DNA of 64,000 nt. Source: Phragmitibacter flavus. GTDB lineage: Bacteria; Verrucomicrobiota; Verrucomicrobiia; Verrucomicrobiales; Verrucomicrobiaceae. Within the stretch, counting starts at the first letter, position 1. Each line of letters opens with the position of its first letter. The stretch is taken from positions 186,001 through 250,000 of the forward strand of contig NZ_VAUV01000004.1 of the NCBI RefSeq assembly GCF_005780165.1, in the 5' to 3' direction. Below are positions 1 to 64,000 of the stretch, piece after piece. Made by a program: the position numbers and the translations under genes. The notes beneath the pieces were generated by a model. That model was not told where the DNA came from. It searched no databases and saw nothing but the letters and a program-made list of their open reading frames with translations.

Positions 1-54
1 TGAGCCGCAAACAGTTCGTAGGCCGGGCAGCATTTAGACACTTGGAGGATGATG

Positions 55-873
55 ATGACGACACCACACTTGATAACTGAATCGAATCTCTCAACCGCAT
101 GGGCGCGTGCCTTTCTTCATGCTCATGATGGAGCAGAAGATGCTCTAGTCGTTGCCATTCGCGGTTTTGAGCAGGACATGCCCAATGAGGATGACGTGAT
201 TGCAAATGAACTTGATGCTCAATTGTCATGCCACGACATCCCTCGGATTGACCAAACAGCGCTGACCATCGTGCCATATGAGAAGTGGCTTCGGGAAGGC
301 AAAATTAGCATTGAACAGCTAACGGAATGGTATCTGCAATCTATGCTGCCAAGACTCAAGGCTAGATGCAGCAAGAACAGTCATGGAACCTATTTCGAGC
401 GATTCGTTGCTTTCTCAGGGACAAGACTCAACAAAAAGCGTTTAGAATACCGAACGATTAACCAGCTCAAATACGTCACTGATTTTTGGCGAAAAAAGGT
501 TGCTGGTAAGAACCGTTCCCGACCACGTCAGTCTGCTCTACAGTTAGCATGTTTTGATCCGGCGAAAGATGATACCGGCTCAGCTCTCTGCGGTTTCCCA
601 TGCCTTCAACAAGTTAGCTTCACCTACCATGAGGCAGGTTCCTTGGAGGTGACTGCATATTACCCAACCCAGTATCTATTTGATCGTGCATACGGAAACT
701 ATTTGGGACTCTGTCAGCTTGGGCATGTAGTAGCGCACTCTCTTGGTGGGAAACTCACGCGGTTTACATGCTTCACTGCACGACCCGAAGTGGGAAAGAA
801 GAAACCAGACCGGGCATTCATCAACATGCTCCGCAAGTATGTAGCCGAAAACTCTTTGGAGGCTGCACCATGA
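55..873 (+). CDS. Divergent thymidylate synthase-like protein
   Basis: The C-terminal half follows the thymidylate synthase (TS) core: a catalytic-cysteine loop (GFPCLQQ), a strand with F-T-Y-H-E, then a segment aligning with the nucleotide-binding region (YPTQYLFDRAYGNYLGL). The cysteine is kept. The Arg-Ser-x-Asp that holds the dUMP phosphate in classical TS is not recognisable here (Y-P-T-Q instead), so an ordinary dUMP methylation role is doubtful. Three ATGs stand in a row at 49, 52 and 55. The one at 55 has the best spacing from the GGAGG at 44-48. The stop overlaps the next start (ATGA, 870-873), so the gene is translationally coupled to the kinase. With the second TS homologue at 2553 it may form a heteromeric or two-step base-modifying pair. 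That last point is inference. Confidence 0.65.
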   Translation: MTTPHLITESNLSTAWARAFLHAHDGAEDALVVAIRGFEQDMPNEDDVIANELDAQLSCHDIPRIDQTALTIVPYEKWLREGKISIEQLTEWYLQSMLPRLKARCSKNSHGTYFERFVAFSGTRLNKKRLEYRTINQLKYVTDFWRKKVAGKNRSRPRQSALQLACFDPAKDDTGSALCGFPCLQQVSFTYHEAGSLEVTAYYPTQYLFDRAYGNYLGLCQLGHVVAHSLGGKLTRFTCFTARPEVGKKKPDRAFINMLRKYVAENSLEAAP

Positions 874-1478
874 CGCTAACAACCAAAGGCCAACTCTTTG
901 TATTCGAAGGCGTTGATGCCGCAGGCAAGTCCTCGATTAGCGCTCGATTTGTTGATTGGCTTCGCAGCCAAGGCAAGACAGCTGAACCCTTTTCGTTTCC
1001 GGGCAATTTTCCCGGCACAATTGGTGACCTTGTATATCGGATTCATCACGATCGCGCAGCCTTTGGACTGGATCCCCTCACTGAGTCGAGTCTGCAGACG
1101 CTTCACATTGCCGCTCATCTTGATGCAATCGAGGCACGAATCATTCCAAGCCTAGAAGCTGGCAAAACTGTGATTCTAGACCGTTACTGGTGGTCAACAA
1201 GGGTCTATGGCGTGGTGGGAGGAGCGCGGGCGGAGGTGCTCGATAAACTCATTGAGGCAGAGCAAATCGCATGGGGGGATTGGCTTCCAACCGCGTTGTT
1301 TTGTATCGGAAGATCCACCCCATTGAGAGATGAACCTCTGGATCGCTGGTCTCGATGGAAGGACGGCTACGACGCGATGATTCGGAAAGAATCAGGCCGT
1401 TACCCGATCCATTCAATCCAGAACGAGAGCAGCATAGAAGAGTGCCTCTCTGAGATCACTAGCTGTTGCCCAATCTAG
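870..1478 (+). CDS. Thymidylate kinase-like P-loop nucleotide kinase
   Basis: About 202 residues, typical for the dTMP kinase family. The N-terminal P-loop (FEGVDAAGKSS, about residues 12-22) matches the thymidylate kinase signature. A SFPG motif follows about 25 residues later and an LDRYWWS motif (family DR-Y substrate-binding motif) lies mid-protein. The family phosphorylates dTMP to dTDP. In this operon it more likely acts on a modified thymidine monophosphate made by the flanking TS homologues (inference). The start overlaps the stop of the upstream gene and has a TTGGAGG ribosome-binding site at 856-862. A housekeeping tmk is less likely because of the neighbours. A truncated paralogue lies on the other strand at 4466-4638. 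Confidence 0.75.
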   Translation: MTLTTKGQLFVFEGVDAAGKSSISARFVDWLRSQGKTAEPFSFPGNFPGTIGDLVYRIHHDRAAFGLDPLTESSLQTLHIAAHLDAIEARIIPSLEAGKTVILDRYWWSTRVYGVVGGARAEVLDKLIEAEQIAWGDWLPTALFCIGRSTPLRDEPLDRWSRWKDGYDAMIRKESGRYPIHSIQNESSIEECLSEITSCCPI

Positions 1479-1480
1479 GC

Positions 1481-2575
1481 ATGAAACGAAAACAGCAAGA
1501 CAAAGCGTTTGATCAGCAGGAAATGCTGATCCTTCCGCCATCTCCGATTATCCCCACCCTAGAAGCGGGTGATTTTGGATTTTTGCGCCCCCTGAAGGTG
1601 TCCCGTGTATTCAGCTCCTACTGGCGCTTTGCAGCGGAGAGGCAACGGGTGTTCCTCCGGCGCATTCGTGGCGCGAGTCCCCCATGGAGTGATGATCCGG
1701 TTCTTCAGATTCACAAATTCACCAACGCTTACCGCGCTTCGGACAGAGTTAGCCAATACCTCATCCGCCGAGTTATTTACGATAAAGAGCACAATCTGCG
1801 AGATACTTTTTTCAGAATCCTCTTGTTTAAAATCTTCAACAGGATCGACACTTGGGAACTGTTGGAAGGTGAGTTCGGCAAAGTGTCACTCGATAATTAT
1901 TCGTTCAAAAGTTATGATCGCGTGCTCTCGGAAGCGATGGCAAAAGGCGAGCGGCTATATTCTCCGGCCTATATTATGCCCTCTGGCGGCCGATCCTCCG
2001 AGTATGCCCGCAAGCATCAGATGCATCTTCGCCTACTGGAGCGTATGATTGAAGATGAGCTTCCAGAGCAGCTATCAGAAGCACCGACAATGGCCCGCAG
2101 CTTCGAATTGATCCGTGAATATCCATCGATTGGAGACTTCTTGGCATATCAATATGTAACGGATATCAACTACAGTCAGATTACGGATTTCCGAGAAACT
2201 GAATTCGTTGTTCCTGGGCCAGGGGCCCGTGACGGAATTAAGAAATGTTTCACTGACTTCGGTGGATTAACAGAACCCGAGATCATTAAGTTCATCGCGA
2301 AACGACAAGACGAGTGCTTCTCTGCCGTTGGTGTATCATTCCCGACACTCTGGGGGCGACGGCTTCAACTCATTGATTGCCAGAACTTGTTTTGTGAAGT
2401 GGACAAGTATGCCCGAGTTGCTCATCCCGAGATCTTAGGGATATCAGGCCGCACTCGGATCAAGCAAAAGCTGAAACCGACGTCTGAGCCACTCCAACTT
2501 TTTTATCCTCCAAAGTGGGGAATTAATAACCTACTAAACGCGGATCCTGAATATGTTCCAAACCCTAGAAGCTAG
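1481..2575 (+). CDS. HMUDK_hel-like putative DNA-base hypermodification protein
   Basis: A protein of 364 residues resembling the family annotated as 5-hmdU DNA kinase helical domain or alpha-glutamyl/putrescinyl thymine pyrophosphorylase (ADDT). Recognised segments are the N-terminal FSSYWRFAAERQRVF..R, IHKFTNAYRASDRVSQYL, FFRILLFKIFNRIDTWELL, a central block FLAYQYVTDINYSQ, the glycine-rich VPGPGARDGI and a C-terminal cysteine-containing DCQNLFCEVDKYAR. In phages with hypermodified thymine this fold acts on hydroxymethyl-uracil in DNA. Its role in a bacterial operon is unknown. A TTG at 1466 would extend the frame, but the ATG at 1481 lies just past the upstream stop. The 3' end overlaps the next gene by 23 bases, supporting one transcript. 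Confidence 0.6.
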   Translation: MKRKQQDKAFDQQEMLILPPSPIIPTLEAGDFGFLRPLKVSRVFSSYWRFAAERQRVFLRRIRGASPPWSDDPVLQIHKFTNAYRASDRVSQYLIRRVIYDKEHNLRDTFFRILLFKIFNRIDTWELLEGEFGKVSLDNYSFKSYDRVLSEAMAKGERLYSPAYIMPSGGRSSEYARKHQMHLRLLERMIEDELPEQLSEAPTMARSFELIREYPSIGDFLAYQYVTDINYSQITDFRETEFVVPGPGARDGIKKCFTDFGGLTEPEIIKFIAKRQDECFSAVGVSFPTLWGRRLQLIDCQNLFCEVDKYARVAHPEILGISGRTRIKQKLKPTSEPLQLFYPPKWGINNLLNADPEYVPNPRS

Positions 2576-3554
2576 AACAGCAAACGATTTATGGAAGCAG
2601 GCCGCGGAATGGTTTCGGCAAGACGATAAATCCGTGAGGCAAGCCAGTCGCAATGGCCCGACACAAGAGGTGATGAATGTCGCACTCTCACTTCAATACC
2701 CTCGCCAGCGATGGATTGCGGCGCGAGTTCCGGCGATGAATCCTGCTTTTGCTATCGCCGAAGTGGTCTGGATTGTGTCCGGTCGAAACGATTCGGCGAT
2801 GCTCAACTATTTCAATGCCGTCTTGCCTCGATACGCCGGTGAAGGAACAACTTACCATGGAGCTTATGGCCATCGGATACGCTCCAGTTTCGGAGTCGAT
2901 CAGTTAGAGCGGGCATACCATGCGCTTTCAGCCAAATCGGATTCAAGGCAGGTGGTGCTTCAAATCTGGGATTCGCGGATAGACCTGCCAAGTGAGAACG
3001 GCTCCGAAGCAAGCAAAGATGTTCCGTGTAATGTTTGCTCGCTGCTCAAAGTTCGCGACGGGAAACTGGAATGGACTCAGATCATGCGAAGTAACGATCT
3101 TTTTCGTGGGTTCCCACATAATGTTATTCAATTTAGTTCGCTTCAGGAAATACTCGCCGGATGGCTGAAAGTGGAGGTTGGTGCCTATCATCATTATAGC
3201 GACAGTCTTCACCTGTATGATCAAGATGGGGATGTGGCGTCTCATTTCGAAGACATCAGCAGTCCCGACAATGAAGACACTTTGAGCTTGGTGAAGTCAG
3301 AATCAGACGCTGCTTTTCTCATGCTTGGACAGCTTTGTGACTTTTGTGCGAATACTGAGCGATCCTCTGATGAGGTATTTAATCATGTTTCCAACCTGCA
3401 CCTACCAGCAGGACACGCAAATCTGGCACGAGTATTGGCTGCCGATGCTTTGAGACGCAGGAATGCATTTGGCCAAGCTCAAGAGGTCATGCAACAATGC
3501 ACCAATCCGTGCCTGCGTTTTATGACGCAACGCTGGTTCTCCAAGCCGCGATGA
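2553..3554 (+). CDS. Thymidylate synthase family protein (possible dUMP hydroxymethylase)
   Basis: A 333-residue TS homologue with recognisable core motifs: the active-site loop D-V-P-C-N-V, the nucleotide-binding R-S-N-D-L-F-R-G-F-P-H-N, the helix VIQFSSLQEILAGWL and the terminal Y-H-H-Y-S-D-S-L-H-L-Y. The catalytic Cys and the RSND motif are present. The residue after the Cys is Asn where classical TS has His. This PCN-type clade is common beside base-modification genes and could transfer a hydroxymethyl rather than a methyl group (inference). The start overlaps the upstream gene. It is the last gene of the operon; debris follows. Confidence 0.75.
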   Translation: MFQTLEARTANDLWKQAAEWFRQDDKSVRQASRNGPTQEVMNVALSLQYPRQRWIAARVPAMNPAFAIAEVVWIVSGRNDSAMLNYFNAVLPRYAGEGTTYHGAYGHRIRSSFGVDQLERAYHALSAKSDSRQVVLQIWDSRIDLPSENGSEASKDVPCNVCSLLKVRDGKLEWTQIMRSNDLFRGFPHNVIQFSSLQEILAGWLKVEVGAYHHYSDSLHLYDQDGDVASHFEDISSPDNEDTLSLVKSESDAAFLMLGQLCDFCANTERSSDEVFNHVSNLHLPAGHANLARVLAADALRRRNAFGQAQEVMQQCTNPCLRFMTQRWFSKPR

Positions 3555-3649
3555 TTGCTCACACCAGTATGGACTCCTTAAATCTGATGGCACTTACTCT
3601 AATGCATATTCCAGGATTTAACCACGGAACCAAGTCGATATTTTTCCAT

Positions 3650-3990
3650 CCGGTTCCAACGGTGGAAGCAGCGCACGCTTGAAGCCGCACTCGCAGTGGA
3701 CCAAGACAGCTGTGTGTTTTGGCAAGTTGCACAGGATGTGCGGCTTAATTTTGTGCTCCTCCAATTCGGAAAGATTGGTCGATTGCCGCCCGCCCGAGCC
3801 GAGATCGAGATCGGCGTAGCCCAACGACAATGCCTTGCGAGACGCATCGCCACCCAAGCAGAGGTTCAACACGAGCAGCAAAGCTGGGCAGCCTTACGAA
3901 ACAGCCGGCACTACGGCACCGACTGGCGCTTCACCACCAAGGACGCACGCATCAAACTCAAACGACTCTACCCATCATCTCTGCTGGATT
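3650..3990 (+). pseudogene. Possible transposase remnant
   Basis: A stretch without an intact gene between the TS gene and the TIR fragment. In one plus frame the end reads TDWRFTTKDARIKLKRLYPS, which looks like the tail of a transposase of an IS family I cannot name safely. The upstream frame is weakly gene-like and has no ribosome-binding site. The break into TIR-homologous sequence follows immediately. I regard it as mobile-element debris that marks a rearrangement joint; identity is uncertain. Confidence 0.25.
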
Positions 3991-4460
3991 GAACCAATAG
4001 ATCGGGAGTCGTTAATCGCTGGGTCTCTTGACGAAGGCATCAATCGCGCCTTGGACGCGAGCGAATATCTGGTGGATTGCGTCTCCGTGAGCATTCCCGG
4101 CTCGCGATGGGTTACAGAGGAGATTGAACACTTTCTCAGCAAGGAAAACCGACCGCTCGAGCGGGTGTTGATCTGCCGGGGGGGTGCTAGCGCGGACAAT
4201 GATCCAGAGGGGGACGAGCGGGCCTCCGTCTGGATCGCCGCAATAAACAAGCGTTTGGGCCGAAAACCGCGTGAGCATTTGACGCCGGATTTGCGTGAGG
4301 AGTTCGTTGAGGATGCCACTGCCTCCGCGCTCAGCTTGCTGGCTCCCTTGGTTGGAATGGCGGACAAAGATACGCTGCTTGACCGCCGTGCCAGGTTTCT
4401 CGCCCGTTCGTGGAGGATCGCGGCATGGTTAGTGGTTATGTTAGTGGCGTCTGGTGGCCT
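3985..4460 (+). pseudogene. Truncated TIR-TM gene (paralogue of 29.0-30.8 kb)
   Basis: An internal fragment of a TIR protein, beginning at D-R-E-S-L-I-A-G-S-L-D-E-G and running to the start of a transmembrane helix. It matches the gene at 29033-30754 almost codon by codon: LDASEYLV, SRWVTEEIEHFLSKENRP, RVLICR, EGDERAS and HLTPDLREE all recur. The first strand with the FLSHSHKD motif is missing and the frame runs into unrelated sequence after about 4455. It keeps the W-x3-E context but has no start of its own. This is a broken duplicate, produced by recombination between the two sites or by loss of a second TIR operon. Confidence 0.8.
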
Positions 4461-4465
4461 GTGGA

Positions 4466-4638
4466 TCATGGTAAAGTTGATACACCATTGCTCCCAGTGT
4501 CCCAGGGGACATTCTAGGGAAGGATAAGAGCCGTGTATCCACACCGTGATTAACGAGCTCTTTTATATATTGACCACGCATTGTGGACTTGCCTGCCGCA
4601 TCAACGCCCTCAAATACAATAAGTCGTGGAACCTCCAT
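4466..4638 (-). pseudogene. Truncated thymidylate kinase-like fragment
   Basis: On the minus strand an ATG at 4638 opens MEVPRLIVFEGVDAAGKST, the P-loop of a thymidylate kinase, followed by LLSFPRMSPGTLGAMVYQLYHD. It then breaks off, reading a few foreign residues to a stop at 4441. It corresponds to the first 60 or so residues of the intact kinase at 870-1478 but is clearly diverged from it, so it is not a recent tandem copy. It abuts the TIR fragment end to end in opposite orientation, so the junction at about 4460 is a recombination joint. A second nucleotide-modification cluster may once have stood here. Confidence 0.75.
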
Positions 4639-4784
4639 GGGGCATTCTAACTCGAACGCTAGCTTCGTATGAATACGCCAGGACCGGAGGAAAATGCTCC
4701 GGATTCTCATTTGCCAATATCAACTTTACTGTTCCAATACACAAAACCTTGCATTTTTTCGAGAAAAGCCTAGGAAGTATAGTC

Positions 4785-5282
4785 ATGTCCACCGAATCGA
4801 CCCGGCGTCATGTCTTTATAAGTCATCATCACAAGGATGATGCGACGGTAGACAAGATGACAAAGTTGCTTGAAAAGCATGGTTCCGACACTCGGAACAG
4901 TTCAATTCGGGCGAAGCCAGCGAACCAGGAACGACTTGATCGAGGGCTCGTTAAAGCGGCCACAATTCAGCGCCTCCTTCGCATGAAGATGTCTTGGGCG
5001 GGAGCAGTGGTTGTCATCATCGGTAAGGAGACGCACTTACGCCCATGGGTGAATTGGGAGATTCAAGAGGCAGAACGGCAGGGAAAGCGCATTGTCGGGG
5101 TATGGGAAGAGGGTGGCAAGGATTACCAACTCCCGACAAATTTGGATGCATACGCTGATGCGATCGTTGGATGGCAAGCCGATCAAATTATGGGAGCGAT
5201 TGACGGGAAAATCAACAACTGGCGGAAGCCAGATGGCAGTTCGCCTCCTCCTAGGTCAATCAAACGGATAACTTGTCAATAG
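4785..5282 (+). CDS. ThsB-like TIR-domain protein (DUF1863 family)
   Basis: A stand-alone TIR protein of 165 residues. The first strand and loop read HVFISHHHKDD (residues 9-19); an RPWVNWEIQEAE motif holds Trp88 and the putative catalytic Glu92. The spacing, with a long insertion between strand one and the AGAVVVIIG strand, is that of Thoeris ThsB proteins, which make a cyclic-ADP-ribose-type signal from NAD+ on infection. The start at 4785 has TAGGAAG at 4771-4777; an upstream ATG at 4626 is in frame but would add unrelated residues. No ThsA with a SIR2 domain is adjacent. The next gene, 14 bases on, is Nmad2-like, so the pair may be an operon. Confidence 0.75.
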   Translation: MSTESTRRHVFISHHHKDDATVDKMTKLLEKHGSDTRNSSIRAKPANQERLDRGLVKAATIQRLLRMKMSWAGAVVVIIGKETHLRPWVNWEIQEAERQGKRIVGVWEEGGKDYQLPTNLDAYADAIVGWQADQIMGAIDGKINNWRKPDGSSPPPRSIKRITCQ

Positions 5283-5296
5283 TGCTTTTCTTAATC

Positions 5297-5917
5297 ATGA
5301 AATTATTTTCTTACGTAGTGGCACGAGACTTTGGCTTCGCTCCTAATCCTTTTTTTGGATTCTGCACGTTGGCCTGTTGCAAACCTGATATTCGGAGGAC
5401 TGCAGAAGTCGGCGATTGGGTTGCAGGAATTGGCTCAATGAAAAAGGGCCTCGGCTACCAGCTTGTTTATGCAATGAAGATCTCTGAGATCATAACCTTT
5501 AATGATTATTGGCGCGATTCGCGCTTCTTTCTTAAGCGACCCAAGTTCGACAGCTCCATTAAGCATTCTTACGGCGACAATATCTACCACAAAGATGCCC
5601 GAACAAATCGATGGATTCAGGAGGACTCTCATCACAGTCTTGAACGAGGAGAAACAAATGAAGCTAACCTTGATCGAGATACCGGTAGCACCGACAAGGT
5701 GATTATTTCAAAAAGGTTCGCCTATTGGGGACGGTTTGGTCCAGTTGTTCCACCCCAGCTCGAGAATCTTGACGGTCAGTCGATCTTCATTCGAACCTCT
5801 GCACACAAGTGCAAATTCACTGATGAATTTGTGCGCTCCTTTGTCGATTGGTTCGAGTCTTTTGGAGACCAAGGAGCCTGCGCCCCTCCAGGTGATTGGC
5901 GTTTCAACCCCAAATAG
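5297..5917 (+). CDS. Nmad2-like putative nucleotide-modification-associated protein
   Basis: A protein of about 206 residues beginning MKLFSYVVARDFGFAPNPF. It contains CTLACCKPDIRRTA, the strand VGDWVAGIGS, LVYAMKISEI and the block YGDNIYH...RWIQEDSHHS, ending near KFTDEFVRSFVDWF. These segments fit the family named nucleotide modification associated domain 2 (Nmad2), which has been linked by gene neighbourhood to base-modification and conflict systems. The biochemical activity is unknown to me. The ATG at 5297 is preferred over the in-frame upstream start because the family begins with this strand. It follows the ThsB-like TIR gene closely and lies in the same island as the TS/kinase operon, which fits the name. 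Confidence 0.55.
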   Translation: MKLFSYVVARDFGFAPNPFFGFCTLACCKPDIRRTAEVGDWVAGIGSMKKGLGYQLVYAMKISEIITFNDYWRDSRFFLKRPKFDSSIKHSYGDNIYHKDARTNRWIQEDSHHSLERGETNEANLDRDTGSTDKVIISKRFAYWGRFGPVVPPQLENLDGQSIFIRTSAHKCKFTDEFVRSFVDWFESFGDQGACAPPGDWRFNPK

Positions 5918-6184
5918 TGGTGTCTGCTAAGACGTTCTTTTTTTCACAACCTTCATCGTTTCGACTTTAGATTCCAACACACATCATTTTTCTCCCACGG
6001 AAAAAGCGGTTCTAGAGTCACAAGTGCATAATCATCAAACGCGAATGCCCGTATTCATTTCTCACAGAACAATCGACGACGCCGAAGCCAAAAAAGTGTA
6101 TGATCGCCTGTTGATCTGGAAGATTGGCTTGTCCAACCGGGCTGCGCAGCCCACTAAGATCATCCTCACCGTAGAGCCCCCGCC

Positions 6185-7740
6185 GTGAACACTTCTGAGC
6201 CAACGCCACAGCGCCGGTTCGCGGCGTTCATTTCCTACCGGCACCTCGACAACACCGACGAGGGTCGCCGATGGGCAGAGTGGCTGCACCATTGGATCGA
6301 AAGCTATCGTTTGCCACGCCGCTTATCGGCACCCTAGGCGAGTTCGGGGTGATCCCGCCGCGCGTGGCACCTGTATTTCGCGACGAATGGGAGCTGCGGG
6401 GCGGCGGCGATTTGAAAGCGCTGACTGAAGAAGGATTACGCGGCAGTGAATGCCTCATCGTGCAAATCGCATTATTCCCGTGTTGATTGAAGGCGAACCG
6501 GGCGCTGCCGAGGCCGCCCCCAGTGATCCGGTGCGCCGTGCGCGTGAATACTTGCCCGAGACTCTGCGGCTAGGCATTCGTGCAGCGGGTCCGCCCACTC
6601 CAGACGTTCTGCATCCTATCGATGAAACAGCGCCCTTTTGCGCTGACACCCTGCGACTTTCGCCCAAAGGGCACGCATGACATGGGTTATACCAATGCCG
6701 CTGCGTATCGGGAATAGCTGGAACGTTCAGGACTGTCTAAATCCCGGCTGCGCGACCTCGAAGAACGTTACGCCGATCGCCTCCGACTCGAAAGGTTGCG
6801 CATCATGTCGGGGCTGCTGGGCGTGAACCTCGACGAACTGAACCAACGCGATGCGGCGGAGTGCGCACGGCACTGGCGAAAGCTTTTCTTTCTCAGCGCC
6901 GCGGTAGTGGCGGTGATCGCGCTCCTTGGTGCAGCAACGTGGATGCAAAGTGATAGACGGCAGCATCTCCTCACCACCGCAAGCGAGCGCGATCACGCTG
7001 CGGCGGAGCAGGCGCTGGTGGAGGATGATTGGCCGCTGGCTGTCGCCTACCTGGATCGATCTTTGATCTATTGGCCCCAAAATCAGGATGCGGTCAGCCT
7101 GCTTTGGAGCTTACTGCGCTACAGACCGGCAGCGGACTCACTGGTGTCAAGGCAGCGCCATGAGTTGAATCAGCCAGTGCAAGGGCTGGCGTGGAGTCCG
7201 GATTCACAGCAATTGTTGGTGCGGCTTGCGGAAGGCGAATTGCGTGTGCTCAATGTAGCGGCGGGACAGTTCGTCGAGCCCGCGATCAACGTGGGGTAAA
7301 CGCCGCAAATCTATGAGTGGACGCGCGATGGAAGCGCGCTGCATTTCATCACCACGGAAGGGGCTGGTGGCGCGCCAGTCCGACGGGGAGTATCACCAGT
7401 TCATATGGCCGCCGCCACGGCGCGAACCTAGGCCGGGGAGCCTTTTAGTCCTGATAGAAAGCAGATCATCGCGCGGGCGAATGACGGAGCGATCTTCATT
7501 CTAGACGCGGTCACTGGCGAACCGGTCGTCGCTCTCGCGATCCCGTCGGGACTCGATTCAAATGCCATTCCGCGTGCAGCTTGGCGACCAGATGGTCGAG
7601 CTGTGCTCATCGAAACGCCTGTCGATTTTAGCGGACGCATGGGCTTGTTCTTTTCTTCGTTTGAAGATGCGACCGCCGCCTTGATGATTTCAGGCCGACG
7701 GCCAATCTCGCCCAATCTGGATTGCGAAGTCATCAATGGC
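6185..7740 (+). pseudogene. Decayed TIR-TM-beta-propeller gene
   Basis: A GTG at 6185 opens a TIR domain (RRFAAFISYRHLDN), but the frame shifts near 6320, again near 6450, and contains stops at about 6718 and 7297 and more beyond. Pieces read through in order: GEFGVIPPRVAPVFRDEWEL, then the strand IPVLIEGEPG, an RDLEERYADRLRLERLR linker, a transmembrane helix (FFLSAAVVAVIALLGAATWM, about 6885-6945) and WD40-like blades such as VQGLAWSPDSQQLLVRL and RAAWRPDGRAVLIETP. The original protein would have had the TIR-TM-propeller layout of the intact gene at 11643-13832. Homology stops where the serine recombinase remnant begins at about 7690-7740. Confidence 0.8.
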
Positions 7741-8190
7741 CCGCGCGGGATCATTGCGAAGGGAGCACGTCGCGGCCTTGCCATTCTTGCTGACGTTGTT
7801 GCGAGTGTAGTAGAGGTAAGGATTGAGGTCCCGGTCCTTCTTGCCGCCCGGTTTAGGTGTGAGGCGATGAACGCATTCTCCGCAGCGGATGATGCCCTTG
7901 AGCAGAGACCGATGGGTGTTGCGGTCTAGCAATGCCTGCTTGTGCTTCTGCCCTTTGCCGCTCAGCGCGTCATTGGCTTCCTGCCAGAGCTTTTCACTCA
8001 CCAGCGCCTCATGCTCGCCGGAATAGTCCTCTCCGTTGTGGTAAACGACTCCCTTGTACAGAGGATTGGTGACGATGACCTTGATTTTGTTCGGGATGGA
8101 CCGCTTGCCCCCTACAACCATTTCATTGCCCCGGCGACTCTTCACCGACCGTTCAGGGGTACGCAGCCCTTCTCGCTAAAAAGCTGGGAC
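7690..8190 (-). pseudogene. Large serine recombinase remnant (C-terminal part)
   Basis: On the minus strand, the recombinase domain reads VTNPLYKGVVYHNGEDYSGE and ends in a zinc-ribbon block (LLKGIIRCGECVHRLTP). This is the middle of a large serine recombinase such as those that insert phages and resistance elements. Upstream a stop interrupts the matching REGLRTPERSVKSRR stretch at about 8160. Downstream it ends abruptly inside the decayed TIR gene. The catalytic serine domain is absent, so it is inactive. Its placement suggests an insertion into, or deletion through, the TIR-propeller gene. Confidence 0.75.
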
Positions 8191-8191
8191 A

Positions 8192-9517
8192 TCACGGACA
8201 GCCTTCATCCTTCATAATCGCCTCAACGACATGGTTTGAAGTCATAAGCTCCTCCACGATCGCAGAGTCGGGAAAGAGGCAATTGCGGAAACTGCATCTT
8301 TTGAACCAATCACTTCGAATCAACCCCCGAAAACGGCATGACTCGAACACGACGTTATCAAACATAACCTCGTTTTCTGGGCTTCGGAAATTCATCGTCC
8401 CAGAAGGCGAGGGATCAGTACAATGAGAGATTACTGAGTTTGAGAACGAGCACACTTCACCGCCTACCACGACGGCGGAACTAGGATTTGATTTACGAGA
8501 AGCAAATCTGACGGCCCCAAAATTTTTAATCTGCATCACTCCACCGTCGAATGTGCAATTGGTAAAATCGCAGTCGATCATGTTGGTGTCCAGAAATCCT
8601 CCGCCGGAGAAAGAACAATTCAAAAACTTCGCTGAGGAAACGGCCATGTTTGGTGCGCTTCCCCAGATGACATTGCCAAAATAAACGCGCTGGAATTCTA
8701 CAGAATTCACCGAGCCAGACGCAAACGTCGTGTCCGACAAGGCATCATTCTGATAGACGCCCCCTTCCCATTTGCAGGACTTGAGAAACCATCGGCTTTT
8801 CCCGGGAACAGTGGATGCAGCAAGGATTTTGGCATTCAGCCTAACGTGCGTGTCCAATGCTTCGTTTTCGGCGTCCACGAGCAATTTACCCCTGAGTCTC
8901 TCGTCGCCCCTGAACTCTGTGCTTTTGGTGTGGAAAAATTCTTGGCCAAGCACTTTGCGCGCATTGCCTATGGTATTGAGGGTATTTTTCCGCGCCACCT
9001 CCCGAACAAATTCTGAAGTGAATGCCAGCAATCCTGAGGCAGCCAAGAGAAATCCACCAAACCCGGCACTCGCCGTTAGCCACTTTTTGCGAACAATTCG
9101 CCTACGCAGGACACGAAGTCGTTTATCGAGTGCGGCGTGGATTACGACTTCTCCCGCAACTTCCGGTACTTCGACGTATTGAGCTGCCGCGATCATGCCT
9201 GACAACGGCTCGGGAAGTGCGACTGGGCCGCCTTCATCCTTAAAGCGGATTGGAATGACCGGTCGTCCCGCCGAGTGCGCCAAGTAATATTCGGCATGGC
9301 ACCAGGAGCTATGGGCGTATCCAGGCGTAATGAGAGCAACGACGAGATCGCATTTCCGAAGTGCCTCCATGATGACAGTTTTAAATTCTTCACCAGCCAA
9401 TGTTTCCTCAGTATCCTGGAAAACGGTAAACCGTTCCCTCGATAGCTCGGACCTAAGTTGAGCGGCAACCCCGCAGCCGTCTGCGCGCGCATAGCTAAGA
9501 AATACCTTTGCCTTCAT
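8192..9517 (-). CDS. TIR-TM-pentapeptide-repeat-like protein
   Basis: A 441-residue protein. The TIR domain (residues 3-115) has VFLSYARADG at the start and SSWCHAEYYLA with putative catalytic Glu76. One transmembrane helix lies at about 147-166 (LTASAGFGGFLLAASGLLAF). From about 235 to 430 there are irregular repeats of the form xxFxxCxFxxxxF (for example LNCSFSGGGFLDTNMIDCDF), suggesting a right-handed beta-helix related to pentapeptide repeats. A TIR NADase coupled to a beta-helix across a membrane anchor is an effector-like design; the helix may sense a ligand or bind a target (inference). It follows the TIR-SLOG gene by about 20 bases on the same strand and is probably co-transcribed with it. 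Confidence 0.75.
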   Translation of the reverse strand: MKAKVFLSYARADGCGVAAQLRSELSRERFTVFQDTEETLAGEEFKTVIMEALRKCDLVVALITPGYAHSSWCHAEYYLAHSAGRPVIPIRFKDEGGPVALPEPLSGMIAAAQYVEVPEVAGEVVIHAALDKRLRVLRRRIVRKKWLTASAGFGGFLLAASGLLAFTSEFVREVARKNTLNTIGNARKVLGQEFFHTKSTEFRGDERLRGKLLVDAENEALDTHVRLNAKILAASTVPGKSRWFLKSCKWEGGVYQNDALSDTTFASGSVNSVEFQRVYFGNVIWGSAPNMAVSSAKFLNCSFSGGGFLDTNMIDCDFTNCTFDGGVMQIKNFGAVRFASRKSNPSSAVVVGGEVCSFSNSVISHCTDPSPSGTMNFRSPENEVMFDNVVFESCRFRGLIRSDWFKRCSFRNCLFPDSAIVEELMTSNHVVEAIMKDEGCP

Positions 9518-9537
9518 TTGCCGGTGGATGACGCGAA

Positions 9538-11574
9538 TTATTTGTCTGGAGTGACTGGCAAATCGAGTCGGCTCAGTCCTAGCAGAACGATCTCGATGAT
9601 CCGGCCCTGATCAATGGTTTCAAACAACTCAGTGTGTTCCTCTGTCGTAAGCAGCGGATTGATTCCCGACAGTCCTTTATCACGAATGAGGGCGACGATT
9701 TCTGGATAATCCAGCCATGGAACTCCGTGCTTTTGGTAAAGCGCTTTCATCTCGTCGGCGAAGGGGGCTCGCTTCTGATAGTCCCAGGTGGCTTCCTCCC
9801 TGTTTTCGCCCCGTAGCAGATCGATGACTAGCTTTGCGACTCCGCCAAACGCGCCGATCAGGAACACTGGCTGGCCCACTTGCACGGAAAGCACGATCTC
9901 CTCCAGAACGCCTGGGATGCGGCTCGCATACCATTGCTCCTTGCGTGTGCCATCTTCCAAGACCTTGACCGTAGGTCCAAAGGTGCCACCGACGACGATG
10001 CGAGCCACGACGCCACTTTGTGTGCGATCGGCCTGAAAGGCTCGCATCTCGGTCATGCCCCGAGCCCAGGCAAAACGATGCTCCGCCGATTTATCACCTG
10101 GGAAGAATTTTGGCTCTCGGGTAAAGTCGGAGTGTAAAGTTTCTTCCACTTCTGCTGGACGCGGCAGCTCCACGGTTTTCGACACTCGGTTGAGCGCAGA
10201 GAGATCTTTGACTGAAAGGCGCGGCAGCGGCCAGCCGCGGTGATTCACGATGCGTTCGAATGGCTGGACGCCCTCGACGCTATTATGCGTACGAACGAGC
10301 TCGAAGAGTTTCTGAGTGTAGCCTTCCGCGCCCAGGTGCCCGCCATAGGCGAGCGTCGCGCCTTTGATCAGCAAGTAGCGCGAGAGATCGAGCATACAGC
10401 TTTCGAGGTGCATAGCATCAAGACCGCATTCCGCGATGTCGGTGCTCTCGGACATGGAAAGCGAGACTGGCTGGCCGCGCAGCGACGGCGTGATAGCGAG
10501 CCGCTGAAAGGGCGTGGAGACCTTGATGCCAGCCTTTGCGAGCCGTTTCGCTTCGCTGACACCCACAGGCGGATCTGGATAGAGGATTTCAAGCTTCGGA
10601 TCCCTTCCCACTAGTGTCGCAAGCTCCGGCGGACGAGCGAAGATAAAATCACCTGGCTGCTTGAATTGTCCAAGGCGCACAAGATCATACAGTTGCCGGA
10701 GAGTTTCTTTGAGCAGAAGGTCGATGCCCTTTTGTGGGTCGCCGTCCCAGCGCAGACGGGGCACATTGCCTAGGTATGGGAAGCTGCGCACCTCATGGCC
10801 CGACAGCGCATCGACTACTACCACGGGTCGTTGGTGCTCTTTGGCAAGCAAGACTTCCTCGCGACACCATTCGCGTGTGGCATAGGTGTCGGTGAGCACG
10901 GCAAGCAGGGAGGACCGCTGGACGCCCCGCTCGATGGACTCGGCAAATCTCGACCCGCTAGCGATGTCCCCCGAATCCACCCAAGCCTCGACCGGCTGAT
11001 CAGCTTTCAGTGCGTCGATGAAGCATCGCGTTGCTTTAGGATCGCGGTCAATGTCTGCTTTTGCATGGCTGAGGAAAAGAGTGACCGGCACCTCGAACTC
11101 GCTGTTTTCCACCGCCTCCAGATTCGACAAGTAGCGGCACAGCTCGACCACAATCCGGCGCACGACGAAAGCGTCGCAGGCTTTTTTATCAGGTTGCAAG
11201 TGGGCTTTCGCGAAACTCAGGTCATTCAACCGCGGATCGAGGGGCCACGCGTCATGGGAAAGCTGGATGGGCACGAAACGCCAGGCGGGAGGCTGCGCCT
11301 GCGTGCACACGTCTGCCATGAACTGACACCATTCGTCGTCGATATTCAGTTGGTCATCCGCGAGCACGACCAGGAAATTGCGCTCCGCAAAATCGAGGTG
11401 CAATGACGGCGGGGGACGATTCCCTTTTTTGGTTGGACAAAAGACGGTCGGCACACGGAGTCCAGGGACAAGAATGTCGCCGTTTAGTTGCTGATGAATG
11501 TGGCAAGCCAGTTCGCAGGCGGATGTGGACTTGGGATGAAAGAGGAGATGGACGAGTAAGGGCTGGCGTTTCAT
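9538..11574 (-). CDS. TIR-SLOG fusion protein
   Basis: A 678-residue protein with three parts. The N-terminal 150 residues look like a degenerate TIR-like Rossmann domain (FLVVLADDQ, WCQFMADV). A canonical TIR follows at 162-290 (VTLFLSHAKADID; TREWCREEVLLAK with putative catalytic Glu240). From about 330 onward is a SLOG-type domain (LYPDPPVGVSE; TLAYGGHLGAEGYTQKLFEL; VFLIGAFGGVAKLVIDLL), the nucleotide-ligand fold used by ThsA to bind TIR-made signals. Having producer and sensor folds in one chain suggests a self-activating NADase (inference). The first domain lacks a clear catalytic Glu. It is related in layout to the gene at 32147-34663. Confidence 0.8.
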   Translation of the reverse strand: MKRQPLLVHLLFHPKSTSACELACHIHQQLNGDILVPGLRVPTVFCPTKKGNRPPPSLHLDFAERNFLVVLADDQLNIDDEWCQFMADVCTQAQPPAWRFVPIQLSHDAWPLDPRLNDLSFAKAHLQPDKKACDAFVVRRIVVELCRYLSNLEAVENSEFEVPVTLFLSHAKADIDRDPKATRCFIDALKADQPVEAWVDSGDIASGSRFAESIERGVQRSSLLAVLTDTYATREWCREEVLLAKEHQRPVVVVDALSGHEVRSFPYLGNVPRLRWDGDPQKGIDLLLKETLRQLYDLVRLGQFKQPGDFIFARPPELATLVGRDPKLEILYPDPPVGVSEAKRLAKAGIKVSTPFQRLAITPSLRGQPVSLSMSESTDIAECGLDAMHLESCMLDLSRYLLIKGATLAYGGHLGAEGYTQKLFELVRTHNSVEGVQPFERIVNHRGWPLPRLSVKDLSALNRVSKTVELPRPAEVEETLHSDFTREPKFFPGDKSAEHRFAWARGMTEMRAFQADRTQSGVVARIVVGGTFGPTVKVLEDGTRKEQWYASRIPGVLEEIVLSVQVGQPVFLIGAFGGVAKLVIDLLRGENREEATWDYQKRAPFADEMKALYQKHGVPWLDYPEIVALIRDKGLSGINPLLTTEEHTELFETIDQGRIIEIVLLGLSRLDLPVTPDK

Positions 11575-11642
11575 GAGGGTTGTCTCCGAATCGATAATTT
11601 TTGTGGTTCAGTTCGATTACCTGGGCGCAGCCTGTCTATTCC

Positions 11643-13832
11643 TCACAATCCACCAGGCTGCGGTGTCGTGTCATGTTTCGGCAGCGGATATTGTTCTAGA
11701 ATCATCTGGGCAGGCTTCTGTGCGGGGATGAGGTCTGTTTGACGGGATGGCGTCGCGGGTGGAGCAGGGGGGCCGACTTTCCAAATGAGCAGGCGCTCTG
11801 GCTTGTCTTCGGAGTTTACTTCGAAGGAAGCCGCAAGCCAGTGGCCGGCGTCGTCGGTATAGACGTGGTCAAGACGGGAGTCGGGGGCTGCTGCTGCCGG
11901 TGGCAATTCCACGCCGATTCGGAACACAGGTTTCGCTTTCCTGATGAGCACGACTTCGTAATCTGTGGCCGCCGCCAGAGTGAAGACGTCGTTCTGCGGA
12001 ACCGGCGCTAAACTGGCCGCACGAACCCCACGCAATACGCCTACCGGAGGGCGGGCTGTAACGACGAAATCTGGGAAAAGGAGCGCCCGCAAATCGCCGC
12101 CATCCACACGATAGTATGCTTCGAAAGGTTGGTGAGCTGGAAGCGGCCACACCTTGGCAATCATAGACTCCATCAAAAGCGGCGGGCGGTAGCTCGCAGT
12201 ATCGAGAGCCAGCCAGAATTCCCGGCCGGACCGCCTGGGCGTGCCGCCGAAAAAGTTAAACGTCGTGATTCTCAGGAAGATTTGTGCATCTCCGGGCGAG
12301 AGTTCGAAAGTTTCCAACTCAGGACTCGTCACCGGCCCGATTTCTGTCATGGGCAACTCAAACTGCCGCGCTGCTGGTTTGGGTTGGAGATTAAGTCCCC
12401 AAGTCACCACTCCGACTTTGTATTCGGTGAACCGGCGCCATACGGCGACGGCGAGAGTATCATCTCTGGTGCTGAGCCGGAAAATCGCCTCGCCAAAACG
12501 GTCGGTACCATCTGGCTCGGTTTCGGGTGTTGGCAGATCGACTGGCAGTTTCAACTCCGTGCGTGATTCGATATTCAGCGTCACGGGATCGAGTAGGAAA
12601 ACTTGCGGCGGACGCTCCACCCCAGCAAGCACGCAGAGTCGTCCGGCCTTCCAGGCCATCTCCACCTGTGGCGGAAAACTTGCCAGTTGATAAGAGGTCA
12701 ACTTCAAATCCACTTCACGGCGCGGCTCTCCATTGTGGGGGATGCGAGTGATTTTTCCCGCTGCGTGAACATAGATCGCGTCCGGGTGGAAAAGCACCCT
12801 CGGATTGAAATCGTCACCTGTAGGAACCGTCTTGCGCCAGCCGTGCTGATCAATGAGTGCAACAAGTCCGTTACTGGCCTCCGAATCATGCATACGATAG
12901 CCGACTACTCGCCATTCGCCCCCGGAAGAGCCCACCGCGTGCGTGCGCCAACCAGGCGGCAGCTTGATGTCCGCCGCTGGAGTGAGAAGCCGCTGATTTC
13001 TGGCCTGCTGCCACTTCGAGCGTAGCTCCTCCTTCCCCCAAGGCGCCAGCCTGGCCGCCTCCTGCCAAAGTTCTTCTGCCTCCATGAAACGCAAACTGGT
13101 TTCAGCTGATCGTGCGTTGCCTGCGATCGTAAGCCGTCGCTGCGCCACATCATGCGCCCACCAAGCCCCAATGCATGAGGTCAACAACAGGCAGCAAGCG
13201 GTGATGCCGGTCTGAATCATTCGCGTGCGCTGCCGCACCGCACTGAAGGCAGATCGGATTTCATCTACCGCATGCAGGCGATTGGGATTTCCCTCAACAG
13301 AGGCCAAAGCTTCGGTCCAAATCTGACTTGCCCGATATGACTCACGGCCAGTGATCGCTTCCAAAACATGAATCGAAGGACTGCCGGCCAGTTCTGCGCC
13401 GGGGAGTTCGAAAACGCCTTTGTGCTGGGCCAGCCGTTTCAGACGATTGGGCAAATTATTTGGTGTATTCGGTAGAAAGAAGATCGTTTGAATGCGTGGT
13501 TCCCGGCGGCGAGCAAAATGCCAATCGACTTCATCAAAGATCCACGGCGCTTCACGCTCGTTCACGGCCTTTGGAGTGATCACAACCAGATGCAGTTGGC
13601 AGCGACGAATTTCGCGCTGGATGCGCGCGCGAAATGCCTGGCCACCTTGGATGCTGGTGTGATCGAGAAAAACCAGGTACTTGTTTTCTAGTGCTCGGCA
13701 GAGTTCGTGGGCATAAGCTTCCCCGTCACGTCTTGTGTAGGTGATGAAGATATCGTAGCCGAACAGCCTCTGCCAGGCGGCTTCCAGAATTCTTCGAGCA
13801 ACCCCAATGCCAATCATATCGCTGCACCACAT
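11643..13832 (-). CDS. TIR-TM-beta-propeller-like protein
   Basis: About 729 residues from the ATG at 13832, chosen because GGAGAATT precedes it. The open frame extends upstream to 14036, but that part looks like intergenic debris. The TIR domain starts at YDIFITYTRRDGEAY and carries APWIFDEVDWHF with putative catalytic Glu near 101. A transmembrane helix follows (TGITACCLLLTSCIGAWW, about 205-225), then an EAEELWQEAARLAPW helical hairpin and a long C-terminal region of beta-rich repeats compatible with a propeller. It is the intact counterpart of the decayed gene at 6185-7740. It is transcribed in the same direction as the TIR-SLOG gene with a 68-base gap. Inner-membrane anchoring with a cytoplasmic TIR is the likely topology. 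Confidence 0.75.
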   Translation of the reverse strand: MWCSDMIGIGVARRILEAAWQRLFGYDIFITYTRRDGEAYAHELCRALENKYLVFLDHTSIQGGQAFRARIQREIRRCQLHLVVITPKAVNEREAPWIFDEVDWHFARRREPRIQTIFFLPNTPNNLPNRLKRLAQHKGVFELPGAELAGSPSIHVLEAITGRESYRASQIWTEALASVEGNPNRLHAVDEIRSAFSAVRQRTRMIQTGITACCLLLTSCIGAWWAHDVAQRRLTIAGNARSAETSLRFMEAEELWQEAARLAPWGKEELRSKWQQARNQRLLTPAADIKLPPGWRTHAVGSSGGEWRVVGYRMHDSEASNGLVALIDQHGWRKTVPTGDDFNPRVLFHPDAIYVHAAGKITRIPHNGEPRREVDLKLTSYQLASFPPQVEMAWKAGRLCVLAGVERPPQVFLLDPVTLNIESRTELKLPVDLPTPETEPDGTDRFGEAIFRLSTRDDTLAVAVWRRFTEYKVGVVTWGLNLQPKPAARQFELPMTEIGPVTSPELETFELSPGDAQIFLRITTFNFFGGTPRRSGREFWLALDTASYRPPLLMESMIAKVWPLPAHQPFEAYYRVDGGDLRALLFPDFVVTARPPVGVLRGVRAASLAPVPQNDVFTLAAATDYEVVLIRKAKPVFRIGVELPPAAAAPDSRLDHVYTDDAGHWLAASFEVNSEDKPERLLIWKVGPPAPPATPSRQTDLIPAQKPAQMILEQYPLPKHDTTPQPGGL

Positions 13833-14039
13833 AATTCTCCAGTCTATGTCTGTCAACCTGGCTGCGACGTATCGACCGTCAGTCGACGTCCGTTCTGCTG
13901 GAACTAGTCTAAGAGCCTGTTGAAAACAGAGCCGGGATCCGAACTGGCCGGAATATTGGTCCGCTAACTGGTAATACTTCGCTCTAGGGGATAGAGCGGG
14001 GCATAGCGGATTTTTCCGGCCCGCGCTGTCAGGCACGCT

Positions 14040-14320
14040 GGACAGCAGGTCGGCCAGGGCCTTGAAGCATAAACCAAAGAAAGGCCGCCGCCTGGCGCGG
14101 GGTGCCCACTCCCGTCGGTTTGCGCATGATCAGGCTGAGGTTGAACGCGCGAATTCCGCAGAGATACCGTTTGTTGATGTTGGCCTGTCCCCGGAGGGTG
14201 GTCCCCTCAGGCCCCCGCAGTCGAGGACATGAGCGAAGCTGCGCTCGATGTGCATGCCCCGTTTTTTGAGAAGGGCTTTTCCGGTTTTGCTCCGCGCCGC
14301 GCGGGCGGCATGGTGCACGG
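14040..14320 (-). pseudogene. IS1182-like transposase C-terminal remnant
   Basis: Two overlapping minus frames together spell the end of a DDE transposase: KKRGMHIERSFAHVLDCGGL, then after a frameshift TTLRGQANINKRYLCGI and FNLSLIMRKPTGVGTPRQA. The E-R-S-F-A-H block with the following G-x-x-N-x-x-K-R-Y-L is typical of IS1182/IS5-type C-termini. The DDE catalytic core is missing. It separates the TIR cluster from the Gabija operon and probably records how those modules were joined. Confidence 0.7.
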
Positions 14321-14580
14321 CTTTGCGGGCTTAAGGGGCCTAGGTTTTCAGGATTGCGCCGGGCGGCGCTTATTTTCGAGAGCACAGGAGGATGCACTCC
14401 GTGAATTAAGAGAATTGTGGATGACAGATACCAATATAAACTGGAATAGTAGCCTCACGCTCCAAGGTCCCAAAATCTGTTTTCAATTTTTGAATTTCCG
14501 GCAGTGCAATGGATGTAGAAATCATCGATTCAATATGATTACGGTCACTTCACCTAGCGGTAAAGTAGACGACTCGTCGA

Positions 14581-14615
14581 AGCGCTAAAATCATCACCCA
14601 GCGCTCTCAAGCGCT
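14581..14615. promoter_or_regulatory. Triple AGCGCT palindrome upstream of gajA
   Basis: The palindromic hexamer AGCGCT occurs three times, at 14581, 14600 and 14610, within 35 bases in the leader of the Gabija operon, 47 to 81 bases before the gajA start. Clustered palindromes in this position could be an operator for a repressor. No dedicated regulator gene is adjacent. Chance cannot be excluded. Confidence 0.3.
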
Positions 14616-14661
14616 ACGCGCCTCCCCACAAGTGACGTAGTCTCCTGACCGCATTTGCCCC

Positions 14662-16587
14662 ATGAAACTCGCCACCCTCCGACTCACCAACTTCCAATGC
14701 TTCGGCCCCGAAACCCAGGAAATCTCCTTTGAAGACTCGACCACAATGATCATAGGGCCGAATGGATCGGGGAAAACCGCAATCCTTCAAGCACTCAGCC
14801 GCATGTTCGACGCGAACCCGGGACGACGAAGCGTTAAAGCTGATGATTTCCATGTGGGGATCGATGAAGAGGAGCCACCAGAAGAACGCAGCTTCACAAT
14901 CGAAGCCGACTTCCTTCTGCCGGAGGCAGGAACCGACAGCGGCGCGAATGCGATTCCTCCATGCTTCAATCACATGAGGCTGGATGAGGCAGGAGAGGTT
15001 CTCAAAGTTCGCTTTCGATTGGCGGCGACGATGGGACCCAACGGAGACATCGCCGATTCTCTTTCTTACGTTGTCGGCAAGGAAGGCAATGGCGAGGACA
15101 AGATAAGGGGCGTCCCTCGTACTGACCGGAACAACATCGCGGTCTATTATCTGCCAGCTCGGCGCGATCCAAATGATCACATCCGCTCAAGCACCACTTC
15201 ACTTCTGGGGCGCATCGTCCGGGCCGTAGATTGGCAGAAAGAGGCTGAGGATTACAAGGAATCCGTTTCCGAACTTCAGGCACTCATTGAGGCCAACCCT
15301 GCCGTGAAAGCCACCAGCAAAAGTATCTCGAAGAGCTGGGCGGCGCTTCACAAGGGAAGCCATTTCAAGGATGCCGCAATTACGTTCGGAGCGGACAGCC
15401 TCGAAAAGCTAATTCAGAACTTCTCCGTCCAGTTCAATCCGGCCCACGCTTCGAAGACCATCGACTATTCCCTCCTAAGCGACGGCCAGAAATCCTTGCT
15501 GTATCTGTCTCTCGTCTCGGCCTACATTGAGATTGGCCGCAAGGCTATGGCTCAGGAAACCGGTGAGGAACTGGGTATTGATCTGGACAAACTGAACCCC
15601 CCGGTTTTCTCGATCATTGCGGTTGAAGAGCCCGAGAACAGCTTGTCGCCCCACTACCTCGGGAGGATCAACAAGTTGCTCGCGAAAACCTGTTCGGCTA
15701 CCGATGCCCAGGCTATCGTCACGACCCATGCTCCATCGATGCTCCGTAGAATAGAGCCGGAGCACATTCGCTTCGCCAGGCTCGGCACCGAGCGAACGGC
15801 TTCAGTGAAGCAGATTGAACTGCCTCCGGAGACTGAGATGGACGCCCACAAATTCGTCCGTGAGGGCCTCCTTTCCAACCCCGAAATCTACTTCGCCCGG
15901 ATGGTGATTCTTGGCGAGGGAGCGAGCGAGGACATTGTGCTCCCCAAGCTCTTCGAAGCACGCAAGCTGCCGTTGGATGAAAACGGTATCGTGCTGGCTC
16001 AATTGGGCGGTCGCCACGTGAACTATCTCTGGAAAATTCTCTCGGATCTCAGAATTCCCCATGCGACGTTACTTGACCTAGACTTGGCCCGCTATCACGG
16101 AGGCTGGGGGCGCATCAAATACGCAAAGGATCAGTTGGCGAAGGTCGGAGTGGATGTCGGGAAGGCTACTTTGCCGAAATGGAATGCTTCAAGTCCACTT
16201 GGAAAAGATTCCGACTATGGACTGAAATGGTTGGGGTTCCTCGGAGATAAGGGGGTTTTCTTCTCACAGCCGCTAGACCTCGACTTTAGCATGAGTCAGG
16301 CATTCCCCGAATCATATGGACTGGACACCAGAGATCAAGAGCAACCGGATGACGTGACCATCAAGTCAGTTCTCGGGAACAGCCACGCCGACGATACTTG
16401 GTATTCCAAAACTCTAAAAAAGGGCTTCGATGATTATCACCGGCTGTTCAAGGTAGGCAGCAAACCGACAGCTCACATTGAGGCACTCTCAAACCTCGAC
16501 CTTGATGAGATTGATGCGGATCTTCCCGAACAGTATCGCGAACTGATCGCCTATGTGTCAGAGAAACTGAAGGAGGTCTTTGAGTGA
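14662..16587 (+). CDS. gajA: Gabija GajA-like OLD-family ATPase/nuclease
   Basis: A 641-residue OLD-family protein: ABC-type ATPase plus a C-terminal TOPRIM nuclease. The Walker A is GPNGSGKT (residues 32-39), the signature SLLSDGQKSLLYLSL lies near 270, Walker B is FSIIAVEEPENSLSPHY and the H-motif IVTTHAPSML. The TOPRIM part has VILGEGASEDIVLPKLF and the metal-binding LLDLDLARYHGG. GajA forms a tetramer that nicks DNA when nucleotide levels drop during phage replication. The stop overlaps the start of gajB (GTGA), the standard two-gene Gabija order. A lone OLD nuclease is ruled out by that neighbour. Confidence 0.88.
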   Translation: MKLATLRLTNFQCFGPETQEISFEDSTTMIIGPNGSGKTAILQALSRMFDANPGRRSVKADDFHVGIDEEEPPEERSFTIEADFLLPEAGTDSGANAIPPCFNHMRLDEAGEVLKVRFRLAATMGPNGDIADSLSYVVGKEGNGEDKIRGVPRTDRNNIAVYYLPARRDPNDHIRSSTTSLLGRIVRAVDWQKEAEDYKESVSELQALIEANPAVKATSKSISKSWAALHKGSHFKDAAITFGADSLEKLIQNFSVQFNPAHASKTIDYSLLSDGQKSLLYLSLVSAYIEIGRKAMAQETGEELGIDLDKLNPPVFSIIAVEEPENSLSPHYLGRINKLLAKTCSATDAQAIVTTHAPSMLRRIEPEHIRFARLGTERTASVKQIELPPETEMDAHKFVREGLLSNPEIYFARMVILGEGASEDIVLPKLFEARKLPLDENGIVLAQLGGRHVNYLWKILSDLRIPHATLLDLDLARYHGGWGRIKYAKDQLAKVGVDVGKATLPKWNASSPLGKDSDYGLKWLGFLGDKGVFFSQPLDLDFSMSQAFPESYGLDTRDQEQPDDVTIKSVLGNSHADDTWYSKTLKKGFDDYHRLFKVGSKPTAHIEALSNLDLDEIDADLPEQYRELIAYVSEKLKEVFE

Positions 16588-18233
16588 TTCCTCCAGACTC
16601 ATGGCGGCCCTCCAGTGGTCTGACGCTTGAGCCCAATGCACGCAGGGCAGTGATCTCCCAGGCGGGCTGCATTGCCCTTCTTGCTGGCCCCGGAGCTGGA
16701 AAGACCGAAACCTTGGCCCAGCGTGCCGACTTTCTGCTGCGGACAGGCGTTTGCCCTTACCCCAAGCGAATCCTTGCTATTTCATTCAAGAAGGACGCGA
16801 GCGAGAACCTCAAAGAGAGGGCAGCAAAGCGCTGCGGAAGGGAACTTGCTGCCCGTTTTGATAGCTACACTTTCCACGCTTTCGGGAAGCGGTTGATCGA
16901 CATTTTCAGAACTGCGCTCAAGGGTCCGGATCAGTTGGATGAAGACTACACGGTGGGAGACCATCGGTTACCCCGAAGCCAGATCACATTCAAGGAAATG
17001 GTTCCGCTGGCAAATGAGGTATTGGACCAATGTGCTGCGGCCCGTAATGCGATCCGGTCAACCTACAGCGATGTGTTCCTCGATGAATTCCAAGATTGCA
17101 CCGACGCCCAATACACTCTGGTATTGAATGCATTCCAAGGGAGCGGGGCAAGGATCATCGCTGTAGGCGACACCAAGCAGAAAATCATGGGCTGGGCGGG
17201 GGCGCTCGAAGGGATCTTTCTCAAATTCGAAGAGGACTTTCGGGCGACCCCACTCAATCTCTACCAGAACTTCCGTTCCCTTCACAGGATCCGGAGGGTT
17301 CACAACCGGATGGTTCGCGACATTGATCCGGAAGCGGCTGTCCCCGATGATCAGATCGCCCTCGACGAAGGCGAGGTTGCGTGGGAGTCATTCGACGACG
17401 ACGAAGCGGAAGCGGAATGGGCTGCGGACTCGATCCTGCTGTGGAATGAGCAAGGTGTTCCTTTTTCCCAAATTGCGTTTCTATGTAACAACCAGCCTCA
17501 TCTCTACGCCCTCAAGATCATGAGCGTGTTGAGTGAACACGGGATTCCATTCCGCAACGAGCAGGAGATTCAGGATCTTAGTGCGGAGCCTCTTTTTTGC
17601 CTCATTGTGGATTTTCTTCTCGTCCTCCTCGGGGATGCCGAGCCTGATGCCTGGGAAAGGCTGCAGGGGATTCTCGGCGATGAATCGGGGGAGGGCTCTT
17701 CAAAGTTGAGAGATTGGGACCGCTTTCTTCGCAGTGGAAGAAGTGAAATTCGGAAGACTCGTACATTTCGGAAGGGGTGGACTTTGATTGAGGCCATGCT
17801 CATGAAACTCGGGACTGAGGCTATCAGAAGTCTTTCGCATGACTATGAGAACGAGGCACGCAGGACTGAGATCCTCGGAAATATCAAAGCTCACATCGAG
17901 ACAGGCTTCGACAACAATGCCGATCCCTTGGAATCCCTTAAATCCATCGGCGGGGTTGACGCGGTCAGAATTCTCACGATCCACAAGTGCAAGGGGTTGG
18001 AGTTTCATACGGTCATTGTGCAAGGGGTTGAAACACAGACTTTCTGGGGTGAGGAGGAGGCAGCAGGATGCGCGTTTTTTGTGGCCATTTCGAGAGCCAG
18101 AAAGCGTCTCGTGACGACGACCTCTGAGTTCCGGGAAAAGCTTCCGGGAGCCAACCGCTATTGGAGTCAACAGCGGACTCCGCACCAACGGTTCTTGGGA
18201 TACGTGGAATCGGAGGCCGGAGGAACTCTTTGA
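16584..18233 (+). CDS. gajB: Gabija GajB-like UvrD-family helicase
   Basis: A 549-residue superfamily 1A helicase. Motif I is LLAGPGAGKTET (about 32-43), motif Ia LAISFKKDASENLKER, motif II FLDEFQDC, motif III AVGDTKQKIMGWAG, motif IV YQNFRS, and motifs V-VI RILTIHKCKGLEF and FFVAISRARKRL. It starts with GTG at 16584, overlapping the gajA stop, with AGGAGG at 571-576 of that kilobase (16571-16576). GajB is thought to sense or unwind DNA ends and activate GajA. It is slightly longer than well-known GajB proteins (about 500 residues), without an obvious additional domain. Confidence 0.88.
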   Translation: MIPPDSWRPSSGLTLEPNARRAVISQAGCIALLAGPGAGKTETLAQRADFLLRTGVCPYPKRILAISFKKDASENLKERAAKRCGRELAARFDSYTFHAFGKRLIDIFRTALKGPDQLDEDYTVGDHRLPRSQITFKEMVPLANEVLDQCAAARNAIRSTYSDVFLDEFQDCTDAQYTLVLNAFQGSGARIIAVGDTKQKIMGWAGALEGIFLKFEEDFRATPLNLYQNFRSLHRIRRVHNRMVRDIDPEAAVPDDQIALDEGEVAWESFDDDEAEAEWAADSILLWNEQGVPFSQIAFLCNNQPHLYALKIMSVLSEHGIPFRNEQEIQDLSAEPLFCLIVDFLLVLLGDAEPDAWERLQGILGDESGEGSSKLRDWDRFLRSGRSEIRKTRTFRKGWTLIEAMLMKLGTEAIRSLSHDYENEARRTEILGNIKAHIETGFDNNADPLESLKSIGGVDAVRILTIHKCKGLEFHTVIVQGVETQTFWGEEEAAGCAFFVAISRARKRLVTTTSEFREKLPGANRYWSQQRTPHQRFLGYVESEAGGTL

Positions 18234-18335
18234 ATCAGCACGCCAGCAGGTTAAACTAGTTGCTAAATTTCTCTTTACTGCTCTACAACGGAATAAATAA
18301 CCTTCCAAGTTTATGATAGAAGTCGGCAACTAGTC

Positions 18336-19544
18336 ATGAGTGATCCAGCGCTGATATATACCGATATCTCGCAGCCTGCAGACAAGGCAGGGACCCATGT
18401 GCTCATCATCGGAGTGGGGGACTACCTATTCGGCAAGGGCAAGGCGGAAGTCACGTCGGTGGGTGATGATCTCCAGCAACTGAGTTCACCGCCCATCTCC
18501 GCGCGCGCCATGGCGGACTGGTTCATCAAACACTATCGCAACACCGCCAAGCCTCTAGCCAGCGTGGCGATGCTGCTGTCTGAGAGTCCGGATGCAGATT
18601 ATCAAGTTCCCGGGCAGAGTGACTCCGGGCAGAGTGACTCTGCCCCCCCCGGCCTCGTGCGCGTGCCCCGGGCCAATCTGGCAAACGTGGTCGAGGCCAC
18701 CAAGGCGTGGGTGGAGCAGCTGAAGAGTAACAGGGATCACATGGCCGTCTTCTATTTCTGCGGGCATGGTTTTTCCGCAGGGGATCACGCCTCACTGCTG
18801 CTGGAGGATTTCGGCAAGACAGGCGGCGAGTTGGAGGCTGCCATCGACCTCACCAAGTTGTGCGCCGTTATGAAAAACTCTCCGGCGATCCAGCAGGTTT
18901 TCCTTCTGGATTGCTGCCGAAGCGACGTCGACCGTAAGTATGAAGGCAATGTCCCCATCGGCTCGGGCATGGTGAGCATCCTCAAATTTGAGCGTGGTCA
19001 CTCCTCCGCACCTCAACAGTTTGTACTGTTTCCGACAATCGATGGGGCGGAAGCTTTCGGAGTCAAAAACAAGGTCAGTGTCTTTAGCAAGTCGATACTG
19101 GACGCACTGAGCTTCGCCGCCGCCGATGCCAAGACAGGACCCTGGAAGACGACGACTGGCAATCTGCTGACTGAAGTGACCCGCTTGGTAAATTTGCGCC
19201 TGCCGCCTCAGTTTCTCGATCGAGGCAAGCCGAATGCGTTGGACGCCTCCTCTTTTGAGTTCAACGAGATCGACATTCCTATCGTGACCCGCTCCTTCGT
19301 CACACTGTCAGACCTCGGCGCGTGGAAAGCTGCCGAACTGCAATGCGCGCACGGAAAAGGCACCGAGCCTACCCAGAGCCAGCGTGGCTCGGACAGCGGT
19401 GTGGAGAACTGCTGCAAGTTCGATCTTTCCTCCGATACATGGCTGTTCAGCGGTACTCTGCCTCCAGATCAATCCCTAACTATTTCACCCCAGACGCGGT
19501 ACCTGACTCCGCCGGTGGCCTATGTGACCTTGAAAGTGCAATGA
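18336..19544 (+). CDS. Caspase-like (C14) cysteine protease
   Basis: A 402-residue protein with a caspase-fold domain at about 20-290. The N-terminal strand reads THVLIIGVGDY, the catalytic histidine sits in YFCGHGFSAGD (His144) and the cysteine in VFLLDCCRSDV (Cys193/194). A 15-base unit is duplicated in frame at 18611-18640 (GQSDS twice). The roughly 100-residue C-terminal tail may be a binding domain. Bacterial caspases act as death effectors in several defence systems. The stop overlaps the start of the next gene (ATGA at 19541-19544), and an MBL-fold gene follows, so the three form an operon. It may share a transcript with gajAB, but a 102-base gap leaves that open. Confidence 0.85.
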   Translation: MSDPALIYTDISQPADKAGTHVLIIGVGDYLFGKGKAEVTSVGDDLQQLSSPPISARAMADWFIKHYRNTAKPLASVAMLLSESPDADYQVPGQSDSGQSDSAPPGLVRVPRANLANVVEATKAWVEQLKSNRDHMAVFYFCGHGFSAGDHASLLLEDFGKTGGELEAAIDLTKLCAVMKNSPAIQQVFLLDCCRSDVDRKYEGNVPIGSGMVSILKFERGHSSAPQQFVLFPTIDGAEAFGVKNKVSVFSKSILDALSFAAADAKTGPWKTTTGNLLTEVTRLVNLRLPPQFLDRGKPNALDASSFEFNEIDIPIVTRSFVTLSDLGAWKAAELQCAHGKGTEPTQSQRGSDSGVENCCKFDLSSDTWLFSGTLPPDQSLTISPQTRYLTPPVAYVTLKVQ

Positions 19545-20917
19545 AAACCCGCCTCGACATCCAAGTGCGGCAGCCCTTTGCCGAAGGCAGCATTCAGACG
19601 GCCGCCGTGGCGAAGGTCCGTCGATTGACCACTGAGAAAAGCAAGCCGGTCAAGCGCTGGTGGCAGAAGGAAAAACCGGTTGGTATCGAGGGCGGGGATT
19701 CGCAGGACGAGCGGTGGACAAGCTTTGACTTGCCCGGTGGCGGTTATTACCGCGTAACAATCATTCTACCCCGAGGTGAGGGGATTGAGCGGGAGTTTCT
19801 CGTTAAGAAGGGAAATATCCATCATGAGTCGATCAAGATGGATGTTTCACCGCACGAATACCTTGGTTGGCAACAGTTCGCTGGAATCGTGCGGGCCAAG
19901 CCGCATACGTCTCGCGTAGTAGCCGGCAGTATGGGTTTAGAGTCCACGCATGAGTCCACCTTGCTGGAAAAGGGAATGTTGCGCATGGCGCATCACCGCG
20001 AGAATATACCTCAAGGGCCTCCCTCCGTGTCTGGTGTATTCTTGTGGGAAGGCATAAATGCTTGGAGAGCCTGGGATAACTTGGGCCCTTATTTCCCGAT
20101 GCATACTTTGGATTGGGCTGCGCAAAGCGATTCTGAGTACGTGACGTGGTCTCCTGACATGCCGACATATGAGCTGGGCGCGCATCTTGTGGATAACTTG
20201 CGTCATTGGCATTATCACCACCATTTGCCTAGGTCTTTTCATTTCCCACGCTGGGTGCTGTTTGAGATTGGCGGACAACGGACCTTGGCTTCGGTCCCTT
20301 GGGCGTGGTGGGGGAACAACCCGCGTGATAAAACCGAATCAATTCGGTTCGTGTATGACCGAACAAGACAGAGCCCCTTGGGCGAGGAACGGCCCGGTCA
20401 CCTTACACTCAGTGTCCAGGATAAGCAATGGTTTGGACTGCTTGAGTTCCTGGGTTCAGGGCGCCTGAATCAGGCGGACGGGATGATCGACAAAGTTCTG
20501 AGTCGAGAGAACCCGGAATATGCTCTTTATGGCAAGGTCAAAGGTCCCCTAGTCGCAGTCGCGGGAGGCATTATTTCGATTGCCCGTTGTCAGAGTACCC
20601 AGCAGCAGACTTGGGACCCTTGGTTAGACAATCTGGCAAACTGGTTCCCCCGCATCCCCGATGGTCCCATCTTACTGGGGTGCCGCCGTGCGGCGAAGGC
20701 GCAGAATCTTGAGCAGTTGCAGGATGCCTTCCGACGAGTTGAGGAAGGCGTTTACCGCGGTATCCCCTTCTTTTCCGCTAGTATCGCCATGACGAACCGC
20801 GCCTTGGCCCAGATGAGTGACGTGATCCCTGAAGCCGAAAAACTGCGGCGTTTCATCGCACCTGTCACCGCCCGTATTGATCCTGGGCAACCCTTCACCG
20901 TGATTAGTCTCTCTTAG
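19541..20917 (+). CDS. Unknown protein between caspase and MBL genes
   Basis: I do not recognise this 458-residue protein. The N-terminal 100 residues look like a beta-rich domain (FDLPGGGYYRVTIILPRG) followed by a linker. The middle has aromatic-rich stretches (HLVDNLRHWHYHHHLP) and a domain ending VALGS-like strands (KGPLVAVAGGIISIA). The C-terminus contains HLVDN-independent helices and the strand IPFFSASIAMTNRALAQM. It is not a known protease or nuclease by motif. The start at 19541 overlaps the caspase stop. The fixed caspase-X-MBL order suggests it is the bridging or sensor subunit and may be the caspase substrate (inference). Confidence 0.7.
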   Translation: MKTRLDIQVRQPFAEGSIQTAAVAKVRRLTTEKSKPVKRWWQKEKPVGIEGGDSQDERWTSFDLPGGGYYRVTIILPRGEGIEREFLVKKGNIHHESIKMDVSPHEYLGWQQFAGIVRAKPHTSRVVAGSMGLESTHESTLLEKGMLRMAHHRENIPQGPPSVSGVFLWEGINAWRAWDNLGPYFPMHTLDWAAQSDSEYVTWSPDMPTYELGAHLVDNLRHWHYHHHLPRSFHFPRWVLFEIGGQRTLASVPWAWWGNNPRDKTESIRFVYDRTRQSPLGEERPGHLTLSVQDKQWFGLLEFLGSGRLNQADGMIDKVLSRENPEYALYGKVKGPLVAVAGGIISIARCQSTQQQTWDPWLDNLANWFPRIPDGPILLGCRRAAKAQNLEQLQDAFRRVEEGVYRGIPFFSASIAMTNRALAQMSDVIPEAEKLRRFIAPVTARIDPGQPFTVISLS

Positions 20918-20934
20918 AACTCAACTCCGACTCC

Positions 20935-22035
20935 ATGACTTTCCGACTGACCATGCTGCCTGCCAAAGATGGTGATTGTCTCCTGCTGACCTGGGGGCGG
21001 AGCACTGAATTGCACCATCTTATCGTCGACCTCGGCCGTGAGGGAACCTACCGTGCGGTAAAGGATCGATTGGTGGGACTGTCAAACATTGAGCTCTTTG
21101 TCATGTCGCATATTGACGCCGATCACATCGCAGGAGCTGTTCCGCTGGTGAAGGAAGCCGCTGCTCCCTTTGCTCCAGCCCGAGTGTGGTACAATGCGCG
21201 ACCCCAGTTGCAGGCGGCTCATCACCGTCAGTCGGTCTTGGAGGCGTTTGGTGCCCGCCAGGGAGAGAAGCTCGCACGCGGCATTGTGAATTTTGGCTGG
21301 CCGTGGAATGCGGAGTTTGCCAGCGAAATCGTATCTGTTGACAGCCCTGAAGCCCAGGAACCCATCTCTTTGCCGGGCGGACTCACAATCCGCCTACTAT
21401 CACCTCGCGATGAGGATTTGGTTGCCCTCATTCCGGTGTGGGATGGGGAGCTGGAGAAGGAGGGGCTCCGCAGTTTTGATCCGGACAGGGATGACGATCC
21501 GCTCAGTGATGAGTTCGAACCATTCGGAGGCGCTCCTGAAGTCGAGTCGCTGGCAGAGGCGTCTTATCAACGGGACAAGACTAAGCCCAACGGCACCTCT
21601 ATTGCCTTCATCGCTGAGTTTGAGGGCAAGCGTGTTCTGCTGGCAGCAGATGCCCATTCGGAAGTGCTGGAGGCGGCACTCAGGCCGCTCGCGGAAGCAG
21701 AGGGCGGGACCTATCGAGTGGATTTGCTCAAAGTTAGTCATCACGGATCAAAGGCCAACACCTCCAAAGACTTTCCGCGGTTGATCGACTGCATCCGGTT
21801 TGCGATCTCGACCGATGGCTCACGCCACCATCATCCCGACGCTGCATTGATCTCGCGTTTCCTCGCCGCGGATCCTGCCCGCCCGAAGAAGTTCTACTTC
21901 AACTATCGGCAGGATAGCACCGACATCTGGGACAGCGCTGCCTTGAGAGGAGTATGGAACTACGAAGTGGAGTATCCGAGCGACGACGAAGACCATGCAA
22001 TGAATGGAACGCTGACTATCGACTTATTCTCCTGA
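20935..22035 (+). CDS. MBL-fold metallohydrolase (ComEC/Rec2-type)
   Basis: A 366-residue metallo-beta-lactamase-fold protein. The strand LPAKDGDCLLLTWG opens the domain, the metal-binding HIDADH sits at 59-64, and later ligands are in the VLLAADAHSE and VSHHGSKANTS motifs. The family hydrolyses phosphoesters or nucleic acids; this subgroup resembles the extracellular nuclease domain of ComEC but lacks membrane segments, so it is cytoplasmic. It lies 17 bases after the unknown protein and ends the caspase operon. MBL proteins recur beside caspases in predicted conflict systems, where they may supply nuclease or cyclic-nucleotide hydrolase activity (inference). Confidence 0.8.
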   Translation: MTFRLTMLPAKDGDCLLLTWGRSTELHHLIVDLGREGTYRAVKDRLVGLSNIELFVMSHIDADHIAGAVPLVKEAAAPFAPARVWYNARPQLQAAHHRQSVLEAFGARQGEKLARGIVNFGWPWNAEFASEIVSVDSPEAQEPISLPGGLTIRLLSPRDEDLVALIPVWDGELEKEGLRSFDPDRDDDPLSDEFEPFGGAPEVESLAEASYQRDKTKPNGTSIAFIAEFEGKRVLLAADAHSEVLEAALRPLAEAEGGTYRVDLLKVSHHGSKANTSKDFPRLIDCIRFAISTDGSRHHHPDAALISRFLAADPARPKKFYFNYRQDSTDIWDSAALRGVWNYEVEYPSDDEDHAMNGTLTIDLFS

Positions 22036-22495
22036 ATATGCGTGCACCGCTTGGTTTATGAAGAAGGCCCGCAAAGACATGGACGTATTCATATAGCGTC
22101 GCGCAAAGGTTTCTCCAGTGGAGGTCAGGGCTGCAAAACTTTACCTCTCAAACGCAGACACTGAAAGTTCCTGCAACCGTCCGCGAATGCGTTGACAAAT
22201 GCCTGATCGCTTCCCAAAAGGCTGAGGCATCCATGCGACGTTGCCATGACTTCCCGCCTCCCCTGAAAGCACAGTAGACTCGGGAGCAAATCGCTTGATA
22301 CCTCAGGGGTTCGTTTCCAGATTTTTTCTATCGTGAATCTGCCGCCTTAGGAACTCCAGTACTGTATGGGAAAGACTTCCCAATTCCATCGTTCCACCAA
22401 TCCCTGAGACGCATGAAACACACGTGCGGGACGGAGGGACCGGAGTTTCCGCCCAATGTCCCTAGTCTGCACCGCCCGACGCGGAACGATTCATT
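22036..22495. other. Intergenic, no gene recognised
   Basis: About 460 bases after the MBL gene. I see no convincing reading frame, no RNA gene and no clear repeat. It lies between the defence operon and the recombinase-type HTH remnant and probably consists of degenerated sequence. Confidence 0.4.
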
Positions 22496-22801
22496 TCAAC
22501 TGCTCAACCCATGCCGCTCGCAGTCCGCCCGCATCCGTTGGAACGCTTCCGCCCGTTCGGAGGCAGGAGACTGGGCGACGTCCATCAACTGGCGGACGCT
22601 GAAAGCCATGATGATTGCGGGGGCGGTGAGATCCGCGAGGTAGTCCTGTGCGTCCTTGGGCAGATGTAGTAGGTAGAACATCTGCGTCATTCGCGCCTTG
22701 CTAAGTCCCTCTTTTTCACCAATTTGCACTTTGGTCAGCACCTTATCTTCGTCCAGACGCCGCTGCCAGTCGAACACTCTCCGGATGGGATGCCGCGCCA
22801 C
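22496..22801 (-). pseudogene. HTH (ParB-like) fragment of recombinase-associated type
   Basis: A minus-strand reading frame of 101 residues with a helix-turn-helix typical of proteins encoded next to large serine recombinases: VQIGEKEGLSKARMTQMFYL followed by LHLPKDAQDYL. There is no plausible upstream start with a ribosome-binding site. Minus-strand frames at 22806-22991 also look like broken coding sequence. I read it as a relic of a mobile element, possibly the same one that left the recombinase piece at 7.7-8.2 kb. Confidence 0.45.
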
Positions 22802-23104
22802 TTCGTCATTCTCCTGCGCGGTGTCGTCCGAAGGCTAGCCCCGCGCCGTGGATTTGAGAGAACTTGATCGGGTCTACCACGAAAGGATGCAGATGGTGCC
22901 GATAGTAGGGGAGGCCCAAAACTAGCTGACCCAGAAGGAAGTTCGTAAAGTGTGCTCGCCCGCACCGCTGTTTGTTCCCAAATGGGAGCAAGTATTTAAT
23001 TGAGTTGAATGACTCACCCGAGCCCGATTATCCTCCCCGTGGCTTCGTCCGTCAGATTGGCGTCGACTCAAATGGCTGATGAGCCGACAGGGTGTCAATC
23101 ATCC

Positions 23105-23656
23105 CTAGGCACGTCTGTCGGTCCAGAAGAAGCCAAGGTTCTCAAAATCCATGATCATCTGGCGCACCTCTGCACCGACCATCTTGATACATCCGCAATC
23201 GCGATAACTGCCTTCGCATTTACTACAGGTGCTCTCCTTGATGATCGTGGACCTCGCTACTACCAGACCCTTTTCCTCAAGCAAAAGGATAGCCCGCTCA
23301 ATCGAAGGGCAGCTTTCAGAATCCGAAATATCGTAATCACTCGATTCGAGGAATTTGCGGTCGATAGTCAGGAGGCCCGACAGCTTGATCATGTTCTCCA
23401 TGGGTGGGACATCGGTGGCGTCAGGAAACTCAACGGCCAGCCAATTGCCAGCGGCGTCAGCCCACGTCCCCACAGCATCCAGCATCCACACTCTCCGGAA
23501 GCCGAGCGCATTTCGACTGCAGCCAAGCTTTCCCGCACATGAAGTTTGAATGTAAGGTCCGTATTTGCACAAGCTACTGTGGTTTTGCAGAAGCATCTGT
23601 TTGTGCGCTGCCAGAGCGACTGCAGCACTGGCGGACGAGGATGATGTCTGGTTCAC
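23105..23656 (-). CDS. Hypothetical protein with Cys-rich motif
   Basis: Not recognised. The C-terminal 110 residues look like a real small protein: IERAILLLEEKGLVVARSTI (amphipathic helix and strand, as in a winged helix), then TCSKCEGSYRDCGCIKMVG, a four-cysteine cluster that could bind zinc, then an acidic helix ending in FFWTDRRA. The N-terminal third is low in complexity and the true start may lie inside, for example near the W-M-L-D-A-V-G-T-W segment. The overlapping plus-strand frame at 23009-23542 looks less protein-like. It stands alone among remnants. Confidence 0.4.
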   Translation of the reverse strand: MNQTSSSSASAAVALAAHKQMLLQNHSSLCKYGPYIQTSCAGKLGCSRNALGFRRVWMLDAVGTWADAAGNWLAVEFPDATDVPPMENMIKLSGLLTIDRKFLESSDYDISDSESCPSIERAILLLEEKGLVVARSTIIKESTCSKCEGSYRDCGCIKMVGAEVRQMIMDFENLGFFWTDRRA

Positions 23657-24163
23657 AGCATTGGTGATTCGTGCAGTGAAAAAGCGATGACCAACCTGTA
23701 GGAGTAAAATTCATCTTCTAAATCATGGCGCGACGACTTCCGCTGCAGAGCTCTACCGGGAACCGCCGGTGCGGAGTTGGGTGACTCAGACAATACCGCG
23801 TTTGGAAGGTGCGAGGGATGCGTTTTTTTGCAAAAAAAGTTGTTCTCCATAAGGTTTAGGTGCTTTATGAGCTTATCATTATACATTGGTTTTGAGGTCA
23901 CCAATTCAAACTCCGGCGATGTGACCTTAGCCGACCCCAACGATTTCGGTTTGCCATTGGATATACCCGTATTGGTATAACATTTCCTAGATCGTATCGA
24001 GGGATTTTCTCGTTCGCCATTCGCTTGCACCTTATACCTTGATGCGAATACCATCGTTAAAAAACCTATCAACGATCTGTTTTCTCTATTAAACAGATTT
24101 GACTTTGTTGCAGCCGCCGGTCCAGTTACTCAGGCTCCAATAGGGGAAAAAGATCCTATTCGA

Positions 24164-25330
24164 ATGATTCCTTCGTGTTTTCCAGAATTCAACGCAGGTG
24201 TTTTATTATTTAAAAAGAATCAAAGAGTAGATCATCTGCTAAGGAGTTGGTATGAGTGCTATCTAAATAATAAAGATTCGTTATTTCGTCCCCATCTTAA
24301 AGGGGGGGATCAGGTTTCTCTAAGATACCTGTTGTGGTGCATGAAAGACCTCATTTTCGGCACTTTTTGTCATAAAAGCACCCCGAATCTTTATAACTTC
24401 AGATGCAATCCTCAGAGGACGTTTCATTTTGATGAAGAAATTGTCATCCAACACGGCCGATTCAATCAAAATAGTAAAAACAAATTTGAGGAATTAAATA
24501 TTTCCACGGATCAATGTTTTCCAATTCATACAGGATTCGGCAGACGCATTATGAGAGAAGTGCGCTCGGTTATTAACAAGGACGTCAATTGGATGGACTA
24601 TGGATCATGGAATCGTTCGCTTTGGGGCTACGGAATTCCTGAAAGTGCTCTTAAACATGTTAATAGCATTATTGGGCAATCTGTTATATACACGGATCTA
24701 TTTTGTTTGCTTTCATTGAATCTAAGCTCCGTGCGGTATCTTGAAATTGGTGTGTCAGCAGGGAAAAATTTACTGACAATGTTGAATTTTCTTGGTTCGG
24801 CAAAAATTGTCGGTTTAGATGTAGAGGAAATGAGTGGCCGGTTGAGGGCTTTGTGTGAAGGAAGTTCCCTAGGCGTCCCTGAAGGGGAAGCTACGTCATT
24901 CAGAGATTGGAGAGGAAATGAGAACTCCATTTCATCGGGAAGAGAAGATTTCGCCACTGATTCTCGGGGGAATGAATTTTCCTATGTCAGAGGAGACAAA
25001 CTCAAGCCAGGAACTTGGAACTTACTTGGGGGAATGAAATTTTCGCTAATTTTCTCAGATGCGTTGCATGTTCCCAAATCGATCATATCAGAGTTGGATT
25101 TTATAATTAAGAATGAAATGCTCTCTAATGAGCTAATTTATGTATGGGATGACGTGTCTATAGGGCAACTGGCCCCTTTAAGAAAATCGGCTGCTAAATT
25201 ATTTGATCTCTACAAAGGGATGGACCCAGTATTGGTGTTCACTAACATTAGGGGCACGTATGGACCACCAAGAAGAATCGCAATTTTCTGTTCGGACAGG
25301 GCGTTGATGCCGACGCGGTTACAACTATAG
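24164..25330 (+). CDS. Glycosyltransferase fragment fused to SAM-methyltransferase-like domain
   Basis: The first 130 residues resemble a nucleotide-diphospho-sugar transferase (FNAGVLLFKKNQRVDHLL, then GGDQVSLRYLLW, the usual DQ motif). From about 190 a class I methyltransferase Rossmann fold follows (VRYLEIGVSAGKNLLTML, KIVGLDVEE). Homology to the glycosyltransferase continues upstream of the ATG, without a stop back to 23981, through a D-A-N metal-binding-like motif in TLYLDANTIVKKPINDLF. A TAA at 23978 interrupts the same frame, which again looks coding before it. The gene is therefore either nonsense-mutated or starts at a non-ATG codon near 23981. It is AT-rich against the rest of the island, a sign of separate transfer. 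It probably modifies a surface glycan. Confidence 0.55.
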   Translation: MIPSCFPEFNAGVLLFKKNQRVDHLLRSWYECYLNNKDSLFRPHLKGGDQVSLRYLLWCMKDLIFGTFCHKSTPNLYNFRCNPQRTFHFDEEIVIQHGRFNQNSKNKFEELNISTDQCFPIHTGFGRRIMREVRSVINKDVNWMDYGSWNRSLWGYGIPESALKHVNSIIGQSVIYTDLFCLLSLNLSSVRYLEIGVSAGKNLLTMLNFLGSAKIVGLDVEEMSGRLRALCEGSSLGVPEGEATSFRDWRGNENSISSGREDFATDSRGNEFSYVRGDKLKPGTWNLLGGMKFSLIFSDALHVPKSIISELDFIIKNEMLSNELIYVWDDVSIGQLAPLRKSAAKLFDLYKGMDPVLVFTNIRGTYGPPRRIAIFCSDRALMPTRLQL

Positions 25331-25386
25331 ATCTCGAGTAAAATGGATTTTCGGAACTGTGCACAATGTTTCCCGACAAGCTTAGT

Positions 25387-26241
25387 TCAACGAGAAAAGA
25401 ATGCTTGTCCATTTCCCTTGTCCCTAAACCACTTGGTTATTACCGTCTTTTTCCCCGATACAATCTTGGTTCCCTCATGAATAGAGTAGGGATTCACTGA
25501 TCCGTCTGATCGCAAGTTGTTCCAAGCGATCGCTGTTCCGACATCACATGGAATATTGATGTCTAATGCTGAAAAATAGGTGAATCCACCAGCGTTGGGT
25601 TTCGACAGGTAGATCATAAACGTCCATGTTCGTTGACCTTTCTCATTAGCATGCTGCTTAAACTCCTCTGTGCGGGGTTCAAAATAGTCCGTGTGCAGTT
25701 TAAATTGCTGTCCTTCTGAATACATTTGCCCTTGAATTGGCTCTGAGTAGTCCGAGTTTATTCCGAGGGAATGGGCAATCATGGCATCGACTTCACCTAC
25801 TTGTTTGTCATCTGAAGAAGCCAGATGGCATGTCATGCTTGTGCGAAAATCTTTGTCAGACTCGGGCACTGTTAATGTAGATTGCTGACTCGCCGAAGAG
25901 ATTTTCTCGGTTAGCAATTCACAACTTTCGTGTGAGAGGAAGTGAACTCCCAAGAACAATTGAAAATTGCCATTTCCCATGCGGACAAAATCTTCGACGC
26001 CTTCAGGGCGTGTAATTTTAGGAATTATCTGCGACGAATGGAAATAATCGTATGCTGCTTGGCTGGGGTGCAAGAGATACTGGTTGTTTGGTGGGTATGT
26101 GGTCGGCAACTTCAGACACATTGGACCGCTCGTGCGAATCGTGTGGCAAATATCTTTTAGATCACAACCCCGTTCAAGGTTTTCACGAGCCCATTGTAAC
26201 CATTCAGCAGAATTTTGCGAATTTGCAAAGACCCGTTTCAT
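25387..26241 (-). CDS. 2-oxoglutarate/Fe(II) oxygenase, prolyl-4-hydroxylase-like
   Basis: A 284-residue protein whose C-terminal half is a double-stranded beta-helix of the prolyl-4-hydroxylase group. The iron ligands are His183 and Asp185 in F-K-L-H-T-D-Y-F and His255 in S-I-H-E-G. Lys265 in GKKTVITKWFRD would bind 2-oxoglutarate. Between them is TWTFMIYLSKPNAGGFTYF. The N-terminal 90 residues hold no recognised domain. The reaction hydroxylates prolines or other residues using O2 and 2-oxoglutarate. It converges with the glycosyltransferase-methyltransferase gene and shares its AT-rich composition, suggesting that the two arrived together. Confidence 0.8.
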   Translation of the reverse strand: MKRVFANSQNSAEWLQWARENLERGCDLKDICHTIRTSGPMCLKLPTTYPPNNQYLLHPSQAAYDYFHSSQIIPKITRPEGVEDFVRMGNGNFQLFLGVHFLSHESCELLTEKISSASQQSTLTVPESDKDFRTSMTCHLASSDDKQVGEVDAMIAHSLGINSDYSEPIQGQMYSEGQQFKLHTDYFEPRTEEFKQHANEKGQRTWTFMIYLSKPNAGGFTYFSALDINIPCDVGTAIAWNNLRSDGSVNPYSIHEGTKIVSGKKTVITKWFRDKGNGQAFFSR

Positions 26242-26454
26242 AAAAACAAAATATTGAAATTTGACATTTTTTCAACCGGCCGCGCATATAGCCAATGAAA
26301 TTTCTAGGAAGTTCGATTTGCTGTCAAGAATTTGGACTCAAGAATCTGACTTATTTTTTAATCGCATAGTCCTGAAGACTACTTTATTGACCACTGTAGC
26401 TCGTTCCAATTATATGATGTTTTTTACTGCAAATCTTCAGATCTCACGCGCTTC

Positions 26455-27632
26455 ATGAGAACTTCAGTCGTCTCCAGTTTCCAACCTCTTTCCATAATGA
26501 TTTCTAGTCGTTGCGAAGACGCCATCTCATTCAATGGGAGAATCAGCACTATGGCTGATGTCAGGATGGCGATCAAGCAGACCATTGAAGACATCAGACC
26601 CGCTGGCCATTCATTGTTCGACGTTTGGATCCACGAAGGCGAATCGCACACAGCTGGATCACAAAACACTTGGGATACGTGCATGAACAAAGCCCGGCAG
26701 GCCGATGTTTTTCTGGTCTTATACAATGGCAATGCCGGATGGTCTGGCTCATCAAAGATGCTAGGCGATCATGTCGGCATCTGTCACGCCGAGTTCGCTG
26801 AGGCCTTCAACACTGCTCATGGCAAAGTGCGCAGCATTCAGTTCCCGGCCATCCTGCCGCACCGAATTCTCCAGACGGAAAATTTCAGAGCTATTTCGCG
26901 AGTCAGAATGTGCCCGGATCCCAAGTGACCACAGGAGATAAAGCGGTGCAGGAAGCATCCAAATTGGCCGTTGCTACGTTGCTCGATCTTGCACGAGCGG
27001 GGGTGGGGGTTAGCTCTCTCGGCAGCTATTTTTCTGGGGAAGCTTTGCAGTGGACTCGTCTTGACTTCCAGCGTCGGCGGGAGGTCACGCGTCATGCGGT
27101 GGCAAAATTCCTGCGTGCGAGGTCTGGAGGTTATTCCGCCGAAGATACCTCCACGACAGTCATCCATTCCGTGTTCGAGCAGAAGATTGCCTTTGTTTGC
27201 GACTGTATTCCCGCCACCCTCAGCACCGCAGGAGCGAGGGAGTTGGTCGGTCAACCTTTTCTTCGTGATCACCTCATGGTGAAAGGTTTACCTGACGAAG
27301 TGGGTGGCCCTGTCCATGTGATTGCCTGCCAAAAGGGGGTTACCGAAAGCCAAGCCATTCGCCAACTCGGATTTCCTGATGCCGCCGTTGTCTCCGCTCC
27401 TTTTGGCGTTTATGTCGCCGACAGTGTGCAAAAAATTCAGATGGTGTTTCTGGCCAATTGCCGGGATGAAACCACTACGCGTCAACGAGTGCAGCGGTTC
27501 CTTCAATGGCTTGATGAACAAGGCGAGGACAAGCTATTGGCCGGTCGGGCAAGATCGAGAAGAAAGATCGCCGATCTGATTTCCAAGGAGGCCGACCTAG
27601 AGCTTGTAGACGCGACATTTTATGCGAGGTGA
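26455..27632 (+). pseudogene. DUF4062-domain gene with a frameshift
   Basis: The first frame (26455-26928) holds a DUF4062 N-terminal domain: IMISSRCED, LFDVWIHEGES, a Q-N-T-W-D-T-C-M-N-K-A helix and FLVLYNGNAGWSG. The second frame, open from before 26910 to 27632, continues as a plausible C-terminal half (FQSYFASQNVPGSQVTTGDK ... VVSAPFGVYVADSVQKIQMV). The switch point is near 26860-26880, where the two frames differ by one base. DUF4062 is a TIR-like Rossmann fold found at the N-terminus of many conflict proteins. It is either a real mutation or a sequencing error. The C-terminal half is of unknown function. Confidence 0.65.
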
Positions 27633-28196
27633 AACATTTGACCAAAAATCGGAAGCGTTCTTTTTGATTCGTTTGGAGACAATAACGTTCTACAAAAAGA
27701 CCTTGGGCGAAGTCACCGCAACCTCGGCTCGCTACTGAGTAATATCTTCAAGTGTATTGGCCGGTAGGAAAGACACGCCGCGCGGAGCGCCTGTATTGCC
27801 TAGCGTTGCAGGCGGACATGGGGACCTTTGGGCCCGAGAGCATCCCGAGGTGGCCGGGGAGCATTACAATCTCTCCGAACTGCTTCACCCTCGCGGGAGA
27901 CTCGAAGAGGCGGATTGAAGCTTCGGCGAAGCGGCCCGGTTCGCTGTGGTATCTGAGAATTCTTGTGTCGAACGCATCCTCCTTAAACTGCGGACCAAGA
28001 GGCACCGACCTTCGCGCCAGCTTTAGGCGGCGGTTATGCTGGGCCTTCTCTTGAATCTGAATGGGAGAGCGAAAACACTTCTTCAGGGGCCTCAGCCAAG
28101 AAGACATCCGTTTTTTTTCTGCTCCCGGATTTGGCTGACAAGGCTGCTTGGCTGACGTATCCTGCAATAGCTCGTCAAAAAATTCAATTTGCGCCC
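27633..28196. other. Intergenic, mostly no gene recognised
   Basis: About 560 bases between the DUF4062 gene and the next TIR gene. A minus-strand frame (27748-28167) is open but has an arginine/proline-rich, unstructured translation and no ribosome-binding site. I take it as chance. No repeats or RNA genes were recognised. Confidence 0.4.
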
Positions 28197-29018
28197 ATGT
28201 TTGCCGCTTATCAGATAAAAGGTCTTGAAGACTTCAAAGAAGAAAATTTAAAGGGGTTAGCCGAAATCGGCGGGCACTCCGAGACATTGGCAAATGCTGC
28301 CGTCAGCAAGTCCATCGATCGGTTTGTCAAGCCAGACGGCTCCGTCGATGCCGCAGCTATGATGGACGATTGGTTTCCAAGCATACGAGCCGATGTTTTT
28401 ATCTCACACTCCCGTGCGGATAGGGACTTGGCTCTCGTCCTGTCAGGTTGGCTCAAAAATGCGATTGGACTGAATCCGTTTATTGACTCTTGTGTATGGT
28501 CTCACGCCGATGGTCTCTTGAAAAAGATGGACAACACGTGGTGCTATCAGTGTGATTCCAATACCTATTCATACGAAAGACGGAATGTTTCGACTTCTCA
28601 TGTCCACATGATGCTGGCCACAGCGCTTACCAAGATGATGGACAAGTGTGAATGTGTTTTCTTCCTGAATACGGAAAATTCGGTCAGTTCCACGAGTCCT
28701 GAGGAGATGATCAGTGGTGGAGAAAACGTCACCCGCTCGCCTTGGCTGTTTCACGAAATCTCCATGCTCAAGCTGTTGCGGCGAAGGCGGCTAGAAGAAT
28801 ATCGTGCCGAGATTGCTAATTTTTCCGAAGGCACAATACAAAAAAATGCAAATCTCGGGCTCCCAGTGTTCCAGTATCCTGCTGATCTTGAGGGGATTCC
28901 TATTGTGAATTGGGCGGACATGAAGAAGTGGTCCTTCAGAAAATTGATTGTCGAGGAGCTAAAAGATGAGTCGCACCCTCTCGACCTACTCTACGAATTC
29001 AAACCTCCCCATCCTTGA
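28197..29018 (+). CDS. Stand-alone TIR-domain protein
   Basis: A 273-residue protein of a TIR family with a conserved N-terminal extension. It begins MFAAYQIKGLEDFKEENLKG, continues IGGHSETLANAAVSKSIDRF, then enters the TIR domain at ADVFISHSRADRDLAL. A long insert (CVWSHADGLLKKMDN ... TSHVHMMLATALTKMMD) precedes FFLNTENS, and SPWLFHEISML carries Trp183 and putative catalytic Glu187. The frame opens upstream at 28131, but family members start at the MF. There is no clear ribosome-binding site. The stop lies 14 bases before the ATG of the next TIR gene, so both are probably co-transcribed. A TIR NADase effector or signal producer is likely. Confidence 0.75.
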   Translation: MFAAYQIKGLEDFKEENLKGLAEIGGHSETLANAAVSKSIDRFVKPDGSVDAAAMMDDWFPSIRADVFISHSRADRDLALVLSGWLKNAIGLNPFIDSCVWSHADGLLKKMDNTWCYQCDSNTYSYERRNVSTSHVHMMLATALTKMMDKCECVFFLNTENSVSSTSPEEMISGGENVTRSPWLFHEISMLKLLRRRRLEEYRAEIANFSEGTIQKNANLGLPVFQYPADLEGIPIVNWADMKKWSFRKLIVEELKDESHPLDLLYEFKPPHP

Positions 29019-29032
29019 AACGACATCCGCTC

Positions 29033-30754
29033 ATGAAGTTGTCTTCCTCCATACGGCCGGGCTACACAGCCTTTCTCAGCCACAGCCATAAGGACAGGGA
29101 GCAGGTCAAATGGCTTGCGGGCGTGCTGGAGGGATACTGGGTGCCGGGCAATTCGAGACGGAGGATTTTTCTTGATCGGAAGTCGTTGATCGCCGGGTCT
29201 CTGGACGTAGGCATCAAGCGTGCCTTGGACGCGAGCGAATATCTGGTGATTTGCGTCTCTGGGAGCGTTCCCGGATCGCGATGGGTTACGGATGAGATTG
29301 AACACTTTCTCGGCAAGGAAAACCGACCGCCGGAGCGGGTGTTGATTTGCCGGGTGGGTGGCCGCGCGGACAAGGATCCAGAGGGGGACGAGCGAGCTTC
29401 TGGCTGGATCGCCGCACTGGAAAAGCGACTGGACCGTAAACCGCTTGAGCATTTGACGCCGGATTTGCGTGAGGAGTCTGTGGAGGATGCCACTGCATCG
29501 GCGCTCAGCTTGCTGGCTCCCATGGTGGGAATGGCGGACAAAGATGCCCTGCTCGACCGTCGGGCTCGGTTTCTCGCCCGTTCGTGGAGGATCGCGTCAT
29601 GGCTAGTGGTGGTGCTTTTTGCGTCGGGAGCGGGCGTCTGGTGGTGGTTGCGCACCCCAGATGGGGCGATGTGGCGTCACCAGCGCGCCTTGATCACGAA
29701 GGCTCCGGGACTCAAATTCGACCACACCGAATGGGTGGGTCCGGCGGTCCTGGCTTTGGCGCGCGCGGACGAACCCAAATCGGCCCGCGGTCTCGCCGCG
29801 ATGGTGAAAGGGAGGTTCTTTTACGCGACGATGATGCTTGCCATAGAGGCCGGTGTTTCCGTTCCCGATCAGGAAAAGGTCCGCATGTTGGTGAAGGAAG
29901 CTGGAAGTGATTTGGGAGCCGGATTTCCACGAGCTGGCCTGCTGGGGGCACGCGTAGCGGGTGGGGAGGAGGAGCGGCAACAGGCCTGGAGCGCCATGCA
30001 AGGGAAGATCGGCGAGGAGGCGTGGATGCGTGCGCTTGCCGCCTCCGGCTGGTGGAGCGAAGCGATGGAGGCTTGGGAGCGTTGGCGACGGAGCCATCCC
30101 CAGGACGCCTCGGAGCATTTTCCGCTCTGGCTGGAACTACACCTGCTTGCAGAGAAGCCCCTAGATGCCAGCGTCGAGCGTGGGCTCCGTCAGGAGTGGT
30201 TGCAGCGACTGGAAGAGGATCGTTCGCTGTATCACATCCAGATCGTGCTCGTTGACGCGGCATTGCGGAGACGAGTGCGCGAGCCAGTGTGGAGGGAACT
30301 GCTGGCCGCAGTGGCAGCGCACGCAGAAAGGAAACTGTCCGCCGGTATCGATCCCGGCACCGCCGCGCAGCCTCTTGCCGCCATCGTGGCTCTGGCGGGG
30401 TTGCACGACAAGGCCTCCAACCTGCTGCGACGGACCGCCTACCTTGAGGAAGCGCCCTTGGACAACTCTCATGCCGAGCCACTGGCCTTCCGTGCGTTGG
30501 CTGAGTTTGCTATAGGCAACGAGTCTACGGCCGAACCTCTGTTTGTCTCGGCATTGGCGGCTGCGAATGCCCCCATTGAGTCTTCTCGCACCTGGCATGA
30601 GCATTTCGCCGTGGCGCAGGCATTGGTCTTAGCGGGTCAGTGGCGGCGGGCGACCGAACTGCCGGACATGATTGGAAATGAGATGACCCGCCGCACATTG
30701 GAACTGGAACTGATCGTCTGGTGGCATCTTCAAAAATCCTCGGCCCTGAGGTAA
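29033..30754 (+). CDS. TIR-TM-helical-repeat protein
   Basis: A 573-residue protein from the ATG at 29033; an in-frame TTG at 29015 is an alternative. The TIR domain reads TAFLSHSHKDREQVKWL, then SRWVTDEIEHFLGKENRP with putative catalytic Glu. A transmembrane helix (SWLVVVLFASGAGVWWWL) lies at about 190-210. The remaining 350 residues are Ala-, Leu- and Trp-rich helices resembling TPR-like repeats (ALAASGWWSEAMEAWERW; AQALVLAGQW). A near-identical truncated copy of the TIR half lies at 3985-4460. The architecture matches membrane-anchored TIR effectors whose repeats act as sensor. It is the last plus-strand gene before the opposed effector operon. Confidence 0.78.
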   Translation: MKLSSSIRPGYTAFLSHSHKDREQVKWLAGVLEGYWVPGNSRRRIFLDRKSLIAGSLDVGIKRALDASEYLVICVSGSVPGSRWVTDEIEHFLGKENRPPERVLICRVGGRADKDPEGDERASGWIAALEKRLDRKPLEHLTPDLREESVEDATASALSLLAPMVGMADKDALLDRRARFLARSWRIASWLVVVLFASGAGVWWWLRTPDGAMWRHQRALITKAPGLKFDHTEWVGPAVLALARADEPKSARGLAAMVKGRFFYATMMLAIEAGVSVPDQEKVRMLVKEAGSDLGAGFPRAGLLGARVAGGEEERQQAWSAMQGKIGEEAWMRALAASGWWSEAMEAWERWRRSHPQDASEHFPLWLELHLLAEKPLDASVERGLRQEWLQRLEEDRSLYHIQIVLVDAALRRRVREPVWRELLAAVAAHAERKLSAGIDPGTAAQPLAAIVALAGLHDKASNLLRRTAYLEEAPLDNSHAEPLAFRALAEFAIGNESTAEPLFVSALAAANAPIESSRTWHEHFAVAQALVLAGQWRRATELPDMIGNEMTRRTLELELIVWWHLQKSSALR

Positions 30755-30835
30755 AAGTGCTTCAGATTCGACGGAGAATGGCAGTATCTTATCGCGTGCC
30801 TGAATCACGGCTATCACGAGAGAGATAGGGAAAGA

Positions 30836-32140
30836 TCATGGTGTCCGCATGGTTTTCAGAATTCGCTGGATCATGTCTGCTTTGGAGACGTTTTTGCCCG
30901 GGCAGGTTGATTTGGAGTCAGGGGCTTCGCTATGAAGGCGCAGGTGCTCCTCGCCCAAACCAAGCTTCCGGTTCAGTATAGCGATTGCCGCGACGGTATT
31001 GTCGCGAATCTCGTCACTCAATGGATCGTGATTATAGTCCCCCACCATTTCGATGCCTATCGAAACTTTGTTCCAGGCACGGGCGTGGATTCCTGGTTCC
31101 GTGAGACGGTTGAGAACCCAGATTTTCTCCCTGTCTATGAACAGATGAGGTCCCCCGTTCCAATTCTTACTTTGAGTTATGAAATCATGGAATGACCGCA
31201 GTCCCCGCTCGGGAGATTTCTCCCATTTCTCCAACGGGCTGGCTGTATGATGCAGGACGACGAAGGATGGCTTCCAGTCATCAAAATGCAACTGTTCCAC
31301 ATAATTTTTAAACTGTTCTGGCGTGAATCCGGCCAGGACGAATTTGCCGGCCACTTCGCTCAGCTTCCTGTCTTCCGGTGTCGCATTGAGGTCTGAATCA
31401 ACACGAGCTTTGAACTCGGTGATGCCCTGGACCGCCTGTTCCTGGGAAAGACCGCGTTTTTCTGAGACATCTTCCAGTTTCCTGTTCGGATGTTGCGATA
31501 GTTCAAGCAATATTTCCCGGGTTTTATCTCCCTCATGGTCCATTTTCCAGAAAAGCAGTGCGGCGGAGAATGAGATACTTATCACCACAATTGCTGCCAG
31601 TCGCCATGGAGCTTTTCTTTCGTCTTTGATCAGGCGTTTCCAGTGATCTTCACGCACAGCTAGCCGGAGAACTTTTTCCCTTAGTTCTTCCAGGCTGGAA
31701 AATTCATGCCACACGTCGTTACCCGCACGCAATCGAGCCTGGTGTGAACGTTGCAGGACTTTTTTCTCCTCCGGTTCTGAGAATGTGAATCCTGCTGGAA
31801 GGTTGGACGGTTCCTCATAAAATCTCTCGGTTGGGAAAAAGAGATAAATGGGTCTTTCGTGTTGTGTAGCAGCATCATACTCGAGCTGAGTGTAGGATCG
31901 CCGCGGATTCATTGGAGGTTGGGGTTCCGAACCATAAACCAGCCCGGCAATATGAATGACGGCTTGGCACTCCTGAATGGTCGAGTTTTCTCGAAGGCGG
32001 ATATTTCCCGCGCTGACGGGGAAATGTTCCTGCACCACGGGATGACAGTGTGCATCAAGCAAGGCTTCGGACACAGTTTCACGCGCTTTGGCAAGATCGG
32101 CGCTCGTGGAGGAGATGAAGATATCGGGCCGGTTCCCCAT
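30836..32140 (-). CDS. DUF4062-TM-N-acetylmuramoyl-L-alanine amidase fusion
   Basis: A 434-residue protein in three parts. Residues 5-110 form a DUF4062/TIR-like domain (DIFISSTSADLAKARETV; ECQAVIHIAGLVYG). A transmembrane helix follows at 180-198 (LAAIVVISISFSAALLF). Residues 290-430 are an amidase_2/PGRP-type peptidoglycan amidase with metal ligands His297/298 (VVLHHTA), His403 (LRLHSE) and Cys413 (STCPGKN), and VSIGIEMVGDYN between. The predicted topology puts the Rossmann domain inside and the amidase in the periplasm, so the protein could cleave the cell's own wall on an internal signal (inference). It is last in the eight-gene minus-strand run, 6 bases after the TIR-SLOG gene. Confidence 0.82.
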   Translation of the reverse strand: MGNRPDIFISSTSADLAKARETVSEALLDAHCHPVVQEHFPVSAGNIRLRENSTIQECQAVIHIAGLVYGSEPQPPMNPRRSYTQLEYDAATQHERPIYLFFPTERFYEEPSNLPAGFTFSEPEEKKVLQRSHQARLRAGNDVWHEFSSLEELREKVLRLAVREDHWKRLIKDERKAPWRLAAIVVISISFSAALLFWKMDHEGDKTREILLELSQHPNRKLEDVSEKRGLSQEQAVQGITEFKARVDSDLNATPEDRKLSEVAGKFVLAGFTPEQFKNYVEQLHFDDWKPSFVVLHHTASPLEKWEKSPERGLRSFHDFITQSKNWNGGPHLFIDREKIWVLNRLTEPGIHARAWNKVSIGIEMVGDYNHDPLSDEIRDNTVAAIAILNRKLGLGEEHLRLHSEAPDSKSTCPGKNVSKADMIQRILKTMRTP

Positions 32141-32146
32141 AGGTTG

Positions 32147-34663
32147 TTAGGGTGCGATTTGGTGCTCCGTTTCCTTTTTCGTCGTCGATTTCAAGTTGCC
32201 GATGCCTGTCCAAATAAGCCTGCTGATGGTTCCGGAATTGCCCGCGCTGAGAAGGTCAAGATTCTCGTAGTGAGTGAGACCATTGCGGAAAATTTTCGCC
32301 AAATCACCATGTCCACTGACTTGATCAATATACCCCCTCAGTTTGTCGAAAGCGTCCTGTGGCGTCGGCATCTTAGGAAGGGTTGTAGGCAGTTTTTCCA
32401 ACTCTAAGAATGTCTCCGCATATTTCTCACTATGCTGTTTATAATATTCAATAGTGAGTTCGGGAGGCTGTTTGGCAGGAGGATGGATCAACCATTTTGC
32501 CAGCAGGGCGGCGGCACCACCGTATTCGGAGATGAGGTAGATAGGCTTTTTTGCTCTGACGGCGTGTAGGAATTCCTCGAACAAACCGGGCATGATACCG
32601 GCGAAGCCCAGCAATTTTCCTCCGATGAGGATGTGCGCGTGGGTTTTCACGCGCTTTGTTCCCAAAGTGTCCGAAAGAGAATCTGGCAGAGAACAAACAA
32701 GGAGGGATTTGGAGTCGCAGACTTTACGACGCATTGCGGAGTAGGCACGGGCTTCGATGGCGCGCCTACGAACGTGATATTCATTTTTAGCGTCTTCATA
32801 CTCCCGCTGTGTTTTCTGTCTTTCGGTGTAGGAAAGCGCGGCCAGTTCCTCGGGGTCGGGCGACGGCGGGGCTGGTTCCTGCAGAGATTTCAGTTCAATG
32901 CCGGTGTCCTCCGCCGTGACAGGGACGAAGCTGCAGATGTCAGTCCACTGGGCGATTGTTTTGGCTGAAATGGGCAGTTCGTGGCAGGGGGTGGGAATGT
33001 AGAGTCTGGGTTGTTCCTCGTGTTCGTTGATGGGTTGCCGCTCACCAGCTAGCAATCTGAGCATTGTGACGGTGAAGTTGATGCCTTTTTCCCAAGGTGG
33101 GGATGACTTAAGGTTTTTAGGCAAGGTTCCTCCGTAGAGAATCGATGCCTGGGCGTGCAGGAGCGGCCGCAGAAGCCGGACGAGGAGTTCCTGGATGTGC
33201 TCGTCCCACAGGCCTTTGGCCAGAATATCGCCGGGGTTGCCGACGGAGATTGCAATGACTTTTCCTTTGAGCTTGAGGCCTGCCCACCGATTGGAGGAGG
33301 AGCGGGAGAGAAAGGAGGTGAATTCACATTGAGGGAAAGCCGCTTTCAATCCTTCTCTGTCCATGCCGCTGAGTCCATACCCCGGGTGGACAAAGGAGCA
33401 TGCTTGATTGCCTTTAAGAAACAAATTGGTGGCTTTGTTGGCTAGGATGCGGTTGATGAGAAAGGGATCTGGACTGCGATTGATGAAGATTTCGCGGCAA
33501 TCTTTTTTTCGTTCGGCAATGCTTTCAGCCAGGAGGCGATGAAACAGGCTGAAGAGGATTTCTCGCAGCAGTGTGGTGACCACAAAGCGCGGTGTGGCAA
33601 AGTAGTCATCTGGAGTTTTGGTGGCCCAGCGGATACAAGGGGAGTAGCCCAGTTCGGGAATTGTGCGGGCGATTTGATGCCCCTTCATGGTTTGGACTAC
33701 GATAACTGGGTGGATGAAATACTGGAGGCGTTGTTCTTTGCTAGAATTAGGGTAGGCGAAGGGCTGGAGGAAATCGCGGATTTCCTTCCGGCACCAAGGG
33801 CGGTCAGCGTAATTGTCACCCTGGATGACGACAAGACCAGCGGAGTCTTGGGTGATGGAGTTTTCCAGAATGCGGGCATAATCGTAACCGGAGGCGATGT
33901 CGGTCTCGTCGAAAAAGGCTTCGCACTGGGTTTCTCGCTGGATGTATTCTTTGAGGGCGATGGCTTCCTTGGTGTCATCTGCCTTGGCGTGACTGAGAAA
34001 GATTTTGATCTTGTCGGGCGGTGACAGGGGCTGCTTGATTCGATTGCTGGCTTTTTTCTGGAACATGCGGGCGCGGAGGTCGCGACAGATGACTTCTGTC
34101 AACCGTGCTATAAGTGTTTCATCGTCGACGGGCTGATCATCTTTGGCGATGTGACGGATGAAGTTGAGCCGCCGCATGGATTCCGGCATGTTATAAGCGA
34201 GCGGCTCCATGGCGACGGGGAGGAGGACGCATTCCGCAGCTGCTGGGGGGGATTTCTTTGCTTTGGTTTTAGCGCTGCCAGTGGCTGGTGATGTGGGCAG
34301 CATTCCACCGACAAACGCGCTGACATAGCGTCGCCAATCTGGGCTGGCCACCATGTTTGCATCGATCAGCGGGATGATGTAATTCAGAATACCGGGGTCA
34401 TCATATAAGGGTGGAGGGACTGAGTCGCCGTAGGCGACTGCGCTGCGGAAGTAAACGGGAATGCCCTCCATATTTTCCAAGCGGAACCAGTGATAGAGGC
34501 GGCGGGCGAGCAGAAGGCCGCGTTGATTCTGGGTGGCAGGCTTGCTTTCTGGACCCGTTTCGCCGGATTTGACGTCCGTCACTTCGACCGATTCATCCAA
34601 GCCTGGATGCCAAAGGATATAGATACGAACGGGAGAAAGGCTGGAAATGGAGGCTGTGGGCAT
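32147..34663 (-). CDS. TIR-SLOG fusion protein (second copy)
   Basis: About 838 residues from the ATG at 34663; an in-frame TTG at 34717 would overlap the upstream gene. The N-terminal 200 residues contain a TIR-like Rossmann domain (RIYILWHPGLDES) with low-complexity inserts. The second TIR spans about 217-370 (IKIFLSHAKADDTKE; RPWCRKEIRDFLQPF, Trp290 and putative catalytic Glu294). The SLOG-type region follows (FVHPGYGLSGMDREGL; ASILYGGTLPKNL; IYLISEYGGAAALLAKWL). It has the same domain order as the 9538-11574 gene but is diverged and longer. It lies in the minus-strand operon after the HExxH protease, with a short gap. Confidence 0.8.
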   Translation of the reverse strand: MPTASISSLSPVRIYILWHPGLDESVEVTDVKSGETGPESKPATQNQRGLLLARRLYHWFRLENMEGIPVYFRSAVAYGDSVPPPLYDDPGILNYIIPLIDANMVASPDWRRYVSAFVGGMLPTSPATGSAKTKAKKSPPAAAECVLLPVAMEPLAYNMPESMRRLNFIRHIAKDDQPVDDETLIARLTEVICRDLRARMFQKKASNRIKQPLSPPDKIKIFLSHAKADDTKEAIALKEYIQRETQCEAFFDETDIASGYDYARILENSITQDSAGLVVIQGDNYADRPWCRKEIRDFLQPFAYPNSSKEQRLQYFIHPVIVVQTMKGHQIARTIPELGYSPCIRWATKTPDDYFATPRFVVTTLLREILFSLFHRLLAESIAERKKDCREIFINRSPDPFLINRILANKATNLFLKGNQACSFVHPGYGLSGMDREGLKAAFPQCEFTSFLSRSSSNRWAGLKLKGKVIAISVGNPGDILAKGLWDEHIQELLVRLLRPLLHAQASILYGGTLPKNLKSSPPWEKGINFTVTMLRLLAGERQPINEHEEQPRLYIPTPCHELPISAKTIAQWTDICSFVPVTAEDTGIELKSLQEPAPPSPDPEELAALSYTERQKTQREYEDAKNEYHVRRRAIEARAYSAMRRKVCDSKSLLVCSLPDSLSDTLGTKRVKTHAHILIGGKLLGFAGIMPGLFEEFLHAVRAKKPIYLISEYGGAAALLAKWLIHPPAKQPPELTIEYYKQHSEKYAETFLELEKLPTTLPKMPTPQDAFDKLRGYIDQVSGHGDLAKIFRNGLTHYENLDLLSAGNSGTISRLIWTGIGNLKSTTKKETEHQIAP

Positions 34664-34694
34664 GGCTTTGAATGGCTGATAATTTTGCAACGGA

Positions 34695-36608
34695 TCAGGC
34701 GAGTGTCCCGGTTTCAAGAAGAGTGAACATTATATGCGCTGTTGTTTCGAGCGTCCGCAGGTGTTCCTGATAGCTACGATAGGAGGAGGTGGGTTCTTCA
34801 CGGAGCCAAAGGTGGTCGGTGGCGGGACATTGGCCGATGTCTATGCCAAGTAGCTGGGTGCTGACATGGATGCGGCCATAACGGGCATCGCTGTCCCAAT
34901 AGGAAGCGAAGAGGGCTGGGCCGTCAAAGAAATGGAAGACGGCTTTTTTAATCATGTCCCGGTGGGTCTGGAAAAGGGCTTTCAAGGACTCCAGTTGCTG
35001 ATCACGTTCCCTTTTTAGGCGTGCAAGATCCCATTTTTCTTCGGAGGGATTATCGTAACGTTCGACTTGTTCCAGCAGTTTATTGGAGGCGAAGAAGACG
35101 TCGATGCGGTCCCATGGGCGGCCTTTGCGGAGCGGGAGAGCGGTCTTGAAGGCATCGGTGAGCCATTTGTTGGTGGAGCCGACGAAGCTGATGCGGTGGT
35201 GGGCGGCAAGCAAGACGATGGGCGGGTATTTGGTAATGCCATCCGGGCCAAGCAGGGTGGCGCGGAGGGTGGGCAGCATGTCTTCGGTGAACTGCCAGTC
35301 ACTTTGGGCGTTGATCCAGTCCGGTGGGGGAATTCGCTGGCGATATTTGAGGTGCCATGCTTTGAAGCGGGCGCGGAAGCGGTAGTCCTTTTCCTCCCGG
35401 ATGGCGAGGGCGAAAACGGAGGGCATTTGCAGAAAAGTAAGGCTATTCAGTTCAGTTTTGCGATTGCCTCTGAGCTGCTTTACCGCCTGTTCGATTTCGG
35501 ATGCGTTGGCGAGTTGCAGTGCGCTTATGCCAGGCAGTTTTTCCTGAAGGATCGGCAGCACCATCGCTTCAAAATCGTCCTTTAATTCTGTCGCTTTATC
35601 AGGGAGAATCTCCATCGATGTCACATCGGGTAGTCCTTCGATGGCTTTATCGGCAGCGATGCCGAGCATGAGGCGCAGGAACATCAACCGCAGTTCCGCT
35701 GGCGGGTAGGGATGGCTCTCGGTGAGCCGGCGGTTGAGCGACTGACGCCCCATGTAACGCCAGAGCGCATGGGTGAAGGCTTCGCCCGCGATGGCGGCAG
35801 CGGCGGCATCCGCGACGATCTCACGCATCCAGGCTTTCCAGAAACCGAAGTTGGGCTTGGCGGCGTCATTCTTGCCCAGCTCTTCCAGAATGGAGACGCT
35901 TACGCCCAGCGCGTCATCCACCGCATGGCCAACTTCGTGAGCGAGCAGGACAAGGTATTCCGGCAGGCCAGTGAGATCGGCGGGAAGGCAAATCACCGGG
36001 AATGGCGGCAGGGAGCCGAGCGAGCCGTTGCGATCACGCACCGTGATGGACTCGGTGAAAAGCGAGGGGATTTTAAGCGCCGCCGTTTCCTTCCAAATGG
36101 CCGGACTGCGTTGAGAATCGATGGCGACGATGGGGCCAACGGGGAGGCGCTTCGCATCTTGCCCGCTTCGCTTCAGAAGCTCCTGGAAGGCATCCACGCA
36201 ATACCAGTCCGCCGCTTCCAGAACCCGCGCGGAATCGGCGCTGCGGCGCGGCTTGAGGAAGGCTTCCACGACAAAACGAACGGCGGAGTCCAGATCGAAA
36301 CGATAGCTGGTCAAAAGGTGAATTGCGGGATTTGTGGGCGGATTGGCGTGCGGAGGGATTTCCTCATCGGGCTGGGGTGGCAGATTGGCGACCTGATCCC
36401 GCCACTCCACCAGTTTCGCCCGATGCGCGGAGAGGTATTGGTGGAGTTCCTTCGCATGTCTTGAAAACATGGAGAAATCCGCTGCGCCACCGCCATTCTG
36501 GTTGGCAAGGTCGTTCAAAGTCATCTCCGAGAGAACGAGCGTCTCATCGGCTTCGCTTAACGCGGCGCTACGAATGGTGGGCATGGCGCATCTGTTTAAA
36601 GGTGACAT
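34695..36608 (-). CDS. HExxH zinc-metalloprotease-like protein
   Basis: A 637-residue protein. The metal site is HEVGH (His224-His228) in YLVLLAHEVGHAVDDALG, and a downstream glutamate in MREIVADAAAAAIAGEAF fits a gluzincin-type third ligand. The N-terminal 200 residues include a helical segment. The C-terminal 150 residues carry a distinct block (YGRIHVSTQLLGIDIGQCPA ... DHLWLREEP) that recurs in other predicted conflict proteins as a possible signal-sensing part; I cannot name it. Its start overlaps the stop of the upstream metzincin gene by 13 bases, so they are co-translated. No signal peptide is seen, so a cytoplasmic protease is likely. Confidence 0.72.
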   Translation of the reverse strand: MSPLNRCAMPTIRSAALSEADETLVLSEMTLNDLANQNGGGAADFSMFSRHAKELHQYLSAHRAKLVEWRDQVANLPPQPDEEIPPHANPPTNPAIHLLTSYRFDLDSAVRFVVEAFLKPRRSADSARVLEAADWYCVDAFQELLKRSGQDAKRLPVGPIVAIDSQRSPAIWKETAALKIPSLFTESITVRDRNGSLGSLPPFPVICLPADLTGLPEYLVLLAHEVGHAVDDALGVSVSILEELGKNDAAKPNFGFWKAWMREIVADAAAAAIAGEAFTHALWRYMGRQSLNRRLTESHPYPPAELRLMFLRLMLGIAADKAIEGLPDVTSMEILPDKATELKDDFEAMVLPILQEKLPGISALQLANASEIEQAVKQLRGNRKTELNSLTFLQMPSVFALAIREEKDYRFRARFKAWHLKYRQRIPPPDWINAQSDWQFTEDMLPTLRATLLGPDGITKYPPIVLLAAHHRISFVGSTNKWLTDAFKTALPLRKGRPWDRIDVFFASNKLLEQVERYDNPSEEKWDLARLKRERDQQLESLKALFQTHRDMIKKAVFHFFDGPALFASYWDSDARYGRIHVSTQLLGIDIGQCPATDHLWLREEPTSSYRSYQEHLRTLETTAHIMFTLLETGTLA

Positions 36609-37429
36609 TCCTCTACCTTGTCAGCGCCTTTCTCAATGCGGTAGAGTTTTCCGAAGCCGGTTTTGTCATCATCGCTCAGGGCGAACTGCAGCGTGCCGTG
36701 GCCATTTAGCGGGTAGTGCATGACGGATTGGCTGTCCCATTCGGTAAGCTCCTCCGCTCCCAGGCCGCCGCTCACCCATTTTTCCATGCGCTTTTTCTCC
36801 GCCGCAGTCATCCCCTCCTGGGCTTTGGGATGGATTTGTTCGTGGCGGAATCCCAGCACATGCCCCAGCTCATGCCGGATGATGCCGACCCGGTCGTAGA
36901 GGAGGTCAAGAGCGAAAGTGCCGGGGCCGATGAACACGATGCGGTCTTTCTTTGCGGCGTTGGGGAAGAAGGCCAGCGCGAGCAAGTTAGGATCACTCGG
37001 AAAGGGATGGTAGGCAAAAGTGAAAGCGGCTTTCTTCCCGGGTTCTGCGGGAGCAAAGCGGATCATATCCAGAACACCCTCGTCTTTTGCAGCCCTGTTC
37101 CAATCGTCGGCGGCTTGGGCGCAAATTGTTTTCGCGGTTTGAAACCAGGCTTTGTGTTCGCCAAAGGAAACCTCATCAATCGTCCAGCTAAGCACTGTGC
37201 CGGGCGCCCAACGGAGTTTTTTGTCATTCAAAGTGGCGACGATGAGACGGTCCACCGTGGCGGCGTCACGCTTCTCGTTAGAAAGCAAGGCGAGAGTTTC
37301 CCTCGCATAATTTTGAAGCTGGCTTGCAGGAATCACCAAATCGTTTTCGACGATGTAGCCGGTTTCATTGCCCGCCTGAATGGTCCGGGCGGTCTTTATG
37401 ATGTGTTCAGTCAGTTCGTTGGCATTCAT
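36596..37429 (-). CDS. Metzincin-type zinc protease
   Basis: A 277-residue protein with the full metzincin signature HELGHVLGFRHE (His186, Glu187, His190, His196) and the Met-turn Ser-Val-Met-His-Tyr (Met237). This places it near the astacin/matrixin families. The N-terminal 75 residues are a helical region of the sort that may dock to a partner (ELTEHIIKTARTIQAG). No signal peptide or transmembrane helix is seen, unusual for metzincins, which are mostly secreted. The stop overlaps the start of the HExxH protease gene. The N-terminal part may be an adaptor-like domain shared with other gene products of the operon (inference). Confidence 0.85.
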   Translation of the reverse strand: MNANELTEHIIKTARTIQAGNETGYIVENDLVIPASQLQNYARETLALLSNEKRDAATVDRLIVATLNDKKLRWAPGTVLSWTIDEVSFGEHKAWFQTAKTICAQAADDWNRAAKDEGVLDMIRFAPAEPGKKAAFTFAYHPFPSDPNLLALAFFPNAAKKDRIVFIGPGTFALDLLYDRVGIIRHELGHVLGFRHEQIHPKAQEGMTAAEKKRMEKWVSGGLGAEELTEWDSQSVMHYPLNGHGTLQFALSDDDKTGFGKLYRIEKGADKVEECHL

Positions 37430-37476
37430 AAGCGTGTCGTAATTTGAGTGATAGGTTGGAATGGAGATGACGGAGC

Positions 37477-39729
37477 TTAAACGTATTTCTTGATGATCGG
37501 GATATAGCTGTCCCGGATGGCGTGATCCTTCACACTGAAGCCGGGGATGCGGAAGGCTTGGATCTGGGCGTCCGTTGGCGGCAGGTAGAGTGCATTAGGA
37601 TCGGTGGGTTCGGCCAATTCCTCGTCGAGCTGTTGCTGTAAAGCCTTGAATTGCGCTTGGTTTAGCTCGTCCCCGGTTTCGCCGCTTTCGGGGGAAAGCG
37701 TGGCGGCAAGTCCGGCCAACGCTGGGTTTTTCAGTTCGCCTTTACGATCGAACCAATATAACTCACCGAAGTGGGAAAAGTTCGGGGGAACGCGGGTGAC
37801 GATGTCATCATTGTTTCGGAATCTGAAGTAACGTCCGCCATGTTTCTGCTGGTAAAAATCCTCAATGGCGCTGCGCCCGAGCTTAGGCTGGCCATAGGTA
37901 TAGAAACAGAACTTCGCGCCTGGGAATTTTGCGACCAGCTCCGCGCCCGCGATGATGGCCAGCGCGCCGCCGAGACTGTGGCCGGTGACATGAATGACTT
38001 TGCTGGCGGCTGCGGCGGATTTCAGGTGAGCGAGTATCTGATCCTCGACCACCTTGTATGCCTCGTAGAAACCTTTGTGGACTTTCCCATACTGCCCTGC
38101 CCCGGTGTCATGGGAGGTGATGGTGAGATTGCGCAGCCAGTCGGCGACTTTCTTCTCCGACCCACGGAAGCTAAGAAGAACCGCATGGTCATCCCATGCG
38201 ACGAATCCCTGGGTCCCGGCTTTCTCGAAATGCTGGTAGCCTTTAAAACCCCAGCGCCCTAGGGCGAGGGATTTCGTCGCCGGTTTGTCACTGCTATAGG
38301 CTTCGTCGCTGGCGAGGGCGAGGGAGAGAGCATTCTGCCATGAGAAGGCGGTCTCCCGCAGCGTTTCACGGTCAAAGCCAGGCAGTTCCAAGGCCGATGT
38401 GCGGGCGGCCACCGCATCTTCGGAAGCGAAGTGGAGGGCGAGTCCCTGGCCGAGTTTTCGGTCGCTGATTTCTGCGGGATCCACGGAAAGCCCGCTGAGC
38501 GAACTCCCCGGCTGGGTCGTGGAAACCGCCCCTGTGAGATCATCTTTGCCGATGGACTTGAGCGTGAGCGCCTCTCCCTTTGCCAGCTTCATGACAGCGT
38601 CGATCACGGAAGGCTCGTTCACCAGCGTGCCATGCTCGCCAGTGACGAGATAGGCCTTGAGACCGGGAACCAGCGAGGAAAGATTCAACGCCGCGCCATC
38701 ACCTTCTTTGCTGAGGTGATCCATGTCCCTGTCGGTATGATCCGCGTTCCACGGCATGGCGGCAGTGGTGTCGATACCTTGGGAGACCAGATGCGTTGCG
38801 GAGGCAAAGATCGGACTGGCGAGAATGGTGTACTTCAACTCGCGGCTGGCATCCAAAAGGCGCTGCGAGGGCTTGATCTCACCCGGCCAGCCAGCCTGCG
38901 TGTAAAGATCAGCAGCCTCCGGGAACACCTGCGGATGGGGCAGCATGTCCACCAGCCCCGCGAAGCTAGCGGCCATTCGCTGAAAATCCTCCAGGCTCTC
39001 AAAGATGGAAAAACGATCCAGCTTATGGAACGAAGGCGCAAGCCCAAGAATGGTGACGGGCACGCTGTAAGAACCGCTGAGCGGCGAACCGACGAACACC
39101 GCGTGCTCCACCAGCGACTGCCAATCCGGGTGCCGCGCGGCGAAGGCGGCAGCCACCAACCCGCCCATGGAATGGCACACAAGCACCGCTTTCCGCCCCT
39201 GCTTCACCGAGTCCAGAGCGCGCAACTGCGCCGCGAGATCATCCGCCGCCGCCGTGACACTGCGCCGCCAGTCATAGCAGAACACGCGGTTCCTGAAGCG
39301 GGCGGTTGTCCAGGCATCGAGAGCCTTGTTGTATTTTTTCTCGACATGGCCATCCGTCCGCATAGTAACGCCCGGCGCATCGCTGACACCGTCACTTTGC
39401 AGCGTGAGCCGTTTGGAATATCGGCCTTTGACCAGTTCAAAGAGATCCAGCCAGATGCGGTTGCGCCGTTTAGCGACATCCGCCAGGTGGCAGTCCGTGA
39501 TGCCATGCACAAGGACGATCTCCGGCAGATCAGGATCAGGTGGCAAAGTAAGCCCCGCCGGAGCCGCCTCAAAGGGAGCTTCCGGCGAATGCGCCGCGAC
39601 AAGCGCCGCCGCCTTATCTTCACCAATTAACGGAATCAAAACTGCCCGCGTGGCCGTGTCCGCATTAAGGATCAATTGTGCGAGGTCCGCGTCGTCGAAG
39701 CATGAGATGAGGTCGGTGAGTGTGTTCAT
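37477..39729 (-). CDS. Double lipase/esterase (LCAT-like plus class 3 lipase)
   Basis: A 750-residue protein with two alpha/beta-hydrolase domains. The first has EIVLVHGITD and the nucleophile elbow VCHSMGGLVAA (Ser187). The second is a class 3 lipase with LLSFRGSEKKVADWLRNL, HKGFYEAY, the elbow VTGHSLGGALA (Ser585), an acid in RNNDDIVTRVPP and a His in NFSHFGELYWF. The first 50 residues (LISCFDDADLAQLILNAD) are a short helical module like an effector-associated adaptor. Target is probably membrane phospholipids. There is no secretion signal. It lies 47 bases upstream (in transcription) of the metzincin gene. Confidence 0.82.
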   Translation of the reverse strand: MNTLTDLISCFDDADLAQLILNADTATRAVLIPLIGEDKAAALVAAHSPEAPFEAAPAGLTLPPDPDLPEIVLVHGITDCHLADVAKRRNRIWLDLFELVKGRYSKRLTLQSDGVSDAPGVTMRTDGHVEKKYNKALDAWTTARFRNRVFCYDWRRSVTAAADDLAAQLRALDSVKQGRKAVLVCHSMGGLVAAAFAARHPDWQSLVEHAVFVGSPLSGSYSVPVTILGLAPSFHKLDRFSIFESLEDFQRMAASFAGLVDMLPHPQVFPEAADLYTQAGWPGEIKPSQRLLDASRELKYTILASPIFASATHLVSQGIDTTAAMPWNADHTDRDMDHLSKEGDGAALNLSSLVPGLKAYLVTGEHGTLVNEPSVIDAVMKLAKGEALTLKSIGKDDLTGAVSTTQPGSSLSGLSVDPAEISDRKLGQGLALHFASEDAVAARTSALELPGFDRETLRETAFSWQNALSLALASDEAYSSDKPATKSLALGRWGFKGYQHFEKAGTQGFVAWDDHAVLLSFRGSEKKVADWLRNLTITSHDTGAGQYGKVHKGFYEAYKVVEDQILAHLKSAAAASKVIHVTGHSLGGALAIIAGAELVAKFPGAKFCFYTYGQPKLGRSAIEDFYQQKHGGRYFRFRNNDDIVTRVPPNFSHFGELYWFDRKGELKNPALAGLAATLSPESGETGDELNQAQFKALQQQLDEELAEPTDPNALYLPPTDAQIQAFRIPGFSVKDHAIRDSYIPIIKKYV

Positions 39730-39831
39730 GGTGGTGGTTGGAAGGATTGGATTGGTGAGGCAATGGTTCGGAATAAGATTTAGGGCTGGCAGTGTTTTAT
39801 ACTCGGATGGAGCAGGGAAATGTGAGGAGTG

Positions 39832-42800
39832 TTATTTGGCAGTCGTGGGAACCGGTGTGGTGATTTCGGTAGCTTTGATCTCCAACTCCAAAGCAGTCAT
39901 CACCTCCTTGAGCGTGATCCGACGCACCGGAGCACTGAGATCGATGTCTTTCATACGGCAAGTGGCTTGTTCGCTCTTTACAAGATCGACAAATTTCCAG
40001 AGGTTGCCGTCGAATTTTTGACCTATTTGTTTCTCCAGCGATTCCAAAACAAGAAATTGCAAAGTTCCTACGCAGAAAGGGCTTTTGAGGAGGTTAGCCA
40101 ATGAAGGGATGTCGAGGGATTGGCATGCGTGCTGAACTGCGAGATACTCGGGCGGCAGCGGATCACGACACTTTCCAGAAGAGTCCATAGAGGACGGGAT
40201 TGCGTCTGGCAGAAGTTGCTGGAGTAACAATTCTCGACAGATAGATAGGGTAGAGTCGCTGGGAAACGTTTTCATGAACACTAGCTGTGACAGACCTAAG
40301 GAAAACCTAGTTCTCTTGAAAAGGGCAAGAACCGTTCTGCTCGTTAAGTTGCGACAGAGGACTGAATTCAGCCTGTTTGCAAGACAGGCCAACGCCTCAG
40401 CCAAGACGAAAGGACGATTCAGATACCCCTGATCCGGTTCTTCGATGGCTCGAATCAAACTGTGTGCAAGCGGTGCTGTCGTGTCGTGGGTCAAATTATC
40501 CGAAAGTTTGATCAATGATTTGACAAGGTGACGAGAATTCGTCCCGTCAGACTTTATAAGAGCATCAACCAACTGTCGAGCCAGCGGAGCCGCTTCCTTC
40601 GCCGTTAGATTTTCCGATGACTCAGTAAGGCTAGAAAGACTATCCGCATTCTTTTCATGGGGCCTTATTACGGGGGGGGCGACCAAAAGTGGTGCCAGCC
40701 AAGCTGCCATCTCCGGCGTCAGTTTTTCAGCCAGCTTCGTCAATGATTTAATCAAAATGGAAACCCGTTCATCATTTCTTCCTTTCCACCGTTCGAGGTA
40801 TGAACCCAACACTCCGGCAAGCCGTTCTGCCATTTCTGGATTGAGATAATCCACTAGTAGGGCCAAGGACTCCCCCAGCGAGGAAAGGCTATCACTTGGC
40901 CAGATTTTTGGATATTCTAGGGCTGACACGGAGCTTTCAGTTAGCCACGCCACCATTTCCGGTGTCAGCTTGGAAGCCAATTTTTTCGATGATTTAGTAA
41001 GAAGGCAAATCTGTTCAACACCTTTATCTTCCGAGTCTTCAAGAGATGAACCCAAAATTATCGCAAGTGGCTCGGCCATCTTTGGTGGCAGATGAGCCAC
41101 AAGCTTGGCAAAGGACTCGGCGAAAGCGGAAAGACGAGCAGTATTCTTCTCATTAGTATTTCCGAGCGCTGAAGCGAGTTCCTTAGCTAGCGATGCTGCT
41201 ATATCCGGCGTCAGCCTGTGTGTAAGTTTGTTCAACGACTCGGCCAGAGCGGTAATGCGTTCGCGTTCCCACACTTTCGGATTTTCGAGGGCTGAAACCA
41301 AGCGGCTGGCAAGTTGTGCCGCCCTGTCTGGCGTCAGCTTTCCTTCGAGCTTGCTCAACGACTCAGGCAGGCGGGAAAGGTAATCCCTTTTCCACTCCTC
41401 CGGATTTTCGAGGCCAGAAATTAGGAGCTTGGTGTATGGATCTGCTTCGTCCGTCGTCAGCCTGGCGGCAAGTTTGACTATAGGTTCGGCCAAGGCGGGG
41501 AACCCTCCCGGATACTCCTTTCCCATTTTCTCGAGTGCATCAGCCAGGAGCTTCACCAAATGGGCCGCATTTACTGGGGTTAGCTTGTCCGCGAGCTTGC
41601 TCAATAACTCTGAACATAGTTTTCGTCGATCGTAAAACTGCGGATTCGTTTCCTCAAGGACTGAAACTAAGCGCCTTGCAAGACTCGCGGTCATCTCCGG
41701 CGTCAATTTGTCTGAAAGCTTCTTCAACGAATCGGAAAGATGAATAATATAGTCGGGATTGTTATCCTCCTTCTTGATGGCTGAAAGCAGGCGATGCGCG
41801 AACTGTTTCGCCATGTCCGGTGTCAGTTTATCTGCTAGTTTATCCAGTGAAGAAGATAAGTTGGAAAGACGATCACTATTCCGATCATTCCCATTTTCGA
41901 GTGCTAAAGTGATGCTTTTTGCAAGAGTCTCCGCTTCATTCGACGTTAGTTTGCCAATCAGATTGTCCAGTGACTTCGACAGGACGGAAAGACGATCTGG
42001 ATTTTGCTCTTCCGGCTTTACCTGGGCGGCAATCAGGCTTCGCGCAAGCGGGAACGCCTTATTTGGCGCCAGCTTGTTCGTGAGCGTGCCCAGCGGCTCG
42101 GCTAGGCGGGAAAGACGAAAAGAGTCCTCCTCCCCCCTCTGTTCGATGATTGAAACCAGGCTTCGAGCGAGATGTGCCGCCGTATCCGAAGTCACCTTGT
42201 CCGCGAGATTGGCCAGTGCTTCGGTTAGAGGGAAAAGGCGTCCGCGGTCCGACATCTGCGGATTCTCGATGGCTGAAACCAGTCGATCAGCGAGATGCGC
42301 CGCATCATCAGGCTCTAATCTTACGACGAATCTCATCATCAACTCTGCAAAAATAGAAAGCCGAGTAGAATCCGCATCCACTGGCTCTTCGATGGTTGAA
42401 ATCAACTTTTCTGCCCAAATAAAGGCATCGACACGATTCCGATTTAAGCCAACCGTCGCATGCAGGCCGACCGCCTGGTTCTTGAAGGCGGGCAGAGGGT
42501 CGCCAACCAGCCACACTCCCAATAATTTTTCACGAACTGCCTCATTCTTATCATTCAGTTCCGCAAGTTCCCACAGGGTGTTCACCTCAATAGACGATAG
42601 AGATGTCGATTGGCCGATGATACGCGAAAAGGTGTTAGTCAGTGCGGTCTGAGCAGCTTGTTTTTCTTTCCATGACGCCCAACCGAACCAGGCTGCCAGT
42701 GCTGCGAGTGCGACAACCGCGATTAGCCAGTTTCTCAGGGTTCCGGCTTTTGCTTTCTCCCGCTCCAGTTGGGCGATTTTATCCCATTTGGCCAAATCTC

Positions 42801-43512
42801 CGACATCTTTATCCAAAATTCCTGCAATGATGCGCAGAAGCTTTCCGTGCAAGTCCGTATTAAATGCCTCGACTTTCTTCGAAATGCCGCTTTCCCCTGC
42901 TGCTTTGAGGGCCTCTCGGTAAGCCGCAGGTGACGTCCAGCTTTGTGTGTTGTCTGGGAGGCGGAAGTCAGCAAAGTCGATCTCGGCTTCAATGTCCGAT
43001 ATTTTTTGATCTTCTCCCAACTTATACGAAAGAGATTTGGGATAACAGGGTTTTTCATCATCAGGGAGCTTTCCATCTCCTTTGTTTCGATGTGGATCTC
43101 CTTGGATAATGATTGGCAGGAGACAGTAATCCTCCTTTTTGCCTTTTTCTATGTTTTGCTTTTTGAATTCAAGGATTTCATCGCACATCCATGGACTTTC
43201 TGGAGCCTCGGGAGTGCAGAGGACGATCATGTAACGGGAGCGCCTGACTCTGGCACGTATTTCATCGGAGAGACTGGACCCATAAGGAAGCTGTTTTTCA
43301 TCACGAAAGACGGGATAGAGTCTTTCAGCAATCGTTTCTCCCCGTTTGTTTTTCGTGCCAACGAGTTCGGGCGGTATTTCGTAGGCTTGCAAAGCCTCTT
43401 GCAGCCAACTGCCCCATTGTCTTCCGGGTTCCCGGTTGTTGATGTGGCGGTAGCTGATGAAGCACCAGAACTCGCGTTCGGCATGGTTTTCAGGCGCTCC
43501 TTTGGGATTCAT
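39832..43512 (-). CDS. TIR-TM protein with about 17 tandem 41-residue helical repeats
   Basis: A 1226-residue protein. The TIR domain (about 14-150) starts EFWCFISYRHINN and carries SPWMCDEILEFKKQ with Trp108 and putative catalytic Glu112. A transmembrane helix lies at 262-279 (WLIAVVALAALAAWFGW). From about 370 to 1067 about 17 repeats of 41 residues run end to end, with a consensus of LVSALEN, about six variable residues, RLSxLxESLxKLADKLTP and DxAAxLAxR. They form two-helix units like HEAT repeats. A final 160 residues differ. It belongs to the eight-gene operon, between the cell-wall hydrolase and the lipase. Confidence 0.82.
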   Translation of the reverse strand: MNPKGAPENHAEREFWCFISYRHINNREPGRQWGSWLQEALQAYEIPPELVGTKNKRGETIAERLYPVFRDEKQLPYGSSLSDEIRARVRRSRYMIVLCTPEAPESPWMCDEILEFKKQNIEKGKKEDYCLLPIIIQGDPHRNKGDGKLPDDEKPCYPKSLSYKLGEDQKISDIEAEIDFADFRLPDNTQSWTSPAAYREALKAAGESGISKKVEAFNTDLHGKLLRIIAGILDKDVGDLAKWDKIAQLEREKAKAGTLRNWLIAVVALAALAAWFGWASWKEKQAAQTALTNTFSRIIGQSTSLSSIEVNTLWELAELNDKNEAVREKLLGVWLVGDPLPAFKNQAVGLHATVGLNRNRVDAFIWAEKLISTIEEPVDADSTRLSIFAELMMRFVVRLEPDDAAHLADRLVSAIENPQMSDRGRLFPLTEALANLADKVTSDTAAHLARSLVSIIEQRGEEDSFRLSRLAEPLGTLTNKLAPNKAFPLARSLIAAQVKPEEQNPDRLSVLSKSLDNLIGKLTSNEAETLAKSITLALENGNDRNSDRLSNLSSSLDKLADKLTPDMAKQFAHRLLSAIKKEDNNPDYIIHLSDSLKKLSDKLTPEMTASLARRLVSVLEETNPQFYDRRKLCSELLSKLADKLTPVNAAHLVKLLADALEKMGKEYPGGFPALAEPIVKLAARLTTDEADPYTKLLISGLENPEEWKRDYLSRLPESLSKLEGKLTPDRAAQLASRLVSALENPKVWERERITALAESLNKLTHRLTPDIAASLAKELASALGNTNEKNTARLSAFAESFAKLVAHLPPKMAEPLAIILGSSLEDSEDKGVEQICLLTKSSKKLASKLTPEMVAWLTESSVSALEYPKIWPSDSLSSLGESLALLVDYLNPEMAERLAGVLGSYLERWKGRNDERVSILIKSLTKLAEKLTPEMAAWLAPLLVAPPVIRPHEKNADSLSSLTESSENLTAKEAAPLARQLVDALIKSDGTNSRHLVKSLIKLSDNLTHDTTAPLAHSLIRAIEEPDQGYLNRPFVLAEALACLANRLNSVLCRNLTSRTVLALFKRTRFSLGLSQLVFMKTFPSDSTLSICRELLLQQLLPDAIPSSMDSSGKCRDPLPPEYLAVQHACQSLDIPSLANLLKSPFCVGTLQFLVLESLEKQIGQKFDGNLWKFVDLVKSEQATCRMKDIDLSAPVRRITLKEVMTALELEIKATEITTPVPTTAK
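40312..42405 (-). repeat. Tandem 123-base coding repeats
   Basis: Within the TIR-repeat gene about 17 units of 41 codons follow each other without spacers. Copies are diverged at the base level but share LTPxxAAxLAxxLVSALEN-type cores; two late copies are shortened by about three codons. Such arrays can gain or lose units by recombination and usually build elongated binding surfaces. Confidence 0.75.
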
Positions 43513-43526
43513 TGAGCGGCTGTTTC

Positions 43527-45479
43527 CTATTTTGGTTCCCCTTCGATCAAAATCACGGCATCCGAGATTCTGCCGGATTTGGGGAATCTTGTGCCGAGTT
43601 TTGCTTTCATGGCTTCGATGATGTCGATGACGCGCTGGCGGCTGTCTGTAAAGTTGATTTTGGAATTGGCGTCTTTCAGACCATCAGTGGGATTGAGGCA
43701 GCCGATGCTGCTGAGGTAATTCTCGCCGGGGTGGATGAGGATGGCGGTGCGTTCTTCGGTTTTCTGCAGGAGGAGGCCGGGCCTGGGCCGGTCTTTCCCG
43801 CTGGTATAGCCGTAGGTCTTGTAATTGGTGCCGTCCTGGATGGCGAGAGTGTAGGTTCCAGCGGCGATGCGGCGGTCTTGGTTGTCGCCGATGGCGGTGG
43901 TGTTATCGCCGGGGCCACCGCGTTCGACGATCTGGCCCCTGAGGTTTTTGATGGCGACGCCGTTCCAGTAACAGGTGTATTCACCGATAGTGCGGGCGTA
44001 GGCGATGCCGCTACGTTTCTCTTGGCGGATGCGTTTCAGATGGATGCAGAAGCCCTGTGCGGCGATGGCGGCGGGGCCGTGCAAACCGGCGGCCTGTGGT
44101 TGCGTGGAGGCCCGAGCGGCGGGGAGGTTGTTTTTCCACTGGTTCAGGAATGGCGTGGGATCGATGATGTCGCGACGGCGGAGGTAGGGAACGCCTGCGG
44201 CGGTGCGGGCGCCGACGGATGCGCCGACGCTGAGGGGGCCGGAGGCGGTTTTGTCATAGAGTTCCAGATGGAGCATGTCGCTGGGGACGGTGATGCCGAC
44301 GAGGTGGCCGACTTCGGCGATGGCTTGCCCGGCTCTGACGCGGTCTCCCTGCCTGACTTCGGCGTTGGCGGCGATCTCTCCATAACGGGCGATGAAGGTG
44401 CCGTGGTCGATCTCAAGCGCGTAAGTCCGGGCATAGAAGTCATAGGGACCGCGAATGACGACGCCGTCGGTGATCGCATGGATGACGGTTCCGGCGGGGA
44501 AATAGAGGTCGCACCCGGCATGGGCGCGGCTGCCGCTGGCGCGGCGCGCGCCGAAGGAACGCGGGGCGCTTGTCCAGTTGGCGGAGGGGAGCGTGGAGAA
44601 GGGGAAGTAGTGAGCAGGCGCTGCGAGTGCCGGTTCCTCTACGGAGTCGGTCAGCGGGCCGGTCTCGATGATGCGGAGCATTTCGCGCCAGGTTTTACCT
44701 TCCGGCTCAATGAGGCCGTCCGGCCGGGTGAGGAAGCGGCTCTGGAAGACTTTGATGGCTTTGACGGTGCTCGGCTTGGCCTCGTTGGAGGCGATCTTGC
44801 CGTCGTTGCCGAGGGGGTCGCAGGCGGGATTTGGCAGGATGATGGAGATTTGCAGAAGCATTTCCTGAACGGTTTTCACGTCTGCTTCGGTGTTCTGAGC
44901 GCCTTTTGCCGGGTCGCCGACAGAGCCTTTGATAACCCAGGAAGTGGTGATGCCGTCGAGGCTAACATTGACGCTTTGGTCGTCCGTGCCGTTGCGGCGG
45001 ATGCCGGGTTCCAGCAGTTCCAAAGTGGCGTTGAACTCGGACACGGGGACTTTGAAGCCACCGCCGATTTCATAGGCGGCCATGGCGGAGAATAAGTTGC
45101 GCAGCTGGCCGACATTGCCGATGGCCTGGGTGGTGGGATCGAAGATTTCGAGCCGTGTGTTCGGCCCGACGCCGACTCTGGCGATGACAAAGGCGGTGTA
45201 TTGCGCAGGGGAGTTGGGCGGCGCGCCCGGGAGGGAGCCGATGGTGTCGCTGGAGGGTGCCCAACGGGAGAGGATTTCGGCAATAGTTCTGCGGTTGTGC
45301 CGGAAGAAGTAGGATTTGAGCTGGAGGATGCCGGCACGGATGCCGTAAACGGCATCCTGAAAGACGGCGTGCCCTCTGGTATCGGTGCTGGAGTTTCTTC
45401 CATTGGCATCGAGCCAAGGAGACCGACCGTTTTTGACGTTGAGGTAATTCTTGTTTCGGATTCCTGTGGGTGTCGGCAT
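43527..45479 (-). CDS. Multidomain peptidoglycan hydrolase (P5-like, PG-binding, M23, DUF5675)
   Basis: A 650-residue protein. Residues 1-140 match the structural-protein P5-like domain of phage virion lysins (GIRNKNYLNVKNG; HAVFQDAVYGIRAG). Residues about 195-270 resemble a PG-binding-type helical module. Residues 300-410 are an M23 endopeptidase (SRAHAGCDLYFPAGT, His320 and Asp324; DMLHLELYD, His404), with Met where the first His of the usual HxH stands. From about 470 a DUF5675 domain follows (FCIHLKRIRQEKRSG; RTAILIHPGENY), an L,D-transpeptidase-like family. No signal peptide is present. It starts 14 bases before the TIR-repeat gene. Confidence 0.8.
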   Translation of the reverse strand: MPTPTGIRNKNYLNVKNGRSPWLDANGRNSSTDTRGHAVFQDAVYGIRAGILQLKSYFFRHNRRTIAEILSRWAPSSDTIGSLPGAPPNSPAQYTAFVIARVGVGPNTRLEIFDPTTQAIGNVGQLRNLFSAMAAYEIGGGFKVPVSEFNATLELLEPGIRRNGTDDQSVNVSLDGITTSWVIKGSVGDPAKGAQNTEADVKTVQEMLLQISIILPNPACDPLGNDGKIASNEAKPSTVKAIKVFQSRFLTRPDGLIEPEGKTWREMLRIIETGPLTDSVEEPALAAPAHYFPFSTLPSANWTSAPRSFGARRASGSRAHAGCDLYFPAGTVIHAITDGVVIRGPYDFYARTYALEIDHGTFIARYGEIAANAEVRQGDRVRAGQAIAEVGHLVGITVPSDMLHLELYDKTASGPLSVGASVGARTAAGVPYLRRRDIIDPTPFLNQWKNNLPAARASTQPQAAGLHGPAAIAAQGFCIHLKRIRQEKRSGIAYARTIGEYTCYWNGVAIKNLRGQIVERGGPGDNTTAIGDNQDRRIAAGTYTLAIQDGTNYKTYGYTSGKDRPRPGLLLQKTEERTAILIHPGENYLSSIGCLNPTDGLKDANSKINFTDSRQRVIDIIEAMKAKLGTRFPKSGRISDAVILIEGEPK

Positions 45480-45603
45480 GGCGTTCGAGTAGGTTAATGT
45501 TCGGTTTACGGGCGAAGGGCTCTGTCAGAGATAGAAGTTGGGCTTAATCGGGAGAAGAAAACTGCCATCGGAAATTAAGCGTTTGATCCTTCATCCAACG
45601 ATT

Positions 45604-46515
45604 TCAATTCGTTTCGTCCACATGACTCAGACGTTGAATGGTCGTCGGTTGATTGTTTTTCCATTTGGATTCGACGACTCGTTGAAAAAATTGTGCCCAT
45701 TCACCAGCTAGGCGTGGTTCGTTATTTCCAAGTGCGGCGATAATGGCGTTCCGGTCTCCCATCAGTGGGGTGAAAAAAGTTTCACCAGTTTTTGGATGGT
45801 ATTCCCCAAGCCATTTTTTTGAGCCTTTTTTCCACCATCCAAGCCCGGCGTGGTAAAAGTTTTTTACTCGAACACCCTTGGTATCCAGGTCCTCGACTTG
45901 CTCAGGATTAAGGAGATCCCAGAGTCCACCGTAATGATCCTGGTCATTGTGAGAACAAATCATCGCTTCCAGTTCGATCTGGTCGACTGCATAGTCATGG
46001 AAGAATTTCCAGTCTACAAAATCGGCTGCATTTTTTCCGGCATCCTGACTGGTCCTGGGCCAGCCCCCGTCGATGAGGATGTGCTGAAAGTCTGGGGTCT
46101 TTATGAGCAATCCGTCGCCTTGTCCTACATCAATGTAATAAAACTCCATTAAAGACTTTCCGCCCAAACTTTCATTCTTCACCCAACCGACACGATCCCG
46201 ACCTCTACTTCGCACCTTTGTCCGATCGACTCCCGGCTCTAGAATTTTTACGCCGTCTCCCCAGAGAAGATGAATACGCACAGGATCTTTTCCATCGCTA
46301 GATGGCTTGTCATTCCAGTAGAGTTCGGCCGTGTCCGTGCTGATGTGGTCATCGAATGGAGTGTTCATTAATATGGCTGTGTTATGAGCTTTAGAACGTG
46401 GGGCTTCCCGGTTCTCCTTGGAGAATCTATTGGCAATGGAATACTCCCTGTTACCCTTGGAATCGAAAAATATTACGCGATCAACGGAAAAATATCTATC
46501 GGGCTTTGTTGCCAT
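45604..46515 (-). CDS. MBL-fold protein, possibly C-terminally truncated
   Basis: About 303 residues from the ATG at 46515; a longer frame to 46617 exists but adds non-family sequence. The MBL strand YYIDVGQGDGLLIKTPD is followed by the metal motif CSHNDQDHYGG. Typical ComEC-like MBL proteins continue with further metal ligands (a G-D and a final His). Here the frame ends at LSHVDETN shortly after an expected C-terminal region starts, so it may be truncated or use only one metal site. It is the first gene of the minus-strand run, 124 bases before the hydrolase gene, so its place in the operon is probable but not tight. Confidence 0.65.
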   Translation of the reverse strand: MATKPDRYFSVDRVIFFDSKGNREYSIANRFSKENREAPRSKAHNTAILMNTPFDDHISTDTAELYWNDKPSSDGKDPVRIHLLWGDGVKILEPGVDRTKVRSRGRDRVGWVKNESLGGKSLMEFYYIDVGQGDGLLIKTPDFQHILIDGGWPRTSQDAGKNAADFVDWKFFHDYAVDQIELEAMICSHNDQDHYGGLWDLLNPEQVEDLDTKGVRVKNFYHAGLGWWKKGSKKWLGEYHPKTGETFFTPLMGDRNAIIAALGNNEPRLAGEWAQFFQRVVESKWKNNQPTTIQRLSHVDETN

Positions 46516-46617
46516 ACCATGAATCGTGGGGGAGCACGATGATCTGAAAATTGCTCGAATGAACAAACGAACCCACTTTACAACTTTGTGAGATCGATTT
46601 AGCTTGATCCCGCACAT

Positions 46618-46981
46618 GGAAACATGTGCCGAGGTTTAGAAGCCTCGCACACAGCGGCCCGGTGTTGGCCGCAAACGACACCCTAGCTCAGCAATGAGCC
46701 AGGGGCCATACGTGAATGTCCAGCCCTTTGGTTCGCCAGAGGGTAAAGACGTATGGAATCGTCTGTGTGCGATTCTTCTAACCTCTGGCTCACCCAGCCT
46801 GAGGATCAGCGGTGAGCAAGAACGCTCACTCTGCACTTTATGATTTTAGAAGAATCTCCGATCATTTCCTTCCTTTGGATTCAGCATCTAAGGCGATCAA
46901 AGGCGGCCAGCCTGTATCGCCAGAATTTTGGAGATGACGTCTCCGGGTTTGAACAGCAGATCCATAATTATTGAGATCATT
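46618..46981. other. Divergent intergenic region with inverted repeats
   Basis: This is the gap between the oppositely oriented effector operon and the PrsW operon, so it should hold both promoters. The inverted pair GCCAGAGG (46736) and CCTCTGGC (46782) encloses a smaller AGACG/CGTCT hairpin (46747-46764). No gene was recognised. Confidence 0.35.
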
Positions 46982-48229
46982 ATGCTGGTTTATCTATCCA
47001 TTGGCGATCGCCAGGAAGGGCCTTACAGTGTTGAGGAACTTCGGCAAAAAGTGCAGGAGGGAGAAATCGTTGCGGCAGAAACGCTGGCATGGCACGAAGG
47101 ACTGCCCTCGTGGTGCCCTCTCCAATCGGTGCTTCCCAAAGCGCAGGTTGATTCAAGATCACAGTCAAACCCGAGCTTTTTGGGACGAATCACCGATCAC
47201 GTCACCACGGCGGCAGGATCTGAAAAAATTGAGGGTTTCAGCTTGGGAAACTTCTTCTCGGAGGTGTTTTCCAAACACGACGAAGATAAAATTGAAGCGA
47301 GCTTCGCAGTAGGCACCCAGGAAACGACGCCTCCGCTTGAACTTGTGGATGCCAACTGGCCCAAGCCTTGGCTGTTCTTTCGATGCCTTTGTGCCGCAGT
47401 TATTGTCTATGCAATTTTGCTTTGGGGATATCGAAAGTTTGAAAACCCCAATTTGCTTCCTGGCATCATGCTGGTGGGATCGTTTGGCGTGCCGATCGCC
47501 ACGCTCGTGTTGTTTTTTGAAGTCAATGTGCTGAAAAATCTCTCCGTTTACCGGGTGATCAAAGGATTCATGCTTGGTGGGGTTCTCGCCCTTATTGGCT
47601 GCCTTTTCCTGTTCGAGATTCTTTCGGGATGGAATGAGCTGTTAGGGGCTTCGGTGGCAGGGCTCACCGAGGAGCCTGCCAAATTGCTCGCGGCCATCTG
47701 GCTGGTGAGACAAAAAAATATCAGCAACCCTTTGAATGGTCTGCTCCTCGGTGCGGCTGTTGGAGCGGGTTTCGCTGCATTCGAATCCGCGGGTTACGCC
47801 TTTAATATTGTGTTTGATTCACACAATCAAAACATAGCGCTTCTTTTGGATGGTGCGACTAGCGGGTTTACCAATCCTGTGCAGGCTATGATTGCCAACA
47901 TCGAAACCAGGGGACTTCTGTCACCCTTGGCTCACATCGTTTGGACTGCTATTTCTATGGCGGCATTTGTGCATGCTAAAGGGATTCGACCAATTTCCAT
48001 GGAGGTGTTCAAGGACTTCCGCTTCTGGCGCGTTTTCGGCATAGCGATTCTTCTTCACATGGCATGGAACAGCCAATGGCTGCACCAGTTCACCGGATAC
48101 TTTGGATGGCTTGGACTCGGTCTGATCGCATGGATCATCATGATCAGCCAAATGCAAAGGGGCCTCAAAGAGATCAAGCACGAGCAGTCTCTCGCGACCC
48201 ACAACCTCCAGCCATCGCCAGTCCCATGA
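46982..48229 (+). CDS. GYF_2-PrsW membrane protease
   Basis: About 415 residues from the ATG at 46982; the family begins with this strand. Residues 2-60 form a GYF_2 domain (YLSIGDRQEGPYSVEELRQK; LAWHEGLPSWCPL). Several transmembrane helices follow from about 130 (FFRCLCAAVIVYAILLWGY onward). The PrsW protease motif is TEEPAKLLAAIW (Glu230/231), with GAAVGAGFAAFESAGYAFN, HIVWTAIS and LLHMAWNSQW supplying the other conserved residues. PrsW-type enzymes cleave transmembrane anti-sigma factors or other membrane proteins. The stop overlaps the next start (ATGA at 48226). Confidence 0.85.
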   Translation: MLVYLSIGDRQEGPYSVEELRQKVQEGEIVAAETLAWHEGLPSWCPLQSVLPKAQVDSRSQSNPSFLGRITDHVTTAAGSEKIEGFSLGNFFSEVFSKHDEDKIEASFAVGTQETTPPLELVDANWPKPWLFFRCLCAAVIVYAILLWGYRKFENPNLLPGIMLVGSFGVPIATLVLFFEVNVLKNLSVYRVIKGFMLGGVLALIGCLFLFEILSGWNELLGASVAGLTEEPAKLLAAIWLVRQKNISNPLNGLLLGAAVGAGFAAFESAGYAFNIVFDSHNQNIALLLDGATSGFTNPVQAMIANIETRGLLSPLAHIVWTAISMAAFVHAKGIRPISMEVFKDFRFWRVFGIAILLHMAWNSQWLHQFTGYFGWLGLGLIAWIIMISQMQRGLKEIKHEQSLATHNLQPSPVP

Positions 48230-49449
48230 ACAATTCGAACAGCAAATGGTATTACCTGCATAATGGAGAGCCGGCGGGGCCGATTTCTCACGAAACCGTT
48301 CAGAGCAAACTGATCCGTGGAGAACTGCATTCTGATGACCTCGTTTGTGCTGAGGGGGATGAAGACTGGCGCAGCCTGGGAGAATCTCTGCCTGAACTGG
48401 TAGCAGCCACCGGCAAAGCTCCTATTCTTCCTCCAGTCTCTCCCCGAGGTTTGCCAACGAAGCGAACCAAAGTGCCAAAATCTGTTTTATGGGTGGCAGT
48501 GGCTTTAGCGCTTGCTTCGGGAGCCGCCTATTTTTGGAAGCAAGCTAATGACAGAGAGAAAACCCGCCAGATCACCATCTCTAATCTAGAACTCCAGTTG
48601 AGATATGCTTATCAATCGGGATCAAAAGGCTCTGTCCCGGCCTTGATCAAAGAGCTTCATGCAATGGCTCCGAAAAGCGAAGCCCTGATATCGGTGTGCA
48701 TGCAGATGGCCATGGATTCGCTGGGTAGGGGACTTGATTATAGTGGCGATGACGCTGCTCGATATCTGGTGATCGCCGCAAACGCGGGAATCTCTGAAGC
48801 TCAATACATGTTGTCCCGGCTGGTTATGAGTGGTAAAACGCATTTGGAGACTCCGCAACAAGCACTGGCGAGATGTCAAAGTGCGGCGGAGGCAGGTTTG
48901 CTAGAAGCACAGTTCCAGTGGGGGCTGATATTGCTTCGCAGGGATGGTGAGCAGTCAGATCCGAATGAGGCGGTTAAATGGCTAAAACTTGCTGCTGGCC
49001 GTGGGCACACCGAAGCGAGATATCAGCTGGCGACAGTGCTGCTGAAGCAAAACGAAGAAGATGCCGAAGCTCCAAAGTGGTTGAAGGAAGCAGCAGAGGA
49101 TGAACATCCTGATGCAAAGCTGATGATGGGGCTTTTGCATTTGACCGGTCAAAATGTAGTGGCGGACAATAGTCTGGCCTTCCATTGGATCAAAAGCGCT
49201 GTCGCTGCAGGATGTAGTGAAGCTACCCTCCATTTGGGTCGCTTATATGAACACGGCATCGGAACCACTGCAAACGTTGACCTGGCAGTTGAGAATTACC
49301 GAAAAGCCGGTGCCGCAGGAATTGTCGAGGCATCATTGGCCCTCGACAAACTTTTAGCCGAGTCGGAATCGAGCACGGCGGAGCTTCGATTGCCGGATTC
49401 CGTCACCACTTATCTACGACATGGCGAAATCGGATCGCCAGTTCAATAG
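48226..49449 (+). CDS. GYF_2-TM-Sel1-repeat protein
   Basis: A 407-residue protein starting at 48226, overlapping the PrsW gene. The N-terminal GYF_2 domain (WYYLHNGEPAGPISHETVQS) is followed by a transmembrane helix (VLWVAVALALASGAAYFW, about 87-105). Five or more Sel1-like repeats fill the rest (EAQFQWGLILLRRDGEQSD; EARYQLATVLLKQN; EATLHLGRLYEHGIGTTANV). Sel1 repeats are helical scaffolds for protein-protein contact. Membrane-anchored with the repeats on one side, it is a plausible partner or substrate of the PrsW protease. Confidence 0.8.
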   Translation: MNNSNSKWYYLHNGEPAGPISHETVQSKLIRGELHSDDLVCAEGDEDWRSLGESLPELVAATGKAPILPPVSPRGLPTKRTKVPKSVLWVAVALALASGAAYFWKQANDREKTRQITISNLELQLRYAYQSGSKGSVPALIKELHAMAPKSEALISVCMQMAMDSLGRGLDYSGDDAARYLVIAANAGISEAQYMLSRLVMSGKTHLETPQQALARCQSAAEAGLLEAQFQWGLILLRRDGEQSDPNEAVKWLKLAAGRGHTEARYQLATVLLKQNEEDAEAPKWLKEAAEDEHPDAKLMMGLLHLTGQNVVADNSLAFHWIKSAVAAGCSEATLHLGRLYEHGIGTTANVDLAVENYRKAGAAGIVEASLALDKLLAESESSTAELRLPDSVTTYLRHGEIGSPVQ

Positions 49450-49497
49450 CAGGCCGATCATCATCGCCCCGATGTCTATTTCATCAGCGTTTCTCCC

Positions 49498-50976
49498 ATG
49501 AAAATCATTATCGTTTCCTTCTCTCTTTTGCTCTTCCTTTGTCGGATTGCGGTTGCGGAAGTGGCTGGACTTGCTGTCGTTCACACGGGTTCCAATGCCG
49601 ACTCTTTTGCGAAGGTTTACGAATTCATTCAACTTGAACGTTTTAAGCTGAGTGCGCAAGGAAGTTTCAAGCTGACGCTGACCAATGGTCAGCCGATGGC
49701 TGGTTTGGCTGCTCATCTGCGCCAAGTCATTGAGTATCCCTCACCACACAACGATCTAACGGATGCAGCGGTCGCGACTGCCTTCCTGCAAAGCAAGATT
49801 GAGGAGATGGAAAAGGCACACAAAAAGTTCGAATACTCTCGCCCTTATCTTGTCCCTAGAATCAAGCAGGCCCGGGAAATGCTGACTCAGGCAAAAGCAG
49901 GGCGAGTGCTTATCAACGGCAATTGGATGGAGCAGTCGGCTTATGCGGCGTTGGTCGCTAAAAGAAGAAGCGAAGAAATTCCAGAGATGACAATCGATGA
50001 GCAGGCCTTGAAGCAAGTTAAGCTCAGGGGGGTCACTGACAGAACGCTCATCGTGGAACACAGTAATGGCATGTCGCGGTTATCGATGGAGAAGCTGAGC
50101 TATGGGCAGCTCAAAGAGTTTTTCCGCATTAGCGAACTGGCGAAAACCAGCGCTGAACTGAAATCGCTGCACGAGCAATTTCATCCGGAGATTATCCTCA
50201 ATGGCACCAAAAGACTGGGAGTGCGCGTGGTTGAGATCAAAGAAGACGAGATCATCATCACCAGCGAGGACGGACCAGTAGTCCTCTCTATAAAAAACAC
50301 AGAACGCAAAACGCTTGAAATACTCTCCTCCCGGTCGGCGACTCTAAATGAGCATCTCCAAGGACCGGCCAAACACTACCAGAACGGGCTATTGGCAGAG
50401 CAGGCCAAAAACTGGGGAGCTGCCTACGCAGCCTACCAACTGGCAGCGGATGGCGAACATTTGGAAGGCATGGTGAACTATGCAACATTAATTGCCGAGG
50501 GGAAAGGGGGAGACCTGGACGCATCGAAGGCACAAGATTTATTTCAACGCGCTTCAAAGCAAGGCGACGCAATCGCCGCATTCAATCTGGGTTTGTTGTT
50601 ATTTAGGTCTACGACGAAGGGGCAATCGAATGTGTCTTTGGTAACGGCGCTGGAACAGGCTGCGGCAAATGGAATTCACCAAGCTAGCCTGCTCTTGGGA
50701 GTGGTGCACCTTTCAGGGCGTGGAGCACCTGTCGATTTTGCAAAAGCGCGCAAGTTCGTGGATGAGGCCATTCGTCACTCCGTGTCCGGGGCGCAAGACG
50801 TCTTGCGAGAACTGGAAAACAAGACTGCACCGCTTGAGGAACCACCAGTGGATCATGCAAGCATTGGGACGCAATCCATCAAAGCATTAATTGAGAGGAC
50901 GTCGGGCGCTGATGCTCATAACCGGGCAACCGACTACTCTAGTTTTAGAGCGCGATTCCCCGTCCAAGACCGCTGA
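49498..50976 (+). CDS. Exported Sel1-repeat protein
   Basis: A 492-residue protein with a signal peptide (MKIIIVSFSLLLFLCRIAVA). The N-terminal half, rich in Lys and Glu, is of unknown fold (FKLTLTNGQPMAGLAAHLRQ; VLINGNWMEQSAYAALVAKR). Sel1 repeats follow from about 290 (HYQNGLLAEQAKNWGAAYAA; DAIAAFNLGLLLFRST; ASLLLGVVHLSGRGAPVDFA). The gene lies 48 bases downstream of the GYF-Sel1 gene and ends 21 bases before the lipoprotein gene, so the four form an envelope operon. Confidence 0.75.
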   Translation: MKIIIVSFSLLLFLCRIAVAEVAGLAVVHTGSNADSFAKVYEFIQLERFKLSAQGSFKLTLTNGQPMAGLAAHLRQVIEYPSPHNDLTDAAVATAFLQSKIEEMEKAHKKFEYSRPYLVPRIKQAREMLTQAKAGRVLINGNWMEQSAYAALVAKRRSEEIPEMTIDEQALKQVKLRGVTDRTLIVEHSNGMSRLSMEKLSYGQLKEFFRISELAKTSAELKSLHEQFHPEIILNGTKRLGVRVVEIKEDEIIITSEDGPVVLSIKNTERKTLEILSSRSATLNEHLQGPAKHYQNGLLAEQAKNWGAAYAAYQLAADGEHLEGMVNYATLIAEGKGGDLDASKAQDLFQRASKQGDAIAAFNLGLLLFRSTTKGQSNVSLVTALEQAAANGIHQASLLLGVVHLSGRGAPVDFAKARKFVDEAIRHSVSGAQDVLRELENKTAPLEEPPVDHASIGTQSIKALIERTSGADAHNRATDYSSFRARFPVQDR

Positions 50977-50997
50977 ACCTGAAGTTGAGAATTTTAA

Positions 50998-51495
50998 ATG
51001 CGCGTTCTCCACACTCTTATGGGCGTCCGATTTCTAGGTTTGGTAGAGTCTATTCTCTTCTTGTTGCTTGTAGCCATTTGCCTCCCTGGCTGCTCGCCAT
51101 CTCCGGGTGATGCGATCACAGACGTGCTCAACCAATGTGCAGCGATTGGTTCTGCAAGCGCGCAGTATGAACAAGACCAAGGGATTCAAGCGAGGTTCAT
51201 CGCCACAGAGTTTCAGAGGGTTGACGTCTCTGCATGCCCGGGAGATTTTCGAATGGCCTTTCAGGTTCATGTTTTTGCATGGCAAAATGCAGAAGAATAT
51301 CTCGCGAAAAACACGCTCGGCACAGCATTTTTGGAAGGCTTTTTAGCAGGCCTCACTGACAACCCCGCATGGATTGGGAAGACAAGTAGCGATGTGGCCG
51401 TAGCAAATCAGCAGATCAATGAAACCTACTTCACGCTGACTCAGGTCGCGGCAGCACATGGCGCTCGCATTCCGAGATCCGTTGCAGGTGAATGA
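50998..51495 (+). CDS. Lipoprotein of unknown function
   Basis: A 165-residue protein with a signal sequence ending in the lipobox LPGC (VAICLPGCSPSPG), so it is predicted to be lipid-anchored. The mature part is helical with no motif I can name (ACPGDFRMAFQVHVFAWQNA; LAGLTDNPAWIGKTSS). It closes the envelope operon and is followed by the AT-rich segment that starts the mobility module. Confidence 0.7.
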   Translation: MRVLHTLMGVRFLGLVESILFLLLVAICLPGCSPSPGDAITDVLNQCAAIGSASAQYEQDQGIQARFIATEFQRVDVSACPGDFRMAFQVHVFAWQNAEEYLAKNTLGTAFLEGFLAGLTDNPAWIGKTSSDVAVANQQINETYFTLTQVAAAHGARIPRSVAGE

Positions 51496-51786
51496 CTCTC
51501 GGGGTCTTTTCCGAAGTCACTTGTTACGTGCCGTTGAAAAAAATGCGGGGCAAAGCGGTTTTTCCCGAGATGTCGGTGCTAGAGCGTTTTGTTTTCTAGC
51601 CGAATCGGGAGGAGGCTCGCATCAGCTCAAGGCGAGTTTAATGCCTCTATTTCCCAATAATTTCTCATTTAAAGTGAGACGAGGTATCTGTCGGACCTGA
51701 TTGTCACAATTCGCTTCACTTGGAGAGTATAGTGTGATTTTCCAAGATTACCGTTTTTCGGATCACGGACACCGGTACCAAGCTTT

Positions 51787-52018
51787 TTATAAAGTTCTAT
51801 GGCTCAAAACTTTATAATTATAAACTTATGAATCTTCAATCGTTTTAGTGTTATTTCATACTAATCCCCTCAATATGAATGTTATAGAGATTTAGTCGTT
51901 ATAAAGTTTCGCGAAAAATAAAAGTATACAAGTTATAATTTCTGGTTGTAAAAGGTTGATCATCAACAACTTACAAAATGCTGTTGAGGAACGCGTTTGC
52001 GCATAAATAATCCCCTCA
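51787..52018. promoter_or_regulatory. AT-rich repeat cluster, candidate replication or control site
   Basis: Three copies of TTATAAAGTT (direct at 51787 and 51899, inverted at 51808) lie in 122 bases. A second direct repeat, TAATCCCCTCA, occurs at 51862 and 52008. A palindrome GTTGATCATCAAC sits at 51955-51967. The segment is much richer in A+T than its surroundings and lies at the end of the mobility module, before the replication-protein relic. It fits an origin, iteron or transfer site, or an operator array. The whole stretch from 51496 to about 52270 contains no gene I can recognise. Confidence 0.4.
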
Positions 52019-52269
52019 TGAAGCCGATGCGCCTCCCTGGGTAATCACTAAGTAATTCCCTGATGAATCCCACCCTGAGTTGATGACGATTGCCCATTTA
52101 TAAGGATAAAAGAGCCAAGATGTCGTCAAATCGTTGATGCGGGCCATTTGGAGATCCGTAAACAACGTGCCTGTGCTTTAGCGATAAAACCATTCTTCAT
52201 CCAAAACTACTTCGGAAAAGACGCGCAAATGGCAATTTCGGCAATTTACCCGTTTCAAGCCCTAACTCC

Positions 52270-52645
52270 GCATTAAGCCAACGCTTTTGACGTTTGATGC
52301 GCCGACAACACAATGGCTGCGGAACGCATGAGTGAATGCTCACAAGCATCTGTTAAACGCGCATGGTCGCTTTTGGTGGAAAAATGCGTAATTAGCCGAT
52401 TTGTCACCAATTACGGCGCTAACAGCGTTCAGTTGCTAAACAATGCATATCGACGACAAAAGTGCACAAAAAAACGTCGAAACCAGGAAATCTCGCGATT
52501 TGCCACCTTATGGCGTACAGTTCATTCGTGATTGGGAATATCTCGTTTTTAACTATCGCATCTCTTTGTATTGAAACTCCGATCATGTCGGGCGGCAAAT
52601 TCACTAATGACGCTTTAGCGCTGCATATTGATGAATTGCCAATCT
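52270..52645 (+). pseudogene. Decayed fragment of the replication-initiator-like gene
   Basis: Plus-strand sequence translates, across three frames and several stops, into a match to the middle of the intact minus-strand gene at 52973-55039. The matching pieces are FDV-stop-CADNTMAAERMSE against LDVCWADNKALGRMSE; SVKRAWSLLVEKCVISRFVT against AIKRALAFLESEGSISRLLV; LPPYGVQF against LPLYGRQF; and IETPIMSGGKFTNDALALHI against the ASPSMWGSSYLGGAMGLYV block. It is an inverted, strongly decayed relative, so two related elements or copies met here. Confidence 0.75.
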
Positions 52646-52972
52646 GAGTGCTCGAAAGTTACAAATAGCAGCTTTCGCTCACATTTTCAAGATAGCATCA
52701 AAATTGCGATCTAACATGTTAGTGCTGAAACATTGACACGTATCTGGATGGTTGACCGCAACGGTGACGTGATCAGCGCCCAGAGTTCGGACCGGGTTAA
52801 GTGTTAGTCGGTTATTTTTGCGGAGGCCGTGCCAACAATCTGCTTACTGAGCAGGCAGAGAAGACTCGGACGCGATTTCGGGGCCAACCTTAAAAAGACT
52901 GAATCGAGTGCAGCCTACAAATTCGTGCCATGCGGGACAATTTCGCATTGTGAGTGAAGTATGGCCTCCTTT

Positions 52973-55039
52973 TCAGGCAGCAGTTTTAAGGAGGGAGCGC
53001 GGTTTGGAATCTTTGATTTTCTTCTGCAACCACTCTTCCGCAAATTTAGCGGTATCGACGTTATTTGCGGACAAGTGCGTACGATGCAGCACCCACCACG
53101 CTTCAACCTGCTCAGGCTCCAGTCTTCTTAAATAGCCGAACAAACCAATAAATGGTGCATCAGGCGTCAAAACTTTCAGAGGGATACCTTTGAGTGTCCA
53201 CTCCAAGAAATCCAACGTGTCTTCGTCGAACACCCCGTTTTTACGTAAACGGAACCAGTCGTACACAATTTTCCGGGACCACACGAGACTTGGGAACAAA
53301 GCACTAAACCTGTGCGCCAGTGGATCTTGTAGGATTCCGCCACTGAACCTGCTATTCAAACCTTTAGCACGTGCAATCCAGTCGTAGATGCTGTCGTCCT
53401 GCAACGCCAAAGTGACATCCGCACCGGTGGGAGCGTAACCGGGAACGTAGCCTTGATGTTCTTTTTCTTCTGGAGCTGCATTTTTACCGGGAATAGTGCC
53501 TTCGTCTCTTTTATAGACAGCTTCTAGATTGCGATCTTCGTCAAAGACATACACGCATACTGGTCGAGGATCCTTGTAACGCTTCGCGGTGCCCGGGAAT
53601 AGTGGCAGCATGCGCTCTCCTGTTCCTACGATATGAGCTTCTTCCAAGCCAATTATGCTTTCTTGCTTCCGCATCCCAGCCAGAAGACCATGCGTCCCTA
53701 CAACAGGCAGCCTCTTGGGCTTCGCCCGACCTGCTGCTGTGCCAGGACCCTCCGGGGAGAGCTGCTCCTCTATAACGGCCTCTTCTAGCAGCGCCTGAGG
53801 CGAAGCCTGTTCTGCTGCGCCTGCCTCAGCCGCGACTGCTCTGCTGGAAGAAATTTCCGAATCCCTCTTTAGAGGGCAAGGGGTGCTAGAAGTACTTGTA
53901 CTTCTTATCTTATTATGTAGGTCCCTATCGGGCTCAGGTTCTGCTTCCTCGAAATGAAGCGTTTCACTAGGTAGATCGCTACTCCCGGTGACGTCAGAAA
54001 CGTTAAGAATTCGGGTCGACTTTTTCCTCTTGGCGTCAGACTCTGGATCGATTTCCCACTTGTGCGGCTTCTCCAGATGTTCAACCAACGTGCCCTTCTC
54101 AACGTCAACTTCCAGCCAGCAAAGACCCGCTGCGCGCAAAATACCGTTCAAGTCGACGAATTTGCTATCAAACTCTTTGGCGACACACAATGTGTTGCCT
54201 TTGCCGTCCGTAACCCAAATGCGCGTCAAAGTCTGCTCGTCGACACGCTTGTATGCAATTTCGATTCCGATGTGCGGAAACAACGTGCGCAGCTGCTCTT
54301 TGCATCCTTCCAACAATCCGTTGGGCGCTTCTTCAACATACAATCCCATTGCGCCGCCAAGATAAGAGCTTCCCCACATCGACGGTGACGCAATGCAGCG
54401 AAATGCCATCGTTAGCGCCAAGTAGCCCCAATAGGGTGTAAATTGACGCCCATACAGCGGAAGGTCTTTAAGTTGCACTTTGACCTTCTTTCCCGGAGTT
54501 CGTTTGTCGACGTTGGTTTTCAGCAATCGCATGGTGTCGACGCCGTCATTAACGAGCAAACGGCTAATCGAGCCTTCTGACTCTAAAAATGCCAACGCAC
54601 GTTTAATTGCGGTTTCACCGCGTTCCGACATGCGCCCGAGCGCTTTGTTGTCCGCCCAGCACACATCGAGCACATTTGAGCAAAGAGAGCTGATTGTTGA
54701 AAATAGCTCGATAGCGGACCACTTGCGTTTGCGAGTGCGCTTAATCAAATAATTCCGCGTTCCTTGGCCTTTACGGTAGTACACCGGAGCATGCTTCGTT
54801 AGGAGGCGAATGCTCCTCTTGCTGAACTGTCGGTAGGTTTTGATCTCATCCAACTCCTTCAGCGTCTTGTCGCTGTTTTCAACTGCCGTGAGAATATCTT
54901 CCGGGTAGTCAGCGGCGATTACCCGGTCGAACTGTTTGCCCAATCTGTTCAACGGCCTCGTGGGGTTGCTGTAGCGTGAGTAACTGTGATTGTTCCCTAC
55001 AGTATTAGGCGGAATTTTTTGACTAATGATGTTTACCAT
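52973..55039 (-). CDS. Large replication-initiator-like protein of the mobile element
   Basis: A 688-residue protein without a clear named family. Residues about 80-330 hold a helical and winged-helix-like region (GRMSERGETAIKRALAFLES) and a beta-rich block, as in plasmid or phage replication initiators. Residues 340-480 are low-complexity, rich in Glu, Ser and Ala, a likely linker. The C-terminal 170 residues form a second domain (LHRTHLSANNVDTAKFAEEW). The position next to an excisionase, regulator and integrase, the AT-rich repeats and the decayed copy all point to element replication. Primase or relaxase motifs were not seen. Function is inferred only. Confidence 0.55.
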   Translation of the reverse strand: MVNIISQKIPPNTVGNNHSYSRYSNPTRPLNRLGKQFDRVIAADYPEDILTAVENSDKTLKELDEIKTYRQFSKRSIRLLTKHAPVYYRKGQGTRNYLIKRTRKRKWSAIELFSTISSLCSNVLDVCWADNKALGRMSERGETAIKRALAFLESEGSISRLLVNDGVDTMRLLKTNVDKRTPGKKVKVQLKDLPLYGRQFTPYWGYLALTMAFRCIASPSMWGSSYLGGAMGLYVEEAPNGLLEGCKEQLRTLFPHIGIEIAYKRVDEQTLTRIWVTDGKGNTLCVAKEFDSKFVDLNGILRAAGLCWLEVDVEKGTLVEHLEKPHKWEIDPESDAKRKKSTRILNVSDVTGSSDLPSETLHFEEAEPEPDRDLHNKIRSTSTSSTPCPLKRDSEISSSRAVAAEAGAAEQASPQALLEEAVIEEQLSPEGPGTAAGRAKPKRLPVVGTHGLLAGMRKQESIIGLEEAHIVGTGERMLPLFPGTAKRYKDPRPVCVYVFDEDRNLEAVYKRDEGTIPGKNAAPEEKEHQGYVPGYAPTGADVTLALQDDSIYDWIARAKGLNSRFSGGILQDPLAHRFSALFPSLVWSRKIVYDWFRLRKNGVFDEDTLDFLEWTLKGIPLKVLTPDAPFIGLFGYLRRLEPEQVEAWWVLHRTHLSANNVDTAKFAEEWLQKKIKDSKPRSLLKTAA

Positions 55040-55123
55040 TTAAATTGGAGTGTGTTGGGATTTGCTTATTAGAATTTGCGAGGTGCCCAAGGGAGGAAGC
55101 AATGGACACCTCGCCACTACAAT

Positions 55124-55408
55124 TTAATTCGAGGCCACTCTAAATTTCTCGAGAGCTTCTGAAACAAGCGCTTTATCAAAACGGACGGTGCGACCAATTT
55201 TGGTATAGGGCACGACCCTTCGTGCCATCCAATTGTCGATCGTCCTCACGGAAACACCATACTGGCGCGCGATCTGGGATTTCCCAAGCAAAGGTCGGAA
55301 CTCTTCGCTTCTATAGTCATCAAGTTGATGGGTCGGTTTCTTCACGACACTAACTACTGGATTTTCTTGTAGTGGCAAGCATAAATTCACAAAATATTGC
55401 ATTCTCAT
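55124..55408 (-). CDS. Excisionase-like MerR-type DNA-binding protein
   Basis: A small protein with a winged-helix DNA-binding motif of the excisionase group: RPLLGKSQIARQYGVSVRTI, followed by DNWMARRVVPYTKIGRTVRF. Such proteins bend DNA at attachment sites and favour excision by the neighbouring integrase. The start is not certain; the ATG at 55408 puts it head-to-head with the XRE-type regulator, so the two promoters share a short divergent region. The C-terminus ends ALEKFRVASN. Confidence 0.75.
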   Translation of the reverse strand: MRMQYFVNLCLPLQENPVVSVVKKPTHQLDDYRSEEFRPLLGKSQIARQYGVSVRTIDNWMARRVVPYTKIGRTVRFDKALVSEALEKFRVASN

Positions 55409-55433
55409 GAATTGTTGCGTAATGCTAAATCGC

Positions 55434-55991
55434 ATGCGCACACGATTTTCAGCAGCCCTACAAGACGTTCTACAAAATTTAAATATGACTCAAAGCCATT
55501 TCGCTCGGGAGGTGGGCCTTAGTCATACCATGATTGGGAAGCTCATTAAAGGCGAGCCGGGAAAAATTGAGACCTACCGGAAGATTCTGGGATATTTTGA
55601 CGAAGACCTGCGGGAGCTTAGAGAAACGCCGAATCGGAAGTATGGTGTCGCGCTATTGGATGCTTATTTCATGGACACACTGGACGCACTTCAGCTTCCA
55701 ACCGAAGAGGAAGGATTATGGCGGGTTACCTCGAAGATTCGAACTATCTCGGAAGATACGATAGGCAATCTTTTTTGCAATTTCAGCCGAGAAGTCCTGC
55801 TTGCACTTGAAGTCATTGGTTCTGCTACCAATACAGAGCATGGCTTCAACTTGTTGATGACGATGGCAGAATCGCTCAATAATGGCAAAAGACCTCCCAA
55901 GGGGTTCTTTGCTCAGTTTATACGGAAGCCTAAGGAACGAGTCCGGCTAACCGGCAGCCTTTCTGCATGGAGTGCTAAACTTGATCTCTAA
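55434..55991 (+). CDS. XRE-family transcriptional regulator
   Basis: About 185 residues. The N-terminal HTH reads MTQSHFAREVGLSHTMIGKL, typical of Cro/cI regulators. The C-terminal 120 residues are helical and of unknown fold (YFMDTLDALQLPTEEEGLWR). It is divergent from the excisionase gene, the usual place of a repressor that controls it, and its stop overlaps the integrase stop (convergent, 55988-55991). Starts at 55407 or 55422 are in frame; 55434 keeps the HTH spacing usual for the family. Confidence 0.75.
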   Translation: MRTRFSAALQDVLQNLNMTQSHFAREVGLSHTMIGKLIKGEPGKIETYRKILGYFDEDLRELRETPNRKYGVALLDAYFMDTLDALQLPTEEEGLWRVTSKIRTISEDTIGNLFCNFSREVLLALEVIGSATNTEHGFNLLMTMAESLNNGKRPPKGFFAQFIRKPKERVRLTGSLSAWSAKLDL

Positions 55992-57166
55992 CGCTTCTCC
56001 TGCACAAGGCGCTCAGGAGAGGGAAAGATACTGAAATATTCGTCTCCGAGGTCGAACTGAACCGCTGCCTGATAGTGGCGCTTCACCACTGCGGGAGAAT
56101 TTCCCATTATCTCCGATACCGTTCCAATGTCCCGGGTTCTGGCCATCTCATAAGTCCCGAAACTGTGCCTCGTAGCGTCATGTGGCCATTCCACCAATTT
56201 GGCTTTCTGCTTGGCTCGATCAAGAAGCGTTCGCAGGTTCGATGGTGCAATCAAGCCTTGTGTATCCTTGTATGGTTCCAGCCACGCCTGGAGGTTGGAA
56301 CTGAGTGGCACCAGTCGCTCCCTACCCCCCTTTGCAACAGTAGCTCTAATCCTAATATGCTTCGTATGGAAATTCACGTCCTTCCATGCAAGCCGCTTCA
56401 GCTCGGCATCTCGGAGACCGCCGAAAAACGCAATGCTAAGATAAGGAACAGCGGCCACGTCGGCGGCCTGCAAAATTTTACGCACGCTTTCCACGCTGAG
56501 AATTCCCGGTGGCTCTGCTTTTACATTTCTAGGATCGATTCGTGTGATAATGTTGCCTTGCGCCCACTGTTGATCGTGGGCAAAGGACCACAATACATTA
56601 AGGAGGCGTCTGTAATTGTTATACGTTACGGGCTCTACATTTAAAGATTCAAGCCACTCTTCAACTTCTGACTTTTCAATTTCAGCAATTTCCCTTCCAG
56701 CAAAACTGGTTTGAAATCGTGTCAGCCGATTTTGCAGATCCTCTTGATAGCGTTTGCTCACCTTTTTCTTCTGCTTTTTTATTAGTAGTGCATCTACGAC
56801 ATCCTCAATCATCCGCGAAGAATGCTTTGCACGCAGATGCTCAAGATAGAATCGAACTGCATCGCAAACAGTTTTCCCAAACGGTGCCAGCGAATTTTTG
56901 TGCTCCAGAAAACGTCTTTGCTCACTTTCCGAAACGGATGCTGCAACCTCAGCACCCAAATTCCCTGCTCCAATAGCCCACTTCTCTCCCAAAGCCTTCC
57001 CTTCTGCCTGAGTTCCGCAATATTTTTGCTCCAAGATTGCGCCATCTCTACGGATCACAGCGATTGCTTCATATCCAGGCTTTTTACAGCGTTGGACGGA
57101 TATCGTCACACCACCGAATCGCTTTCTATAAATGGGTTTTCGAGAATGTTGACTACTTCGAGGCAT
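55988..57166 (-). CDS. Tyrosine recombinase (integrase)
   Basis: A protein of about 392 residues from the ATG at 57166; the open frame extends to 57250 but adds a poorly fitting leader. It has an N-terminal SAM-like core-binding domain (EDLQNRLTRFQTSFAGREIA) and a catalytic domain with Arg (FFGGLRDAELKRL), His-x-x-Arg (HDATRHSFGTY) and the nucleophile Tyr (VVKRHYQAAV). The three residues are intact, so it is probably active. It lies directly beside the partial tRNA at 57261-57322, the classic arrangement for an element that uses a tRNA gene as attachment site. Confidence 0.85.
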   Translation of the reverse strand: MPRSSQHSRKPIYRKRFGGVTISVQRCKKPGYEAIAVIRRDGAILEQKYCGTQAEGKALGEKWAIGAGNLGAEVAASVSESEQRRFLEHKNSLAPFGKTVCDAVRFYLEHLRAKHSSRMIEDVVDALLIKKQKKKVSKRYQEDLQNRLTRFQTSFAGREIAEIEKSEVEEWLESLNVEPVTYNNYRRLLNVLWSFAHDQQWAQGNIITRIDPRNVKAEPPGILSVESVRKILQAADVAAVPYLSIAFFGGLRDAELKRLAWKDVNFHTKHIRIRATVAKGGRERLVPLSSNLQAWLEPYKDTQGLIAPSNLRTLLDRAKQKAKLVEWPHDATRHSFGTYEMARTRDIGTVSEIMGNSPAVVKRHYQAAVQFDLGDEYFSIFPSPERLVQEKR

Positions 57167-57260
57167 CCGATTATGAATAGAAACGAAAGATAATGAAATC
57201 AAACGAAATAAGCGGATTTTAAGAGGATGCAAAGCTTTCTTCCCACTCAACTCAACAAAC

Positions 57261-57322
57261 GCAACGGACTTAAAATCCGTTGATGAGCGATCATCGTGTG
57301 GGTTCGAGTCCCACCAGCGGTA
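57261..57322 (+). tRNA. tRNA-Leu(TAA) 3' half, probable attR
   Basis: The 3' part of a tRNA-Leu gene without its 5' half: an anticodon stem-loop ACGGA-CTTAAAA-TCCGT (57264-57280, anticodon TAA), a long variable arm (TGATG to CATCG), a T-arm GTGGG-TTCGAGT-CCCAC and the acceptor end AGCGGTA. No matching 5' acceptor strand ACCGCT precedes it. Integration at a tRNA 3' end leaves such a duplicate at one junction and restores the intact gene at the other. It is therefore read as the right attachment site of the element that carries the integrase, with the intact tRNA-Leu to the left of this window. Confidence 0.75.
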
Positions 57323-57390
57323 TTTGAGCTGGTTGAAAACCAGGATGATTTAACTTCTCTTCTTCGCGGAGAATTCGACGCACGCAAAAC

Positions 57391-58521
57391 ATGGCGCACC
57401 AAAAGAGACACACACGGACGGTTATATACGGACAAGTTTTGGCTTGCATCGCCCTTCTCTCCGCCTGCGATTCCCGCGACTCCAATGACCGACCTCGAAG
57501 CGGTTCAAAGCCCAAGGTCATTGCCGAGAACATTGATCAGGAAGAGGCGCTTGAAGCCCTTCGCCTCCAGCCCGTCACTGATCCCGTTGCGGAGAAGGTC
57601 GAAGCCTATCGCAAGAAATTGGCCGAACACTTCTACGCTCAGAAGTTCGATGAGTTGGAAAAGGAAGCTTCCGCCGCCCGCGCCAGCAAGGAAGTCTTTG
57701 GCAATGGCTCATGGAAAATCGCTCAGTTCTATCGGGCCTTCGAGCGAAAGAACCGGGACGCCCAGGGAATCTGGAACGTCACTGAGGACACGCTCAACGC
57801 CTGGCTCAAGGCATTTCCGAACTCTCTCACCGCCCGCATCGCCTATGCCGATTTCCTCACCGACTACGCCTGGCATGCACGCGGCACTGGGTATGCCGAC
57901 ACCGTGACCCCTGAGGGCTGGAGACTGATGGGGCAACGTCTCTCGAAAGCCGATGAGGTCCTTGCCGAAGCGCGCCAGCTGGCGGTGCCAGAGAAAGAAA
58001 AAGATCCTGTCCTACACCTTGTCGCTCTGCGTGTGGCACTTGGCAAAGGTCCCGATAAACCCGCCTGGGATAAAATTGTCGTTGAGGGCCGAGCGGCGGA
58101 GCCCACCTTCTGGGACTACGATGTCGCCCGTGCTTATTCACTGCTGCCTCGCTGGTATGGGGAGCCAGGGGAGTGGGAAGCCTTTGCTTCCGAAGCCGCT
58201 GAGCGCCCGGATGGTCCCGGCGTCGAGGTCTATGCCCGCATCGTGATGCACATGCTGGACTTCCATAAAAACGTGTTTAAAAACTCCAAAGCCTCCTGGC
58301 CCAAGACCAAGGAAGGGCTCGACATCCTGCTCAAAAAATACCCCGATTCCTTGGAACTCCTCAGTTACGCCGCGATGCTGGCCACCAATGCCTACGACAA
58401 TGCCTCTGCCAAAGTCTACTTTGGTGAACTCGGCGACCGCTATCTGGAAAAAAGCACCGTCTGGCCCTCCAAGGAAAGTTTCGTGCACTACCGTAAATGG
58501 GCCCGCACCGGTAAGTGGTAG
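57391..58521 (+). CDS. DUF4034-like lipoprotein
   Basis: A 376-residue protein with a signal sequence and lipobox (LACIALLSACDS, Cys26). The rest is helical with the features of DUF4034: WNVTEDTLNAWLKAFPNSLT, AYADFLTDYAWHARGTGY, VTPEGWRLMGQRLSKADEVL and YGEPGEWEAFASEA. These look like TPR-related helices. The family is common in Verrucomicrobiota and Planctomycetota; function is unknown. It is the first gene past the attachment site and therefore likely belongs to the ancestral chromosome. Confidence 0.75.
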   Translation: MAHQKRHTRTVIYGQVLACIALLSACDSRDSNDRPRSGSKPKVIAENIDQEEALEALRLQPVTDPVAEKVEAYRKKLAEHFYAQKFDELEKEASAARASKEVFGNGSWKIAQFYRAFERKNRDAQGIWNVTEDTLNAWLKAFPNSLTARIAYADFLTDYAWHARGTGYADTVTPEGWRLMGQRLSKADEVLAEARQLAVPEKEKDPVLHLVALRVALGKGPDKPAWDKIVVEGRAAEPTFWDYDVARAYSLLPRWYGEPGEWEAFASEAAERPDGPGVEVYARIVMHMLDFHKNVFKNSKASWPKTKEGLDILLKKYPDSLELLSYAAMLATNAYDNASAKVYFGELGDRYLEKSTVWPSKESFVHYRKWARTGKW

Positions 58522-58704
58522 GGCTGGATCCGATCTTCCATCTGCCCTGTGGATGCCGTTCAGTGACTAAGCCCAGAGTTCTCGAACCTTGGGTCAGCCG
58601 ACCCCCCCAACCCACCACGCCAACGGAGTTCGTCATCGAGCCCCGCGTTTCCCTCCACACTCCAAACACCCCTCTGCCGAAGCCAGAGGCTTCACAGCCC
58701 GTAG

Positions 58705-58827
58705 CCGGTGGTTAGCTCGCCCCGAGCGACACCACCGGAACCCCGTCCCCCCCGACCCCGCATCCCGACAGGGATGCCACCGCAGCCACCAACACTTAAA
58801 CCCCCCTCTATCACCCCTGCCGGGGTG
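58705..58827. repeat. REP-like palindrome cluster
   Basis: Three inverted repeats in 123 bases: CCGGTGGT/ACCACCGG (58705-58738) enclosing GCTCG/CGAGC; CATCCC-gaca-GGGATG (58761-58776); CACCCC-tgcc-GGGGTG (58812-58827). Such hairpins between chromosomal genes resemble the small extragenic palindromes seen in this phylum. The region 58522-58882 holds no gene I can recognise. Confidence 0.5.
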
Positions 58828-58882
58828 AAATTTTTTCTTTGTCTCACATCGGGTGGTGTCGCTACGCTCAACCACATCAACT

Positions 58883-59320
58883 TCACGCCAACAGCGGGTT
58901 CCAAACTTTTTGAAATCCCCAGCCCTGAAAGTCCTTCACGTTCGACGTGGCAAAATGTGTCACACCGCTCTGGCGCAGCGTGAGCGCAAGCCGCGCATCG
59001 AAAACCCGGCGACGGGCAAAGTCCCTGGCTCCGGCCAGCTTCCATACTTGATCCATCACATTGGCATTCTCGATTCTCATCACGTTTGGGATGTCCCAAT
59101 AAGCGGTCACCAAATCTCGCGCCGACTTGGCACTGAGCGGTTGCGACATCAGCGCCGGGTTTCGAAGCAAGACATACAGTTCGACGAGAACATAATCTGT
59201 GAGCACAACACGCTTGGCCGGATCGCCGAAATGTTGCTGCAGAAATTCAACGGCGGAGCTGTGCCATGAAGAGGCGGGATTCAGGGAATACAACAACAGA
59301 TTGGTATCGATGCTAATCAT
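58883..59320 (-). CDS. vapC: PIN-domain toxin, VapC-like
   Basis: A 145-residue PIN-domain ribonuclease. The N-terminus reads MISIDTNLLLYSLNP with the first catalytic Asp (Asp5), a glutamate in TDYVLVELYVLLRN and later aspartates in RVFDARLALTLRQSG and FATSNVKDF. PIN toxins cleave RNA, often initiator tRNA or ribosomal RNA. It follows the antitoxin gene by only 3 bases, the usual order of antitoxin first. It is not on the integrated element and so belongs to the flank. Confidence 0.85.
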   Translation of the reverse strand: MISIDTNLLLYSLNPASSWHSSAVEFLQQHFGDPAKRVVLTDYVLVELYVLLRNPALMSQPLSAKSARDLVTAYWDIPNVMRIENANVMDQVWKLAGARDFARRRVFDARLALTLRQSGVTHFATSNVKDFQGWGFQKVWNPLLA

Positions 59321-59323
59321 GCT

Positions 59324-59575
59324 TCACTCACTTTCTCTGAGCTCATCGCTTTCGGCCAGTGCCTTGAAATCGATTTGATCAAAGTCTGGCCGAAATTGCC
59401 CCTCCTTCAACATCGGCAGTTGCCACGCCTTGCTGGCTGGCCTGACAGGATACGCCAGCGCCATGTGTTCAATGCCACGACGCACCACCTCCGCCAACGA
59501 CCACTCCCGCTGCTCAGCAATTGCTTTCGCAGTATGATAGAGCTCATCCGGAAGCTGCACTTGCGTTTTGATCAT
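59324..59575 (-). CDS. vapB: Ribbon-helix-helix antitoxin, VapB-like
   Basis: An 83-residue protein starting [20 protein letters not shown], the strand and first helix of a ribbon-helix-helix domain, followed by a second helix and turn ([17 protein letters not shown]). The C-terminal 40 residues are an extended tail ([15 protein letters not shown]) of the kind that fills the PIN active site. It lies upstream of the toxin gene and should repress their shared promoter. Confidence 0.82.
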
Positions 59576-59817
59576 GATGGCATTTTACCCTCTGTGGCGT
59601 TTTAGTCAATATTCATATGCTTTGGGCGAATACCCATTGATAGCCTTCTCAGCTCACCAACCTCTGGTCCAAAGCCCATTGTTGGCTAAAACTAAATCGC
59701 TTCAAATCCCCATCCCACCCACCAACCTTTTGGGATTGTCATCGTGAACAACTTTCCCTAGTCTGAACAGGAAACCTCCGGCGTTTCCGCCCATCGACGC
59801 ACCCTCCTCTATCTCCC

Positions 59818-62800
59818 ATGTCACGCCACTTATCCAACTCCCAGGCACGAAGCCTCGGCGGCGCACTCCTGCTGCTGATCCTCCTCCATCTCGCCCCCAA
59901 CATCCACGCCCAAACCGCCACTTGGAACGGCCTTGGCCCAACCGACAACTGGTCCGAATCCACCAACTGGACCGGCACCCCGCCCACAGCATCCAGCAGC
60001 CTCGCCTACACCTTTGGCGGCACCACCCGCCTCACCCCTTTCAACGACCTCGCCAGCCTCACCGCCAATGGCATCACCTTCAGCGCCGGTGCCGGAGCCT
60101 TCACCCTCAGCGGCACCGCCATCACCCTTGCCGGCAACATCACCAACAGCAGCAGCAACCTGCAAACCATCGACCTCAACCTCGCTTTCTCCGACGCCAC
60201 CCAGCGCACCGTCAACAGCGGCAGCACCACCGCCAACCTCACCATCAGCGGCGACATCAGCGGCACCGGAGGCATCATCAAAACCGGCGCAGGCACCCTC
60301 ACCCTGTCCGGCAACAACACCTTCGACGGCAACCTCAACATCAACGCCGGCATCCTCAGAGCCACCAGCAACACCGCCTTCGGCAGCACCATCGGCACCA
60401 CCACCGTCGCCAATGGCACCCGTATCGACCTCGACACCACCGCGGGCGACCTCACCATCACCGGAGAAACCCTTTCCCTCACCGGCAATGGCGGCGACAA
60501 CAACGGTGCCCTGCGCGCCAGCGGCGGCAACACCGCCACCTGGACCGGAGCCGTCAGCATCTCCTCCGGCAACGGCGCCAACCGCCTCGGTGCCATCGGC
60601 AACAACTCCACCCTCAACATCAGCGGCACCATCACCGGCACCGGCGACCTCGCCATCCGCACCGACGGCAACAGCGGCAAAGTCATCCTCTCCGGCACCA
60701 ACAACTCCTGGGGCAACACCTACGCCGTGGTCGGCACCGTCCAGCTCTCCGGCGGCAACAACCGCCTCCCCGCCACCACCGTCCTCGAAATCGGCAACGG
60801 CACCAACGTCGCCTTCGCCGCCGTCGACCTCAACGGCACCAGCCAGACCCTCGGCGGCCTGCGCACCGCCGGCACCACCATGGGCCAGACCCTCACCAAC
60901 ACCGACCTCGTCAACCTCTCCACCCTCACCCTCAACAACAACACCGACTACACCTTCGGCTCCAACGCCGCCAGCGGCACCGGCCTCATCAACGGCAACC
61001 TCGAATTCATCAAAACCGGCACCGGCACCTTCACCATGCAGGGCACCAGCAGCAACACCTACACCGGCCAGACCCTCATCAACGGCGGCACCCTCGTCCT
61101 CAACAAAGCCACCGCCGGCACCCTCGCCATCAACGGACCCATCACCATCGGCGACGGCACCGGACAAGACATCCTCCGCCTCGGCCAAAGCCAGCAAATC
61201 GCCGACACCTCCCTCATCACCCTCAACGGCACCGGCCCCAACGCTGGCATCTTCCAGCTCAACAGCTTCGCCGAAACCATCGGCGGACTCGACGGCACCG
61301 GCATCATCGAAAACAACAACGTCGGCACCGGCACGCTCACCCTCCGCTTCACCGTCCCAGCCGTCCCCGACATCACCCAAACCTACGCCGGCATCCTGCG
61401 CGATGGCGACGGCATCGGCGACGACGGCACCCTCGCCCTCACCCTCGCCAAAACCGGCGCTGGCAGCGGCCTCGGCACCCTCGTCCTCACCAACACCAAC
61501 ACCTACTCCGGCCAAACCAACGTCGGTGCCAACACCGTTCTGCGCATCACCAACGCCGACGCCCTCGGCACCGGCGGCACCACCGCCAACGGCACCATCG
61601 TCGCCGACACCGGACGCGTCGAACTCACCGGCGGCATCACCGTCGCCAGCGAAACCATCACCATCAATGGCTCAGGCGGCAACCCCAGCAGCATGGGAGC
61701 CCTCCGTTCCATCGGCGGCGGCAACCAGATCAACACCTGGGCTGGCAACATCATCCTCGGCTCCGGCAACGGCGGCGGCACCAACGGCACCCGCGTCGGC
61801 GCCACCAACAGCACCACCCTCCTCCTCCTCGGCCAGATCTCCGACCTCGGCAACAACTTCGACCTCGGCATCCGCAGCGAAGGCCTCAGCGGCATTGTCG
61901 CCATCGGCGGCAGCGCCACCAACACCTGGCGCAACACCTTCATCGTCGTCGGCACCACCCGCCTCGAAGACAACCACGACCGCCTCCCCACCAACACCAT
62001 CGTCACCCTCGGCAACAGCTCCAATGCCGCTGCCACCGAGCTCAACCTCAACGGCTACCATCAAACCATCGCAGGCCTCTCCGACGCCGGCACCGGCACC
62101 AGCATGAGCAACGTCGTCACCAACCGCGACACCACCACCGCCTCCACCCTCACCCTCAACAACAGCACCGACCAAACCTACGGGGCCACCTCCAACAACA
62201 GCCTCATCACCGGCAACCTCGCCCTCATCAAAACCGGCACCGCCCGCCAAACCCTCGGCAGCGCCAACACCTACACCGGTGCCACCACCGTCAACAACGG
62301 CATCCTCGAAGTCGGCACCGGCGGCACCGCCAGCGCCCGCGACAACGGTCGAACCGGCAACAACCTCGCCACCAACCTCCTCACCGTCATCGACAGCGGC
62401 CTGCTCATCGGCACCGGCACCATCGCCGGCACCGCCACCACCACCCACCTCGTCGGACCCGGCGGCACCATCGCCCCCGGCGACTACCTCAGCTCCGCCA
62501 GCGCCGACCCCACCAGCATCGGCACCCTCGACATCAACGGCAACCTCAACGCCATCGGCGGAGCCATCAACCTTCAAATTGGCGGCACCCTCATCACCGA
62601 CAACACCCTCGCCGCCCTCACCCCCGGCACTCTTGACTACCAAAACCACATCACCGCCAACATTACCACTTGGGAAAACTCCACCAACGGCACCACCCGC
62701 GGCGAACACGATCTCCTCAACATCTCCGGTCAGCTCAGCCTCAGCGGAGACTCCCTCGTCACCGTCTCCCTCTTCGGCGACGGCTACTCCCCCCAAGCCG

Positions 62801-63051
62801 GCGACATCTTCGACGTCCTCGACTGGACCAACACCCTCGGCGGCAGCGGCTTCAACGTCGGCACCAACCTCCGCAGCGGCGGCACCGGCGGCGGCGACCT
62901 CCTCCTCGCCAACCTCAACGGCGGCCTGCTTTGGGACGTCTCCCAATTCAGCACCCACGGCATTCTCATCGTCGTCGTCGTCCCCGAACCCACCCGCGCC
63001 CTGCTGCTCACCCTCTCCCTAAGCGCCCTGCTTTCCCGCCGCCGTCGTTGA
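59818..63051 (+). CDS. Autotransporter-associated beta-strand-repeat protein with PEP-CTERM-like tail
   Basis: A 1077-residue exported protein. A signal peptide (ALLLLILLHLAPNIHAQ) is followed by ATWNGLGPTDNWSESTNW and then repeats typical of the autotransporter-associated beta-strand family: IKTGAGTLTLSGNNTFDGNL, TNTYSGQTNVGANTVLRI and LIKTGTARQTLGSANTYTG. The C-terminus has VPEPTRALLLTLSLSALL followed by RRRR, a PEP-CTERM-like sorting signal. It would be a surface or extracellular-matrix beta-helix. Codon use is extreme, with GGC, ACC, AAC and CTC dominating, and leaves long open frames on both strands that are not genes. Confidence 0.88.
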   Translation: MSRHLSNSQARSLGGALLLLILLHLAPNIHAQTATWNGLGPTDNWSESTNWTGTPPTASSSLAYTFGGTTRLTPFNDLASLTANGITFSAGAGAFTLSGTAITLAGNITNSSSNLQTIDLNLAFSDATQRTVNSGSTTANLTISGDISGTGGIIKTGAGTLTLSGNNTFDGNLNINAGILRATSNTAFGSTIGTTTVANGTRIDLDTTAGDLTITGETLSLTGNGGDNNGALRASGGNTATWTGAVSISSGNGANRLGAIGNNSTLNISGTITGTGDLAIRTDGNSGKVILSGTNNSWGNTYAVVGTVQLSGGNNRLPATTVLEIGNGTNVAFAAVDLNGTSQTLGGLRTAGTTMGQTLTNTDLVNLSTLTLNNNTDYTFGSNAASGTGLINGNLEFIKTGTGTFTMQGTSSNTYTGQTLINGGTLVLNKATAGTLAINGPITIGDGTGQDILRLGQSQQIADTSLITLNGTGPNAGIFQLNSFAETIGGLDGTGIIENNNVGTGTLTLRFTVPAVPDITQTYAGILRDGDGIGDDGTLALTLAKTGAGSGLGTLVLTNTNTYSGQTNVGANTVLRITNADALGTGGTTANGTIVADTGRVELTGGITVASETITINGSGGNPSSMGALRSIGGGNQINTWAGNIILGSGNGGGTNGTRVGATNSTTLLLLGQISDLGNNFDLGIRSEGLSGIVAIGGSATNTWRNTFIVVGTTRLEDNHDRLPTNTIVTLGNSSNAAATELNLNGYHQTIAGLSDAGTGTSMSNVVTNRDTTTASTLTLNNSTDQTYGATSNNSLITGNLALIKTGTARQTLGSANTYTGATTVNNGILEVGTGGTASARDNGRTGNNLATNLLTVIDSGLLIGTGTIAGTATTTHLVGPGGTIAPGDYLSSASADPTSIGTLDINGNLNAIGGAINLQIGGTLITDNTLAALTPGTLDYQNHITANITTWENSTNGTTRGEHDLLNISGQLSLSGDSLVTVSLFGDGYSPQAGDIFDVLDWTNTLGGSGFNVGTNLRSGGTGGGDLLLANLNGGLLWDVSQFSTHGILIVVVVPEPTRALLLTLSLSALLSRRRR

Positions 63052-63100
63052 TTCTGGTTTCCAACTGATCAACCAAAAACGCAAGCCCTCACGGCTTCCG

Positions 63101-63172
63101 CGGAACTTTCACGTTCCGATTCGCCCCAACCTTCAAGCCATCTTCCACAGGGACCGCGAAGTTTCACTTCGC
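63101..63172. repeat. Paired stem-loops after the beta-repeat gene
   Basis: Two hairpins with similar loops: CGGAAC-tttcac-GTTCCG (63101-63118) and GCGAAG-tttca-CTTCGC (63156-63172). Neither has a T-run after it, so they are not typical intrinsic terminators, but they could stabilise the 3' end of the long transcript or be extragenic palindromes. Confidence 0.4.
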
Positions 63173-63310
63173 TTCAGTCAACCACCCCTCCCCCAACGGA
63201 CCACTCCACCAGCCAAGCCTCAGGCTCCGAGTCCCTAATTTTACTTGCCCTACATCGAGAAACCAAGGTATCAATAGAAGCTTGCCCCCACGCGCTTCAT
63301 CGATCCCCAC

Positions 63311-63685
63311 TTGAGAATGCCCGGCAACACGTTCTCCTCCCCCAATTTTGCCTTCCTGGGCCAGCAGAACGCCCATCTTCTTCGACTCGCCTCTCAAGCC
63401 GAAGCCTTCTGCTTCAAGGAACCCGATCTCGAACTCAGCGGCCTCGCCAGCCGCGAAAACACCACGGCCTTCCACCTCGTGCGAAAGTCGGCGAACGCCG
63501 CCGTCCGCAGCGGTGAAGCTACCCAAAGCCAGGCCCTCCAATCCCTCAAGCTCACCCGCGCCATCGCCATTTGGTTCCATCGGCTCAAACATCCCACCTT
63601 CCAACCGGGCCCCTTCACCGCGCCCCTAACCCCCGTCGACGCCAGAGAAGCCCTCACCGCCCTCACCAAATCCGGCATTCGATGA
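63311..63685 (+). pseudogene. Fragment of a type I restriction HsdR-like N-terminal domain (DUF4145-like)
   Basis: A 124-residue frame with FAFLGQQNAHLLRLASQAEA at the start and ALQSLKLTRAIAIWFHRLKH, then QPGPFTAPLTPVDAREAL at the end. Both ends match the DUF4145-like N-terminal domain of some HsdR or DEAD-type proteins, with the usual middle (the LRQFGELLA block) missing or replaced. There is no helicase or nuclease downstream. It is either a small relic with an internal deletion or a stand-alone protein of this domain. Confidence 0.45.
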
Positions 63686-63827
63686 ACTGGCGGCGATCAT
63701 TGGCCTCGATTAAAGGATGCGAGTAGCGACGCCGAACATCAAAGTGATGGCGCACTACACTAGCGGGAGCCAACGTTGATCGCGGGGTTATCGTTGACAT
63801 TACGCGGAAGCATAGAGAACAGAGGGG

Positions 63828-64000
63828 CTAGTAGGTGTTGCCTTGCACGGGTTGTTCGGAGTCTTCGATTTCGGTGTCTCCTTCGGGTTCAGTCCAGCAT
63901 CTCCAGACCGCCTCTAGTTCTTCGTCGCCACGGTCAGCATAGCGAGTCCGTATCAGGTCGAGGAAGCTGACGATAGCTCGATGCTGCTCCTGGGTGTAGC
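63828..64000 (-). CDS. C-terminal part of an unknown protein (runs off the window)
   Basis: The minus strand is open from the window edge to a TAG at 63828-63830. The visible end reads YTQEQHRAIVSFLDLIRTRY, then an acidic tail ending VQGNTY. The helix with E-Q-H-R-A-I-V is reminiscent of small DUF-type proteins. Only about 57 residues are visible, so no function is given. Confidence 0.45.
   Translation of the reverse strand, partial: YTQEQHRAIVSFLDLIRTRYADRGDEELEAVWRCWTEPEGDTEIEDSEQPVQGNTY

Follow-up and report, generated by a model that had tools for sequence, protein, structure and literature searches.

The operon and its neighbours

The window, a stretch of 64,000 nucleotides of Phragmitibacter flavus DNA, opens with a compact set of four genes, all on the forward strand, in which neighbours overlap or lie 2 bp apart. 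These are TS1 (gene 1, an open reading frame starting at 49 or 55 and ending at 873), a thymidylate-kinase-like P-loop kinase, TMK (gene 2, 870-1478, PF02223 E 9e-13), an HMUDK_hel protein (gene 3, 1481-2575 with an alternative TTG start at 1466, PF18723 E 4e-108) and TS4 (gene 4, 2553-3554, PF00303 E 1.6e-19), a member of the thymidylate synthase (TS) family that resembles nucleotide 5-hydroxymethylases. This arrangement of touching or overlapping genes is as the preliminary description had it. That description also proposed a single transcript of four genes. The close packing supports one transcript, but it probably starts upstream of the window, where further genes precede TS1. The first 80 nucleotides of the window are the 3′ end of an ImmA/IrrE (M78) metalloprotease gene (forward strand, PF06114 E 4.5e-10), which overlaps the start of TS1. 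The remainder of this gene extends upstream on the same strand as the operon (L003 9214-10080, where the window position is the L003 position minus 10000), and 5′ of it are genes for an XRE repressor (L003 8882-9217) and an ACP-like protein (L003 8579-8866). The operon is therefore three genes longer than first noted.

Downstream, the remnant of a second thymidylate-kinase-like gene (4453-4626, reverse strand; 57 aa matched, 46% identity, E 5e-14) is followed by a gene for a ThsB-like TIR protein (4794-5282, forward strand, PF08937 E 5e-19) and an overlapping gene for an Nmad2 protein (5273-5917, forward strand, PF18753 E 7.5e-67). A TIR-SLOG (LD_cluster2) protein is encoded at 9538-11574 on the reverse strand (PF18163 E 1.5e-55). 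The neighbouring genes include Gabija, TIR and caspase-like genes. The window carries both an ACP/TS1 module and a TIR-Nmad2 module in a defence island with Gabija; its MazG is a remnant and it has no Dcd.

The encoded proteins

TS4 is readily placed in the TS superfamily, scoring 70.6 bits against the PF00303 gathering score of 24.3, with PCN and RSND motifs that are invariant in 21 rows. The preliminary description had pointed out the PCN in place of PCH; RSND is intact. The protein falls short of the curated ThyA cut-offs (53 against 327 bits and 82 against 174.55 bits). Its closest solved relative is the CMP 5-hydroxymethylase MilA (E 4e-28, compared with about 1e-9 for ThyA), and it is 32% identical to the Kuttervirus dUMP hydroxymethyltransferase. 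By sequence, TS4 is nearest to the nucleotide 5-hydroxymethylases and not to ThyA. In contrast to MilA it retains the uracil-type Asn, and dUMP is therefore the expected substrate. Because TS4 is closest to the 5-hydroxymethylases, the suggestion of a pathway to a modified thymidine or deoxyuridine nucleotide is well supported by homology. A duplication of the housekeeping thyA was considered and ruled out: thyA of the same genome lies on a different contig, and TS4 is nearer to the hydroxymethylases. The preliminary description would have been refuted by a gene 3 lacking the HMUDK_hel fold and by TS genes grouping with housekeeping thyA; in fact gene 3 has the HMUDK_hel domain, and neither TS1 nor TS4 groups with thyA.

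TS1 has no match in Pfam and matches TIGR03283 weakly (E 1e-5). Its AlphaFold model (pLDDT 93.7) has a TS fold, which Foldseek matches to TS with E 2.8e-8. Compared by VIA, the model reaches Z 16.8 with the TS-like dCMP enzyme 9iqc, 15.1-16.2 with MilA and 14-15 with ThyA. The nucleophilic Cys noted earlier is kept (P182 and C183 are invariant in 55 rows), N215 is near the uracil-Asn position of TS, and the RSxD motif is absent, again as noted earlier. The fold and the invariant Cys place TS1 in the TS superfamily, the Pfam profile itself being unmatched, and the model indicates a divergent TS-fold protein that is recognised through structure only.

Gene 2 was rightly described as thymidylate kinase-like. 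It encodes a diverged thymidylate kinase that matches PF02223, and PPK2 weakly, and lies below the cut-off of the dTMP kinase equivalog TIGR00041 (47.5 against 83.25 bits). In a profile search it did not match the dedicated 5-hmdU DNA kinase family PF18748, which the kinase of phage PAE1 does match. The position of Arg74 in E. coli TMK is aligned with a His in the gene 2 family. In 21 of the relatives' loci, the kinase and HMUDK_hel form a single fusion.

The identification of gene 3 as HMUDK_hel-like is confirmed, with a score of 361 bits against a PF18723 gathering score of 25. Its AlphaFold model (pLDDT 89) contains no kinase fold, so the Pfam name 'DNA kinase, helical domain' is misleading for this protein. 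The best structural matches of the model are the phage 5-phosphomethyl-dU glycinyltransferase (PUGT, 8z2n) and HhH glycosylases. PUGT comes first with a VIA Z of 11.2, which for a mostly helical model is under the level that VIA calls safe. Sequence comparison detected no relationship between gene 3 and PUGT, and the likeness is one of fold only.

Upstream, the ACP-like protein scores 18.2 bits against PF00550 (gathering score 20.8), and its phosphopantetheine-attachment Ser is conserved in 77 of 77 relatives. A holo-ACP synthase (AcpS) is found near 36 of 72 loci, with its catalytic D/E conserved in 41 of 41. The HExxH motif of ImmA/IrrE is about 99% conserved among 82 relatives. Clustering of the neighbour genes found no further gene, such as one for an acyl-AMP ligase, a PLP enzyme or any acyl-loading enzyme, recurring in the cassette.

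Distribution and gene exchange among relatives

The relatives compared here are the 80 most similar of 573. Wherever ACP, XRE, ImmA/IrrE, TS1 and HMUDK_hel all occur (76 loci, across about 12 phyla), they lie on one strand in precisely this order. This conservation of order is far beyond chance. Within groups the distribution is sparse, e.g. 6 of 68 genomes of its own family and 4 of 298 genomes of a Pseudomonas family. An even sample of 388 genomes contained three with TS1, all of which also have HMUDK_hel, itself present in 11. Several copies are on conjugative plasmids. The operon is a horizontally spread, mobile bacterial cassette, which must be both useful and transferable, given its strict conservation over some 12 phyla and its rarity within each. 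A prophage remnant was ruled out, as TS1 was unmatched in 50,697 phage records, only one viral contig matched, and the best-scoring phage relative of HMUDK_hel is 34.5% identical to gene 3.

Other genes come and go. In 72 loci among the best 80 of 573, TMK and TS4 co-occur (25/34 loci versus 1/38), and loci tend to have either TS4 or MazG; the P values for such co-occurrence are inflated, because the sample is the best 80 of 573 and the exchange of TMK/TS4 with MazG partly follows the tree. TS4 is absent from 46 of these 72 loci, while MazG is present in 49 and Dcd in 28. In 6 loci a protein of 168-260 aa is found alongside Dcd. The place of HMUDK_hel is taken by a uracil-DNA glycosylase in Cupriavidus and Mesorhizobium.

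The TIR and Nmad2 genes are found together in 9 of 9 loci with full flanks, and the Trp-Glu of the TIR protein is invariant in 18 relatives. TS1 is present in 4 of 9 TIR-Nmad2 loci versus 62 of 63 other loci, and the TIR-Nmad2 module partly substitutes for the ACP/TS1 module across relatives. Relatives of the TIR-SLOG protein occur in L024, L044, L045, L070, L132 and L137, each with TIR-Nmad2, and it is possibly a nucleotide receptor linked to these loci.

A putative immune function

In view of the phage-type thymine enzymes, the ACP, the protease-controlled switch and the anti-phage neighbours, the operon is probably an immune system that relies on an unusual thymine-like nucleotide. More specifically, we propose with moderate confidence that this mobile operon serves in conflict with phages and produces a deoxyuridine modified in the phage manner. 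Observed directly are the genes present and their order, their conservation, the folds of their products, the patchy spread and the defence-island setting; from these we infer the following enzymatic steps. TS4 would hydroxymethylate dUMP to 5-hmdUMP, which the TMK-like kinase would then phosphorylate, either at the nucleotide or at the 5-hydroxymethyl group. HMUDK_hel, as a glycosylase-fold protein akin to phage hypermodification transferases, may act on the base so activated, whether free or part of DNA. In many relatives MazG and Dcd could supply dUMP/dUTP or clean up that pool. The product would pass to one of two output modules, ACP/TS1 under the control of XRE-ImmA/IrrE, or TIR-Nmad2 with or without TIR-SLOG. 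Infection would prompt ImmA/IrrE to cut the repressor, and the immune signal or poison would be the unusual nucleotide.

A role for the carrier protein can be imagined. Catalysis by TS-fold enzymes passes through an exocyclic methylene intermediate, which can be trapped by thiols. One such thiol might be that of the phosphopantetheine of holo-ACP: TS1 and/or HMUDK_hel might couple it to an activated 5-methylene-deoxyuridine, and the nucleotide so tethered would be the immune signal or weapon; this is a speculative and rather improbable route.

Alternatively, the thymine of host or plasmid DNA could be hypermodified as in phages M6 and ViI, marking self or resisting restriction. TS4, the kinase and HMUDK_hel correspond to the succession of hmdU, phospho-hmdU and substituted base in phages, HMUDK_hel is similar to DNA glycosylases and to a transferase acting on 5-PmdU in DNA, and such marking would suit the conjugative plasmids. 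That said, we consider DNA marking unlikely: neighbour clustering revealed no cognate restriction gene recurring in the cassette, many relatives lack TS4, and a protease-controlled repressor and a TIR link are more in keeping with an inducible response than with permanent marking.

The frequency of Dcd and MazG raises a further alternative, also improbable, that these enzymes and TS4 divert dCTP, dUTP and dUMP so that phage replication starves or takes up a lethal base, which HMUDK_hel, or the uracil-DNA glycosylase that takes its place elsewhere, then attacks. However, poisoning or depletion leaves the ACP, AcpS and TS1 unexplained, and the window copy has neither Dcd nor an intact MazG. That the proteins are sensors of modified phages, detecting the hmdU-type bases or nucleotides that these produce and triggering TIR or ACP-TS1 effectors, would fit the homology of HMUDK_hel and TS4 to phage hypermodification enzymes and the linked SLOG and Nmad2 domains, but is very unlikely, since a sensor would have no need of the hydroxymethylase and kinase that the operon encodes, both of which have conserved active sites.

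The cassette links carrier-protein chemistry to thymine modification, and if the anti-phage reading is true, it would show bacteria fighting phages with the DNA-modifying chemistry that phages themselves employ. With two interchangeable output modules, the intermediate nucleotide can be tested directly.

Comparison with known systems

Neither a carrier-protein version of the operon nor carrier-protein chemistry coupled to thymine modification was found in the literature searched. Iyer 2013 and Burroughs 2015 may cover parts of these neighbourhoods. Distant blastn searches found no E. coli relative.

Experiments in the DefensePredictor study (2026) are reported to show that E. coli systems containing TS and 5-hmdU-kinase domains protect against phage, and a figure legend also names dNMPk and NMAD (PMC13092281). 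These names match the TMK-HMUDK_hel-TS4-Nmad2 set of the window, a likeness drawn from the legend that may span separate systems (PMC13092281). The Phragmitibacter operon has an ACP, whereas the main text of that paper does not contain 'acyl carrier' (PMC13092281).

The TIR protein of the window matches ThsB of Thoeris (PADLOC E 7e-57) and is of the ThsB type; unlike in Thoeris, it is paired with Nmad2 and a core of thymine enzymes. The phage thymidine hypermodification clusters (Yuavirus M6/PAE1, Kuttervirus ViI) likewise combine a TS-family hydroxymethylase, a kinase and a PF18723 protein. In contrast to these clusters, the operon is bacterial, mobile and free of phage genes, its kinase is thymidylate-kinase-like and not of the PF18748 family, and the operon family adds ACP, AcpS, TS1, XRE and ImmA/IrrE.

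The operon and its neighbourhood

The preliminary description of an unusual operon of modified-thymine type describes a real and unusual gene set, and its chemistry was guessed well. As claimed, four open reading frames touch or overlap: a thymidylate synthase (TS) homologue (TS1, window 55-873), a thymidylate-kinase-like gene (TMK, 870-1478), HMUDK_hel (1481-2575) and a second TS homologue (TS4, 2553-3554), all on the forward strand with overlaps or 2-bp gaps. Gene 1 is probably not where the transcript begins. Reading 10 kb upstream, the 3' end of an ImmA/IrrE gene overlaps gene 1, an XRE regulator gene overlaps the ImmA/IrrE gene, and a 95-aa acyl-carrier-like protein (ACP) is encoded ahead of the regulator. 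These genes, genes 1-4, and the TIR and Nmad2 genes further downstream all have intact reading frames. A MazG/MazG_C remnant, interrupted by an internal stop and lacking ~110 residues, directly precedes the ACP gene, about 1.7-2.4 kb outside the window (7642-8266 of L003, the stretch reaching upstream of the window), and a TMK remnant lies at window 4453-4626. Profiles made for this analysis detected no holo-ACP synthase (AcpS) in the 20 kb of sequence taken around the operon; the host genome comprises 5.9 Mb in 44 contigs.

Predicted chemistry

A normal thyA (PF00303, E 2e-120) lies on another contig, and the window copy is the sole other PF00303 match in the genome. Gene 4 carries the PCN noted earlier, which is invariant, as are RSND and the uracil-type Asn. 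Asked whether it groups with housekeeping thyA, we find it nearer to MilA, a CMP 5-hydroxymethylase and its best solved relative (E 4e-28), than to ThyA (about 1e-9). The phage genes that match it best are TS-like ones of Kuttervirus, and one of these is annotated as a deoxyuridylate hydroxymethyltransferase. From these motifs and relatives we infer a predicted dUMP 5-hydroxymethylase. Gene 1 has no Pfam match; its predicted structure is a confident TS fold. Gene 2 is indeed a thymidylate-kinase relative, though it scores under the dTMP-kinase cut-off, and its family has His where E. coli TMK has Arg74, a base-contacting residue.

A profile search bore out the HMUDK_hel assignment of gene 3 (PF18723, E 4e-108). 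Its AlphaFold model, built with 42 relatives, has a pLDDT of 89. Foldseek returned no match with E below 0.001 for this model. In a second structural comparison the top-ranked structure was 8z2n, a phage 5-phosphomethyl-dU glycinyltransferase (Z 11.2, 234 residues, 4.0 A); next came DUF2419, a queuine salvage enzyme, and HhH DNA glycosylases. Phage PAE1 has a PF18723 protein near a TS and a separate 5-hmdU DNA kinase (PF18748). Given this ranking and the separate kinase, PF18723 is better viewed as a protein that handles the base alongside a kinase than as a kinase itself.

A widespread, mobile cassette

The operon belongs to a widespread, mobile cassette. Scanning a species-genome collection found 573 relatives; we kept the best 80 and scored gene content with profiles made for this analysis. 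Among the 72 loci with full flanks, ACP occurs in 63, XRE in 65, ImmA/IrrE in 65, TS1 in 66, TMK in 34, Dcd in 28, TS4 in 26, MazG in 49, AcpS in 36, and TIR and Nmad2 in 9 each. All 76 loci holding ACP, XRE, ImmA/IrrE, TS1 and HMUDK_hel keep them in that order on one strand, and 21 loci encode TMK and HMUDK_hel as one fused protein. The oddest part is the carrier protein, which comes with an enzyme to activate it: all 77 ACPs keep the Ser that would bear phosphopantetheine, and all 41 AcpS keep their catalytic residues. The literature searched offered nothing relevant on carrier proteins in defence. All these counts describe the most similar relatives and hence a biased sample, and on a tree some contrasts, namely TMK/TS4 against MazG, track descent in part. 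Two further observations concern neighbouring genes. Rhizobium ruizarguesonis has a gene for a papain-family peptidase (4040-4690 of that locus, L122) between its ImmA/IrrE gene and a TS1 that is split, and a 168-260 aa protein sits beside dCTP deaminase near the cassette in two related loci (L004 3658-4161, L088 6627-7406) and four more.

Carriers are sparse, with 6 of 68 genomes in the organism's own family and 4 of 298 in one Pseudomonas family. In an even sample of the phylum (388 genomes), 11 have HMUDK_hel and 3 have TS1, and those 3 are all among the 11; leaving out the window's own genome, the overlap is 2 of 2 within 10 of 387 (chance probability about 6e-4, hand calculation). Conjugative plasmids of Rhizobium, Sinorhizobium, Nostoc and Allocoleopsis carry copies.

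Defence setting and known systems

The surroundings are a defence island. A complete-looking Gabija GajA-GajB pair (window 14662-18233; E 3e-222 and 2e-203) is followed by a caspase-like gene (18336-19544). Upstream of the operon, L003 71-5023 encodes a protein of 1650 aa whose C-terminal ATPase is HerA/DndH/mad8-like. More TIR-like proteins occur at window 8192-9517, with pentapeptide repeats, and at 11643-14036. By eye only, an ORF at 3835-4527 resembles a 5'-truncated TIR protein, probably decayed, and a serine recombinase-like fragment (7690-8145, reverse strand) looks like a mobile-element trace.

A ThsB-like TIR gene and Nmad2 sit 1.2 kb downstream of the operon. The two are never apart in full-flank relatives, and TS1 is absent from 5 of the 9 such loci, as if the TIR-Nmad2 and TS1 modules were alternative outputs of one core. 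A Gloeothece plasmid has a CapV-like phospholipase and then HMUDK_hel-MazG-TIR-Nmad2; Parabacteroides has TIR-Nmad2-HMUDK_hel-radical SAM. On Cupriavidus and Mesorhizobium plasmids (L136 6001-8426, L137 6001-8434), TIR-Nmad2-MazG is followed by a uracil-DNA glycosylase in place of HMUDK_hel, which is a sister system without HMUDK_hel. A TIR-SLOG protein (window 9538-11574) recurs in six TIR-Nmad2 loci and could be a nucleotide receptor.

The cassette is very probably conflict-related. The DefensePredictor study (PMC13092281), which tested E. coli operons, names 5-hydroxymethyluracil kinase and thymidylate synthase among newly validated defence domains, and one figure legend defines the abbreviations TS, dNMPk, 5hmdUk and NMAD. 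One of its systems may combine all four, which would match the TMK-HMUDK_hel-TS4-Nmad2 set of the window.

Follow-up and report, generated by a model that had tools for sequence, protein, structure and literature searches.

A TIR gene and an Nmad2 gene lie side by side in a defence island

The window, that is, the whole 64,000-nucleotide stretch of Phragmitibacter flavus DNA analyzed here, carries two intact genes placed one behind the other on the same strand. The first opens with an ATG at 4785 and closes with a TAG at 5280-5282, the second runs from an ATG at 5297-5299 to a TAG at 5917, and a gap of 14 bases (5283-5296) lies between them. These genes and their annotated neighbours are listed below.

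1..80, + strand: 3' end of an ImmA/IrrE-type peptidase gene whose start lies 786 bases upstream of the window (PF06114, 39.9 bits for the portion 5' of the window)
49..873, + strand: distant thymidylate-synthase-like protein (TS2), Pro-Cys motif kept in the alignment (TIGR03283, 25 bits, below the cut-off of 174.55)
768..1478, + strand: P-loop dNMP kinase (PF02223, 48.3 bits); the true start is probably downstream of 768
1466..2575, + strand: 5-hmdU DNA kinase, helical domain (PF18723, 361.3 bits)
2553..3554, + strand: thymidylate synthase (TS) homologue with Cys and RSND...N residues in the alignment (PF00303, 70.6 bits)
3555..4784, no strand assigned: broken genes between TS and TIR (open reading frames and translations, by eye)
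4785..5282, + strand: ThsB-type TIR protein, 165 aa, with the W88/E92 (WVNWE) motif (PF08937 and PDLC00418)
5297..5917, + strand: Nmad2 protein, 206 aa (PF18753), a predicted PUA-like (EVE/YTH/ASCH-like) base reader
8192..9517, - strand: TIR-pentapeptide-repeat protein, encoded on the strand of the TIR-SLOG gene and 20 bases 3' of it (PF13676, 67.8 bits; Pentapeptide_3, 30.9 bits)
9538..11574, - strand: TIR-SLOG protein (TIR plus LD_cluster2), a candidate ThsA-like effector (PF18163, 189.1 bits; TIR_2, 45.3 bits)

The TIR protein matched the Pfam family ThsB_TIR (PF08937) with 70 bits, against a cut-off of 21.2, and TIR_2 with 30.3 bits, and the PADLOC model of ThsB (PDLC00418) was matched over nearly its full length with 190.9 bits. 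The assignment as a ThsB-type TIR, made earlier in a sequence-only reading of this DNA, is thereby borne out. Both W88 and E92 were kept in all 95 family TIRs of an alignment, and from the motif E92 is the putative catalytic glutamate. The same reading had placed an Nmad2-like gene 14 bases after the TIR gene; the gap is as described, and the Nmad2 identity holds by a wide margin in a profile search of 5297-5917 (PF18753, 225 bits against a cut-off of 26.1, residues 2-202 of 206). The Nmad2 protein had no match in a PADLOC search, and a genome search found it to be the single Nmad2 of the whole genome. A promoter scan 5' of the TIR gene returned no site on the + strand.

The pair had also been placed in the same island as a TS/kinase operon. 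Such an operon is present at 49-3554, with TS-like, dNMP kinase, 5-hmdU kinase, and TS genes, but the pair does not follow straight on from it, as about 1.2 kb of broken genes lie between. By eye, this broken stretch contains a TIR-like fragment (+ strand, about 3961-4527), which had no match in a PADLOC search, and an N-terminal fragment of a kinase (- strand, 4441-4710). In the alignment, the Pro-Cys motif and an RSND-like stretch are conserved among the TS homologues, and the final Asn of the window TS presumably indicates dUMP rather than dCMP as its substrate. Upstream, the operon extends beyond the 5' end of the window with an acyl-carrier-like gene at -1421 to -1134 (PP-binding, 18.2 bits, just under the cut-off), an HTH gene, and the ImmA/IrrE peptidase gene. 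An unbroken order is found in another genome of the same class (G021, locus L130), where an ACP-like gene is followed by HTH, ImmA/IrrE, TS2, dCTP-deaminase-like, fused kinase-HMUDK (5-hmdU kinase), TS, TIR, and Nmad2 genes; a dNMP kinase fused to an HMUDK domain is likewise found in locus L040.

Further defence genes were seen in the window. An intact-looking Gabija pair lies at 14662-18233 (+ strand; PADLOC, GajA 738 bits, GajB 675 bits) and is followed by a caspase-domain gene at 18336-19544. Other TIR genes comprise one with a long C-terminal region at 11643-14036 (- strand), an apparently broken TIR gene, judged by eye, at about 6190-7300 (+ strand), and a second TIR-SLOG cluster2 protein of the island at 32147-34717 (- strand; PF18163, 107.6 bits; TIR_2, 37.5 bits), which adjoins a DUF4062-amidase gene (30836-32140) and a TIR gene (29015-30754, + strand).

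The TIR-Nmad2 pair is conserved across many phyla

A scan of a bacterial collection holding one genome per species returned 246 relatives of the TIR family, and the best 80 of these were analyzed. Nmad2 lies directly 3' of the TIR gene in 78 of the 80 loci, a figure that covers the nearer relatives, because only the best 80 of 246 were kept, and that includes some near-identical loci (e.g., L075/L076 and L097/L098). Of the two exceptions, one is a contig that stops 39 bases past the TIR gene (L038), and the other has a disrupted TIR reading frame, still followed by Nmad2 (L088). The relatives span Planctomycetes, Verrucomicrobia, Chloroflexi, Cyanobacteria, Acidobacteria, Bacteroidetes, several proteobacterial classes, and a Helicobacteraceae bin. 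In 70 loci the ends of both genes could be placed, and in 67 of them the distance between the genes is within -30 to +30 bases. Among plasmids, TIR relatives occur in 12 records and Nmad2 relatives in 17 (15 of the 17 were opened), and the two lie side by side in 11 of the 12. The pairing noticed in the sequence-only reading is thus confirmed as conserved, and the TIR gene does not stand alone or beside unrelated genes in these relatives.

As a control, 30 ThsB-like TIR loci were taken from 387 genomes of the phylum. Nmad2 adjoins the TIR gene in both loci that scored above 200 bits, which are true family members, while Nmad2, HMUDK, MazG, and UDG were found in none of the 28 loci with TIRs of 65 bits or less (stretches of about 1.8-3.4 kb). 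In addition, the TIR and Nmad2 distances correlate over 76 loci (r = 0.75; maximum of 200 permutations, 0.15), as in co-divergence. Because the window is rich in TIR and other defence genes, the two could have been chance neighbours in a defence island, a reading to which we assign a vanishingly small probability; chance adjacency is ruled out by the order kept in nearly all of the best 80 of 246 relatives and in none of the 28 other ThsB-like TIRs.

A phage-borne module was considered as well and rejected, as Nmad2 was not found in a phage collection of 50,697 records; seven IMG/VR contigs do contain relatives, at least two of them with the TIR (L116 and L118).

Nmad2 can also be found apart from the family TIR. 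By eye, no TIR is present in the stretches of L004 and L005, and in L006-L010 a second Nmad2 subfamily adjoins, instead of a TIR gene, a conserved gene that was taken by eye for Nmad3. In three further loci (L028, 8483-9001; L033, 8456-9001; L029, 8466-8993), inspection by eye revealed an acidic, divergent TIR-like gene ahead of Nmad2, whose end resembles the TIR family and whose first half does not. The L028 gene had no Pfam match. These acidic genes are perhaps divergent replacements of the TIR.

The pair is linked to enzymes of thymine and uracil nucleotide modification

Among the 78 TIR-Nmad2 loci (from the best 80 of 246 relatives), 75 have modification enzymes within the fetched stretch, and this and the following neighbour counts are lower bounds because the profiles were built from few seeds. 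The sets comprise HMUDK with TS (26 loci), HMUDK with MazG (24), MazG with UDG (21), HMUDK only (2), and UDG only (2); no such enzyme was found in three loci, L111-L113, of which two are short contigs and the third has the TIR at the contig edge. In profile scans, the MazG proteins submitted fell into PF18722 (MazG_C) and the UDG protein submitted into PF03167. In 49 of the 80 loci, the TIR gene shares with at least one modification enzyme a same-strand run in which no gap exceeds 150 bases. The tie to modified nucleotides that had been proposed from gene context is upheld by these counts of TS, 5-hmdU kinase, MazG, or UDG, and the Nmad2 model, described below, points in the same direction at borderline scores. 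From this context, we infer that the pair may sense, or be triggered by, altered nucleotides.

The converse link is looser. Only 5 of the 21 plasmid records with HMUDK contain TIR-Nmad2, and the kinase module therefore also works elsewhere. Several of the other HMUDK plasmid records that were opened hold an ACP-HTH-ImmA/IrrE-TS-HMUDK-MazG operon. On plasmids L136, L137, L140, and L141, an HTH, ImmA/IrrE, TS, 5-hmdU kinase, and MazG operon recurs without TIR-Nmad2, accompanied by an acyl carrier gene in L140 and by AcpS in L136 and L141. These plasmid operons hint at an acyl-carrier step in bacterial thymidine modification.

The HMUDK, TS, and kinase families are those used in the thymidine hypermodification pathways of phages, which include 5-hmdU DNA kinases. 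In contrast to the phage pathways, the genes described here lie in bacterial islands and on plasmids, and the phage collection searched above yielded no Nmad2. The 5-hmdU kinase family, as its name indicates, acts on 5-hmdU DNA. This activity would suit a reading in which Nmad2 recognizes bases of phage DNA that derive from 5-hydroxymethyluracil, once the kinase has processed them, so that only phages with modified thymidine would be targeted. We consider this improbable, as the TS and dNMP kinase genes point instead to a precursor made in the host.

The predicted fold of Nmad2 shows a borderline resemblance to readers of modified bases

An alignment of 65 Nmad2 sequences contained 29 invariant columns, including G13, F14, A15, P16, N17, and P18. 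The AlphaFold2 model of Nmad2 (pLDDT, 86.6; pTM, 0.86) was searched with Foldseek, and the top of the resulting list consisted mostly of ASCH, EVE, and YTH domains; the best match was an ASCH domain with an E value of 0.012 (probability, 0.94), and none reached 0.001 or less. THYN1 and the EVE-HNH enzyme VcaM4I followed lower down. A VIA comparison of the model gave a Z score of 8.2 with YTHDC1 (rmsd, 3.7; 136 aligned) and of 7.2 with the EVE protein 2p5d, where Z scores of 7-8 are common for unmatched models. A sequence search of solved structures with Nmad2 returned nothing significant.

The PUA-like EVE, YTH, and ASCH readers are thus the best matches of the predicted Nmad2 fold, at borderline scores, and on this model a modified-base reader would be the likeliest role of Nmad2. 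An EVE-type domain serves as a modification sensor in defence, according to the available part of one report (PMC7897488). In VcaM4I the reader is fused to a nuclease, whereas the partner of Nmad2 is encoded by the separate TIR gene.

A reader-like fold would also agree with a restriction-modification-like self mark, in which the enzymes would place a modified thymidine in the DNA of the host or element, Nmad2 would respond to incoming DNA that lacks it (or be kept off as long as the mark is there), and the TIR would kill. Related loci do carry a biosynthetic set (dCTP deaminase-like, TS, kinases, and an acyl carrier-like gene), which favours such a mark. The MazG-UDG form (21 of 78 loci) lacks synthesis genes among the families scanned, and if a mobile element marked thymidine throughout, the entire host genome would be expected to be affected; both speak against a self mark, which we regard as unlikely.

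ThsA is absent from the genome, and SLOG effectors recur as an option

A ThsB-type TIR normally has a ThsA partner, and the sequence-only reading had stated that ThsA is missing here and that Nmad2 is present instead. The first statement stands for the whole genome: the STALD SLOG (PF18185) and ThsA_Macro (PF20016) profiles had no match, with a positive control for PF18185 only (this search detects ThsA in the genome of the relative L069), and the PADLOC ThsA model (PDLC00407) reached only 22.5 bits, inside a 1424-aa frame. The second is too simple, as some relatives have both Nmad2 and a ThsA-type gene, and in the window the TIR-SLOG protein at 9538-11574, in which a SLOG domain is joined to a TIR near the ThsB-type TIR, could take the place of ThsA.

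Four candidate effector families were scanned: the TIR-SLOG cluster2 family, to which the 9538-11574 protein belongs, TIR plus SLOG cluster3, the two-TM family TM230, and ThsA-type SIR2-STALD. At least one of them lies within 10 kb of the TIR gene in 70 of the best 80 of 246 relatives, a count that includes TM230, whose effector role is a guess. The TIR-SLOG cluster2 family lies within 6 kb of the TIR gene in 34 loci. In 17 of the 80, a SLOG effector is found in the same-strand run of the TIR gene, at several different positions; L061 and L081-L083, for example, have the order MazG-HMUDK-TIR-Nmad2-TIR-TIR-TIRX-SLOG2. A ThsA-type gene is present in 5 of the 80 loci (L054, L066, L069, L080, and L087) and in the plasmid locus L027. 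In L069, a full-length ThsA (PDLC00407, 656.6 bits) lies 16 bases upstream of MazG-HMUDK-TIR-Nmad2, and the genes of L054, L066, L080, and L087 were grouped with it by similarity. Several of the ThsA loci also contain other small TIRs.

TM230 had no Pfam match above the cut-off and sits beside TIR-Nmad2 at L049 (9312-10004) and at 30 other loci; it is a candidate membrane effector.

None of the scanned effector families was found within 10 kb in 10 of the 80 loci, and for four of these (L035, L063, L088, and L092) the flanks cover about 10 kb to either side. In the class, moreover, the genomes with an LD_cluster2 SLOG and those with Nmad2 overlap only in the genome of the window. A SLOG effector as an obligatory partner was rejected on these grounds. 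Because some loci with full flanks lack these effectors, other small TIRs occur at ThsA loci, and the overlap in the class is limited to a single genome, SLOG effectors are best viewed as a recurrent option and not as part of the core.

The loci without effectors also bring forward a quite possible, though not the favoured, explanation, namely that TIR-Nmad2 and the modification enzymes act alone, with the TIR as the terminal NADase, and that the nearby TIR-SLOG, ThsA, and two-TM genes are separate systems in the same islands. The other small TIRs at ThsA loci could then be ThsA's own partners. Such a self-contained killer is disfavoured by the 17 of 80 loci whose same-strand run includes a SLOG effector, at several positions.

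With respect to Thoeris, the window has a ThsB-type TIR with the predicted catalytic glutamate motif, some relatives hold a ThsA-type SIR2-STALD gene in the locus, and SLOG effectors recur. The differences are that the genome of the window is without ThsA and that its TIR has Nmad2 as its partner and is linked to enzymes of thymidine modification; such enzymes form no part of Thoeris in the available portions of two descriptions (PMC11204291 and PMC9503650). As ThsA was searched for and not found in the genome, we do not claim membership in Thoeris. The TIR belongs to a subfamily of ThsB and may act similarly.

A related operon of Escherichia coli very probably protects against phages

The order TS-kinase-HMUDK-TIR-Nmad2 is present in 16 of 5,426 complete E. 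coli genomes, at 7786-11576 in locus L175; the orthologues were found with an Agarivorans query, and none were found with Pseudomonas or Vreelandella queries. In the one genome opened, the operon lies beside conjugation genes. The internal gaps of the five-gene run are below 30 bases. Relatives of the window TIR, Nmad2, HMUDK, and TS are all present in it (TIR, 54% identical; Nmad2, 53% over 144 aa), while the window dNMP kinase had no match in the operon.

In the DefensePredictor study (Science 2026), 42 E. coli systems were validated, the newly validated domains include 5-hydroxymethyluracil kinase and thymidylate synthase, the legend of validated systems gives the abbreviations TS, dNMPk, 5hmdUk, and NMAD in that order, and transcription units were defined by a 30-base rule (PMC13092281). 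The accessible part of its main text gives no mechanism for TS-dNMPk-5hmdUk-NMAD and does not contain the terms TIR or Thoeris. The gene order in E. coli is that of the legend, and because the five-gene run fits both this legend and the 30-base rule in the parts of the study available, protection by a relative of the window genes is very probably already in print: we infer that the E. coli TS-kinase-5hmdUk-TIR-Nmad2 operon is very probably the phage-protective operon of that study (PMC13092281). Compared with that system, the window adds TS2, the ACP-like gene, HTH, and ImmA/IrrE, and its kinase is unmatched in the E. coli operon. The TIR-Nmad2 pair, its spread, the three enzyme modules, and the link to Thoeris are named in no text found by a literature search, and an earlier description is possible.

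The E. coli operon bears on two of the alternatives above. The gaps below 30 bases agree with the transcription-unit rule (PMC13092281, as far as available), and the cloned unit may thus lack SLOG genes, in favour of a self-contained killer; if the validated unit consists of the five genes only, the TIR works without a neighbouring SLOG effector. Against this, a TIR-TIR-TIRX-SLOG2 unit accompanies the operon in all 16 genomes, at a distance of about 2.4 kb in the one opened, and the intervening DNA has diverged or been replaced in 4 of them. In these 4, 75-77% of the whole stretch aligns, with each unit at least 80% covered, and the part between therefore differs. Detection of bases in modified-thymidine phages only is further disfavoured if the E. 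coli unit is the validated one, which in the available part of the study works in MG1655 against at least 1 of 24 E. coli phages (PMC13092281).

At L175 (E. coli), a gene separates the TIR-SLOG unit from the TIR-Nmad2 operon; in 4 of the 16 genomes it seems to be replaced, with a restriction endonuclease noted there. The gap between the two units appears to be a swap spot for defence genes.

A model for TIR-Nmad2

Bringing together the conserved pairing, the linkage to modification enzymes, the catalytic motif of the TIR, and the recurrent SLOG effectors, we propose that TIR and Nmad2 would form a conserved anti-phage core coupled to enzymes that make or process a 5-position-modified deoxyuridine, a thymidine analogue. 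In the genome of the window, this module would comprise the TS-like protein, the dNMP kinase, the 5-hmdU kinase, and TS, with the acyl-carrier-like gene and the HTH/ImmA-IrrE pair upstream. Nmad2, as a PUA-like reader, would bind the modified base or nucleotide. Infection may alter the amount or form of this mark, for example through breakdown of host DNA, takeover of the nucleotide pool, or the phage's own modified DNA, and Nmad2 would then switch the TIR on. By consuming NAD+, the TIR would either kill the cell directly or generate a nucleotide signal that a SLOG effector receives; this effector may be the TIR-SLOG protein at 9538-11574 here and a ThsA-type SIR2-SLOG protein in some Bacteroidota. 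That TIR-Nmad2 is such a Thoeris-related core, with Nmad2 reading the mark and gating the TIR, use of NAD+, and an optional SLOG effector, has in our judgement about an even chance of being correct. A point against it is the MazG-UDG form, which has neither TS nor 5-hmdU kinase; a single shared chemical trigger is therefore not assured. The stretch of broken genes that parts TIR-Nmad2 from the TS operon in the window also speaks against the model. Tentatively, and with considerable doubt, the pair may be pictured as a Thoeris-type alarm, in which a modified thymidine mark is produced by the cell itself and watched over by Nmad2, its disturbance by a phage fires the TIR, and interchangeable SLOG effectors (SIR2-STALD, TIR-LD_cluster2, and TIR plus LD_cluster3) act downstream.

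Few bacterial TIR immune enzymes have a known trigger. The TIR family described here is tied, across many phyla, to a predicted reader of modified bases and to thymidine-modification enzymes, and this linkage suggests an antiviral alarm wired to altered DNA letters. Such an alarm would join nucleotide-signal immunity and DNA hypermodification, two separate fields. Nmad2 gains a testable role, and the E. coli version can be tested in a laboratory strain. The linkage may also explain why 5-hmdU kinases are retained by bacteria as well as by phages.

What the first reader, a model, noticed from the sequence alone, without database searches (positions are those of the whole stretch)
30836..46515. 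Eight-gene minus-strand operon carrying two proteases, two lipase domains, two cell-wall hydrolases and two TIR proteins
Eight genes on one strand with short gaps or overlaps (gaps of 6 to about 124 bases, one 13-base overlap) encode, in transcription order, MBL, P5/M23/DUF5675 hydrolase, TIR-TM-17-repeat, double lipase, metzincin, HExxH protease, TIR-SLOG and DUF4062-TM-amidase. Nearly every gene has an intact catalytic motif for attacking a host structure: NAD+, membrane lipid, protein or peptidoglycan. Several also carry helical N-terminal parts that might be adaptors. I know of no described system with this gene order. It could be a multi-effector suicide system with one trigger, or a toolbox for attacking competitors.
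Basis: partly seen in the sequence, partly recalled or inferred. Interest (0 to 1): 0.9.

Follow-up and report, generated by a model that had tools for sequence, protein, structure and literature searches.

The report
TIR-SLOG-linked lipase and protease module
Inside a bacterial defence island, a recurring set of genes pairs a probable NAD-signalling protein with enzymes that look able to cut the cell's own lipids and proteins, and sometimes its wall, which suggests a controlled self-destruct system.

Summary
The eight minus-strand genes exist but are not one conserved operon. A four-gene core recurs: g4 double lipase, g5 metzincin, g6 HExxH protease, g7 TIR-SLOG. All four types recur in Verrucomicrobium sp. 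BvORR106 and in a Pirellulaceae MAG (another phylum); three of four in Verrucomicrobia MAG-85. A fifth locus keeps TIR-SLOG and HExxH with trypsin and subtilase. Elsewhere the parts are fused: Lipase_3-TIR-SLOG-CHAT, once Amidase_2-Lipase_3-TIR-SLOG-CHAT. In 22 genomes, 10 of 25 Lipase_3 hits lie within 10 kb of an LD_cluster2 SLOG domain (0.12 expected); conversely 22 of 33 such domains have no Lipase_3 near. Amidases join TIR-SLOG in five loci, including g8. g2 has a relative in a different protease cluster. g1 shows only half an MBL fold, so 'intact motifs' fails there. The last domain of g6 is PLD-like, single-copy, and also found on a caspase and cyclase-like proteins; more likely a sensor than a homotypic adaptor. 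Best reading: an NAD-derived signal, made or sensed by TIR-SLOG, releases hydrolases against the cell's own protein, membrane and wall. Activity and phage defence are inferred, not shown.

The parts
37477..39729 (-). g4, core: double lipase (LCAT/PGAP1-like alpha/beta hydrolase + Lipase_3), 750 aa
   Evidence: Pfam; S187 and S585 and neighbouring residues invariant in 4 of 4 aligned proteins, window included
36596..37429 (-). g5, core: metzincin, HELGHVLGFRH
   Evidence: Pfam astacin; HExxHxxGxxH kept in 3 of 3 aligned, window included
34695..36608 (-). g6, core: HExxH protease with a C-terminal PLD-like domain
   Evidence: HEVGH and E263, D267 invariant in 4 of 4 aligned, window included; no match in Pfam, PADLOC, PHROGs or NCBIfam at the limits used
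34698..35279 (-). g6 C-terminal domain (PLD-like fold, HKD lysine absent)
   Evidence: AlphaFold2 model pLDDT 85.5, pTM 0.84; VIA-align best Z 10.1, TrmB effector domain (rmsd 3.1, 128 aligned)
32147..34717 (-). g7, core: TIR-SLOG (LD_cluster2); start may be 34663
   Evidence: Pfam; glutamate of WC[RQ]xE kept in 17 of 17 TIR-SLOG proteins without fused lipase or CHAT that were aligned
30836..32140 (-). g8, partner in some loci: DUF4062-TM-Amidase_2
   Evidence: Pfam; one TM at 177-201; full-length relative next to a g7-like TIR-SLOG gene in L100
39832..43512 (-). g3, accessory: TIR-TM-41-residue repeats
43527..45479 (-). g2, accessory: P5-like/M23/DUF5675 wall hydrolase
   Evidence: Pfam, PHROGs; relative without the M23 part in L114

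Best explanation
The core is a TIR-SLOG-controlled, multi-hydrolase self-destruct (probably anti-phage) module. The TIR domain of g7, with its catalytic glutamate intact, would cut NAD+ and make an ADP-ribose-type signal; the SLOG domain would bind it or a related nucleotide. The activated TIR-SLOG then licenses the hydrolases of the same operon: two proteases (g5, g6), a double lipase (g4) and, in this genome, a membrane-anchored amidase with its catalytic part facing the periplasm (g8). Together they would break protein, membrane lipid and wall, killing the infected cell. Shown: conserved co-occurrence, fusions, conserved motifs, no strongly hydrophobic segment in g4-g7. Inferred: enzyme activities, the signal, the trigger, the direction of activation, the topology of g8, defence.
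For: g4, g5, g6 and a TIR-SLOG recur in L033/G400 and L034; g4, g6 and TIR-SLOG recur in L035/G429. Full-length g6 relatives (protease plus C-terminal domain) lie within 10 kb of a TIR-SLOG gene in 5 of 5 genomes, window included. The 3 of 3 loci that a scan of genome contigs found for g4 all have one, as does the fifth known full-length g4, in L103, which was reached through TIR-SLOG. In L034 the set stands apart from the opposite-strand genes around it, and none of the 30 window proteins matches those flanks (flanks not scanned by Pfam); identities to the window are 52% (g4), 50% (g5), 37% (g6) and 26-28% (TIR-SLOG). Fusions: Lipase_3-TIR-SLOG in 5 proteins from 4 genomes, 4 shown to end in CHAT (the fifth is cut by its contig end), 2 beginning with Amidase_2. 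Lipase_3 within 10 kb of LD_cluster2: 10 of 25 in 22 genomes, 0.12 expected; 8 of 22 against 0.10 without the window genome and the genome found through its lipase. L050 has trypsin and subtilase beside TIR-SLOG and HExxH. Setting: GajA/GajB-like pair, caspase-MBL locus, ThsB-like TIR, integrase.
Against: I found no activity or phage assay for any member. No NTPase sensor is common to the core loci, so the trigger is unknown. 22 of 33 LD_cluster2 genes surveyed have no Lipase_3 within 10 kb. In G429 and L050 the TIR-SLOG beside g6 is closer to the window's other TIR-SLOG (9538-11574) than to g7, and G429's g7-like gene lies on another contig without a lipase match. Relatives of the g6 protease domain without its C-terminal domain (L051 twice, L053, L056, L117, L118) show no g7 or TIR-SLOG match nearby, and proteins with only that C-terminal domain (L025, L054) also show none. 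In 3 of the 4 Lipase_3 fusions aligned the TIR glutamate is lost (L094, L096, L102; L097 not aligned), so there TIR-SLOG could only be a receptor or scaffold. The fused amidase in L102 has no TM segment. The fusions come from four genomes of two genera in one family; the enrichment is not corrected for relatedness. The core is rare: full-length g6 in 3 of 386 genomes of the order.
Confidence: 0.55

Rival explanations
1. Separate defence cassettes merely stacked in a defence island: g1-g3, g4-g7 and g8 act independently and share only a neighbourhood.
For: g1 and g2 do not recur with the core; the window is crowded with other TIR and defence genes; 22 of 33 LD_cluster2 genes stand without Lipase_3 within 10 kb.
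Against: Does not explain g4, g5, g6 and TIR-SLOG as a compact set in L034 or the domain fusions. It probably does hold for g1, and perhaps for g2 and g3.
Confidence: 0.2
2. A proteolytic and lipid-signalling regulatory system, not suicidal: proteases process proenzymes and the lipase makes a lipid signal.
For: MBL nucleases elsewhere are proenzymes opened by a partner protease (PMC12799240: abstract, introduction and one section read); g6 carries a PLD-like domain also seen on cyclase-like proteins.
Against: Several kinds of degradative chemistry are combined and fused, and the set varies in protease type, which fits demolition better than a specific pathway (inference).
Confidence: 0.12
3. 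Secreted effectors for attacking competitors or prey.
For: Lipases, metzincins and peptidoglycan hydrolases are typical effector activities (general knowledge); g2 and g8 act on wall polymers by family.
Against: No PF04984 sheath in 8 of 8 genomes (the same search rings in 3 of 14 well-known control genomes); no strongly hydrophobic segment in g4-g7; fusion to SLOG/TIR implies intracellular nucleotide control. T6SS was not tested and immunity genes were not searched for.
Confidence: 0.08

Closest known systems
Thoeris (ThsB TIR + ThsA SLOG effector)
   Same: TIR that makes an ADP-ribose-type signal and a SLOG domain that reads it (recalled; SLOG as sensor of cADPR variants is also stated in PMC9503650, passages)
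   Different: TIR and SLOG sit in one protein or two overlapping ORFs, SLOG is the LD_cluster2 type, and the presumed effectors are lipases, proteases and amidases
NTP-dependent conflict systems with swappable effectors (Kaur et al. 2020, PMC7159879, passages read)
   Same: Trypsin, caspase, metallopeptidase, alpha/beta-hydrolase, cyclase, TIR and SLOG parts exchanged among systems; alpha/beta hydrolase paired with caspase
   Different: No MoxR-vWA, GAP1 or EACC1 core was seen among the eight genes by Pfam; the recurring part here is TIR-SLOG with lipase and HExxH
Caspase-nuclease (Canu) and AVAST type 1 MBL/protease pairs (PMC12799240: abstract, introduction and one section read)
   Same: Protease genes beside an MBL gene in a defence island
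   Different: g1 shows only half the MBL fold; a Canu-like set is present elsewhere in the window (18336-22035)
S8/patatin/PLD/CHAT gene cluster of a Bradyrhizobium quebecense plasmid (L117)
   Same: A distant relative of the HExxH protease among several lipases and proteases
   Different: No TIR-SLOG match in the 16.3 kb read and no g6 C-terminal domain

Membership tests
Thoeris | Separate ThsB TIR protein and ThsA-type effector with SLOG | tested here: not met
   g7 has both domains in one protein; PADLOC: weak ThsB (E 0.0015) and no ThsA for g1-g8; NCBIfam Thoeris type III ThcB4 matches g7 and g3 far under its cut-off (25.4 and 15 against 220 bits)
Thoeris | TIR-made cADPR isomer activates the SLOG effector | not testable with these tools
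   needs biochemistry; TIR glutamate intact in g7
Kaur et al. NTP-dependent conflict systems | MoxR-vWA, GAP1-GTPase or EACC1-caspase core in the operon | tested here: not met
   Pfam on all eight genes shows none; whether Pfam has models for all these cores was not checked
Effector-associated (homotypic) adaptor domain | Further copies per genome, on core component and effector | tested here: not met
   g6 C-terminal domain has exactly 1 match (E up to 0.001) in each of 7 of 7 genomes known to hold it
Active phospholipase D / HKD enzyme (g6 C-terminal domain) | HxK catalytic motif (recalled) | tested here: not met
   H138 and S140 invariant in 9 of 9, so no lysine at +2
PLD-like fold (g6 C-terminal domain) | Overall fold similarity | tested here: met
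   TrmB Z 10.1, SauUSI 9.4, Streptomyces phospholipase D rows mostly 8.3-8.7, many other PLD-like chains lower; Foldseek has one match with E up to 0.001 (TrmBL2, 5e-4), then SauUSI and phosphatidylserine synthases. The tool warns that Z of 7-8 is common without kinship
CBASS | CD-NTase gene in the operon | tested here: not met
   no such family among the eight
Canu / AVAST type 1 (for g1) | Full MBL nuclease fold | tested here: not met
   only positions 3-91 of 346 and 6-88 of 387 matched
eCIS/tailocin cargo | Contractile sheath in the genome (tested by PF04984 only) | tested here: not met
   PF04984 0 of 8 genomes
T6SS effectors | T6SS genes in the genome | not tested

The most novel reading that the evidence does not exclude
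TIR-SLOG defines a family of lytic executioners in which a single NAD-derived signal fires protease, lipase and wall amidase together. It exists both as a gene set (lipase, metzincin, HExxH protease, TIR-SLOG, with amidase) and as an all-in-one protein (Amidase_2-Lipase_3-TIR-SLOG-CHAT), in which the TIR has decayed to a receptor.
Probability: 0.4. Interest if true: 0.85.

Novelty: new variant of a known kind. Interest (0 to 1): 0.7.

Why it matters
Most characterised bacterial suicide systems use one killing chemistry per trigger (general knowledge). Here a probable NAD-signalling hub is tied, by operon and by fusion, to up to three layers of demolition. The all-in-one fusion proteins make the link directly testable in one purified protein, and they give a handle on the LD_cluster2 SLOG family, whose names (PF18163, LD_cluster2, SLOG cluster) occur in no paper of the library searched.

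Tried and rejected
Single-protein g6 search of 387 phylum genomes found only the window and the C-terminal domain on a cyclase-like protein; profile searches did better. Viral contigs: no g6 relative. g6 in plasmids and phages: no match; the L050 relative as query gave two plasmids. The g6 whole-chain model was poor (pLDDT 58.3) and its Foldseek search gave no match at E up to 0.001. g1 in plasmids: 64 records match, none over 80% cover; of the 8 rows shown, 6 match only about residues 156-244, one 116-238 and one (Rhizobium, E 4e-5) 118-333, so a relative of most of g1's second part may exist and 'remnant' is not proven. g7 in plasmids: 7 records, 23-31% identity; the neighbourhoods of two of them (L119, L120) list no lipase or protease (PLSDB gene tables are incomplete), a result against a general rule. 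g4 in plasmids: 16 records, each with only part of g4 covered; several of the matched features are named CHAT- or trypsin-domain proteins. g8 in plasmids gave only partial matches. A regular expression for the CHAT cysteine found it in 3 of 8 proteins; an alignment then showed the His and Cys columns in 5 of 5 aligned (which residues are catalytic is recalled).

Paper searches (listings seen): SLOG+CHAT domain+TIR+lipase 0 papers; metzincin+TIR+lipase+anti-phage 0; SLOG+TIR+Thoeris+lipase+operon 1; 'TIR-SLOG' 1; PF18163/LD_cluster2/SLOG cluster 0; searches listed nothing that names this gene set in title or abstract start. The library lacks most subscription papers; the DOI that I recalled for the 2015 SLOG classification paper was not held, so a prior mention of some fusions cannot be excluded.

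ORF lists kept only ORFs above a length limit and dropped strongly overlapping shorter ones. HMMs match their own building members by construction; the L096 and L097 amidase hits and the L103 and L109 CHAT hits are the independent ones. The TIR-SLOG model was not run on L051, L053, L056 or L025; there only single-sequence searches with window proteins were made.
Full report
What is there. The window lies in a genome of the same family as G400; G400 is Verrucomicrobium sp. BvORR106 by its contig of 176097 bases. It carries eight minus-strand ORFs at 30836-46617. In transcription order: g1 MBL-like, g2 P5-like/M23/DUF5675, g3 TIR-TM-41-residue repeats, g4 double lipase, g5 metzincin, g6 HExxH protein, g7 TIR-SLOG, g8 DUF4062-TM-amidase. 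Spacing is 124, 14, 102, 47, -13, -23 (or +31 with a later ATG) and 6 bases. Promoter and terminator scans are no better than shuffles, so the operon claim rests on spacing and comparison.

Not all motifs are intact. g1 matches only about the first 90 positions of the MBL part of models, has no match at E 1e-8 in the other 140 of 141 genomes searched, and by my reading stops before the point where the full-length MBL at 20935-22035 carries its second metal-site half. One plasmid record matches g1 residues 118-333, so it may be a divergent protein rather than a remnant. The lipase serines (S187, S585), HELGHVLGFRH, HEVGH plus E263/D267, and the TIR glutamate are conserved among the relatives aligned.

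The recurring unit is g4-g7. TBLASTN of window proteins against fetched neighbourhoods shows: L033/G400, lipase-metzincin-HExxH-(phosphorylase-domain protein with weak STAND-like matches under their cut-offs; its first 907 of 1167 residues were scanned)-TIR-SLOG; L034 (Pirellulaceae MAG PLA7), TIR-SLOG (as two overlapping ORFs)-lipase-metzincin-HExxH, with opposite-strand genes around it that match none of the window proteins; L035/G429, TIR-SLOG, HExxH, a second TIR-SLOG and lipase on mixed strands, no metzincin match, with a Roc-COR-TIR protein near. L050/G984 has TIR-SLOG-trypsin-subtilase-HExxH-LRR-Roc-COR-TIR on one strand. Full-length g6 relatives have a TIR-SLOG gene within 10 kb in 5 of 5 genomes, window included. 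For g4, the 3 of 3 loci of the genome-contig scan have one, as do the window and L103. The core is rare: full-length g6 in 3 of 386 genomes of the order, and 2 of 392 in the phylum of PLA7, one of them divergent; the single-sequence search of 387 phylum genomes found none besides the window.

What does not fit. In G429 and L050 the TIR-SLOG beside g6 is nearer to the window's other TIR-SLOG (9538-11574) than to g7, and G429's g7-like gene is on another contig. In L034 the TIR-SLOG is only 26-28% identical to g7, against 52, 50 and 37% for g4, g5 and g6. Protease-domain relatives without the g6 C-terminal domain (L051 twice, L053, L056, L117, L118) have no g7 or TIR-SLOG match in the stretches read, nor have L025 and L054, which carry only the C-terminal domain. 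Two plasmid TIR-SLOG genes (L119, L120) have no listed lipase or protease within 8 kb or the record's end. So the association is with a subset of TIR-SLOG genes and of HExxH genes.

Fusions. LD_cluster2 (PF18163) was sought in 239 genomes of the order (16 positive) and 199 of the PLA7 phylum (5 positive): 33 genes after merging one split row. Of these, 5 are fused to Lipase_3 (L094, L095, L096, L097, L102) and 7 to CHAT (L092, L094, L095, L096, L102, L103, L109; L097 is cut by its contig end); L102 and L097 also begin with Amidase_2 (Pfam for L092, L094, L095, L096, L102; my own HMMs for L097, L103, L109). The CHAT His and Cys columns are kept in 5 of 5 aligned. A trypsin-alpha/beta-hydrolase fusion (L093) lies ~4 kb from a TIR-SLOG gene, and a gene with a patatin match just under its cut-off overlaps the end of one in L099. 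In 22 genomes (the 21 with LD_cluster2 plus G984), 10 of 25 Lipase_3 matches are within 10 kb of LD_cluster2, 0.12 expected under uniform placement; leaving out the window genome and the genome found by its lipase, 8 of 22 against 0.10. Five of the ten are the fusions, from four genomes of two genera in one family, so these are not independent events. Counted the other way, 11 of 33 LD_cluster2 genes have a Lipase_3 within 10 kb and 22 do not. In 3 of the 4 Lipase_3 fusions aligned the TIR glutamate is gone, so the fused TIR is probably a receptor.

g8 and the others. A full-length g8 relative follows a g7-like TIR-SLOG gene in L100, and a separate amidase ORF lies beside the fusion in L096. 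With the two fusions and the window, amidase meets TIR-SLOG in five loci. g8 has one TM at 177-201; the positive residues before it suggest that the amidase faces the periplasm (my reading). The fused amidase of L102 has no TM (L097 not tested). g3-like TIR proteins lie beside TIR-SLOG genes in L091 and L103. g2's only relative in 141 genomes besides itself (L114, without the M23 part) follows, on one strand, an NNH3/NACHT-like pentapeptide gene (NACHT itself under its cut-off), an unknown gene and a C1 protease with a GHSAG motif (my reading): another multi-hydrolase cluster, but a different one.

The end of g6. Residues ~444-637 are a domain shared with a cyclase-like protein (L025, my reading of its sequence; L052 by Pfam), a caspase (L031/L055) and a 1212-residue protein with a GDSL-lipase match under its cut-off and a caspase-like start (my reading) that sits beside a metzincin (L054). 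A model from nine sequences (pLDDT 85.5, pTM 0.84) resembles PLD-like folds: TrmB effector domain Z 10.1 (rmsd 3.1, 128 aligned), SauUSI 9.4, Streptomyces phospholipase D mostly 8.3-8.7; Foldseek alone gave one match at E up to 0.001. The HKD lysine is replaced by an invariant serine. It occurs once in each of 7 of 7 genomes known to hold it, which argues against a homotypic adaptor of the EAD kind (PMC7159879, passages) and for a ligand- or membrane-sensing part.

Mechanism. Most likely: TIR-SLOG makes and/or reads an NAD-derived signal and releases lipase and proteases held in the cytoplasm, with the amidase attacking the wall from the periplasm. Shown: association, fusion, motif conservation, no strongly hydrophobic segment in g4-g7. 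Inferred: every activity, the trigger and phage defence. The setting supports defence: a GajA/GajB-like pair, a caspase, a 531-residue protein and an Avs1a-like MBL (the MBL is under the Avs1a cut-off), a ThsB-like TIR and an integrase in the same window. No PF04984 sheath was found in 8 of 8 genomes; T6SS was not tested.

Novelty. My searches found no paper that joins SLOG, CHAT domain, TIR and lipase, one that uses 'TIR-SLOG' (passages read), and none with PF18163, LD_cluster2 or 'SLOG cluster'. The 2015 SLOG classification was not available under the DOI I recalled. I therefore call it a new variant of a known kind: nucleotide-signal-controlled suicide, with an unusual effector set of up to three layers.

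Noticed in passing
window 18336-22035 (+): Caspase (C14), 531-aa unknown protein and Avs1a-like MBL in a row: resembles the described caspase-nuclease (Canu) gene order (PMC12799240 section read).
   Followed up: partly
window 14662-18233 (+): OLD-like ATPase/TOPRIM plus UvrD helicase, overlapping by 4 bases: looks like Gabija GajA/GajB (name recalled).
   Followed up: no
window 26455-27632 (+): Two ORFs that both match one intact 387-aa DUF4062-like protein in L099: the gene looks broken here.
   Followed up: partly
window 28131-29018 (+): ThsB-like TIR (PADLOC ThsB, E 8e-73), followed by a TIR-TM protein; no ThsA among the 10 proteins scanned with PADLOC.
   Followed up: no
window 9538-11574 (-): A second TIR-SLOG of another subfamily; a 59% identical copy lies in G400 about 27 kb from the g7 relative.
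   Followed up: partly
window 1466-3554 (+): 5-hmdU DNA kinase helical-domain protein (PF18723, E 4e-108) next to a thymidylate-synthase-like gene: phage-type base-modification genes in a bacterial genome.
   Followed up: no
L117 2249-11971: Bradyrhizobium quebecense plasmid cluster: S8 peptidase, patatin, DUF2252, PLD, HExxH relative, two CHAT proteins.
   Followed up: partly
L034 7660-9932 and L021 16090-18416: TIR and SLOG parts in two overlapping ORFs in both loci, which may be a genuine split form rather than an error.
   Followed up: no

Follow-up and report, generated by a model that had tools for sequence, protein, structure and literature searches.

A putative 104-kb integrative element at tRNA-Leu(TAA) of Phragmitibacter flavus and its relatives in Verrucomicrobiota

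The closest known counterparts of the locus analyzed here are tRNA-targeted tyrosine-integrase islands and prophages such as KplE1, which is integrated at argW in E. coli. In the account given by Panis et al. (2010; PMC2951348), the core of KplE1 is a tRNA 3' end accompanied by integrase arm-type sites, the tRNA is restored upon integration, and the integrase promoter region overlaps the att region; all of these features have apparent equivalents here. The survey in the same paper counts 1273 of 8368 integrase genes as adjoining a tRNA, with the opposite-divergent and integrase-before-tRNA orders jointly making up less than 8% of the 1273. Unlike in KplE1-type islands as treated in that paper, the integrase of the present locus diverges from a displaced tRNA fragment and lies tens of kb from the intact tRNA. 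Tycheposons (PMC10872708), compared by description only, are large cargo elements of 4-200 kb bordered by a tRNA and carrying a tyrosine recombinase, as here, but an operon with clamp and Red-like genes such as the one reported below is not mentioned in the part of that description used for comparison.

We analyzed a stretch of 64,000 nucleotides (the window; C4:186001-250000, where C4 is contig NZ_VAUV01000004.1) from the 5.9-Mb, 44-contig genome of P. flavus (G000). Labels such as G001 and G011 denote relatives' genomes in a set of 57 that includes its own. The preliminary description of the window held that the 3' part of a tRNA-Leu(TAA) lies to the right of an intact integrase gene, that the complete tRNA with the same 3' end lies upstream of the window, to be found there through a direct repeat of 57261-57322, and that 1-57,322 is therefore all element, a defence island of more than 57 kb. 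A genome search located the repeat: window 57259-57325 is identical to C4:139341-139407 over 67 bp (E 5.6e-29), 64 of them within the tRNA gene, from just 5' of the anticodon stem to 3 bp beyond the gene end. The right-hand limit proposed earlier, 57322, is exactly the end of the tRNA, and the repeat begins 2 bp before 57261. The intact tRNA-Leu(TAA) occupies C4:139320-139404 (window -46680 to -46596), 46.6 kb left of the window and on the same contig and plus strand as the fragment. Genome-wide, tRNA-Leu(CAA), at 83%, was the one additional match at E<=0.001. The preliminary description had named an intact copy within the window, or a little to the left of 51.7 kb, as the finding that would make the element small; ARAGORN detected no complete tRNA in the window, and BLAST of 57240-57345 against the window returned no second copy of the fragment, the next best match being 15 bp. 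Nothing in the window reached an Rfam gathering score, and at E<=10 the top match was a sub-threshold tRNA-Sec (26.5 bits vs 47); the fragment is named tRNA-Leu(TAA) because it matches the intact gene, as Rfam alone would not name it.

The two 67-bp repeats are 103,918 bp apart, with 46.6 kb of this distance outside the window to the left, so the element is larger than first proposed, and by these ends window 1-57325 lies wholly within it. With a tyrosine integrase between its ends and a direct repeat of part of a tRNA, one copy of which lies inside the intact gene, the locus has the build of a tRNA-targeted tyrosine-integrase genomic island. Taken as a whole, the data are best explained, with high confidence, by window 57259-57325 being the attR of a 103,918-bp tyrosine-integrase integrative element inserted in the 3' half of tRNA-Leu(TAA). 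In favor of this reading, the GC content within the element is 0.528, vs 0.575 and 0.573 in the flanks, and its tetranucleotide usage deviates from that of the flanks. Against it, the 164-172 kb bin inside the element does not deviate, and the right-flank bin at 244-252 kb does.

The integrase gene is, as first described, an intact open reading frame, and it points away from the tRNA fragment (Table 1). Between its start and the fragment, 43-61 bp upstream of the start, is a pair of 8-bp repeats, TAAGCGGA and TAAGAGGA, spaced 11 bp apart (right arm pair, TAAGCGGATTTTAAGAGGA); the left arm pair, TAAGCGGACAATAAGCGGA, is found 100 bp inward of the left repeat. When both strands of 180 kb were searched for TAAGCGGA-like pairs 11 bp apart, allowing at most one mismatch per 8-mer, two were found, one per element end, and six simulated sequences of equal length and dinucleotide make-up contained none. 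The assignment of the ends is thus independently supported, because the arm pair occurs at each end and nowhere else in the 180 kb. Such spacing recurs among related integrases, counted together with the present one. From 31 loci taken, 4 were dropped (no match or short gene), and among the 27 used (among L057-L086 and L106) 16 had 8-bp direct repeats exactly 11 bp apart directly upstream of the integrase, vs 4.8% of 207 within-gene control windows; 10-bp spacing was enriched too (8/27) and 12-bp spacing was not (0/27). Searching for 8-mers common to both end regions proved a weak test, with 3.3% of random pairs equally good, and the paired-repeat tests were used instead. From these sequence comparisons, the paired 8-bp repeats about 11 bp apart are likely to be integrase arm sites.

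Table 1 Features of the element and its cargo (window coordinates unless prefixed with C4).
Feature	Position	Strand	Evidence or remark
RHS-repeat protein, 4907 aa	C4:141471-156194	-	between left end and operon
kinase (mad6-like), MAD7-like, mad8/HerA-like run	C4:170304-181023		left of window
right-hand 57 kb of 103.9-kb element	1..57258	.	position between the two repeats
thymidylate-kinase-, HMUDK-, thymidylate-synthase-like genes, two TIR-like genes, Nmad2 gene	768..5917	+	Pfam
serine recombinase C-terminal fragment, remnant of other mobile element	7690..8121	-	Pfam PF07508, PF13408
three TIR proteins, one with SLOG domain	8192..14036	-	Pfam
Gabija pair GajA (641 aa), GajB (549 aa), adjacent	14662..18233	+	PADLOC E 2.6e-222, 1.5e-203
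LmuA (Lamassu)-like metallo-beta-lactamase-fold protein	20935..22035	+	PADLOC LmuA E 8.4e-66
ThsB-like TIR protein and second TIR protein	28197..30754	+	PADLOC ThsB E 5.9e-73; TIR_2 E 8e-11
amidase, TIR-SLOG, astacin-like, lipase, TIR, M23 peptidase genes in run	30836..45479	-	Pfam
PrsW-like protease and Sel1-repeat genes	46928..50976	+	Pfam; two Sel1/PrsW ORFs overlap in ORF list
HTH_17 protein, 105 aa, candidate excisionase/directionality factor	55124..55441	-	PF12728 27.6 bits, cut-off 27
HTH_3-like protein, 194 aa, possible regulator	55407..55991	+	PF01381 21.8 bits, just under cut-off 23
tyrosine integrase, 392 aa, pointing away from attR	55988..57166	-	Pfam PF00589 (Phage_integrase) E 2.9e-12
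paired arm-type repeats, 11 bp apart, putative integrase-binding sites	57209..57227	+	left partner pair C4:139508-139526
putative attR: tRNA-Leu(TAA) 3' fragment	57259..57325	+	identical over 67 bp to left end, C4:139341-139407 (window -46659 to -46593, within and just past intact tRNA)

Matches to the integrase were found in 44 of the 57 genomes (own included) and were mostly distant. A tRNA-Leu(TAA) 3' fragment beside the integrase start was present in G014 (55%), in a record named Akkermansia muciniphila (47%), in G012 (38%) and in G011 (36%); G014 belongs to the same family as the source organism. No tRNA motif was found beside the integrase in G029 and G013, which are among the nearest integrase relatives, and G039 has an apparent fragment of a different tRNA in this position. 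The intact tRNA is 57.1 kb from the fragment in G011 and 14.6 kb in G012, and the same arm pairs occur at either end.

The layout of these elements combines an intact tRNA at one end and an integrase beside a fragment at the other with matched pairs of arm sites at each. It delimits 13 of the 16 regions examined, spanning 14.6-104 kb in 8 genomes. A first pass identified tRNA repeats in 4 of 13 candidate regions, and longer stretches, taken for 7 of the other 9, delimited 6 more. Three of the 13 are at tRNA-Leu(TAA), namely the present element (103.9 kb; the largest delimited), the first element of G011 (57.1 kb) and that of G012:C6 (14.6 kb). Direct repeats also mark the ends of elements at tRNA-Leu(TAG) (G025:C7, 71 kb), tRNA-Leu(CAA) (G025:C1, 32.5 kb; G002, 88.8 kb), tRNA-Gly (G033:C3, 36.7 kb; G023:C2, 45 kb), tRNA-Phe (G012:C7, about 54 kb), tRNA-Thr (G012:C11, 63 kb) and tRNA-Lys (the second element of G011, 69 kb). 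The repeat of the 39.5-kb G012:C3 element is the 5' half of a tRNA-Arg, and the 38-kb G030:C5 element has a comparable 45-bp repeat (91%), with no tRNA called there by ARAGORN. The G012:C3 element (about 257.9-297.4 kb; L175, L115, L135), whose tRNA is tRNA-Arg(CCT), also carries a 26-bp arm repeat that is identical at both ends. End repeats were not found in G030:C9, where the contig ends, or in G033:C10 and G012:C12.

The integrase is opposite the intact tRNA in all 13 delimited elements, a count that leans toward the layout because regions were chosen partly for having the integrase on the expected side. The integrases of G033:C10, G012:C12 and G029:C51 are located elsewhere, that of G029:C51 directly adjoining the operon described below, and G002 has an additional integrase piece directly beside the intact tRNA. 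Matched arm pairs (0-3 total mismatches, spacing 10-12) were present at both ends of 13/13 elements and were equalled by 0 of 60 interior stretches in each, where the stretches compared were chosen by the analyst from known ends. The arm motifs mostly differ between elements, the two tRNA-Gly elements having one in common. The integrases of the delimited elements fall into three clusters, and the layout is therefore not that of one clone.

Left of the window, genes g35-g41 of the element (C4:160977-166255) contain a block that tblastn of the element genes showed to be common to the G011 element at the same tRNA. g36 is a PD-(D/E)XK nuclease (PDDEXK_1 E 5.8e-29) for which no solved relative was found by sequence. 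The product of g41 is similar to the beta clamp of DNA polymerase III (NCBIfam E 4.9e-18, under the curated cut-off; solved clamps were also matched), and those of g39 and g40 appear to be membrane proteins. No Pfam family matched g35, and its structural model has a poor mean pLDDT of 62.4, rising to 85-87 over residues 121-170. Four of its best five Foldseek matches are the Red-beta C-terminal domain (6m9k, 8tg7), solved with lambda exonuclease or SSB peptide (prob 0.91-0.96, E 0.7-1.0); there were no Foldseek matches at E<=0.001. In the lambda Red module, Red-beta is encoded beside an exonuclease-type gene. The protein with a possible Red-beta-like C-terminal domain (a weak fold match, E 0.7-1) is likewise encoded beside an exonuclease-type gene, though unlike in lambda the nuclease here is of the PDDEXK_1 (Cas4/RecB-like) type. 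The model comparison suggests, as a lead only, that g35 and the adjacent g36 nuclease are a Red-like pair.

The g36 nuclease is present in 19 of the 57 genomes, and the clamp-like protein, distinct from the housekeeping DnaN, in 18, with 29 copies (strong matches, E <= 3e-60). When 20 blocks taken from 14 genomes were examined together with the G011 element, all 21 contained g35 and g41, and 20 of the 21 contained the nuclease. Since nuclease and clamp matches had served to select the blocks, these counts indicate clustering, not prevalence. Blocks outside the delimitation set were those of G001, G004, G018, G028, G029:C86, G032, G048 and G025:C2. Nuclease and clamp genes occur in 12 of the 13 delimited elements (G012:C6 being the exception) and g35 in at least 11. 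At the phylum level, a g35 profile had matches in 23 of 387 genomes, at most nine in any one; some of the matches are the halves of a single gene, and certain genomes have near-equal repeated copies. G175 and G271 have up to five and nine g35-like genes, respectively, some with near-equal scores and one with an in-frame TGA. Other members of the operon group further encode an ATP-dependent ligase, DUF932, SRAP, S24 peptidase or DUF5906; the DUF932 cluster member was not found in the P. flavus element, where the clamp is followed by DUF3150, DUF1257 and AAA genes, as in G048. The operon is 21.6 kb from the tRNA here vs 0.6-7.5 kb in several relatives.

As an individual island, the element is of an ordinary kind and well delimited; the surrounding family is what merits attention. 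On balance, the sequence comparisons lead us to favor the view that Verrucomicrobiota have a previously undescribed family of integrative elements, of which the 104-kb element is the largest one delimited. This family would be defined by matched arm pairs at the two ends, an integrase at the end opposite the restored tRNA, and a conserved operon that processes the DNA of the element itself. The operon would encode a Red-beta-like protein, a PD-(D/E)XK exonuclease and a sliding-clamp paralogue, in many cases together with ligase and DUF932, and the cargo would be interchangeable and could consist largely of anti-phage genes. Among the matches listed from the open-access literature, no paper apparently describes such a family, which is weak evidence of novelty with subscription papers outside this scope.

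Probable anti-phage genes abound in the cargo, which includes Gabija, nine TIR-matching proteins (two under the Pfam cut-off) and Thoeris-, Lamassu- and MADS-like genes. Gabija is represented by GajA next to GajB. In the MADS-like run, MAD7 scored 83.8 bits vs a curated cut-off of 410 and mad6 and mad8 were only partial PADLOC matches, so the run is not assigned to MADS; HipA, MazG_C and M78 peptidase genes (Pfam) follow it. Window 768-5917 looks, from its Pfam matches, like a nucleotide-modification cluster. Of ten right-hand proteins searched with PADLOC, eight had no match at E<=1e-5. From the left end, the order is Y1 transposase, RHS protein, RCC1 protein and then the operon. The term defence island is apt for much of the cargo; it does not fit the leftmost ~20 kb, with the transposase, the giant RHS protein and the RCC1-repeat protein, or the many genes without a recognized function.

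In the 57 ORFs of the element, with small ORFs only partly included, Pfam matches contained neither the relaxase and type IV secretion genes that mark an ICE nor the capsid, terminase, portal and tail genes that mark a prophage. IMG/VR yielded no confirmed integrase relative and no exact occurrence of the tRNA core pattern; in phage and plasmid collections the integrase had weak matches. The clamp-like protein has two weak IMG/VR relatives (24-25%) and weak plasmid matches, and the nuclease has weak phage and plasmid matches. The 57 genomes (own included) were queried with the tRNA, the gene on the right flank and the permease on the left flank, and no empty site emerged: in 29 loci (±1.5 kb around the relatives' tRNA-Leu genes), none of the near flank genes was beside the tRNA. 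For the transporter gene g117, which lies 24 kb beyond the right end of the element, G018 has a 62% homologue adjacent to the tRNA; the gene was rejected as a marker, being of a multi-copy type with a better G018 match elsewhere. In G012:C6 (L016/L096), a 77% homologue of the right-flank gene (window 57391-) is 0.8 kb downstream of tRNA-Leu(TAG), possibly a trace of an old neighborhood. Beyond the element's right end, window 59818-63051 (+) encodes a GC-rich 1077-aa protein with passenger-associated-transport repeats.

That the fragment is a chance or decayed duplicate unconnected with the integrase would fit its escaping recognition as a tRNA by Rfam alone, but the zero mismatches over 67 bp, the arm pairs at both ends and the 12 further elements of like build make this reading barely credible. 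Tandem arrays do occur at tRNA hot spots, and two or more elements side by side at tRNA-Leu(TAA) could have left the left and right ends of different elements; we consider this very improbable, given that the genome holds only two copies of the core besides tRNA-Leu(CAA), the arm pairs of the two ends match each other, and a Pfam family search of the genome found a single tyrosine integrase, and no second one, between the ends.

A more serious contender, which we nonetheless think is probably not the case, is that the ends come from one ancestral element into which other elements later inserted, contributing much of the 104 kb, so that the whole may no longer move as a unit. Later additions are suggested by the serine-recombinase remnant at window 7690-8121 and by the Y1 transposase gene, which adjoins the left end; in addition, the RHS and RCC1 genes separate this transposase from the operon, the operon is farther from the tRNA than in several relatives, and the element exceeds the other 12 delimited ones in size. 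Against this, the arm pairs and cores remain intact at each end, and the family order of operon, integrase and ends has been kept. One pair of ends does not prove a single arrival of all 104 kb.

For an integrative element with its attR at window 57259-57325, the following course of events is proposed. The tyrosine integrase would have recombined the tRNA 3' half on a circular element with the chromosomal tRNA gene, restoring the tRNA at the left end and leaving the displaced 3' half at the right end, such that the integrase gene would end up far from the intact tRNA. The integrase most likely binds the paired 8-bp arm sites flanking the core on both sides, and recombination of the left and right ends, aided by the HTH_17 protein, would release the circle. 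Because the arm pair sits so close upstream of its start, the integrase probably represses its own gene, by analogy with intS of KplE1 as presented in PMC2951348. The operon may process or recombine element DNA, and transfer between cells may need a helper.

These results convert a gene-rich window without known limits into an element mapped at each end to the exact base, making excision and transfer directly testable. They also provide a rule, a tRNA-derived repeat together with matched 8-bp pairs, spaced by about 11 bp, at each end, by which most of the regions examined could be delimited. Surveys that look for integrases next to intact tRNA genes can miss elements of this kind because the integrase is up to about 100 kb away. 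If it is true that the nuclease/clamp operon serves the element itself, these elements would be carriers of anti-phage genes of a kind for which we found no description.
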